Origin: Stramenopiles sp. TOSAG23-6
Lineage: Eukaryota; Sar
Assembly (NCBI GenBank): GCA_900128565.1
Contig: LT635940.1
Coordinates: 1 to 37,354 of the forward strand
Length of the DNA stretch: 37,354 nucleotides
Direction: 5' to 3'
Shown here one piece after another: positions 1-37,354 of the stretch. Numbering within the stretch: position 1 is the stretch's first letter; the number at the start of each line of letters is the position of its first letter. The translations under genes were made by a program, and so were the position numbers. The notes beneath the pieces are model-generated. The model searched no databases. It saw nothing but the letters and a program-made list of their open reading frames with translations, and had not been told where the DNA came from.

Positions 1-1803
1 GATGTCGGTATGGGTGAAGAGTTTTTCAAATATCTTTCTTTCATTGTATTTTCCAGGTAAAATATCAAGAGTTAGATCTGATGGTACTTTTGATATACGA
101 TATGATGATGGTGACTCAGAACAAAGAGTGAAACGATCTCTAATAAAAAAAGAAGAAGATGCTCCAACTGTTGATAAAAGGACGCGTTCGTCACACAGGC
201 ATTCTTCTCACAGCTCGAGTTCATCAGATACTAGTCATGAAAGTAACCATTATACGTCGAAAAAGAAATCACGAAGATCATCTATAAAGACATCTGCATC
301 ATTCTCATCATCTGACTCTTCACCGAGGAAATCAAAAGGTATTAACAAAAGGAAGAAAATATACAGACAAATAACAAGCGATAGATATAATAGAAATAAA
401 TCGTCTGATTCTAACCTTAGTGATCATACTAGTGCTACTTCTAATAGCTCAAATGCAATGAATTCATACTTCGAAAGTGAGTTTTTATTTGGTGATGTCG
501 TGCGTATTTTAAATGAGAAAAGTAGTAAATCAAAAAAGAATGAAAATCGTACAATCTATGGTGAAATTATTCTTGTGCGGTACGTTTTCATTATATTTCG
601 ATACACATTGTAAATATTTCCTTAATAATTATTGTTCTATCATATACAAACTTTTTCTCATGACAAAAACGATTTATATATGTCATTTTCTACAGCGCGG
701 ATGGGACATATGATGTTGAAGTTTTAGTAAATAGTCCTCAAAATAACTCAGATGAACCTAAAATTATTGAAAGACTGAATCGGAGTCAGCTGTCTATGAA
801 ATCACAACAAAGTAACGATGAATGCTCAAATGATGATAATATAAAGAATCGTAAGACAAAAACACATCAATTGAAGAATGCTACGGATTCTGAGAGCCCC
901 GATGTATCAGATGACAGTGAACGCATGAACATTTGGACTCATGTGGAATGCCGTAGCAAAACATACCCCAATGGGCCGTGGTCTTCAGCTCAGATAGTGG
1001 GTAAGAAGTTTCATTCCAAACTTACGAAAAAGTCCAGGAGTCACCACAAGAAGAAAAAAAAGACATCAAGATATAATCAGAGATCGAGTGATAGCGTTAG
1101 TTCTGAGAGTAAGAACAGAGAAAGTGATTCTTCTGCGAATAGTAGTGATAAAGGATCATATGTGTATGATCTATTTTTTGCCGATGGTCATTCAGAGGAA
1201 TCTGTTAGTGCACATAACATTCGCGCTGCTGGTGCCCGTCATGATGATATAAAGGATAATCCTGATGCCCCCCAAAATGCACCAACGTCAAAAATTGCGG
1301 CAAAAATTAGACGGCGAATTAAATATTTATCTGACGATGGTTTTGATTATCGACAACCATTCTTTGAAGCGGACTCTCTTCGTGTGGGAATAATTTCTAG
1401 AAAAGATTTTTTATCAGCTACAAGACAACTTAACTTAAATCTTTCGGACGAGGCTTTATCATTATTAATGGATCGATTTGTTTATGATGCCACAATGCCA
1501 GGATATGTTTGCTACGATTCATTCTTTGCATTCGTTTCTGCACCATTACCCCATGCTTGGTCAATGCCAAAAAAGTTGCAACGTGACAAACCTCTCCAAG
1601 ATTTGACTAAAGAATATCATCATAAAAAACAAAAAAAGAAACACCGCAAAAGTAAAGGCAAACATCGAAATATAAGAACGAGCTCTAAACATTCTTCAAG
1701 GAAAAAAAAAGCATCAAAATTAGACGTACATTTTATTGACCATTCAAATCCATCAGTAGTTGGTTATAAGGATGCAAGATTGGAATGGATAGATCATACA
1801 TAA
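1..1803 (+). CDS. Tudor-like repeat protein with C-terminal EF-hand-like pair (5' partial)
   Basis: Spliced model: exons 1-7, 57-579 and 696-1803, joined by two GT-AG introns that keep one frame. The 5' end lies outside the window. At the start is a Tudor-like unit (GKISRVRSDGTFDIRYDDGD), a second unit spans the second intron (GEIILVR/ADGTYDVEVLV), and a third diverged unit lies near bases 940-1230 (SAQIVG...YDLFFADGHSEE). Between them are long Ser/Lys/Arg-rich, low-complexity linkers. The last third (about 1300-1560) resembles a calmodulin-like EF-hand pair (GIISRKDFLSATRQLNLNLS...GYVCYDSFFAFV), but its loops lack most calcium-binding acidic residues. A basic tail follows. Such repeat-plus-EF-hand proteins are common in protists and have no firm function. 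Reading frame and splicing are well supported; function is unknown. Confidence 0.8.
8..56 (+). other. Canonical GT-AG intron (49 bp)
   Basis: It begins GTATGG and ends TTTTCCAG. Removing it joins GAT GTC G to GT AAA ATA, giving DVGKISRVRSDGT, the expected start of a Tudor-like unit. It shows that the ordinary spliceosomal AG acceptor is used in this genome. Confidence 0.8.
580..695 (+). other. Canonical GT-AG intron (116 bp)
   Basis: It begins GTACGTTTTC and ends TTTTCTACAG. Removing it joins LVR to ADGTYDV and opens the frame through to the stop at 1803. Its first ten bases resemble the 5' end of the introner repeats (GTACGTTTT), but it has no ACCTAAC core and ends in AG. Confidence 0.85.
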
Positions 1804-1861
1804 AACATATTTAATACAGACGAATTTGAAATAGATTATATCTAGTTTAGTAAGATGTATT

Positions 1862-2551
1862 TTATTTAGTCTTGACAAATTTAGCCCAGTTTTCGAATAT
1901 TGGTTCACTGGATGCCAATTGGATACTTAATAATGCTTTTAAATCTATTGTATTATCCTTTACAAACCTAATAAAGTCCTCTTTTTCAATCATTCCATTA
2001 CTGTCTGGATCCATTTCACTAAAAGTTTGAATAACCTTTTCTTGTAATAGTTGCGGATCTGCGTTCGGATTTAACTCAGCTGCAATAGAGAAAATTTCGT
2101 CAGGATCTAGAGCACCATCTTCTGTCCCTCTGTCATATATTTTAAATATTATATCAAGTTTATCGTCAATACTTTTACTTTTCGTAAATTGACAAATAGT
2201 TTCAACGAAATCAATAAAAGTTATATGGTCATCCTCTCGCTTTTGGAAGACTACTAAAGTCTCCAAAGCTCCAGGATTTTTTGAAAAGAAATCAGTTGCC
2301 GCTAAACCTTGGGGTTCGAGATAACCTAAATGATATTCATCGAGAATTTCAAAGCGTGCATGTAGACGCTGCACTTCAGATAAACTTAACTTAAATTTCT
2401 CAGCAATGGAGCCAAGGTCAGCTACACTTAGTTCCACTGGAAGTTTTCCATTGTAGAGTGCGTCTTCTTCGCGTTTTTTCTGACGTTGCGTCAATTCTTT
2501 TGCAGACAAATTTTTACTGACCTTCAATTTAGAAGGAACAAATATAGACAT
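1862..2551 (-). CDS. Calcineurin-B-like EF-hand calcium-binding protein
   Basis: Intact 229-aa single-exon gene. Residues 50-90 form a degenerate first EF-hand (FEILDEYHLGYLEPQGL). The second pair is better: a loop starting at D140 (DRGTEDGALDPDE) and a canonical loop at 181-192 (DPDSNGMIEKED). The order and spacing (ITFIDFVETICQF, then KLDIIFKIYD) match the regulatory B subunit of calcineurin and its relatives. The N-terminal ~45 residues are a basic and charged extension; I see no clear N-myristoylation MG start, which true calcineurin B usually has. It could therefore be a calcineurin-B homologous/CBL-like protein. It lies tail-to-tail with the preceding gene (~58 bp apart) and divergent from the next. 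Confidence 0.75.
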   Translation of the reverse strand: MSIFVPSKLKVSKNLSAKELTQRQKKREEDALYNGKLPVELSVADLGSIAEKFKLSLSEVQRLHARFEILDEYHLGYLEPQGLAATDFFSKNPGALETLVVFQKREDDHITFIDFVETICQFTKSKSIDDKLDIIFKIYDRGTEDGALDPDEIFSIAAELNPNADPQLLQEKVIQTFSEMDPDSNGMIEKEDFIRFVKDNTIDLKALLSIQLASSEPIFENWAKFVKTK

Positions 2552-2894
2552 TATGTCCGATTATTTTGAAAGAACAATCGATCGAGAGAGATGTTGAGAG
2601 ACGTTCTTTCGGTTACTAGTAGGATATTATCGACTTATTGTTTCCTGTGTCTTACTTAGAGGAGGACTTAATTTGCTACCCCCCGAAAACCCGACAGTTT
2701 CATCCTTTTTAAGTAAGCAAGTCATGCTCTAAGTAAGTAAGTCGCTCACTAGTATATCTTTTACGTCAATCTGAGCCAGGATTTCAGACTGATACTTGTT
2801 CCATTGCTATTACAGGCGTACAAACATAGTACAGCGAATGCTCCAGTTAAAAATGCATTTAGTTTTTTGAGAGTGAATTAAAACTAAACTAGCA
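2552..2894. other. Divergent intergenic/promoter region
   Basis: 343 bp between two divergent genes. It contains a cluster of AAGTAAG-type direct repeats around 2709-2745 (AAGTAAGCAAG and AAGTAAGTAAG) and a CCCCCCGAAAAC stretch near 2680. I see no RNA gene and no convincing ORF. It is presumably a shared bidirectional promoter. Confidence 0.4.
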
Positions 2895-4427
2895 ATGATT
2901 TCAAGAAGTTTTAACGAATTACCGTCACACGGTATGCTCTTGTATCAGTCACACATCAAACCACAACCTGAAACAGTACAGGATCAAGTACAGAAAGAGC
3001 TTCGCAAAGCCCTAGGCGAATCTTTACCTCCAAATAAAGGTGATGCCAGTATACCTTTAGATGTTTTAAATTTATGCTCACGTTTACATCCATATAATTG
3101 GAAAGTTTCAAACCATTCGAAAGAACGTCTTGGAAAGCTTATAAGTCAAAACATATCTTCAGGTGTACGGAGTAGTGGAGATCGATTCCAAAATTGTCCA
3201 GATCCAGTTTTGCCAGGAACATTTATTCAGGGTGAAAATCATAGAAAAGTAGCCAAAATAAGGAAACATTTTTCTGGGATATTTCGTTCCACAGCTCCAG
3301 GTAAATTGAACGAAACGGGAGATACAAAACGCGATAAAGCTGGTAATACATCACCCATGATGCCAGATATTACTAGACCTAATTACACAATGATAAGAAA
3401 CAATATCCATCTCATGCAAACACCAGCAGAACTTGCAGTGCATGTTTTAAATCGACGAAATAAAGCTTTAGCAGCTGCAAAGGCCTCTGAACTTCGTTCA
3501 ATATATCCGGCACCTCACTATATTTACGATATGTCTAATACAATGGAAAATACAATGAAAGAAAGATATTTGAAAAACTCTTCACCCATACCGACATCAA
3601 TTTCAAATAATACACATAAAAAAAAACGGGTTAAGAGTTCTCGCTTGCATTATACTCCAGAGATTCGATTAATAAATAATATACCAAGGAATTTGATGCA
3701 TCGAAACATTTCTACTGCACAGCGTAGATATTCTTACAATATAAAGCATGGAAATAAAAGAAAAAAACAGGGGGGAAATATTCACAAAACAAACTCTTTA
3801 TCTTCATCCAAAGTCGAATCTAAACGTTCGCATTGTGAAGACACGAATTCTAAAAGTTCGGATTCAAATGATGTGAATTCTAATGGTGGGAAAATACACT
3901 TTCGAGTACTAGGAAATACTGGAATCTCACAAAGACAAAGTAAAAATACAAAAACAGGGTTTTTAATAAATCGTAGTAAGCACACAGAGGCTGGTTTTTA
4001 TAAAAAACGGACTAACATTCCTAGATCAAATAATCTTTCTCGCTGGGCATCAACACAACGACAACCATCGAATATTTTTCGCCCTTTATCACAAAGATCG
4101 ATCCGTCCATTCAGTCCTGCACCATGGCATCATGTAGGTTTTCATCATTTCAATTTCATTTGATGTAAACAAAAACTTTGCACCTAACATTTTTTTGTTT
4201 TAAAACATTTTTTTTTCACATTACATGTACGTTTTCAAAATTAATTTCNAANTTAGNTTTTTTTTTCGTACGAAATTTTGTACCTAACAAATTTTGACTA
4301 TACTTTTTTTTTCACATAACATGATACTTCTAGAGGTTATAGTCATCCAGATTTTCCGGATTTTGATTTTCAATTACAAGGAAGTACGAAAGCACTTAAT
4401 GTTTCTGTACATGGACAGCACGAATAA
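2895..4427 (+). CDS. Basic protein of unknown function, interrupted by two tandem introners
   Basis: Exon 1 runs 2895-4133 and exon 2 runs 4323-4427 (TAA stop), giving about 447 aa. The intervening 189 bp consists of two end-to-end copies of the introner repeat; removing both joins APWHH to DTSRGYSHPDF in frame. No recognised domain. The N-terminal half has ordinary composition (a helical PAELAVHVLNRRNKALAAAKA stretch), and the C-terminal half is Lys/Arg/Ser/Asn-rich and likely disordered. Without splicing, the frame stops 30 bp into the first introner (4161-4163). I do not recognise the family; a chromatin- or cytoskeleton-associated low-complexity protein is possible but is speculation. Confidence 0.7.
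4134..4226 (+). mobile_element. Introner copy J1 (first of a tandem pair)
   Basis: 93 bp. It starts GTAGGTTTTCATC, has a diverged core CTTTGCACCTAAC, and ends TTTCACATTAC-AT. It is flanked by AT on both sides. Subfamily 2 (CACATTAC end). This is the most diverged copy in the core, so it may be older than its partner. Confidence 0.75.
4227..4322 (+). mobile_element. Introner copy J2 (second of a tandem pair; contains Ns)
   Basis: 96 bp directly abutting copy J1. It starts GTACGTTTTC, has the palindromic core CGTACGAAATTTTGTACC followed by TAAC, and ends TTCACATAAC-AT. Three Ns lie at about 4249-4257. The shared AT between the two copies acts as the flank of both, as expected if one inserted at the edge of the other. 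Confidence 0.8.
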
Positions 4428-4480
4428 ATTCTAAAACAGTTTAACCAAATAAAAAAATATACATCATATATATATATATA

Positions 4481-6154
4481 TTATTTATTTTTTCCAAGAC
4501 AAACGATCGACATACAACTCAATTCAGGACCATTCTCCCCAATTAATTTATATCGACAACCTCCAGCCACCTTTTGTAATTGTTGATTACTCTTTTGAAA
4601 TTGAGAAAAAGGTGCAGTTACAAGGCGTTTGGAGGCAGAGTGTTGAGTGATTAGTAGCAGCGAACTGTACATATTATTCCTTGACGCAATTGAGTCCAAA
4701 TTTTGCTTCCATTTCGGATCACTTGAAGTACAAAATGTAAATCGATTCTCATTTCTTTGTAATACATTTGGCAAAGCTACACCAACAATAGTGCACCAGT
4801 GACTACGCCGTCCTTTGTTCAACACAGGCAAACATGATCCCGGTTCTGAATCATATGGTAAAAGAATCAGATTACCTTTTGTTATATTGGATATAATGCG
4901 TATAGGAGATATATTTTTCCATACTTGTGTTTGGACAATTTCAGATCGAAATGATGCAATATGTGCAAGATGGGCGGCGTTGAACATTTCTCCATCCATA
5001 GTATAACCAAATCGTATTCCTTTTGATAACACATTCTCATTTTCACCTTTTTCATTTTGTACAAATGTTTGAACTAGTGTTTCCTCTATATTACCAAGTA
5101 GTACAGAAGATTTGCTCAAAGACATGTCTTGAGGACTCACACTACATTGACTACTACACATTTTGTCATCGTTTTTTGTCATCACACTATTCGTTTTTGC
5201 CACCGAACCATTGGATTTTGAAATTGAAGTTGTGTACTGGGCGATATCTTCTATAACTCCCCAAATACCAATGGTGGCAGCTTCCCCATTCGTTTGAAAA
5301 TAACTTTGCCTCAATAATGATAATCTATAAAAATTTTCTACTGCAGAAATAGCACAAAATCCACACGTCGGTCCCATTTGATTATGATGGGGAGGAAGAC
5401 ATGTTATAATTCGCCAAGCTATTGGAGGAGGACACTTGAGAGTAGAACAATTTTTCACAAAAAAATTTATCCCAGAACAGATATCATCAATTATTTCTTG
5501 AAATGTTCGTTTTGTTGGCTGTTTTCTTTGGAAAACATGAGAAATACGCCGTTGTAGCCACACTTTCTCATCTCCAGTTTTCCCTGTATCATCAACAGAG
5601 AAAGTCAAATTATTTGACTTAGTGTATTTTCTTGACTTACTCTGAAGCATTGTTTGAAGTACCGCAAGGCCACTACTTTCACTATCTGGCTCTTTTGAAC
5701 GACGAAGAAAACGGAAAACTTTTTTTTTCGTAGTAAAAGAACTACTCTCTTCATAGCCACATGATTTGTAAAATCCATTTGCCAGTTTTGGTGAAGTACA
5801 AAGGCAAAGATGAGTCATACCTAACCTCTTTGCAACTACTTCTGCCTGAGAAAGTAGATAACGACCGATACCACGACGACGCCAATTGTTGTGTACAATT
5901 ACATTTGATAAAATTCCTTTTGCGCCTGAAATTTCACCTGCTCCATGTTTCAACCGAATATATCCAATGACAATGTTCTCAGGTGATACAAGAACATAAT
6001 GTCTACTTGATTTCACAGATTTCTGTAAACTTGATGTCCACGAAGAATGCGTCGGAGGCTGTTTCCATTGCTGAGCGAGAAGAGTTGCACAAGACGAAAT
6101 AAGAGGAAGGGTTAGCGGAAGAAATGAGAATTCCGACTCTATTCTCTTTGTCAT
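4481..6154 (-). CDS. Fusion of NAA80-like GNAT acetyltransferase and ACTMAP-like actin maturation protease
   Basis: About 557 aa from the ATG at 6154. An in-frame ATG at 6220 exists but lies in the region shared with the divergent neighbour. Residues 10-140 form a GNAT domain: a substrate-side helix (SCATLLAQQW), the acetyl-CoA loop RRRGIG at 92-97 and FYKSCGY at 128-134. These features resemble NAA80, the acetyltransferase that modifies the actin N-terminus. Residues ~250-557 match the C39-like ACTMAP (C19orf54) family: MGPTCGFCAIS with the presumed catalytic Cys264, NLILLPYDSEPG, and RRSHWCTIVGV with the presumed catalytic His452. A charged linker (140-230) joins them. In animals ACTMAP trims the actin N-terminus and NAA80 then acetylates it, so this would be a two-step actin-processing enzyme in one chain. 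The protease assignment is good; choosing NAA80 over another GNAT rests on motif resemblance plus the fusion partner. Confidence 0.75.
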   Translation of the reverse strand: MTKRIESEFSFLPLTLPLISSCATLLAQQWKQPPTHSSWTSSLQKSVKSSRHYVLVSPENIVIGYIRLKHGAGEISGAKGILSNVIVHNNWRRRGIGRYLLSQAEVVAKRLGMTHLCLCTSPKLANGFYKSCGYEESSSFTTKKKVFRFLRRSKEPDSESSGLAVLQTMLQSKSRKYTKSNNLTFSVDDTGKTGDEKVWLQRRISHVFQRKQPTKRTFQEIIDDICSGINFFVKNCSTLKCPPPIAWRIITCLPPHHNQMGPTCGFCAISAVENFYRLSLLRQSYFQTNGEAATIGIWGVIEDIAQYTTSISKSNGSVAKTNSVMTKNDDKMCSSQCSVSPQDMSLSKSSVLLGNIEETLVQTFVQNEKGENENVLSKGIRFGYTMDGEMFNAAHLAHIASFRSEIVQTQVWKNISPIRIISNITKGNLILLPYDSEPGSCLPVLNKGRRSHWCTIVGVALPNVLQRNENRFTFCTSSDPKWKQNLDSIASRNNMYSSLLLITQHSASKRLVTAPFSQFQKSNQQLQKVAGGCRYKLIGENGPELSCMSIVCLGKNK

Positions 6155-6270
6155 CGTTTGGACTTTGAAAACACGTAAGTGAATGAAATTCAATGAATGA
6201 TTCAGAATGAATGAATTCAATCTTCAACGAAAATCATGACAGAAAGATTGAATTTGACAGAATCGTAAAA

Positions 6271-7092
6271 ATGACAGCATTCATTCACAACATAAATATA
6301 ATAGAACACAAAGTAAAAACACAAAGAAACAACATGAATAAAATATGCCAAACTCATTTTGTTAGAAAGGGAAACCGGGTGATTCCCCCTTTCCCAGCGG
6401 GATTTAGAAGGCTCGTCGTTGGCACGGGTTGTTTCTGGGGAAGTGAGAAGGGTTTTTGGCGATTGCCAGGAGTGTATAGTACTTCTGTTGGTTATGCTGC
6501 TGGATTAACTCGAGATCCCACCTATGAACAAGTTTGTAGTGGAAAAACCGGACATAACGAAGTTGTTCAAGTAATATATGACCCGAATGTAATTGCTACA
6601 TGGGACTTGATGCGTTTCTTTTGGGAATCGCATGATCCCACTCAAGGAATGGGTCAAGGAAATGACCGAGGAACGCAATATCGTAGTGGTATATATTGCA
6701 CGTCTCATGACCAAAAAGTTGTGGCAGAAGCTTCGAGGAATTCATATCAAAAACTTATCGGATCGAAGAAGCAAATTACAACTGAAATTCTTATGATGGA
6801 TGAAAAGAATCCAAATAACTCTAATGTCGATTGCAAGTTCTATTTTGCTGAAGATTACCATCAACAATATTTGGCAAAACCAGGGGCACGGCCATATTGC
6901 TCAGCGCAACCTCTCGGTATTAGCTTACAAAGTGAAGAAGGTACATCATTCTTTCAAGGGAAAATTGGCATGGAATTAACCAAGAGAGGTGAAGGGCCAC
7001 CAAAGCTATCGGAAAGTTTCTGGGATTTACACGCTCCAAAGCCAGGTTGTTCTGTTGTGAGTGCGTCAAATAAACCGATACTATTTCTATGA
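6271..7092 (+). CDS. MSRA: Peptide-methionine (S)-S-oxide reductase A
   Basis: Reduces methionine-S-sulfoxide in proteins with thioredoxin as electron donor. The catalytic GCFWG motif (Cys54 with this start) is followed by the full MsrA core: VGYAAG, PTYEQVCSGKTGHNEVVQV, FFWESHDPTQGMGQGNDRGTQYRS and FAEDYHQQYL. A C-terminal extension of about 60 residues contains two further Cys residues (YCSAQ and PGCSVV) that could act as resolving cysteines. The start is uncertain: ATGs at 6211, 6271 and 6334 are all in frame, and the conserved domain begins just after 6400. It is transcribed divergently from the actin-processing fusion gene with about 120 bp between the chosen starts. Stop is TGA, showing that TGA is a genuine stop in this organism. 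Confidence 0.93.
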   Translation: MTAFIHNINIIEHKVKTQRNNMNKICQTHFVRKGNRVIPPFPAGFRRLVVGTGCFWGSEKGFWRLPGVYSTSVGYAAGLTRDPTYEQVCSGKTGHNEVVQVIYDPNVIATWDLMRFFWESHDPTQGMGQGNDRGTQYRSGIYCTSHDQKVVAEASRNSYQKLIGSKKQITTEILMMDEKNPNNSNVDCKFYFAEDYHQQYLAKPGARPYCSAQPLGISLQSEEGTSFFQGKIGMELTKRGEGPPKLSESFWDLHAPKPGCSVVSASNKPILFL

Positions 7093-7289
7093 TGTTGTAT
7101 AGTGAAATAAAAAAATATATATTATATGTAACACCACACATAGAAGTACTTTATTTTAAACTTATTATAAATGTCACTTAAAATTCCCTCTCATAAACTT
7201 CTTTCGTAAACACAAAAATGGCATACTTTCTCCATACAAGGGAACCAGAGAACAGGAGTTCAAAATATGCAGTAGTTTCATAAACTTTC

Positions 7290-10200
7290 TTAGGAAAATC
7301 GACTTTGTTCTTTTCGCATCACTTGCTCGATTGTCATTGTACCATTGATCTGAGAACCTGCAGCTACTTGCCACGCCTGTCGCTTGGCCTCTTCCGCTTG
7401 TTCAGTTTCACGTTTCGATGGGCATTTGAATAAGCCAAAGACCGACGGTCTGATGACAATGCGACAGAGAATTCCCCATACAAGTTGCCCTCCACCGATA
7501 CCAAACACAATTAACCAATTCGTCAAAGATAAACCTACAGTTTTCATAACAATTCCACCAAATTGAGTCATAAAAACTTGTACAACAAAAGTACCAACCC
7601 AAATAATACAGAATATTGGATTTTGAGTAATATATTTGAATACATTAACTTCATCCTGAAGCATCCTAGAATTAATTTCATTGAAAATCTGCATGAAAAC
7701 AAAGACAGTAAAAATCATAGAATAATGTACGGTAATGACACCTTTGTCGCCTTCCGCTCCGTTATCATCAATTCCCAGTGATTTTGGAGCAAAAAGAAAA
7801 ATTAACAACCACACAATTTGGTAAAGCGCTGAAGTACAAATAAATCTTCGAATACGAGTTGTTATTAATGGTTTGTCAGAACCAATTGGTTTGCGTTTCA
7901 GAAGTTCATCTTGTGGTGGCTCTGTCGCGAGGGCAAGTGAAGCAAATGAATCCATAATCATATTGACCCATAAAAGTTGTACAGCCGTAAGGGGAGATAC
8001 CCCTTCAGAGACAGCTCCAATGAAAGCAATACCAATAGCGGTGACATTTACAGTGAGTTGAAACTGGAGAAACTTCGAAATACTATCGTAAATATTTCTT
8101 CCCCATTTTACTGCCTGTACGATAGATGTAAAATTGTCATCCATGAGGACAATTTTTGAAGCAGCCTTGGCAACTTCAGTACCAGCAATACCCATTGCAA
8201 ATCCAACATCAGCCTTTGCGAGGGCAGGAGCGTCATTTGTTCCATCTCCGGTGACAGCAACAACTTCCTTGTATCGGCCAAATCCAGGTTTGTTATAATA
8301 TGGATTAATTGTACCATCTTCACGTGTTGGGCCCATTCTCTTTTTAAGATATAACTTTGATTCCATCATACCACGCACAAGAATATATTTATCTCGTGGT
8401 GCACATCGAGCCACCACACGTAACTGTGGCCATAGCTTGTCTAAGACACGCCTGTTAATATCGTTACCATCTTGCTCTGGCTCTTCAAGAGTTACCATTT
8501 CACGGAATAATTGGCCTTCCATACCTACAATTGGTCCATTTAAGACCTTTCGCTGGGGTTCTCCAAAATGTTGTGACATGGATGGTCCGAGTTCTTCTCC
8601 TTCAACGACAACCTTACTTGCTACTCCACTCTTCAACTTTGCATCCATCATATACGTTTCCGAAGGAATCAGGCAACACTTGATAGCAATTGCCCTAGCT
8701 GTACGGATGTTATCACCAGTGCACATACGTACCGTGATTCCAGCGCGTTTACAAACACGAATGGCTTCTGGTACTTCTGGGCGAACTGGATCACGAATAC
8801 CAAAAATTCCAACAAGAGTCAAATCCTTGACAACGTCTTCATCACCACATGAAAGTGAGTTTTCTTCGCCATCTTGATTTTTTTCTTCCATCGCTTTTTG
8901 ACGCTCCGTTTCAGCAGCCCACTGACTTGGTGTCTTACTCATATCACGAAACGCAACTCCAATGGTTCGCAATGCTTCATCGGCCATTGAACCGAGTTGG
9001 GCAGTGATTTTAGCACGCAATGCGTCATCAATATTTGATGTAGTACCATCAGCATTCATTACCTTAGTACAGTATTGTAAAATCTTTTCAGAAGCTCCTT
9101 TGGAGTACACACGAGATCCTGGTGTATCATCACTTTTGACAACAATCGTCATTCGTTTGAACTTTGAATTAAATGGAAATAATTTACAACCTGCTGGCCA
9201 ATTATATGCTGCTGGGTTACGAACGCGTTTTTTGAGTTCAGAAAATGGCTTATCAATACTTTTAACGTCTAGCTCGATTGCGCACTGAAGTAATGCACAT
9301 TCAGTTGCATTACCCATGCGTTCAAACCCAGATGTAAATTTTGGATCGTTTGTTTTTTTTACATCTGTTTGCTGCTGCGTATTGAGAATCAACGCATTAA
9401 GCATTGTTGTCGTCAGTTGCTGATTGAGCCCATTTTTTGATTGGACACTGTCCTTTAAATCTCTCATTTTCATACGAGTTCCGCCTACATAAACATCTGT
9501 AACAGTCATAATATTTTGAGTTAGAGTACCGGTTTTATCAGAACAAATCGCTGTTGCATTACCCATTGTTTCACAAGAGTTTAAGTTTCGTACAAAACAA
9601 TTATTTGGAGGTTTACTCATCATTCGTGAAGAGTATACTAATGCAAGTACAACAGCAAGCGGCAAACCTTCAGGTACTGCAACAACAAGAATGGTTATAC
9701 CAGTAATGAAGTATTCAAGTATATGTTTGAAATCAGATTCGGCAAATAAATCTCCTGGGCATGTATATCCCATCAAATTTTTAAAGTCCGATGCAGACAT
9801 CCATCGGTAATAAACCATTTCAGGTCCATATAACGATTTTGTTCCATCTTTTACATCGACATTTTTCCAAGCAACACCACAGCAATCATCAAAACCAGAG
9901 GTAGCTGCTGTAAAATGAGCTTTCGCATTGCATGCAGGAAGATTTTTTGATTCTTTCTTCCCATGTTCTTTGTATGTGATGGTTTCACCATTCGCATCTT
10001 TACATACAGTACCTTCAGCATTGCAAGTATACTTGGTTTTACTTCTGTCACAGAAACACATCTCTTCAGTAAAAAAACCTCGTTTTGCTCCAACACCATA
10101 TTTCTTTGAGCCAGGCACATTAGGATTTGTAATTAATTTATGACCATCTGGTTCGGTATTCATTGCATAACTTTCAATACTGAAGCGAGTGATCATTATA

Positions 10201-11402
10201 ACAACTGTTAGAAGAGCTACAGCAAATCCAAACTTTCCAATTTGAGTTGCCATTACTTCAAGTTTCGATTCCAACACAGACGCCGCAATTCCTTCATGTT
10301 TTTCAACGACATACAATCTCTCAAGTTTAGCTGATTCATTCGTCCACAGTTTATCTTTGAGTTCAATATGAAAAGTTCTGTCATCAATTTCATCTTGTTC
10401 CAATGAAGTAACGGCGAAAACCTGATCGCCAATCTTCAACTCCAAACCTAATCCATCCTCTTCATGTCCACCACAGCCACAACAACCAGAAACAGCATCT
10501 TTCGCTAACATAATACGATCATCGAAACGATCAGAAACTTCAATGGAATCCGCAGTAAACGTAACCTGATTGCTATTCTTCGTTGTGACGCACTCACCAT
10601 CAAAAGGTATGTAGAGTGAATCACCAGATACTGTTGAACTGATAATTCCTGCCTGTGAATTAAGACCAACTGCAACAATAACCATCGCACCAGTACCCTC
10701 TTTGACTCCTGTACCTGATAAAATAAATGGGTGTTTATCCGGATCTTTTTTACATAAGTCAGACTCTCCCGTTAGCGAAGCTTCGTCCATTTTCAGACCA
10801 TCGCATTCGATTACTATGCCATCAGCATCTACAAGATCCCCATATGTTAGCTTTACAATATCACCAACAACAAGATCACATGAGAAAACTGCCTCTTCGT
10901 CAGCTGCTTCGCTGCTGATAAACTGCCCGTCTCGCCAAACATTAACCTTTTTTCGGGACATTTCTGCTTGCTGAGCAGCAAAACTTAAATTTTTCTTATA
11001 GTTTGTTCCAGAATCAACATTAACAACAACAATAACTGATAAGAGAATTGCGAGACCTTCAACCCATCCTAAATCAGCGGGGTCTTCAACGAAGAGACCA
11101 ATAATAAGCGAAATTATGGCACACGCGTTTAAAAGCATAATAACAGGATCGTTCAAAGCTTCCTTACAGAGTTCGAAATATGTTGGTAACTTTGTTTTAG
11201 GCAATTCATTTCGGCCAAATTGGCCTTCTCTCACACCCCTTCCAGTTTGACCAGTTGAGTTGATACCTTTCTTCGGATCAACTTTAAGTAGCTTACAAAT
11301 ACCAACAGCTCCTCCAAGTTTTGCAACATCGTCTGCTCCCCCTTCAGAATGTGCACACGTAATTCTCTTAAGCTCCGCATCTGTAATATCAAAAGAAGCC
11401 AT
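7290..11402 (-). CDS. P-type Ca2+-ATPase (plasma-membrane/PMCA type) with Cys-rich extracytosolic insertion
   Basis: 1370 aa, single exon. It pumps Ca2+ out of the cytosol using ATP. Visible motifs, in order: TGES in the actuator domain, PEGL at 577-580 in M4, the phosphorylation site SDKTGTLTQN (Asp622), TGDNIRTARAIA and GDGTNDAPAL, and the C-terminal transmembrane block (LLWVNMIMDSFASLALATEPP). The PMCA/P2B class is indicated by overall order and the M4-M6 residues. Two oddities: a ~100-residue Cys/Gly-containing insert (CCGCGG) between the actuator domain and M3, and a ~145-residue M3-M4 loop (about 410-555) with eight cysteines, whereas this loop is short in animal and plant PMCAs. The C-terminal tail is short (~50 residues) and lacks an obvious calmodulin-binding helix. 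Confidence 0.93.
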   Translation of the reverse strand: MASFDITDAELKRITCAHSEGGADDVAKLGGAVGICKLLKVDPKKGINSTGQTGRGVREGQFGRNELPKTKLPTYFELCKEALNDPVIMLLNACAIISLIIGLFVEDPADLGWVEGLAILLSVIVVVNVDSGTNYKKNLSFAAQQAEMSRKKVNVWRDGQFISSEAADEEAVFSCDLVVGDIVKLTYGDLVDADGIVIECDGLKMDEASLTGESDLCKKDPDKHPFILSGTGVKEGTGAMVIVAVGLNSQAGIISSTVSGDSLYIPFDGECVTTKNSNQVTFTADSIEVSDRFDDRIMLAKDAVSGCCGCGGHEEDGLGLELKIGDQVFAVTSLEQDEIDDRTFHIELKDKLWTNESAKLERLYVVEKHEGIAASVLESKLEVMATQIGKFGFAVALLTVVIMITRFSIESYAMNTEPDGHKLITNPNVPGSKKYGVGAKRGFFTEEMCFCDRSKTKYTCNAEGTVCKDANGETITYKEHGKKESKNLPACNAKAHFTAATSGFDDCCGVAWKNVDVKDGTKSLYGPEMVYYRWMSASDFKNLMGYTCPGDLFAESDFKHILEYFITGITILVVAVPEGLPLAVVLALVYSSRMMSKPPNNCFVRNLNSCETMGNATAICSDKTGTLTQNIMTVTDVYVGGTRMKMRDLKDSVQSKNGLNQQLTTTMLNALILNTQQQTDVKKTNDPKFTSGFERMGNATECALLQCAIELDVKSIDKPFSELKKRVRNPAAYNWPAGCKLFPFNSKFKRMTIVVKSDDTPGSRVYSKGASEKILQYCTKVMNADGTTSNIDDALRAKITAQLGSMADEALRTIGVAFRDMSKTPSQWAAETERQKAMEEKNQDGEENSLSCGDEDVVKDLTLVGIFGIRDPVRPEVPEAIRVCKRAGITVRMCTGDNIRTARAIAIKCCLIPSETYMMDAKLKSGVASKVVVEGEELGPSMSQHFGEPQRKVLNGPIVGMEGQLFREMVTLEEPEQDGNDINRRVLDKLWPQLRVVARCAPRDKYILVRGMMESKLYLKKRMGPTREDGTINPYYNKPGFGRYKEVVAVTGDGTNDAPALAKADVGFAMGIAGTEVAKAASKIVLMDDNFTSIVQAVKWGRNIYDSISKFLQFQLTVNVTAIGIAFIGAVSEGVSPLTAVQLLWVNMIMDSFASLALATEPPQDELLKRKPIGSDKPLITTRIRRFICTSALYQIVWLLIFLFAPKSLGIDDNGAEGDKGVITVHYSMIFTVFVFMQIFNEINSRMLQDEVNVFKYITQNPIFCIIWVGTFVVQVFMTQFGGIVMKTVGLSLTNWLIVFGIGGGQLVWGILCRIVIRPSVFGLFKCPSKRETEQAEEAKRQAWQVAAGSQINGTMTIEQVMRKEQSRFS

Positions 11403-11756
11403 TATTATTAATGGTAAATCCTTCTATAGAAACAATGATTATTCGCGAAACAAACACTTGCAGCCACACACCAGTCTGCAAACAAAAGAGATCAAATTAA
11501 AAGAGCAGCTTTCGTTTTGAAGGAGATCTCGTTTGTGTCTATTTTCGAAAAACGAGAGAGACGAGAGCAAGAGCAAATGCAAATGAGAATCTTAAAAAAG
11601 TACCGCGAAAAAAACTACACTTTTCAAAAAAATTGTTGTTTTTCGTGTGTCATCATATTATTTGCGTCACACGTGTCATTTCGATTCTTCTTTTTGCTAT
11701 TAAGTTGAACTTGAAGTTAAACTTGAACATACAAAATTTAATATATTACACTAATC
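11403..11756. other. Divergent intergenic/promoter region
   Basis: 354 bp between the Ca2+-ATPase start and the small coiled-coil gene. It is A/T-rich with GAGAGACGAGAGCAAGAGC purine runs near 11550-11575 and a GCGTCACACGTGTCA stretch near 11664-11678 that contains a CACGTG palindrome (E-box/G-box type). No RNA gene or conserved ORF seen. Confidence 0.4.
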
Positions 11757-12140
11757 ATGTATAGTAGATTCTTTATCAGATCAGGCATGGCTGTACATCA
11801 CTGTGTACGACAGTCTCTCAATGGAAATATGACACCCTTGCGTATGAATTTAAGTTTATCTGCGGATGTGTTACGAGCACGTCTCAATGAATTTCAAGAT
11901 TTATTCGTGGAGGCTAGACTATGTATCGAAGATGCTACTGAGTCTCTTGAAACGACATACTTCGAAGCTGACCTTGCTGAAGCGAAAACCAATGTCGATG
12001 CTGCTGTTGATGCATACAAGGCTTTATTGGCGGAAGCTGATGAAAATCAGCGCGGCGAAATAGATAGAGCAAATGGTATGAAAGTAAAACAGTTAGAGGC
12101 GGAGTTTAAATCTGTTGCAGAGACATATTTACATGAATGA
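11757..12140 (+). CDS. Small helical/coiled-coil protein, possibly mitochondrial
   Basis: 127 aa, or 117 aa from the second ATG at 11787. The N-terminus is Arg-containing and lacks acidic residues for ~35 residues (SRFF, VRQS, PLRM), compatible with a mitochondrial targeting sequence. The rest is strongly helical and acidic: LRARLNEFQDLFVEARLCIEDATESLETTYF, then an Ala/Glu-rich helix and a basic KVKQLEAEFKSV end. The segment resembles a small conserved eukaryotic family annotated in plants as embryogenesis-like; this is from memory and weak. TGA stop. Confidence 0.6.
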   Translation: MYSRFFIRSGMAVHHCVRQSLNGNMTPLRMNLSLSADVLRARLNEFQDLFVEARLCIEDATESLETTYFEADLAEAKTNVDAAVDAYKALLAEADENQRGEIDRANGMKVKQLEAEFKSVAETYLHE

Positions 12141-12250
12141 CCCCATAAAAATAAGTCTTACAAATTATCTATACATTATTTAGTACACACCCAATAAAAT
12201 GCAAATTATTTTAAATTTATTTAATGTGCCATATTCTTATAGTAAATTTA

Positions 12251-13720
12251 TTAATCACAAGCGGGGGTGGTGGTTGAAAAGAATGAAGTTATTTTTTTGG
12301 TTGCAACTCGAGGTCTTTTTGAATCTTTCGTTTTCTTTTTATTTTTTCGCTTCACCCCACCAATTTTAATTCCAGCGAATGTAAAAGCTTTACGTGCACA
12401 CGTTGTGACTCCAACATCAATGAGATCATTCATAGACATCCACTTAACATTTGCAGAAATATCACCGGAAGAAGAATTAATTTTCTCAGATAGAGGAATT
12501 TCTTCAGATATACTAATTTTTTCAACACTCATATGATGGCGACGATGTGAAAATGTATGTACAACAACACCTAAATCAGTAGCATTATCTTCATTATGAA
12601 ATACATCCCCAAATACTTTCTTAATTTGATTCATAGTAGCAGCTCGGCGAACCGTAATATTAGGTGGAGGTTGTAACTCTATTTTATCCAAATCTAATGA
12701 AGGAAAAGGCTCCCACTGTCCGGCTAATAAACCTGTTGGAGGTCGCTGTTGGGCAAGTACCCGTCCAGTTGAAGTTGCCTGAATGACACAAATAGCACGA
12801 CAAACATCCTTTGGTGGTTTTTTCTTTACGGGTAACGGAAATCTTGTTACTTTTAGTGAAGAAATATCGCCACTTGTGCTACTATCTGCAATGATTTTAG
12901 CTTTACATACATTTTGTAAAGGACATATTTCACATTGTGCTACTTTAGGTGTACATATAGTTGCTCCTAGCTCCATTAAAGCTTGGTTGAAAACTCCTGG
13001 GATATTCATATAGTTATTACTACCACGTTCTTGGTAAACTTCTTGTTCTTCAAGCTTTCGACTAGCAACAGCGGGAGGAGGGACTAGTTCAGCTGCTAAT
13101 CGCCAACAAAGCTTATGCATCATTGGATCTTTCTTTGTGAGGGCTATGGCTCGAAGCCTAGCAAATACTCTAATGACATTACCGTCTACAACTGGATCTG
13201 AATTTCCAAACGCAAGAGACGATATCGCCCCAGCAGTATAAGCACCAACACCAGGTATCGATTTTAGTTCCGTATTAGTTGAAGGAAACTTCCCATTCCA
13301 TTTCTCAACAATCATTTTAGCACCCTTGTGTAGATTCCTTGCACGTGAGTAATAACCCAATCCAGCCCATTGGCTATTTACTTGATCAGGGGTTGCTGTC
13401 GCCAAGGCCTCGACGGTGGGAAAGTGTTTCATCCAATTTCTGTAGTACTCTATTACGGTTGCTACGCGAGTCTGTTGAAGCATTACTTCAGAAATCCATG
13501 TTTCATAGGGAGAAATAGTACCATTAAGATTCGACGGCTGGTGCTCCACATTTACGGTACCAACCGAAGTACAGTTTTCATCACAAACGTCTCCCCTCCA
13601 AGGCATTTCACGACGATTTAACTTATACCAAGAGTGTAGCTGACTACGTATCATATCAACATCTTTTTTGCTAAAATTATTCGTGGCAACTAAATCTTCA
13701 ATATCCTTCATTCCAGACAT
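12251..13720 (-). CDS. MUTYH: A/G-specific adenine DNA glycosylase (MutY homologue)
   Basis: 489 aa, single exon. It removes adenine mispaired with 8-oxoguanine in base excision repair. The helix-hairpin-helix GPD core is complete: PYETWISEVMLQQTR with catalytic Glu78, SIPGVGAYTAGAI hairpin, and VVDGNVIRV with catalytic Asp179. The 4Fe-4S cluster ligands follow in the classic C-x6-C-x2-C-x5-C spacing (CTPKVAQCEICPLQNVC). A C-terminal NUDIX-like 8-oxoG recognition domain begins at RAICVIQATSTGRVLAQQRP. The C-terminus is Lys-rich and then carries KKITSFF, resembling a PCNA-interacting PIP box. Length is normal for a eukaryotic MUTYH. Confidence 0.93.
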   Translation of the reverse strand: MSGMKDIEDLVATNNFSKKDVDMIRSQLHSWYKLNRREMPWRGDVCDENCTSVGTVNVEHQPSNLNGTISPYETWISEVMLQQTRVATVIEYYRNWMKHFPTVEALATATPDQVNSQWAGLGYYSRARNLHKGAKMIVEKWNGKFPSTNTELKSIPGVGAYTAGAISSLAFGNSDPVVDGNVIRVFARLRAIALTKKDPMMHKLCWRLAAELVPPPAVASRKLEEQEVYQERGSNNYMNIPGVFNQALMELGATICTPKVAQCEICPLQNVCKAKIIADSSTSGDISSLKVTRFPLPVKKKPPKDVCRAICVIQATSTGRVLAQQRPPTGLLAGQWEPFPSLDLDKIELQPPPNITVRRAATMNQIKKVFGDVFHNEDNATDLGVVVHTFSHRRHHMSVEKISISEEIPLSEKINSSSGDISANVKWMSMNDLIDVGVTTCARKAFTFAGIKIGGVKRKNKKKTKDSKRPRVATKKITSFFSTTTPACD

Positions 13721-14016
13721 TCTACGCTTTATAAAGGATAGAATGAACTCGTGCTACTTGAATATGCGGGCTGAGAACATTTGAAAATACATAAACTCTT
13801 GTATTTTGTGTCTCTAATACTTTTTTATACTTCATCAAAAAAAACATGTTGAATTTTTGATGATTTTTGATGTTTCCCATGACCGCGAACACGAAATATG
13901 CCTTTTTCGAGTCAGCGTTTCCTACCTGACTGGTAATTTTTGATTTCAGTCAGTGGTGGTTTCTCTCTCTCTCTCTCGTGTTGTCGTGTGCCGTCAAATA
14001 AACAAAACATATTAAA
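13721..14016. other. Divergent intergenic/5' region with CT-dinucleotide run
   Basis: 296 bp between the MutY and DDX3 starts. A 16-bp CT run (13962-13977) sits about 40 bp upstream of the helicase ATG, probably in its 5' leader. No RNA gene seen. Confidence 0.4.
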
Positions 14017-15846
14017 ATGAGCTACATACCCCCACATTTAAGAAATAAGTCCAAAGGTGGCGATGTATCTAGAAAAAGTGATAATTTAATGCGTGATGAC
14101 CGCCCTCAGCGAGATGACAGACGTGGTGGTGGTAGCTATCGTGACGATCGTCGCGATGACAGACGTGGAGGTCGTGATAATGGTGGTGGTCGTTATGGTG
14201 GCAAAGCGGGTGGTAATTCTCGCTGGAAAGATTTCGATGCTCCAACTCCTCAACGATATGGAGATAGTCGACGTGGTAGACGTGGATCTGGTCCTTGGAG
14301 TGGAGATACTCGTCCTGACAAGCGTTTGGAAAGTGAACTTTACAAAGGCTGCCTTAACAAGACAGGTATCAATTTTGACAAATACGATGATATTCCAGTT
14401 GAAACAAGTGGAGAGAATATTCCTACAGAAATTAAGGAGTTCGCTGAAGGAAATTTACCTGAACAAATGCTTACCAATTGTGCCCTTGCTGGTTTTGAAA
14501 GACCGACTCCTGTACAAAAATATTCAATTCCAATCGGCGCAGCTGGTCGTGATTTAATGGCTTGTGCTCAAACTGGTTCAGGTAAAACTGGTGGTTTTCT
14601 TTTCCCTGTTATTGCTGAGATGTTGAAGAACGGTCCTCGTGAAATTAATGACACTGCACCAAATACTAGCCGCCGTCGTAAGATTTATCCTGCATGTCTT
14701 ATCCTGGCACCAACACGTGAACTTGCTTCTCAGATTTACGAAGAAGCTCGAAAGTTCGTGTATTGTACTGGAATTGCAGCAGCGGTTGTATATGGTGGTG
14801 CTCGTGTAAGCGATCAACTTCGTCAACTTGAAAGATGTGGTTGTGACTTACTTGTAGCAACTCCTGGACGTCTCGTCGATCTCATTGAACGTGGTCGTAT
14901 ATCTTTAGCAGGTATTTCGTACTTGATTTTAGATGAAGCAGATCGTATGCTTGATATGGGATTCGAGCCACAGATTCGACGCATTGTTCAGGAAGAAGAC
15001 ATGCCAACAGACAACCGTCAAAGCTTTATGTTTTCTGCAACGTTCCCGCGAGAAATTCAGAGACTTGCAGGTGATTTTATGACTAATTATATTTTTTTGG
15101 CTGTAGGACGTGTTGGATCTGCAGCTAAAGACATTGTACAACGTGTAGAATATGTAGAGGAGAATGACAAAGAAGATTTTATTCTTCGCTTTTTAAGTAC
15201 TCTGGATGAAGGACAATTGACTCTTATCTTTGTTGCTACAAAACGATGTGCCGACTTTCTTGAAGAAATGCTCTGTCGTCAAGGACTTCCTGCTACATCA
15301 ATACATGGAGACCGAACTCAGCAAGAGCGAGAAGATGCCTTGTATGATTTCAAAAGTGGTCGCCGTCCTGTCCTCGTTGGTACTGATGTTGCTTCTCGTG
15401 GGCTTGATATTCCAAATGTATCATATGTAATTAATTTTGACATGTCAAGTAGCATAGATGACTATGTCCATCGTATTGGACGCACTGGTCGTGCTGGTAA
15501 TGTAGGAAATGCTATAACCTTGATAAATCGCAAAAACAGAAACGTTGCACGAGATTTATACGACTTACTTATGGAAAATGAACAAGACGTCCCAACTTGG
15601 CTTGAAGACATGTCTCGTAGTGGTTATAGCCGTGGTGGTGGTCGCCGTGGTGGTAGCAGTAGATTTGGAGGTCGAGACATTCGCCGGAAAGGTGGCGGTG
15701 GCGGCGGCGGTGGTGGCGGCGGTGGTGGCTACCGTGGTGGTGGTGGTGGTGGAAACCGTTCTTATTCAAGAGGTAATGGTGGATCCGCGAATTTTCACTC
15801 ACGAGCTGATCGTTCAGGAGGATCAAATGATAACTCTGCCTGGTAA
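14017..15846 (+). CDS. DDX3: DEAD-box ATP-dependent RNA helicase, Ded1/DDX3 subfamily
   Basis: 609 aa, single exon; unwinds structured 5' leaders during translation initiation. The N-terminus [11 protein letters not shown] matches the conserved Ded1/DDX3 eIF4E-binding start. An RGG/Asp-Arg-rich segment follows, then all helicase motifs: Q motif ([14 protein letters not shown]), motif I AQTGSGKT (184-191), [18 protein letters not shown] (306-309), SAT (340-342), [20 protein letters not shown] and [10 protein letters not shown]. The C-terminus is a Gly-rich tail with a run of about 15 glycines encoded by GGT/GGC repeats (15690-15760), a likely site of length variation, and ends in NDNSAW. Confidence 0.96.
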
Positions 15847-15889
15847 TTTATTTAATAAATAACTTTGCCTGGTAATTGATTGAATAAAT
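15832..15889 (+). repeat. Tandem duplication of the DDX3 stop-codon region (2 x 29 bp)
   Basis: Two adjacent 29-bp units, 15832-15860 and 15861-15889, differ at three positions. The first unit contains the last codons (NSAW) and TAA stop of the helicase; the second is its copy in the 3' UTR. Because the first unit has the stop, the duplication leaves the protein unchanged. Confidence 0.8.
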
Positions 15890-16164
15890 AGCATATCCTG
15901 GTTGAAAGAAGTATAAAGAAAAACATTCAAAGAAAAGCATGAAGTGTGATTGGGCATGTTTTAACATCTATTTCAATACTGTTCATGTATAAAACAGTAG
16001 TAATATATACATTGCTTGTGCGAAAACATATAGATAGAAAAAAGTCTAAATTATTCAGATTAATAAAAACTTTGTCTTCAAATTGTACATTAATTATATT
16101 TTATAACAAAATCAAATGAAAGAAAATGTATCGTTGATGATGTATGTTTTGGCTACATAAGTCA
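15847..16164. other. Convergent 3' intergenic region
   Basis: 318 bp between two convergent genes. Apart from the second unit of the 29-bp duplication it is plain AT-rich sequence with AATAAA-like signals on the plus strand (AATAAATAAC, GAATAAATAG). Nothing else recognised. Confidence 0.4.
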
Positions 16165-19100
16165 TCACTTTTTTTTCTTTTTTCCTCTTTTTTTCCCTTT
16201 CTTTCCTTTTTGTGGTACTTTTGGTTCATCTTTTGGTTTCCCTTGCAACGACGCTAGCTCCTCTCCTCGCTTCAGAGCTCGCTTTTCTTTATTTGTCAAT
16301 GGTTTTCCTCGTTTTCCTAGTTTTCCTGGCCCTACTTCTGCTGACTGTTGTCCTCTTGCCCGCGGATTCACTCTTGCCGAGCGTGGTAATTGTGCCAACG
16401 GATTTCTCCTAAGCAGAGATTCCAATTCTTCATGACTTGCTTCTTTTAGGTTAGACAACAAATATTCAAGTCTTTGTTCATCTGTTCGTGCCTGCTCTAC
16501 ATCTTGTTTATATTTCATAAGGTCTTCTTCAGGTACAGAAGATAAAAATTGAAAAATTTGTACAAGCGACCCAATTTCACCATGAAATTTTCCACATCTT
16601 ACTCGTTCCAAAGCTACCCTCAATTTATAATTCTTAATGATCTTGTCGAGCAGATCCTTTTGATGTTGTTTTGATAGAGATTCTCCCGCTTCTGTCATAA
16701 TTTTTGATAGAAATGTGTTCGCTTGTGTTGTAACTTGTTTCAATTTATCCTTCGTATCAAATGTAAATGCATCTCGATCTGAAACTCCGAGGGTCACTTT
16801 CTGTCCTCTTGCGATAGATGGGGTTACATGACGACCTAAACCTGTAAGAAATATTAGCCTATCATGTTCACTCATATATCCTTTCAGAAAATCTTTATAC
16901 AAACTTAATACGTCACCAGATTCATCTATTCTCTTATTATAACAAATATATACAGGATCCCGCAACTCTTTATTTGTAGGTAAGGTAGGTTTCTCACTTT
17001 TTCCAAACACGAGTTGTATTCCAAAGTACCTATCGCATGGATGATCTTCCCCATCCACTACCCATTTATCAGCAAATTTCAGATTTGGCTGTATATCTTT
17101 TGGTAACTCGGACATATAATTTATGATTAACGGAAGAATTTGTGCCATTAATGTTAAGACGGTATTTTCATATACTGGATCTGTCTCCTTATAACCCGCA
17201 TCCTTCACCGATTGAATGGCAGAAAACGCGGCTGCCATGTAAGGGTCGTCGTCAACATTGAATTGAACTTTCAAATCATAATCGGAATTTTCTCTCAAAT
17301 GATAATGGAAAACACTGGTAACATGGAATCCTTCAGATTTTATAAGATATTTTCTTTCATCAAGAGGAGGGATACTCCTGAATTGTCTGGTTTTTTTCTC
17401 GGAATGTAATACTTCAACTTCATTCTCACTAATTAAAGTATTTATATGTCGTGCCGCTAAAATATTTCGAGCGATTCGATTTGGTATATGTTGATGCTCT
17501 AATGACCCTGTAACCCATTTATATTCCATTTGCCTAGTAAATGCTATAAAATCGCGCATTATTTGCATACAATTATGCACACTTCTCAAAACCTTCTGTA
17601 TGGAATCTTGAAATTCTTTTAATTCAACATCGTCTGTAATGAGTATTTGAAACATGTTTTTNATTTCCATATCAGTTCCAGCTTTGGTCAGTTCAAATAA
17701 AGCTTCGAAATCATGTAAGTTCATCATATCATTCTTCCATGCGTTTGCGTATCTTTCTTTATACTCAATATTTACACCAGCGTCAATAGGATTAGACTGA
17801 AATGAGTTTAAAATTTCTCTTTGTTTGGTCAGAGTATAATTCATCATTTCAACAGCAAAAAAAATATTAATCATTGTTTCTTCCCATACAAGATAATGTT
17901 CTTCCCCCCATTTCAAAATTGCACCATGAATAGGACTTTCCTTGCGCTTGATTACCCTGCTGTCAAAGGTTACCGCTGATAACACAAAAAAATCTTGCAA
18001 ATTTTTTGAATAATCATTATAATATTCGTAGACACGCTCTTTCATTTTTTCCATTATATGAAGGTCCCAAGTCGTATTTTCTTCACCTATCTGATATCCC
18101 GAGTCTACCATCACAGCGCTCGCGGGAACGGCGGGAACAGCGGGTTCTGCGTGTATATCATCTAATGGAGTATCATCACCTGGAGTATCATCACCGGCCG
18201 GCAGAGTGTCATCTTCTTCCCGTCTATCTGACGCGATTTGTGTAATGTGCTCATCCGTGAAGCGCTGTGGCATTAGAAGGACATCACTTATTTTGGAACC
18301 ATTGCACTGATCGATAGGAGATCCGATCAATTTTTGAATTACAACATGGAGCTCCTGAGTCGCTCTTAATAGAGCACTATCACTAAAGTCTTCACCAATC
18401 GAACTTAATTTCTGTCTTAAAAACTTTGCGGCCAAACTAGATTTCTTTTTTTTGTAGCGAAATAAAGTGTGCCATGTTTCAAATGCTTCCATTAGTGTCT
18501 CTTCTTTAGCTCTTATTGCAATCCCATTAGTTATTGATGATTCTTGCAAATAGTATCCGGCAGGATAATGAAATTTATGGGGTGATTCATTACGCCATAT
18601 GTAGGCGCCATTACTTTCCCCTTTGTATTGCTTTCTTGTCACAAAAACATTACCAGATCCTTCCCTATCACCAGCGACGGATTTTTCATTGTGAGCTGCT
18701 TTTAGTTCATGAGCTGGCGCTTCTGTGATTTTTGCCAGGACACCACATGAATGCTTCCTTGATGTAGAGCTCGATTGTGCTTCCAGCTCAAAGAGAGTCC
18801 ATAAAATGGACTTATCCTTACTCTCGGAACAAACCCAGTCATCAGAATTATATTCAAACGCAGTTTCCCTATTGAATTGTATGGTAACGCCTACTTTTTG
18901 CCATTCATCTAAAGCATCTTCAAGGGAAGAAAATAAAATTTTCATCTGAGGAAAATCTGTCAAGTTTTCTTTGTAAGGAGAAGTCCACAGAGCATTTCCT
19001 TTTCCTACTGAGCAAGAAAGATGTATCACAAGCGCTGATTTAACTGCAAGCCAAAGCTTGTTCATTTTTTCTATTGCAGATGGATACTTTTGTGCAATTG

Positions 19101-19518
19101 ATAGTGGCCATTGATCAACTTCAAAAAGCGATCGATGTCGGTCGTTGTCGTCTCCAGGGTCATTCAGACGAACATTTGAAAGCGGTCCAAAAAATAAATT
19201 CACGTTGANGTATATGAATTCTTCTTTGTTTGGAACACTATAACTGCAGCAACCAGTAAATCTATGCATCATTTCTCGAAAACGTTCGTAATCAGCAATC
19301 GTCATTAAGTTGAAGGCAGCCCTTAGCGCTGGTCTAGGAATGAAATGATGCGCACTTTGTTCATCATCACTAAGTTTAGGTATTTTCAATTGGGACCCAT
19401 TTTGCCTTGGAGTAAACCAGTTCCCTTGGGCTTCAGGTGGAGCTGCTAATGCAGCAGATGAGCATGTAAAAACAGTAAACAGAGTCAGCACTAGTATTAA
19501 GTAATGTATGTCGACCAT
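16165..19518 (-). CDS. Large secreted protein of unknown function with Lys-rich C-terminus
   Basis: About 1117 aa from the ATG at 19518. Earlier in-frame ATGs extend to 19635, but the chosen start places a good signal peptide first: a hydrophobic stretch (HYLILVLTLFTVFTC) followed by SSAALAAPPEA, a likely cleavage region. No transmembrane segment follows. The body has alternating charged and helical segments with several cysteines, an Asp/Pro-rich segment (GDDTPGDDTPLDD, near base 18170) and an RNP/Arg-rich stretch before a strongly basic end (GKKGKKRGKKKKK). I recognise no domain. Two codons contain N (17662 and 19209), so two residues are unknown. It may be a secreted or lumenal structural or effector-like protein; no function can be assigned. 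Confidence 0.65.
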   Translation of the reverse strand: MVDIHYLILVLTLFTVFTCSSAALAAPPEAQGNWFTPRQNGSQLKIPKLSDDEQSAHHFIPRPALRAAFNLMTIADYERFREMMHRFTGCCSYSVPNKEEFIYXNVNLFFGPLSNVRLNDPGDDNDRHRSLFEVDQWPLSIAQKYPSAIEKMNKLWLAVKSALVIHLSCSVGKGNALWTSPYKENLTDFPQMKILFSSLEDALDEWQKVGVTIQFNRETAFEYNSDDWVCSESKDKSILWTLFELEAQSSSTSRKHSCGVLAKITEAPAHELKAAHNEKSVAGDREGSGNVFVTRKQYKGESNGAYIWRNESPHKFHYPAGYYLQESSITNGIAIRAKEETLMEAFETWHTLFRYKKKKSSLAAKFLRQKLSSIGEDFSDSALLRATQELHVVIQKLIGSPIDQCNGSKISDVLLMPQRFTDEHITQIASDRREEDDTLPAGDDTPGDDTPLDDIHAEPAVPAVPASAVMVDSGYQIGEENTTWDLHIMEKMKERVYEYYNDYSKNLQDFFVLSAVTFDSRVIKRKESPIHGAILKWGEEHYLVWEETMINIFFAVEMMNYTLTKQREILNSFQSNPIDAGVNIEYKERYANAWKNDMMNLHDFEALFELTKAGTDMEXKNMFQILITDDVELKEFQDSIQKVLRSVHNCMQIMRDFIAFTRQMEYKWVTGSLEHQHIPNRIARNILAARHINTLISENEVEVLHSEKKTRQFRSIPPLDERKYLIKSEGFHVTSVFHYHLRENSDYDLKVQFNVDDDPYMAAAFSAIQSVKDAGYKETDPVYENTVLTLMAQILPLIINYMSELPKDIQPNLKFADKWVVDGEDHPCDRYFGIQLVFGKSEKPTLPTNKELRDPVYICYNKRIDESGDVLSLYKDFLKGYMSEHDRLIFLTGLGRHVTPSIARGQKVTLGVSDRDAFTFDTKDKLKQVTTQANTFLSKIMTEAGESLSKQHQKDLLDKIIKNYKLRVALERVRCGKFHGEIGSLVQIFQFLSSVPEEDLMKYKQDVEQARTDEQRLEYLLSNLKEASHEELESLLRRNPLAQLPRSARVNPRARGQQSAEVGPGKLGKRGKPLTNKEKRALKRGEELASLQGKPKDEPKVPQKGKKGKKRGKKKKK

Positions 19519-19791
19519 TCTATATATATACTCCAACAATAAAAGACGTCGAATGATATATTCCAAGGTTCTGTGTATAATTTGAAATTTAAAACCGTTC
19601 GTCGTCCGCCGATACGGTATTTTATTTAATCGCATCCAGGAGCTGAAGCAGCTCTGGCGCTAGTACCGGGTATCCAAAATATTATATATCCGTTACACGA
19701 CACTATGACGACCAACAGCCAGTCAATCTGCAGTCAATCTTCTTTTAAACAAGGTTTTTTTTTGTCTCAAGAATGTATGAGTTAATATAGA

Positions 19792-20520
19792 ATGCCAACA
19801 CTTCGACGAACCTCCCAGTCCAAAAAGCAGTATGGAGAAGAAAACATATTTGGCCAACCCCAAAGTCTCGTCGTGGGGCAAGATATTTGTGTTGCTACAG
19901 GTCTTCCCTTGCCTGCTGATGCTATTCCGGGAGAGGATTGGGGAGTTATGCAAAGCGACTGAACTGGAAGGTTGCGGTGCGCCTATCCATCAAACTGTTT
20001 AACGAAAGAAGGTAATTACGGTTGTTCGAACCCTTCTTTGGATATTTATGGATGCAGAATTCACAGGTCAAAACGTTTGGAGTCCAAGTCAAATGATTCA
20101 GAATATCCCAGCCTTCCATACAAAAATAGCAATAATCGATCACTAAGCACCCACGAGCTTCTTCTCCAAAGTGGGTGGCTTCCAAACGTTTCTCTTAACT
20201 CTCCAACAAAGAAACGTAAAAGTCAAGTAGAAATTCCAATGAGTCAGTACTATCGTACAGAATTATATAAAAAACTTATAGATACGAAAAAGTCACGATC
20301 TGGTAGGATAATTATTCCGTCTACAAAACAAATTAACAATTCTATTCAGCGGATTCAGCAAAACGCAATTCGAAAAAGAAAGAGGTTAGTTAAAAAGACT
20401 TTAAAAAAGAAAAAACCAAGTGTCATTGGGGTAAATAGATCCATCAGGCACCCTCCTTTTATAGAAAACTCAAAAAATAATAATAATAAACGCCACAGGA
20501 AGAAGAGAAAGTCTAAATAA
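19792..20520 (+). pseudogene. Cys/Lys-rich protein gene with an in-frame TGA (possible readthrough, error or broken gene)
   Basis: An ATG at 19792 opens 56 codons (GEENIFGQPQSLVVGQDICV...IPGEDWGVMQSD), then TGA at 19960-19962; the same frame continues without another stop to TAA at 20518-20520. The downstream part starts LRCAYPSNCLTKEGNYG and carries a Cys/His cluster (C-x5-C, then C-x2-H in GCRIH) that resembles small zinc-binding repeats such as EsV-1-7, with imperfect spacing. The rest is Lys/Arg-rich and ends RHRKKRKSK, like a nuclear or nucleolar protein. The downstream part has no early ATG of its own. Explanations are a nonsense mutation, a base error (TGG to TGA), readthrough, or two unrelated ORFs in phase. 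Confidence 0.5.
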
Positions 20521-21064
20521 TTGGCTACATTCCGAGGATAAATTGATAAATTGATAGAGGTATTATTTTCGTTGATGTATGAGCGACAATCCTTTCAAAA
20601 AGAATCGTATTACATACTGAGAAATTGTAAGATATTTAAATTTTAATTTTGTCATGTATTATTACTTATTTTATTATTTCGTTGTCAATCTCTAGAAAAA
20701 ATCTAAATCAAGACATTATTTTTTGTTTTTTCCCTCCTCTCATTCATCCCTATCATTTTATCACCTTCCCCGTCGTCATATATCTAAAAGGTTAAACTAC
20801 AAAAGATTTTTTACTCACACGCACAGCTTTCATATACATTTAGTCAATGCTCATGCTGAACATGCAATAAACATGTAATAAATCATTCATATTCTATTCA
20901 ATTCGTTATTCCATTTCCTTTTGCGTTTAATCATACTAAATACAAAGTAATTGAAAAATAATTCACTAGATCAATACATAATAAATTTGAAACACCATGT
21001 GCACAAATACAGTCTATTAAACTAAACAAATTAATCCAAGAACTTTTAAATGTTCTATGTCATA
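20521..21064. other. Convergent intergenic region
   Basis: 544 bp of AT-rich sequence between convergent gene ends. Pyrimidine-rich stretches lie near 20715-20780 (TTTTTTCCCTCCTCTC). No tRNA, repeat or conserved ORF recognised. Confidence 0.4.
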
Positions 21065-23929
21065 TTAACGCCACGCACCACCAGTAGATGAAGTGCGTTC
21101 ACCTCGTCGATCATCTTTTCGGTCACGGCGATTATCTCGAATCCGTCTTTCATTAGTTTCGCGATTAGAAGAATTACGACGTTCCTCATCACGACCTTCA
21201 CGAGAGTCTCCAGGCGATGCTGCTGGTGAACGAGCTTTGCGTGCAGCAAGAACTCGCGCGCGACGCGAAGCACGCTCCTTCTGTTCCGGGGTTTGCTCTC
21301 TTGCAAGCATACTCGCAAAAGAAGCTTTAACGCCCCATGTGCCAGTATTATCATTTGTTGTTTCATTATTATTCGTATCGCCTGCAGGTTTAATAGTATT
21401 TGCAACGACATCGTCAGAAGCACTGACTGAAATCGTATTTTCATCTTTCGCGTTCTTCTTTTTCGGAGATTTTACCTTTGAAACTTCGCCTTTCAAATGT
21501 GTAAAAGCTTTTTTCTTCGCATCCAAATAAGCAGCACCACTCACTTTCGAATTAGAAGAAGTTTCAGTCGTCTGCGAAGGATCACTAGCGGCAATCGATC
21601 GTGTTTTTTCCCACCCTCTAGGAGCGCGAGTTGATTTTGTACCAGTCGTTGTAGAATCGGTCTTTGAACTTAATTTAATAGAAGTCGTCTCTTTTCCTCC
21701 TTTTACTCCAGAAGATTTACTTTTCTTCTTTTCTGCGGACTTAGAAACCTTTCTGGTGGGTACCGAAGTATTAAGTTCGGACGCATTTTTGGAGCTGGTA
21801 TTCTTCAATAACGCAGCTGCGTATCTGTAATTTATATGCGGATATTAAAATAGATTCAATCGTAAGAATATGTTTGTATAGTAAATAGAGGGAAACATAA
21901 ACAAATCATATATTGTTATTCTGTTGTAAAACACTAGTACAATAATTACACTTCTTCAGACATGAAGATAAAATTGCTTCGTTTCGGAAGAAAATTATAC
22001 AAGTATAATGTATAGCATAGTACATGGTCCCTATTCTCAAAAGATACCATCAAAGGACATCACTCCTTATCAAAATATCTCAGATAGCAGGAAATACAAT
22101 CTAGCTCTTTTTCCTTATAAGCAAAAGCAATGGTTATGTGCTTCGTTATTACACAAAAGAAAGAGCAGGGAAATACACAAATGTGATTCATATGATAATA
22201 TAATTGTTAAAATAAATTGTACTTACCCTCCCCAAGCATTACGAGCTTTGTTGTTACTTCCATTCTTCAATTCTACGCCATTCGATTTGTTCTTGTCACC
22301 TGATTTTGATGACGCATTGACATTTTGTGCTCCTCCTTCCATCATTGACGTCATCATCGATGTGTAATCTGAACTTTCAGCACGGTCAACTCGAATAGGC
22401 TTACCCTTCAAAACTGCTTCATTCACTTGATCCATTGACAATGTACGCTGTCGATTAAGATACTCAGAATGAGGTTTGTCCATGACGATGTCTTTCGCCT
22501 GTTCTTTTAACAAATCTTTCGAAAACGATTTCGGAGGCGTGATTTCAGATTGTGGCATTTTACGTACAATATTTAGTAAATCTTTATGCTGGTAACGCTG
22601 AAATTGTCTCTGATATCCAGATTCTACACCTTGAGATGGAAGTGATGGGAAATCTGTTGCAGAATTGACAGCTGGAGCAGGAATTACAGTTTTTTTTGCA
22701 GAATCTTTCTTGTCCTGAGATTTTTTCTGATTATTTCTTTGTTTATTCTTCCCTTGGCCTTGCTTGCTATCTTTGTTTCCATCATTATTGTTCTTCTTAG
22801 ACTTCTTTCCCTGTTTATTTTGTTGCTTTACTTGCTGCTGATTGTGTTGCTTAGGTCGATTGCCGTGCTTATTTTGTCGCGAGTTTGGAAGTGCTCGACC
22901 ATTCGATTGGCCAGCAAAGTGTCCATTGTTTCCACCTCTTTGCTGTCGATGCTGTTGATTAAACGCGGGCTTTTGTTGGCCTTGTCCATTGTATTGACGC
23001 TGCTGAAAACGACCTGGAGGGCCTCCAAACTGTCGTTGCTGATTAGGATCAAAATGAACTCCTTGCTGTCTGAACATCATCATATTGTTCATTCCGACAG
23101 TGTTCCCATATGGACCACCATACATTTGACCTGGATAAAACATACCCATTGGAGCTATCATACCATACGGAGAGTAACCACGACCAGGAAATCCAGGCTG
23201 TTGTCTCACTATATTGTTCGCATCATTCTGAACTTTATCTCTGTTGTTCGAAGGAACAGCATCAGGTTGACCATTTGGAGAGTTATTACCATTTGACACA
23301 CCATTAGATTTATAAACGCTGCGAAGTAAGTTTTCACTCTTGAGACGCCCTTTAATCGCTTTGCCACCGATTTCTTTACCAGCTAACTTAGCTTGGAGTA
23401 GCGCATTTTTTGCACTTTCTTCGTCCTTCATGGTGACAAACCAAGTGTTACCCACGTCACTTCGGACTTCTTCAACAATACCGAATTCTGCGAATATTTG
23501 CTCAATTTCAACCTTTTCTGTGTTAGCCGGTACATCGCGCAATATGATTTTATTGCGCTTTGGCTTCGAAAAGGCTGGTTTTAGAGTTTGGCTTGCTTCA
23601 TCTAAAGTGACAATAGTCGAGTCTTTCACAGATTTGGCAATGAGAGCTACGTCGTTCGTTAACGCGCGCACTTTGCGGAATTGGGAAATCACGTAAATAG
23701 GAACTTGCATATCCGCATTCATCTGCGATACAAGGTGTGCATCGACGGACAAATTGGCACGCGAGAAATAGAATTCTACTTGTTTCTTTAGTGCAGCTAA
23801 CAGTGCAGCACCTTCCAACTTTGTGGTGGGTTGCGCGATGCCGTTTTTATCATAAGAATTTATTTGAGGCTGCTGCTCAAGTACAGCACCACCATCTTGT
23901 TGCTGCGGCTGCATTGCAAAACTATTCAA
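21065..23929 (-). CDS. LARP4-like La-related RNA-binding protein
   Basis: Two exons, 23929-22227 and 21824-21065, joined by a GT-AG intron. The splice restores NAWGG-YAAALLKNTSS in frame, about 820 aa. Residues 41-115 form a La motif (LKKQVEFYFSRANLSVDAHLVSQM) and 126-200 an RRM (NKIILRDVPANTEKVEIEQIF...NTWFVTMKDEESAKNAL); the pairing and wording are closest to LARP4/4B, which bind poly(A) and PABP and stabilise mRNA. A long Gln/Asn/Gly-rich region follows, with NSATDFPSLPS as a possible short linear motif. The C-terminal exon is basic, contains GWEKTRS and ASFASMLAREQTPEQKERASRRARV, and ends in an Arg/Asp-rich tail. The two exons could be mistaken for separate genes, but neither has the proper end or start alone. 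Confidence 0.85.
21825..22226 (-). other. Canonical GT-AG intron (402 bp) of the LARP4-like gene
   Basis: Minus strand: donor GTAAGTACA at 22226, acceptor ATTACAG ending at 21825. It is four times longer than the introners and has the canonical ends, so both intron kinds are spliced in this genome. No embedded gene recognised. Confidence 0.85.
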
Positions 23930-24262
23930 CGTTGCCGGTGGTTATTGCGTTCTTTCTGCCAAGCGCCCAGCTGCTTGGTCGTATCGCGAGTACACGAGGT
24001 GTGTATGTACACAAAAGAAGAGACAACAACAACCACCGCAACAACATCGTGGTCAGATTGTCGTGTTTTCGAACGCGCACTGAATAATTTCTACATTACC
24101 GGGTTCCAATATGGAACAAACCTGCTCGTTGTGTTTTTAATTTTGTTTTTATTTATTTTATTTCTTTTGAAAATGTTTTCATTTCATTAAATTTTAAATA
24201 ATTTCATATTATAAAACCGAGTATGAAAAATAGAGTCACAATTCCATTGAGTAATCATTCTT
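23930..24262. other. Intergenic region upstream of the LARP4-like gene
   Basis: 333 bp holding the promoter and 5' leader of the LARP4-like gene and the 3' flank of the RMT2-like gene. Contains CAACAACAACCACCGCAACAACATC near 24026-24049 and a T-rich block at 24136-24190. No other feature recognised. Confidence 0.4.
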
Positions 24263-25565
24263 TTATTTTTCTAGTAATTCTTTTGAAAACATAGCGTTCT
24301 GTTTATCATCATTCGCAGTTGCCACTTGGGAACAATCTCCAATGATATAGTTCAGTTTTTTTTTTGATTCTACAGCAATCGGATGGTCAAAAATACAAAT
24401 AGGTAACTGATAAGTATCATTGTAAAAATACTTTCGTTTTACACCTTTCCAAACCTTTTTATCCTGGACTTCAGCAATTGGACAGGGTATATAAGTGGTA
24501 GTAAAACCAAGAGCATCAAGCTCCTGTTGAGCTATTTGAGCGTACACATGTATTTTGGAAAAATATTTCAATTGTTTTTTCGTTAGGTACAAAATTTCGT
24601 ACGAAAAAAAAAATCGATTTTTTTGTTAAAAAAAAAATAAAACATCCACCATGAAAAATAATGTTATCTGGACAAAGTCCATTAAAAAATGAATAACATC
24701 CACCAGGTCTTAAAATCCTAGGCAATTTATGGTGAAACTCTGATTGCTCCCCATAATTCTCTCCATATGTATCAAAATATATACCATCAAAACTTCTATT
24801 ATCAATTTTTTCCATCATATCCTGCCAACGACCATGTAAAATCGTCACTCCTGGTTTCTTATCCCAACCCTCTTTTAACATATAAGCATAGACTTGAGGA
24901 TGGGCTTCAATGATTGTGTGACTACGTGGCTTGCGATCCTGAATATAATTATCAATTATTCCCATTCCAAAACCTACATTTAAAACATCTGCTCCTCGTT
25001 TTTGTTCCCGATTTTTACCAAGGCTAGTGATAACGTCAGCAGAAGCCTCCATCAATGGGCTTTCCCAAGACATCATAACACCGTCTTTGTCCGAGTCTAA
25101 TAGTTGTTTTCCGTCCTCAGTATATTTTACATCTCGTTTAAGATAATCATTGCTATACTTGTTTGGTTCCGCCTTTAAGGTCTCTTTAGAAGTAGACTCG
25201 TTCGTGTGCTCACCAGGTCTGGTACTCATGGAACTTTTTTTCTTCAAGCACGCTAATAAAAGCTCAGAAGTTACCCCAGCATTAACGATACGATCGACAC
25301 ATTTTTGATGTCCAGCTTCTAATGCATAATCACCAGCACATTTATACTGGCGGTCCACTGCGTTCCATGGAGCACCTCTATAGAGCAACTCATTCATAAC
25401 CTCCAAATGACCATGTTGAGCTGCAGCCATTAAAACTGAGGTACCCGTTTCACTTCGCTGATAAAATTGCTCGGCTCCGTCCTTCAGTAACTGACGAACT
25501 AATTTAAAATTACCTGTTACAGCTGCATCCCATAACTGCTCATTTAATACATTGATTTCTGTCAT
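24263..25565 (-). CDS. RMT2: RMT2-like protein arginine N-methyltransferase with ankyrin repeats
   Basis: Exons 25565-24650 and about 24549-24263, interrupted by introner E, giving about 400 aa. Ankyrin repeats occupy residues ~5-100 (NEQLWDAAVTGNFKLVRQLLKDG, SVLMAAAQHGHLEVMNELLYRG). The methyltransferase domain has VLNVGFGMGIID (194-205) for S-adenosylmethionine, TIIEAHP (217-223), GRWQDM and YFDTYGE. After splicing, GLCPDNIIFH continues as VYAQIAQQELDALGF or DVYAQ..., as in yeast Rmt2 and plant homologues. Yeast Rmt2 methylates the delta nitrogen of an arginine in ribosomal protein L12. The exact 3' exon boundary is ambiguous by three bases. Without the second exon the protein would lose the C-terminal beta-barrel part. 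Confidence 0.9.
24550..24649 (-). mobile_element. Introner copy E in the RMT2-like gene
   Basis: About 100 bp on the minus strand, same sense as the gene. Starts GTGGATGTTTTATTTTT, shares a long A-rich spacer and the CGTACGAAATTTTGTACC-TAAC core with copy A, and ends TTTTCCAAAATAC. Flanked by ATG on both sides. Subfamily 1. The 5' end has a GG insertion relative to the GTATGTTTTA consensus. Confidence 0.85.
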
Positions 25566-26006
25566 GATATACTATTAAATTTCTTCTTCTACTATCGTAG
25601 TTATAGTACCTATACGTAGTACAGTTGTGGCAAAAAAAGACGCTTGAAAAGAAATTTCATGAGACTGGCTCCAAAATATTAGCTAGGGTTGGGGGTTATA
25701 TTAGCTACTATGGTATACCGTAGTCAGAAAGAAAACTCGAACAAACACGAAAAATCAACGCGCTGCAACAACAACAACAATTTCATATATCCTATTTGGT
25801 ATAATAGTTTTACTTTCGGCTCTCATCTAAGTTGATTAATATATTATATAATAAAGTGAATGTAACAATTTCTTAGGTTCATGAAAATTCATGGAACACG
25901 TAACAAAATACTTGAAGTGTTACAATTTTTTTAATGGATTTTTTTAATGGATTTTTTTAATGGAATGAAAGAAAAAAAGTTAATGAAAAAATTGTAATAG
26001 TCCATA
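25566..26006. other. Intergenic region with a 13-bp triple repeat
   Basis: 441 bp: 5' flank of the RMT2-like gene and 3' flank of the CRT-like gene. A 13-bp unit (seven T then AATGGA) repeats three times at 25926-25964. A CAACAACAACAA run lies near 25767-25779. No RNA gene seen. Confidence 0.5.
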
Positions 26007-27374
26007 TCAAGATCCCTTCACTTCCTTATTTGCACCATACGCAAAAATTAGAAGTCCAGTACATACAACGGACAATCCACCCCAACAGTAGATTGGAGAA
26101 ATTCCAGCCTCACCTTTCCCTCCCATAATCCATGGAATTGACAGAAAAAAGTTTTGTAGGGGTAGTGAAAATGCACTCGTTAAAAAACTAATGAGAGCTC
26201 CGTTACCACCAGTAATACCTGCATGTGTACCATAATTCACTAATATCAAAGCACCAACGATAAACGCAGCACCTAAAGGTGAAAATTGTAATACAAGTGC
26301 AAGTGATTGCTGACAATGCACATTTTTTGATGAGAACAGACACTTTGCTCCTTTACTATAGTCATTAGAAAAATGTTCTTGAAGACCAATGAATCCGCTA
26401 TTTGTTAGCACATATGTACTCTCTACAGCAATATTGACAGGTACTGATACACTATTCACTAAAGCAACAAGTAACGAAATCCGCATAAGAACTCCTGGAA
26501 CACTTCGCCTAGCTTCTTGTTCAGCCCGGCGACGTAAACGTTGACTACGAGCTACAGCTCTACTCGAATCAACAGTTTCATCCATTAAACCATCGCTTTC
26601 TACATCGCTAGTATCTAAATTACGCACTGATGCAACCACTGCCTCCGCAGTTACCCAAGCTGAACTAGTAGAAGCTGCTAAATTAGCTTCTGCATCATCA
26701 ATCTCTGCTGCAATACTTTCTTTTTCAAATGCAGATTCCACCAAGACAAAAAATAAAGCTTGTGGAATGGTACTCAAAATGTAAACAATTACCCATATGA
26801 TATCAATATGATTTAATGAATTCAACTGCGAAGAAGAAAACACAGAAACTGCAACACCAACACAAATGATGAATGGCCCTAATAGCATCATTTTTGTATA
26901 GTACTCAGAAGGGCATCCTCGAATAATCCACGCAATCAATAAAGTAAAAGGTATAACAGATTGACCTGCGACAACAAGTATATTTGAAAATTCGTTATCT
27001 AACCGATCAATACAAAGAATCATCAGAGTATTTTGTAATCCATTCAAACCACCAAGTAAAAGTATTGTTTTCCTATGAAGTAGAAGTCCCCTAGTTGCAT
27101 GTAATGCGGATATTTTTAAGGACGTTGCTTTTGATATACGGTAGTGCACAAAAGGAATTAATAAAAATGCAAATACGAGGCACACCAGAATAATTGACAC
27201 TGTATTAAGAGTGTTGACAAAGAATGGAAATGACTTCAAAGCATGAAGCTCCTTGTACATCCAAATAGTACTAATAACGGAAACAATTACATATAAGACA
27301 GACGAAACTATGAGAGCAAAGTTTCCAGACGGTACCGAATTTGATGAAGAGTTTCCTAGCAAAGAAGAATGCAT
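26007..27374 (-). CDS. CRT-like (chloroquine-resistance-transporter family) membrane transporter
   Basis: 455 aa, single exon. About ten hydrophobic segments with the drug/metabolite transporter layout: TM1 FALIVSSVLYVIVSVIST, TM2 VSIILVCLVFAFLLIPFV, then LLGGLNGLQNTLMILCIDRL and NILVVAGQSVIPFTLLIAWIIRG, which are typical of CRT-like proteins (LGGLDAL... QSAIPFTM). A hydrophilic, acidic-then-basic loop (about residues 220-290, with RSQRLRRRAEQEARR) separates the two five-helix halves. A lumenal Cys-containing loop (KCLFSSKNVHCQQS) lies between TM7 and TM8, as in the family. CRT-like proteins move peptides, glutathione or basic solutes across vacuolar or plastid membranes. The substrate cannot be read from sequence. 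TGA stop. Confidence 0.8.
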   Translation of the reverse strand: MHSSLLGNSSSNSVPSGNFALIVSSVLYVIVSVISTIWMYKELHALKSFPFFVNTLNTVSIILVCLVFAFLLIPFVHYRISKATSLKISALHATRGLLLHRKTILLLGGLNGLQNTLMILCIDRLDNEFSNILVVAGQSVIPFTLLIAWIIRGCPSEYYTKMMLLGPFIICVGVAVSVFSSSQLNSLNHIDIIWVIVYILSTIPQALFFVLVESAFEKESIAAEIDDAEANLAASTSSAWVTAEAVVASVRNLDTSDVESDGLMDETVDSSRAVARSQRLRRRAEQEARRSVPGVLMRISLLVALVNSVSVPVNIAVESTYVLTNSGFIGLQEHFSNDYSKGAKCLFSSKNVHCQQSLALVLQFSPLGAAFIVGALILVNYGTHAGITGGNGALISFLTSAFSLPLQNFFLSIPWIMGGKGEAGISPIYCWGGLSVVCTGLLIFAYGANKEVKGS

Positions 27375-27970
27375 TGTATATCTGTGAAAATATCTATGAA
27401 GAAGAAGTCATACTTTAAAATTGAGCACGAAGTCGAAGTCGCAAAGTGCAAAAACCGACTTTTGTTTTGACCGGGGCTTTTGTGTTGACCTTTCGTTTTT
27501 TTTATTTGAAAATCATGTGTTTTTTTTCTTACATTAAAATTTGTCGAGAAAAGCGAGAAAAGATTATAAAATGTCAAAATTATAGAAAAAAGTACTTGTA
27601 TAATATTGCATATAGCCAATACTGTAACTTTAGTTCAAGCATAATAAAAACCACTGGCAACAATACAGGAAATTGCTTTCGATTAATTATGGAATGTTCT
27701 ATTGAAAAGGTAAAAATTTTTGTGTGTTGATTGATAAAAGATTTAAATAAATGTGATTATTATGTTTGGTTATATTTATATAGATTTTTGTAAAAGAAAT
27801 GTTGTTCTATTAAAAACACCTATCAATCATGTAAAGCATTGATTAAAACCTATGGCTCATGAAAGGTGTGTGTGTTTTTAACCAAACAGTAGACTCAAAG
27901 TGGGGACTCTCATCTCAGCGCAAGTAAAACACGACTTGTCACGAAATCCGACGTTTTCACTCACCTGGAG
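27375..27970. other. Intergenic region, no gene recognised
   Basis: 596 bp of AT-rich sequence between the CRT-like start and the end of the small secreted protein gene (both on the minus strand). Open frames here are low-complexity and look random. Two T-rich runs near 27495-27530. No tRNA fold or repeat recognised. Confidence 0.4.
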
Positions 27971-28651
27971 TTAGACTTTATATTCCGTACTCGCGAGCCA
28001 AGATTGATACAAGTCCTTATCATCCCTATAATTTTTAGGAGCCTTAGGATCTTCTTCGAGCTGCTGCTGTTGTCTGGCAAAATCCCGCAGTTGTTTGAAA
28101 GACAATGTACGCGCTGTCTTTTCTGCTACGTCTGCATTGTCGCCAAGTTTGTTCAATCCGAATTGAGTAGCTAGGCGTTGTCGTGCTTGTAGCATTTTCA
28201 TGTGAGTTACCAATTCTTCTTCCAAAGAGATCCTCCGTCGGCTTAGCTGATCGCTAAAACGTTCATTTTCAATACCCCACCCTTCTACGAGAACCCTCAT
28301 CATGGCACTAAGTAGTGGCTGGAATTCCAATCGAACACGTTCAATAAGAGTTGTTGGCGCAAGTGCCGCATTTTCAAGAGGTTTGGGCATACGACCGAAC
28401 TGTTCAAGGTCCGAAGGGCTAACGGGATAACGCATAAGACCATGCCGTTCATTTCCTGGTATTTTCCGAACAGCAACAAAACCGTCCACTTCGTCGTCCG
28501 TTGGTTGCACCTCCGGTTCTGGAGCCAAAGCGCCGCCTCCCAATCCAAGGCTTTCCTGTAATCCCCGGATGTATTTCATGGCTGATACGTTATTGAAACA
28601 TGTTACAAGCATACTGATCATGATAAGTGTTACTGATTTCATATTTGTCAT
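27971..28651 (-). CDS. Small secreted helical protein of unknown function
   Basis: 226 aa. N-terminal signal peptide: MTNMKSVTLIMISMLVTCFNNVSA, cleavage probably after VSA. The mature part begins MKYIRGLQESLGLGG, has an acidic Pro/Glu-rich segment (EPEVQPTDDEVDG), then a mostly helical, charged region (RVRLEFQPLLSAMMRVLVEG, ISLEEELVTHMKMLQARQRLATQF, FKQLRDFARQQQQLEED). No cysteines beyond the signal region, so no disulfide-rich toxin or effector fold is suggested. Divergent from the RNA polymerase III gene, whose start is 260 bp away. Function unknown. Confidence 0.65.
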   Translation of the reverse strand: MTNMKSVTLIMISMLVTCFNNVSAMKYIRGLQESLGLGGGALAPEPEVQPTDDEVDGFVAVRKIPGNERHGLMRYPVSPSDLEQFGRMPKPLENAALAPTTLIERVRLEFQPLLSAMMRVLVEGWGIENERFSDQLSRRRISLEEELVTHMKMLQARQRLATQFGLNKLGDNADVAEKTARTLSFKQLRDFARQQQQLEEDPKAPKNYRDDKDLYQSWLASTEYKV

Positions 28652-28911
28652 TGTGGATATTGTTAAAAATGCCGTAAAATGTTTCCACTTGTAGATACCT
28701 TAACTCATGAACTGGACACGAACANACACCAATAAATACAAAACTTTAAACGGTTCAGTCAATTGTTACCCGGTACCCACGAAATCGTGTCAAAAGAAAA
28801 CAAAAATTCAGCGTGACGAAACCTCGTGTAGACTGTGGCTTACTTACAACACTTTCACCTTTCCATTACCTTTTTCTCAAGGTGGTAAAGTGAATTGCCG
28901 TCGTGCTTAGA

Positions 28912-31900
28912 ATGACAAATACCCCTCGTGGTACTCAGGCGCGTTTTGGTAGTAGTGGCTATGAAAAGTCATTATACGGGCGAAAAAACTATTCTTTTGG
29001 AGACCAGAAGAAAAAGCTCGTCTATCATGAGGACCGACCTTCACGAATAGCGTGTGTGAAATTTGGTTTGCTGTCTGGTCTAGAAATGGCGCGTATGTCT
29101 GAGATGCATGTATGTTCGAGCGAGCTTTATCAGCTTTCAACTCGTGAGCCCAGCCGTAATGGTTGCATAGATAGACGTCTAGGTGTCTCTGATAAGCGAA
29201 GTAAGTGTGAAACATGCGGTAAAAATTTAGCAGATTGCATTGGTCACTTTGGTCACATACAGCTCGCTCTCCCAGTGTTTCATATAGGATATTTTAACAC
29301 CATTATCAAAGTGCTTCAAAACATATGCAAAACTTGCTCTCGTACGCTCCTCGATGATAAAGAAAGAACATCATATCTTGCTCAAATGAGATCAAAATCC
29401 ACACATGTTTTAAGAAAACAACAAATAATTAAAAAGATCACAGCTCGATGTCGTCGTGTAACTCGGTGTCCTCACTGTGGTGCAATCAACGGCCCTGTAA
29501 AAAAGATAGCAGGTGCTCGTGGATTACGTGTTATTCATGAAATATTTAAAGTTAAGCAAGCTGTAGAACTAAAGCAGGAGTTTCGTGAAGAATTCGAGGA
29601 GGCTTGTCAAGCGAATCCAGAAATTGAACAACATATTAACAAAGCTCAACATGATCTTGACCCTGCGTATGTATATAACTTATTCAAAACCATTAAAGAC
29701 CACGAATTGGATCTATTTTGGTTGTCTCCTGAACTATCTAGACCAGAGAATTTATTACTCACACATATTTTAGTGCCCCCCGTGTGTATAAGACCTTCCG
29801 TCCAGATGATGGCTGGTGCATCCAATGAAGATGATTTGACCATGGCTTTGAGAGGTATAATAGAAGCTAATCAAGAACTTCAGTTTCATTTAGAAAAAGG
29901 TGCTGCAACAAAACATGTTGTTGAAGCGTGGGACCATTTATCTATGCAAACAGCCCAATATATTAACGGGGCATTACCCGGTTTACCTCCTGCTGTACGA
30001 AAAAGTATAAAACCTATCCGAGGCCTGTGCCAAAGACTCAAAGGTAAACAAGGCCGTTTTCGAGGCAATCTTTCTGGTAAACGAGTAGATTTTTCTGGTC
30101 GAACAGTCATTTCTCCTGATCCTAATTTGCAAATTGACCAAGTAGCCATTCCAAGGCGTGTAGCGATTCGATTGACCTATGTATGTTTTATTTTTTTTTT
30201 AACAAAAAAATCGAGTTTTTTTTTCGTACGAAATTTTGTACCTAACGTTTTTTTTTTGAAATATTTTTCCAAAATACATCCAGAACGAGTCAATAATCGA
30301 AATATTAAAAAAATGAGAGCTGCCGTTCTAAATGGTGAACTTAACTGGCCTGGTGCAAATTTTGTAAGAAAGAAAGGCAAACGTCCAATATCATTGTTGT
30401 ATGCAGATAAAAAGCGAACTGCTAAAGATCTTAAAATTGGTGATATTGTTGAACGTCATTTAATTGATGGTGATGTAGTTTTGTTTAATCGCCAACCTTC
30501 CCTTCATAAGATGTCAATTATGTCTCATTGTGTAAAGGTAATGCCATGGAGAACTTTTCGATTTAATGAATGTGTATGCTCTCCATATAATGCCGATTTT
30601 GATGGTGATGAGATGAATATTCATGTGCGTTTTTATCATTCATTCCAAATTTAAATGTTTTTTTTTCATAGATAATTTTGTACCTAACAAATTTGAAATT
30701 TTTGAAATATTTTTTATTACACATGTTCCACAAACTGAAGAAGCGCGTGCTGAAGCATTTACTCTGATGAATGTGAAAAGAAATTTAATTACACCTAAAA
30801 ATGGTGAGCCTCTAGTAACGGCAACACAAGATTTTCTCACGGCGTCATTTTTAATGACTGCGCGTGACAATTTTCTTGATCGGGATGCGATGTGTCAAGC
30901 TTGTTCCCATATGCAAGACGCTGGCTTTCACGTTGTCTTACCTCCACCTACGATTGTTGCACCAGTTACATTATGGACGGGTAAACAATTATGGTCAGTT
31001 TTATTACGTGCGTGTATCGGAAAATCCAAAGAATTGAACATTATTGCCAGAGGCAAATGTTTTGTAAGTCCGAATGAACGCGTGGGGTATCAAGACTTGG
31101 ATAATTGTTTATGCCCAAAAGATGGTTGGGTAATTGTTCGTAATTGTGAAGTTTTATGTGGCAGACTAGGAAAGGGGATTTTAGGTGGGAAGAAACAAGG
31201 AATTATTTTCACTATTGTTCGTGATCATAGTGTTGAAGCTGCTGCAATGATGATGGTAATGATGACAAAATGTGTCACACGCTGGCTGACAGGTCACGGA
31301 TTTTCTATTGGAATCGATGACGTTTCACCAACACAGCAACTGACAAAGCGTAAAGCGAAAGTATTGGAAGAGAATTTTGAAAAATGTCGTGTTAAAATTG
31401 ATAAATACAAAGCAGGAACGCTGCAAATGAAGCCAGGTTGTAACATGGATGAGTCGCTTGAAGCTGATGTAAAAGGTATACTTAGTGCTGTTCGTGAAGA
31501 AATGGGTTCTATGTTGATGGCAACTCTGCCTAATTATAATTCACCTTTTATTATGGCTACATGTGGTTCTAAAGGATCTGCCTTAAATATATGTCAGATG
31601 GTTGCGTGTGTTGGTCAGCAGGTAGTAAATGGTGAACGTGCTCCTGAAGGTTTTGTTCAACGTACTTTACCGCATTTTGGTATTAATGCTCGCGAACCTG
31701 AGGCAAAAGGTTTTGTAGCTAGTTCATTTTATACCGGACTCGATGCAATGGAGTTTTTCTTTCATACAATGGGGGGTCGAGAAGGTCTTGTCGATACTGC
31801 AGTAAAGACAGCTGAAACAGGATATATGTATGTTTTATTTTTTTTTCAAATTCGATTTTTTTTTTTTGAAAATTTTGTACCTAACGAATTTTTTTCTGAA

Positions 31901-34003
31901 ATATTTTTCCAAAATACATGCAACGTCGTTTAATGAAAGCTTTAGAAGATTTATCTTTACAATACGATGGTACAGTGCGAAGCAGTACCAAACAAGTAGT
32001 GCAATTTACATATGGTGATGATGGTCTGAATGTTTGTTTCCATCATGAATTTTTTATCTAATTTTTTTCATACGAAATTTTGTACCTAACAAACATTTTG
32101 AATTTTTTTTAAATATTTTTTCACAACACATCCATCCTGTATGGAAGATAATGAACGACCTGTAGATTTGAATCGTTTATTACGAATTGTTAGTGCTGAG
32201 TTTTCCGTTGGGCAAAAGTTTTCTTTAAGTGGACCAGGGATGTCACCAGAACAAATTTCTGCATCAGCAGAGTCGTTTATTGCATCACCAAAATTAAATA
32301 TATTACCCCACATTCGTAAATTTGTGGAAGAAATTAGAGAATTTAGCAAAAATCTGTGTGATAAAGTGAACAAAGGTGTACTGTCCTGCGGTTTACAAAA
32401 TTTTAATAATAGTAAAAGTTCAAAGAAAAAGAGTAAATCAAAACAAACGAAACCATCGTGGGGCAGTTGGCCTACTGTGTCAAAAATAAGAGCCGATTGG
32501 CAGCACGAACTATCTGCATTTGAGGCATCATCAAAATGGCGCGCACAAGCTGCAGATAAAACAAAACAAGCTTGGATGGAAGAAGGATCTCGAATCTTTG
32601 AGAACGTACACGCGATTCATACGGAAGTATTAGATGAAGTATGGAAACGTGCATTAATTAAGTATACTATGGCTACAATGGAATCAGGTGAGGCAGTTGG
32701 TGCTGTTGCTGCTCAAAGTATTGGTGAACCTGGTACACAAATGACATTGAAGACATTTCATTTTGCTGGTGTTGCTAGTATGAATGTCACTTTAGGTGTT
32801 CCTCGTATTAAGGAAATAATCAATGCTACAAAAAATATATCAACCCCAATTATTACAGCAGAATTGCAATCTGATCAAAGTGAAATTGCTGCGAGAATTG
32901 TGAAAGCTCAAATTGAAAAAACTACTTTAGGTGAAGTATCAAAATCTATGAAGGAAGTGATTGGTCCTGGTTTGTATTGTATTGAAATTACTCTAGACAT
33001 GGAAGCGATCCGTAAATTGTATCTACAAGTGGATGCATTCTCTGTTTGTCAAGCAATTATAAATGATTCTAAACTAAAATTGAAAGCTCAACACTTAGAG
33101 CGTGAAGGTGATGACGTCATTCGTATATATACACCATCGGAAATTGTGAGGATGGCACGCGCAAAAACGCATGGTCCAAAGCCTCCTGTCAACGGTAATC
33201 GTAATAGTCAATATTTTAATAGTCAAATATTGAAAGAGCATTTACCAAGTGTCATAGTTCAAGGTATTAAAGATGTTACTCGTGCTGTTATTAACAAAAT
33301 TGATGCTACAGCAGGAAATCGAGCTCGTTATAATTTGCTTGTTGAAGGAAACAATATGCTTGATGTCTTAGGTACAGATGGTATAGCTGGTACAAAAACT
33401 ACAAGTAATCATATCATGGAAGTTGAAATTACTCTTGGTATCGAAGCGGCGCGAACAAAAATTATTCATGAAATTAAGTATACATACGGCAGTTATGGAA
33501 TCACCGTCGATGAACGTCATTTGATGCTTCTTGCAGATGTTATGACGTATAAAGGTGAAGTTCTTGGTATTACTCGATTTGGTATAGCAAAAATGAAAGA
33601 TAGTGTTCTAATGCTTGCATCTTTTGAAAAAACGAGTGATCATTTATTTGATGCAGCTGTACATGCGAGAGAAGATGAGATTGAAGGTGTATCAGAATGC
33701 ATAATCATGGGTATTCCAATGCCAGTCGGTACCGGCCTTGCCAAGTTAGTCCATAACCCAGAAAGGTGTGCGTTAGATAGTATGCCATACCCGGTAATGA
33801 GAGATGTTACACCATTAACTATTGGTGCTAGAAATCAGAAGTTATGTGCTTATAAAGCTAAAGAAGAGGAGTACCATAGAAATAGACGACCAGACTTATT
33901 ACTCAATATGGATAAAGATGATTTGATGTTGAACGCTCATCACAATGAATCGAAAAATATTAAAATTGAAAACACAATTGTAAAGGAAGAACCAGTACTA
34001 TAA
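28912..34003 (+). CDS. RPC1: DNA-directed RNA polymerase III largest subunit
   Basis: Five exons (28912-30180, 30280-30624, 30725-31827, 31920-32031, 32132-34003) separated by four introners; about 1566 aa. It forms the catalytic cleft of Pol III, which makes tRNA and 5S rRNA. Visible: N-terminal zinc sites ([17 protein letters not shown] and [10 protein letters not shown]), [27 protein letters not shown], the catalytic [10 protein letters not shown] aspartates, the bridge-helix/trigger-loop region ([40 protein letters not shown]), and the C-terminal [35 protein letters not shown] block. Pol III rather than Pol I or II is supported by [12 protein letters not shown] and the overall sequence. 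The start is the first ATG in the frame. All four introners must be removed to recover family sequence. Confidence 0.95.
30181..30279 (+). mobile_element. Introner copy A in RPC1
   Basis: 99 bp. Starts GTATGTTTTATTTTT, contains the CGTACGAAATTTTGTACC-TAAC core, ends TTTTCCAAAATAC-AT. Flanked by AT. Removal joins LTY to PERV (human Pol III has LTFPEKV). The copy is 3n long with no stop in frame, so an unspliced transcript would stay open. Subfamily 1. Confidence 0.9.
30625..30724 (+). mobile_element. Introner copy B in RPC1
   Basis: 100 bp. Starts GTGCGTTTTTATC, core ATTTTGTACCTAAC, ends TTATTACAC-AT. Flanked by AT. Removal joins DGDEMNIHV to [10 protein letters not shown], which is contiguous in essentially all multisubunit RNA polymerases, so this copy gives the cleanest proof of splicing. 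It contains an in-frame TAA (the spliced frame would stop if retained). Confidence 0.9.
31828..31919 (+). mobile_element. Introner copy C in RPC1
   Basis: 92 bp. Starts GTATGTTTTATTTTT, core AAATTTTGTACCTAACG, ends TTTTCCAAAATAC-AT. Flanked by AT. Splits the ATG codon of TGYM|QRRL, just after the trigger-loop region. No AG occurs between its branch motif and its end. Confidence 0.9.
32032..32131 (+). mobile_element. Introner copy D in RPC1
   Basis: 100 bp. Starts GTTTGTTTCCATCATG, core CATACGAAATTTTGTACC-TAAC, ends TTTCACAACAC-AT. Flanked by AT. Removal joins GDDGLN to [10 protein letters not shown], matching the family GGDGLDPxxME. Subfamily 2. Confidence 0.9.
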
Positions 34004-34094
34004 TGTGTGCAATTATTTAATTATATTTATAAATGTACATCGAACGATAATGTGTGCAATTATTTAATTATATTTATAAATGTACATCGAACGA
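34001..34094. repeat. Perfect 47-bp tandem duplication between two convergent genes
   Basis: 34001-34047 is repeated exactly at 34048-34094. The first copy begins with the TAA stop of RPC1. The second contains the last codons (SFDVHL) and stop of the convergent methyltransferase gene. The identity of the copies means the event is recent. Confidence 0.95.
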
Positions 34095-35000
34095 ATCGTC
34101 ATCACATGCATTTTTTACATGTTCAGGAGTAATCCAACCTAATAAGCTCTTCCCTTGTTTAAATTCCTCAGTGCGGCGTAAAATCGGGCTAATAATTTCA
34201 GGTGCATATATATCAAGTTCCTCGCACAAATCTGCAAATGCACAGCCTGAAAGAGAATATGGTATATTTGTTTGTACTCCTTCAGTGTCTTTTAAATCAT
34301 TTTTCTTTTTATAACCCCAAAATAGTAAATTTGGATTAATGGCTAATATCATTACTTTATCAAAAACTTCTAGATATCTATCCGTGACAATTTTCATCAT
34401 TTCCCGATTTGCAATGACATTGCACAAACATGATCCTCCAGGTTCAAGTACCGAATATGCTGCATACAGAGTTGTCATCTTCACCACACTTGCTGGTGGT
34501 AATTCAAGAGGAGCATTATCTATTGCGTTTTCTGCAGCTATATCGAGTATAATCAAATTATATCGGTGTCTTGAATGAACATGTCTATTCATTCTCTTCC
34601 AATCGCAACCAAAAGAGGTAGGAAAAGATGTTTTTGATTTTTTCGAACTTTCCGAACTCTTTGAAATTATATCAATTTCATTTTCTACAGCAGAGGCTGC
34701 ATCTTTCAAAAAGGAAACACCACATTGACAGATTACTTTAATTTGTGATCCAACAGCCATACCAAAAAAGTTGACAGCAGCATAAATGACTTCAGGCGAT
34801 AGATCTACAACATTTATTTGACAAAACGGAAAAGATGCCGCAATTGCATTCGGTACAGCCCCACCACCACATCCAAGAACAGCCACTCGTAATTGCTCTT
34901 TTTCTTCATACCTACAGGAATTATCTTTCGTCAATGCACCATGTTGTTCTAATAATGTCACGATACTAAGAGCAAATGCCTGGTTAATTTCGAATGGTGC
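34074..35000 (-). CDS. Class-I (spermidine-synthase/METTL13-like) methyltransferase exon, lacking its own start
   Basis: 309 codons from APFEINQAF to the stop at 34074. It has an S-adenosylmethionine-binding Rossmann core: RVAVLGCGGGAVPNAIAASFP, then INVVDLSPEVIYAAVNFFG, later YNLIILDIAAENAI and LEPGGSCLCNVIANREMM. The order resembles the C-terminal domain of METTL13 and spermidine-synthase-like methyltransferases. The exon is preceded directly by introner F and has no credible ATG of its own; the nearest in-frame ATG lies inside the introner. It can be spliced in frame to the upstream anoctamin exons. Either it is the 3' part of a fusion gene, or its true 5' exons are elsewhere and an introner-driven rearrangement or assembly join put it here. 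Confidence 0.75.
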   Translation of the reverse strand, partial: APFEINQAFALSIVTLLEQHGALTKDNSCRYEEKEQLRVAVLGCGGGAVPNAIAASFPFCQINVVDLSPEVIYAAVNFFGMAVGSQIKVICQCGVSFLKDAASAVENEIDIISKSSESSKKSKTSFPTSFGCDWKRMNRHVHSRHRYNLIILDIAAENAIDNAPLELPPASVVKMTTLYAAYSVLEPGGSCLCNVIANREMMKIVTDRYLEVFDKVMILAINPNLLFWGYKKKNDLKDTEGVQTNIPYSLSGCAFADLCEELDIYAPEIISPILRRTEEFKQGKSLLGWITPEHVKNACDDDSFDVHL

Positions 35001-35090
35001 ATGTATTTTGGAAAAATATTTCAAAAAAAATCGTTAGGTACAAAATTTACTATAAAACAAAATTCGAATTTAAAAAAAAATAAAACATAC
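35001..35090 (-). mobile_element. Introner copy F at the anoctamin/methyltransferase junction
   Basis: 90 bp, minus strand. Starts GTATGTTTTATTTTT, core AAATTTTGTACCTAACG, ends TTTTCCAAAATAC-AT. Unlike nine other copies, the flanking dinucleotides differ (GT on the left, AT on the right), as expected if the two halves came from different insertions. Subfamily 1. Confidence 0.85.
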
Positions 35091-36679
35091 ACTCATTTGG
35101 AAAATTCTCGTAATCAAACCATTGTCCCAATTCACAAAATTTGTATTGTGAAAAAATATTTTACATACGAAATTCGTTAGGTACAAAATTTCAATGAAAA
35201 AATATAAATTCGAAATTCATGATGAAAACATACTGTTTGTGTTCTTGTGGGTAATTATATGTACTCCATGACCCAGTGTATGTTGTTTTCGCAGACATTG
35301 CAGCAATCGCAGCGGATTTATGTATTGTGAAAAAATATTTCAAAAAAAAACGTTAGGTACGAAATTTCGTACGAAAAAAACCTTAAATAAGAAATTCATA
35401 TAAAACGTACATCATCTGCTACTTTCAGAATTCGATCTTTAATCGCAACGCTTCCTTCTACAAATAAAGGCATAATTGTAGATTTTAACCACTCACAGCA
35501 GGTACATGATGGTGCCATTTTGGCGTAAATATACCATTGCATGAAAGGGCCAAAGACGACGAAAATGACTAAACAATTTAAAAGCATTATAGGAGGCATC
35601 CACATCAAAACTTTACTACGATTATTGTTTGGATCATATACACGTTCAAGTTGTCCATGGAAATCTAGATTTGGGCGGAGTTCAAATTCAGGTTCGTATG
35701 GATTAGGAATCTCTTCGTTGACACCTTGACGAGGTAAATTCCATCGATGACAAATGACATGACAATATCTTGTCCAATATTGTTTTAGTAAAGGTCCCCA
35801 AACACACGTAATCAATATACCTGTTATAGTTAATAACATCACATAAGCATTCCAATGAAAAAGAGAAACCACCCATAGACATGCACCAGTAATTCCTATA
35901 GGTACTATAAGAATTGTGTAGAATTGCACAAATGCAAAGTATAAAGCTACACGTTCGCCAAAATGATTTCGGATTTCGTCAACAAGCCAATCCGCACGAG
36001 CCCGAGCAACAGATGGAAATAAAGTACAATTTTTATTCATATACATTTTATGTAGCCACTTATTCCAGATTTGATCTTGTAGCGGATACATTGCTTTTAT
36101 ACCCAATTCAGGGCAAGAGTGTGCTAAAATTTCAGATTCACTGCCGACAACTGTGCCTAGTGCACGGCGTATAATTCTATCAGTTAAACGCAATTCCTCA
36201 GCATGAGAAAATGTCTGATGTTCAACTTCACCCATTGAACTATCGGTATCTATAATTCCGTATTTAATACGTCTGGCGCGTTCTACTCGCCTTCTCTCGT
36301 GCCTCAAAAGATTATGATCATCAATGCGCCGTTTACCTTTTCGACCGGTAGCCGATAAAAGGACTGTCAGTGTGTGTGCTGTTTCAACAGTTTTTTCTAA
36401 GAGACCGATATGAATTCCAGCTCTACACATTGTTTGTAAGGTCAAAATATGTCGTTCGATAGTATCATGGTCGATATATATATGAGCATCCTGTCCATCT
36501 TTCTGTTTTAGTTTCGACTTTGGTACACAATCTAAAATTAGCGCTATACTATAGCGTAGCCTGTCTTTTGGTGAAGTATCTAAAATATCAAAAAGAGAAC
36601 CGCTGCCGATTTTGCCTACATCAGTTGTTGGTGGCTTCTTTTGTGAAGCCAAAGACATTCCACGCAAAATTTTTGGCAT
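35091..36679 (-). CDS. Anoctamin (TMEM16) family protein, N-terminal half only
   Basis: Exons 36679-35411, 35319-35234 and 35142-35091, separated by introners H and G. Residues 1-230 are the cytosolic N-terminal region (PLQDQIWNKWLHKMY ending). Residue 240 starts the diagnostic anoctamin motif HFGERVALYFAFVQFYTILIVP (TM1), then TM2 (AYVMLLTITGILITCVWGP), LLKQYWTRYCHVICHRWN, the soluble loop with PYEPEF...LERVYDPNNN, and TM3 (MWMPPIMLLNCLVIFVVFG). Anoctamins are Ca2+-activated channels or lipid scramblases with ten membrane helices; the remaining seven helices and Ca2+ site are missing here. The last exon is readable in two frames depending on introner G and F boundaries (QNFVNWDNGLITRIFQMS or QFCELGQWFDYENFPNE). 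The gene appears broken or joined to the methyltransferase at introner F. Confidence 0.75.
35143..35233 (-). mobile_element. Introner copy G
   Basis: 91 bp, minus strand. Starts GTATGTTTTCATCATG, core GAAATTTTGTACCTAACG, ends TTTCACAATAC. Flanks differ by one base (CA left, AA right). Subfamily 2. Confidence 0.85.
35320..35410 (-). mobile_element. Introner copy H
   Basis: 91 bp, minus strand. Starts GTACGTTTTATATG, has the perfect palindrome GTACGAAATTTCGTAC before CTAAC, ends TTTCACAATAC-AT. Flanked by AT. Interrupts the anoctamin gene after KVADD. Subfamily 2. Confidence 0.88.
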
Positions 36680-36993
36680 TTTAAATGTTCCAGATGAAAT
36701 TACGACATATTAGTTCATTCTTCGTGGTTGTTCTTTTGAATGCCCGGAACTTCAAGAGAGAATATAACTAATAGCTACTTGTTAACGTTACGTGTTAGCG
36801 TTACTATGTAGACTAGACGACATAGGTCGGACATAAAAAACCGTTTCATCGGTGTTTTTCTCGGTTTCGTATATTTTTTCTAAGTCACACACAAGTCATC
36901 ATAGTGCGTAAACCTACTATAGGCAAGGTGTCATTGATATATATATATATTCTATATACTTAAAATGGATTAGTTTTATGAATAAATCGAAAG
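36680..36993. other. Divergent intergenic/promoter region
   Basis: 314 bp between the anoctamin start and the last gene. Contains two similar short segments, GTTAACGTTACG and GTTAGCGTTAC (near 36781-36803), and an AT-dinucleotide run at 36937-36950. Two tiny upstream ORFs (ATG at 36965 and 36978) precede the start of the last gene. No RNA gene seen. Confidence 0.4.
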
Positions 36994-37255
36994 ATGAGTA
37001 GACGTGGGCTAGAAAAAGATAGATTACCAGCAATTAGAAGAGGAGATCACCATCCCCGATCCCAAGCAACCAAAGAAGAATGGTCTCAGTTTCTACGGAA
37101 AAGGTACAACAGAAAAAGTACAAAGAATGGTGTTCGAAATGCATTAATGGACACCAATAGAACTACAGAGCAACTTCGTGTTCTTTCTATATGGCTGCGA
37201 GGAAGTAGTATTTGTCCAGATAGCGTCAGCGACAAAGCTATCTTGAAAGTTGCTT
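36994..37255 (+). CDS. Start of a gene of unknown function (3' partial, exon 1)
   Basis: 87 residues from ATG to the donor of introner I. Basic at first (MSRRGLEKDRLPAIRRGDHH) and then helical (KEEWSQFLRKRYNRKS, TTEQLRVLSIWLRG). Without splicing the frame continues only seven codons into the introner. I do not recognise the family. The remaining exons are outside the window. Confidence 0.6.
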
Positions 37256-37354
37256 GTACATTTTATATGAATTTCTAATTTATTTTATTTTTGGTTTTCA
37301 TACGAAATTTCGTACCTAACGATTTTTTTGTTGAAATATTTTTTCACAATACTT
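37256..37354 (+). mobile_element. Introner copy I (reaches the window end)
   Basis: 99 bp. Starts GTACATTTTATATGAATTTC, like copy H, core CATACGAAATTTCGTACC-TAAC, ends TTTCACAATAC followed by TT. The left flank is also TT, so here the repeated dinucleotide is TT rather than AT, supporting a true target-site duplication rather than a fixed AT end. Confidence 0.85.

Follow-up and report, generated by a model that had tools for sequence, protein, structure and literature searches.

The rule that an intron ends in AG is among the most constant in gene structure. In the window analysed here, a 37,354-nucleotide stretch from the uncultured marine protist Stramenopiles sp. TOSAG23-6, coding sequences are interrupted by copies of a repeat of about 100 bases that were initially annotated as introners. 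The question is whether these copies are introners and, if so, where they are cut and how they arrived.

Copies and orientation of the repeat family

A profile based on 139 copies recovered all 11 copies that the initial annotation had placed in the window, with seven on the plus and four on the minus strand as it had claimed (Table 1). The sole further match in the window at E<0.1 was a weak antisense fragment (24565-24605) within one of the copies. When the sequence of this sample was reversed, the profile found 0 matches at E<0.1.

The 8.03-Mb assembly was scanned for the family, a check that had been proposed with the introner reading. The 16-base core, at no more than one mismatch, matched 2,381 times (1,249 on the plus and 1,132 on the minus strand), a count that includes duplicated contigs and is inflated by duplicated or palindromic ones (e.g., C13/C14 and C2), versus 1 match (1 + 0) for the reversed pattern. 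Copy finding relied on a core match, which misses strongly diverged copies. A copy was discarded as a duplicate only if it agreed with another throughout the element and 10 bases of flank; 62 of the 201 unique copies, without clear borders or flanks, were dropped before the counts, leaving 139 bounded copies. By these numbers the family has the many similar copies that define introners, and the closest pairs reach 97% identity.

The copies lie in genes on the sense strand, as introners do. Specifically, the sense frame was the longer one at 72 of 73 copies, and an unbiased sample of 47 copies comprised 38 sense, 1 antisense and 8 unclear cases. Within the window, the proposal that every copy is in sense orientation holds overall, but a crude ORF test called the copy at 35141-35233 antisense and that at 4227-4322 unclear. 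The excision rule described below keeps the frame open across 35141-35233, where the host frame is uncertain. Hardly any full-length copies were observed outside genes, a scarcity not expected of a plain DNA transposon unless selection or target preference acts.

The same bias bears on the idea that the copies are removed by programmed DNA elimination instead of RNA splicing, as are the internal eliminated sequences of ciliates. The copies are short and precise and have a 2-bp repeat at both sides, which would fit such elimination. Nevertheless, ciliate internal eliminated sequences should be unbiased in orientation relative to genes, whereas the sense bias here is strong, and the copies carry a donor and a branch-like motif. 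We regard DNA elimination as extremely unlikely.

Table 1. Introner copies, host genes and a contrasting intron in the window
Feature	Positions	Strand	Details
Ordinary GT-AG intron, for contrast	580..695	+	Without core; donor GTACGTTTTCATTAT introner-like; frame: LVRADGTYD
Introner, GTAGG...ACAT	4134..4226	+	First in head-to-tail pair; 5′ flank AT, end AT; adjoins 4227-4322 with zero exon between
Introner, GTACG...ACAT	4227..4322	+	Second in head-to-tail pair
PRMT2-like gene, first exon ORF	24516..25565	-	Reads through into intron
Introner, GGATG...ACAT	24548..24647	-	In PRMT2-like methyltransferase gene; junction fixed by homologs
RPC1, gene for the largest subunit of RNA polymerase III	28903..34003	+	Four introners; bounds without a called start codon
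RPC1 introner copy 1	30181..30279	+	Junction LTY/PER, gap-free
RPC1 introner copy 2	30625..30724	+	Junction NIH/VPQ, gap-free
RPC1 introner copy 3	31828..31919	+	Junction GYM/QRR, gap-free
RPC1 introner copy 4	32032..32131	+	Junction GLN/PSC, gap-free
Introner, GTATG...ACAT	35001..35090	-	
Introner, GTATG...ACAA	35141..35233	-	Candidate host frame
Introner, GTACG...ACAT	35320..35410	-	Closing end of anoctamin-like ORF
Introner, GTACA...ACTT	37256..37354	+	TT preceding donor; reaches window end

Excision border and the non-AG end

Of the 109 informative copies, 93 had their reading frame restored by removal of GT...AC plus the next two bases; the other 16 contradicted this rule, and only 1 of them was assigned to it, by homology. 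The same removal yielded a gap-free protein at 4/4 RPC1 introns, and the junction of a copy in ATP synthase beta was exact in an 86% relative. A photolyase-like host (L004), considered as a register test, had no PDB sequence match at 1e-3 and was left out. Because of these conserved proteins and reading frames, we infer that the copies are removed at the RNA level by splicing. As introns, they are 78-130 bases long, and their lengths are spread over all three modulo-3 classes.

Translation through the copies was rejected, since lengths fall in all three classes and both frame and homology demand removal.

The reading of the family as introners is thus supported: the elements are multi-copy, intron-sized, in sense orientation and within coding sequence, and their removal restores the frame. 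The borders first proposed needed adjustment. The GT start applies to most copies, but the copy at 24548-24647 begins GGATG; the AATAC motif is present at the 3′ end, but the excised unit extends two bases further.

With this border, the intron ends in AT in 115 of the 139 bounded copies and in AG in 6. Genome-wide, the corresponding numbers were 554 and 15 of 629. Besides AT, the acceptor dinucleotides included TT, CT, AA, AC, GT and GG. The remaining signals were more conventional: GT was the donor in 135/139 copies (from a column frequency of about 0.96-0.97), with GTATGT in 80 and GTACGT in 29, and CTAA[CT] was present in 134/139, the branch-site-like CTAAC lying about 39 bases upstream of the 3′ end. 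The introners thus have the GT donor and branch-site motif of a canonical U2 intron but not its 3′ AG.

Three other accounts of the ends were weighed. Under the first, the AT end is a boundary error: the introns are ordinary GT-AG ones, and an AG close by is the real acceptor. An ordinary GT-AG intron does occur in the window, and the 6 AG-ending copies end at the same place as the others. However, splicing to the first AG downstream of the branch motif preserved the frame in no more than 33 of 105 copies and produced wrong residues at the RPC1 and PRMT2-like junctions, which makes this account very improbable.

According to the second, the elements are AT-AC introns, cut ^ATGTATG...AATAC^, whose termini are a known non-canonical pair. 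At the AT/AT copies, which are the majority (95/139), both cuts yield an identical message, and the matter is decided by the few copies with unequal flanks. These do not follow a U12-type register (AT donor, AC acceptor). In one, retention of the upstream dinucleotide gives a conserved PHD tryptophan; in one, it gives a lyase-like domain without a stop; and one gives HGVY, as in the nearest relative, where a fungal protein has HDVY. Moreover, the unequal flanks were non-AT/AT in 20 copies and AT/non-AT in 8. AT-AC introns are therefore unlikely, and distinctly so.

The third account has the introns excised independently of the spliceosome under the guidance of a hairpin, like the non-conventional introns of euglenids. 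The GTAT/ATAC ends are able to pair and the acceptor dinucleotide is free, as this would have it, but the constant GT donor and the near-constant CTAA[CT] speak against it, as does the T/C change at position 4, for which the opposite end shows no compensating change (C occurs with A in 33/38). The GTACGAAATTTYGTAC palindrome that precedes the branch motif showed no covariation. We consider hairpin guidance quite improbable. Searches for U1, U2, U6 and U2AF35 gave no match in the partial assembly; those for U2 and U6 matched no control genome either, and the U1 control search had matches below the cut-off, in three prokaryotes only, which makes these negative results uninformative.

Target-site duplication and a proposed mechanism

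The dinucleotide that ends the intron equalled the exon dinucleotide immediately upstream of the donor in 107 of 139 copies, as compared to a mean of 86 and a maximum of 96 in permutations. Non-AT flanks were equal in 12/36 copies versus 0.97 by chance. In a targeted test, flanks were equal in 20/28 copies versus 5.0 by chance and unequal in 8/28. For this test, 40 stretches were fetched, 5 of which were too short; of the 35 copies that were scored, 7 lacked a clear 5′ end, leaving 28. Using fresh copies only, flanks were equal in 17/24. In that set, L103 and L111 (one sequence, counted twice) were reduced, and L119, L121 and L128 were dropped as already among the 139. L110 and L118 are also alike, but without a clear 5′ end they were outside the 28. 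Because the end bases match the pre-donor exon bases far beyond chance, the end dinucleotide looks like a 2-bp target-site duplication that serves as acceptor. Such duplication, as in introner families of the DNA type, was found in each comparison (12/36, 20/28 and 17/24 fresh). Neither the non-AG acceptor nor the 2-bp duplication featured in the initial annotation.

Spread via RNA, by reverse splicing, would fit copies that are observed nearly exclusively within genes and on the sense strand. It would also fit the absence of clear terminal inverted repeats: by eye, only GTAT/ATAC and a bulged T/A run were seen, which falls short of the 6 nt applied in PMC9860276. A target duplication is unexpected under reverse splicing, but the two non-AT flanks of a copy agree with each other well above chance, and we judge this route unlikely though conceivable.

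Very probably, then, the introners are copies of one short mobile element that inserts at the DNA level with a 2-bp target duplication and is spliced as GT...AATACAT without AG. On insertion, the element would duplicate 2 bp of its target, usually AT. Each copy would supply a donor (GTATGT or GTACGT) and the branch-site-like CTAAC, but not an AG, and the final two intron bases would come from the second occurrence of the dinucleotide that was duplicated. Splicing of the GT...AATACAT intron would then restore the pre-insertion message exactly. A putative transposase would move the copies, and the major spliceosome, its acceptor step relaxed or altered, would presumably remove them. The chances are about even that the last two intron bases are no signal, the acceptor being whichever dinucleotide the element duplicated, with context or position setting the cut two bases beyond AATAC. 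If the dinucleotide is indeed unread, a transposon could make a working intron almost anywhere, without supplying or recruiting AG.

Gene models and comparison with known systems

A published MAST-labelled protein corresponds exactly to a forced GT-AG splice at 24532-24643 of the PRMT2-like gene in the window and is otherwise identical; in this GT-AG-spliced model, conserved residues are lost. In introner-bearing genes, exons are misplaced by gene callers that insist on GT-AG. The same cause may underlie low gene counts in MAST-3 single-cell genomes; for one from MAST-3F, the pertinent part of PMC5778133 gives 2,694 genes in 21.1 Mb. More generally, dominant introns with a normal donor and branch site and a transposon-duplicated AT acceptor would show intron gain escaping the need for a target AG, and such a class would make AG-independent choice of the 3′ splice site testable.

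As portrayed in the parts of the reports drawn on here, several systems share individual features with this family. The introners share non-canonical borders with the non-conventional euglenid introns (PMC4770533), but the latter have variable borders and end-to-end RNA structure, whereas in our family the donor is constant and end pairing is unsupported. In Fritillaria borealis (Soo et al. 2026, PMC13326754), similarly, most introns are non-GT/AG, and core spliceosome parts remain; that species, however, is an animal with duplicated U2AF subunits, whereas our family has an ordinary donor and the partial assembly yielded no U2AF match. Other introners, for example those of Chrysochromulina (Gozashti et al. 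2022, PMC9860276), likewise carry the donor and take the acceptor from a target duplication, with 4-bp duplications and GY/AG as splice nucleotides instead of the 2 bp and AT found here.

The closest known system is that of the non-canonical introners of Amoebophrya. The introner elements of strains A25 and A120 (Farhat et al. 2021, PMC7789003) are described as having variable splice motifs without a signature, direct repeats of 3-5 nt, inverted repeats of 8-20 nt and families of hundreds to thousands. Inverted repeats of 8-20 nt joining the ends were not seen in our family, whose end pairing is short and uncompensated. It also differs in comprising one dominant family with a constant GT donor, a 2-nt duplication instead of 3-5 nt and an AT end in 88% of cases. 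Nevertheless, both are repeated non-GT-AG introns with non-canonical borders, direct repeats at the exon borders and thousands of copies in a marine protist.

A sense-oriented introner family

The assembly comprises 8,027,113 bases in 408 contigs, of which C398 (37,354 bases) is the window. The window carries eukaryotic genes, encoding the RNA polymerase III largest subunit (RPC1), a DEAD-box helicase, a P-type cation ATPase and an anoctamin. Its PRMT2-like protein is identical to EukProt GSMAST32.ASY1.ANO1.926.1 at 331 of 333 aligned residues. Judging from its name, GSMAST32 would belong to the MAST-3 single-cell genomes described by Seeleuthner et al. 2018 (PMC5778133). Perfect inverted repeats and mirrored or near-identical contigs were observed (window 1-55/3544-3598; contigs C2 and C13/C14; stretch L044, ~3517-3782), which suggests amplification chimeras of single-cell DNA.

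All eleven copies of the repeat that the initial annotation had listed in the window were recovered. Across the assembly, the core AAATTTTGTACCTAAC had 1,249 + 1,132 matches with at most one mismatch, as compared to a single match for the reversed pattern. Independent insertions are fewer than these matches, since some contigs are duplicates or palindromes, as seen with amplified single-cell DNA. An unbiased sample of 20 stretches of 4 kb, picked by contig number, was searched with a profile together with the window. This search yielded 50 matches at E<0.1, or 47 once overlaps were removed; the reversed sequence of the same set yielded none at that threshold. Pooling all fetched loci gave 231 copies, 201 of them unique and 139 with clear borders. 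The introns have a median length of 100 bases (range 78-130). For the 129 copies that had a full-length neighbour within this set, the best pairwise identity had a median of 91% and a maximum of 97%, with 18 copies at 95% or more. Five stretches (L008, L012, L013, L030 and L044) contain the core alongside lengthy tracts of T or A, and their ends are poor; they may be decayed or non-intronic relatives.

The sense orientation described for the window held more widely. The sense open frame exceeded the antisense frame beside 72 of 73 copies, and of the 47 places found by the profile in the sample and window, 38 were sense, one antisense and eight unclear. Antisense and intergenic copies may be scarce through selection, a preference at insertion, or ends that have become unrecognisable.

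Intron borders and the 3′ terminus

The lengths from GT to two bases past AC fall into all three classes modulo 3 (30, 24 and 19 of 73 copies), which rules out simple translation through the copies. Sufficient flank for a frame test was available for 131 copies, and 109 had one clearly longest frame per side. Of the latter, 93 required excision of GT...AC plus two bases; the remaining classes held 12 and 4. One of these 16 exceptions, the copy at 1702 of stretch L093, was assigned to the same rule by homology. Gaps between adjacent coding segments in the sample and window contained an introner copy in 12 of 16 cases. The four others comprised the window's GT-AG intron, a gap in stretch L041 that starts with GTATG and contains ACTAAC, and two that were not intron-like.

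Introns and introner copies in the window.
Feature	Position	Strand	Remark
Ordinary GT-AG intron	580-695	+	
Head-to-tail copies	4134-4322		No intervening exon
PRMT2-like gene copy	24548-24647	-	
RPC1 introner intron	30181-30279	+	Removal gives single open frame
RPC1 introner intron	30625-30724	+	Removal gives single open frame
RPC1 introner intron	31828-31919	+	Removal gives single open frame
RPC1 introner intron	32032-32131	+	Removal gives single open frame
Copy with TTTTATATGAATTTC after donor	35320-35410	-	Preceded by ILKVADD
Copy with TTTTATATGAATTTC after donor	37256-37354	+	Preceded by ILKVA

Without its four copies, RPC1 is left with one open frame of 1,569 codons, and all four junctions align gap-free with yeast and human RPC1. 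Similarly, removing the copy from the ATP synthase beta gene (stretch L034) gives DASWDKFDQQKRSKWTG, where a relative that may be RNA- or DNA-derived (P0121, 86% identical) has DANWDKFDQQKRSKWTG.

The intron ends two bases past AATAC or a variant of it. These bases were AT in 115 of the 139 bounded copies and AG in six. Genome-wide, AT followed TTTCCAAAATAC in 554 of 629 cases (counts include duplicates); AA, AC and AG jointly accounted for 41 (AG, 15) and other first bases for 34. The first AG past the branch motif was rejected as acceptor: with it, the frame survived in 33 of 105 copies, as expected by chance.

Because AT also precedes the donor in most copies, the message would be identical after a shift of the cut by one or two bases, and copies with unequal flanks decide the register. 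In stretch L053 (TG upstream, AT downstream), a PHD finger tryptophan aligned in NSD3 and NSD2 arises only from the upstream dinucleotide. At L093 1702 (TT upstream, AT downstream), the downstream one creates a stop within the domain aligned to 2-hydroxyacyl-CoA lyase. In the PRMT2-like gene, the upstream one gives HGVY, matching the nearest relative, P0002; a fungal protein has HDVY. Since the upstream dinucleotide is kept at all three, the intron reads as GT...AT (GG...AT at two of these three). Among the 139 copies, 20 had non-AT/AT flanks and eight AT/non-AT, an asymmetry expected if the second dinucleotide is intronic and maintained as AT, and the first is left to drift along with the exon.

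Target-site duplication and proposed mechanism

Flanks were equal in 107 of 139 copies (permuted mean 86, maximum 96; 2,000 permutations). Where the upstream flank was not AT (n = 36), 12 copies ended in the same dinucleotide (random pairing mean 0.97, maximum 7; 20,000 trials). In a targeted set of 40 stretches with non-AT-ending copies, 35 were scorable and 28 had a clear 5′ end. Flanks matched in 20 of these 28 (TT, CT, GT, AA, AC and GG; permuted mean 5.0, maximum 12; 10,000 permutations), and in 17 of 24 after removal of one duplicate and three copies from the first set. On this sequence evidence, the matching flanks represent a 2-bp target-site duplication: the element appears to supply the donor, and the duplicated target the intron's final two bases.

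Family, orientation, borders, duplication and non-AG end are established at the sequence level. A putative transposase would insert copies, mostly at AT. The major spliceosome would then splice the transcripts via the donor and the CTAAC motif, located a median of 39 bases from the intron end (134 copies), in an acceptor step that, for these introns, would not require AG. The ordinary GT-AG intron suggests that AG is also accepted in this organism. It begins with GTACGTTTTCATTAT, resembling one introner subgroup, and may be an old copy that has since acquired AG.

Many copies have a near-palindrome, GTACGAAATTTYGTAC, just upstream of CTAAC (exactly GTACGAAATTTTGTAC in 55 of 138). No covariation was found within it in 138 copies; it is perhaps a protein-binding or transposase site. 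Head-to-tail copies also occur in stretches L009 (~1404-1500) and L036 (minus strand, ~572-635). These pairs look as if one copy had inserted at the AT ending an older one, and might be spliced as one unit or in two steps. The two copies sharing TTTTATATGAATTTC follow similar coding sequence and were possibly inherited via gene duplication.

Gene models and published systems

The published MAST-labelled model of the PRMT2-like gene, P0001, reads HGGSQQEL where the window's translation has HGVYAQIAQQEL. A GT-AG splice at 24532-24643 yields exactly HGGSQQELDALGF, as in P0001, so the predictor took an AG within the next exon. Nine other relatives, among the matches listed, show no gap at this place, e.g., HGVYCEIAKQEL. 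An error of GT-AG-based prediction is already visible in a published model. P0001 also lacks GEHTNESTSK and KNREQKRG, which are in plain open frame in window 24516-25565.

In a search with preprints and most subscription papers outside its scope, we found no report of introners in MAST lineages by title or start of abstract, and no literature with GT-AT introns as its subject. The string 'splic' is absent from PMC5778133, where 'intron' occurs twice; 'intron' does not occur in PMC8163842. Gozashti et al. (PMC9860276) report introners that supply their own donor and recruit the acceptor from a duplication. Their screen begins with annotated introns in NCBI and Tara genomes, among which the present organism may be included, with its introns as annotated. 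The most similar system in the literature is that of Amoebophrya (PMC7789003). Its introns are likewise repeated and non-canonical, with direct repeats at their borders, but lack a constant signature and have longer inverted repeats than the present family.
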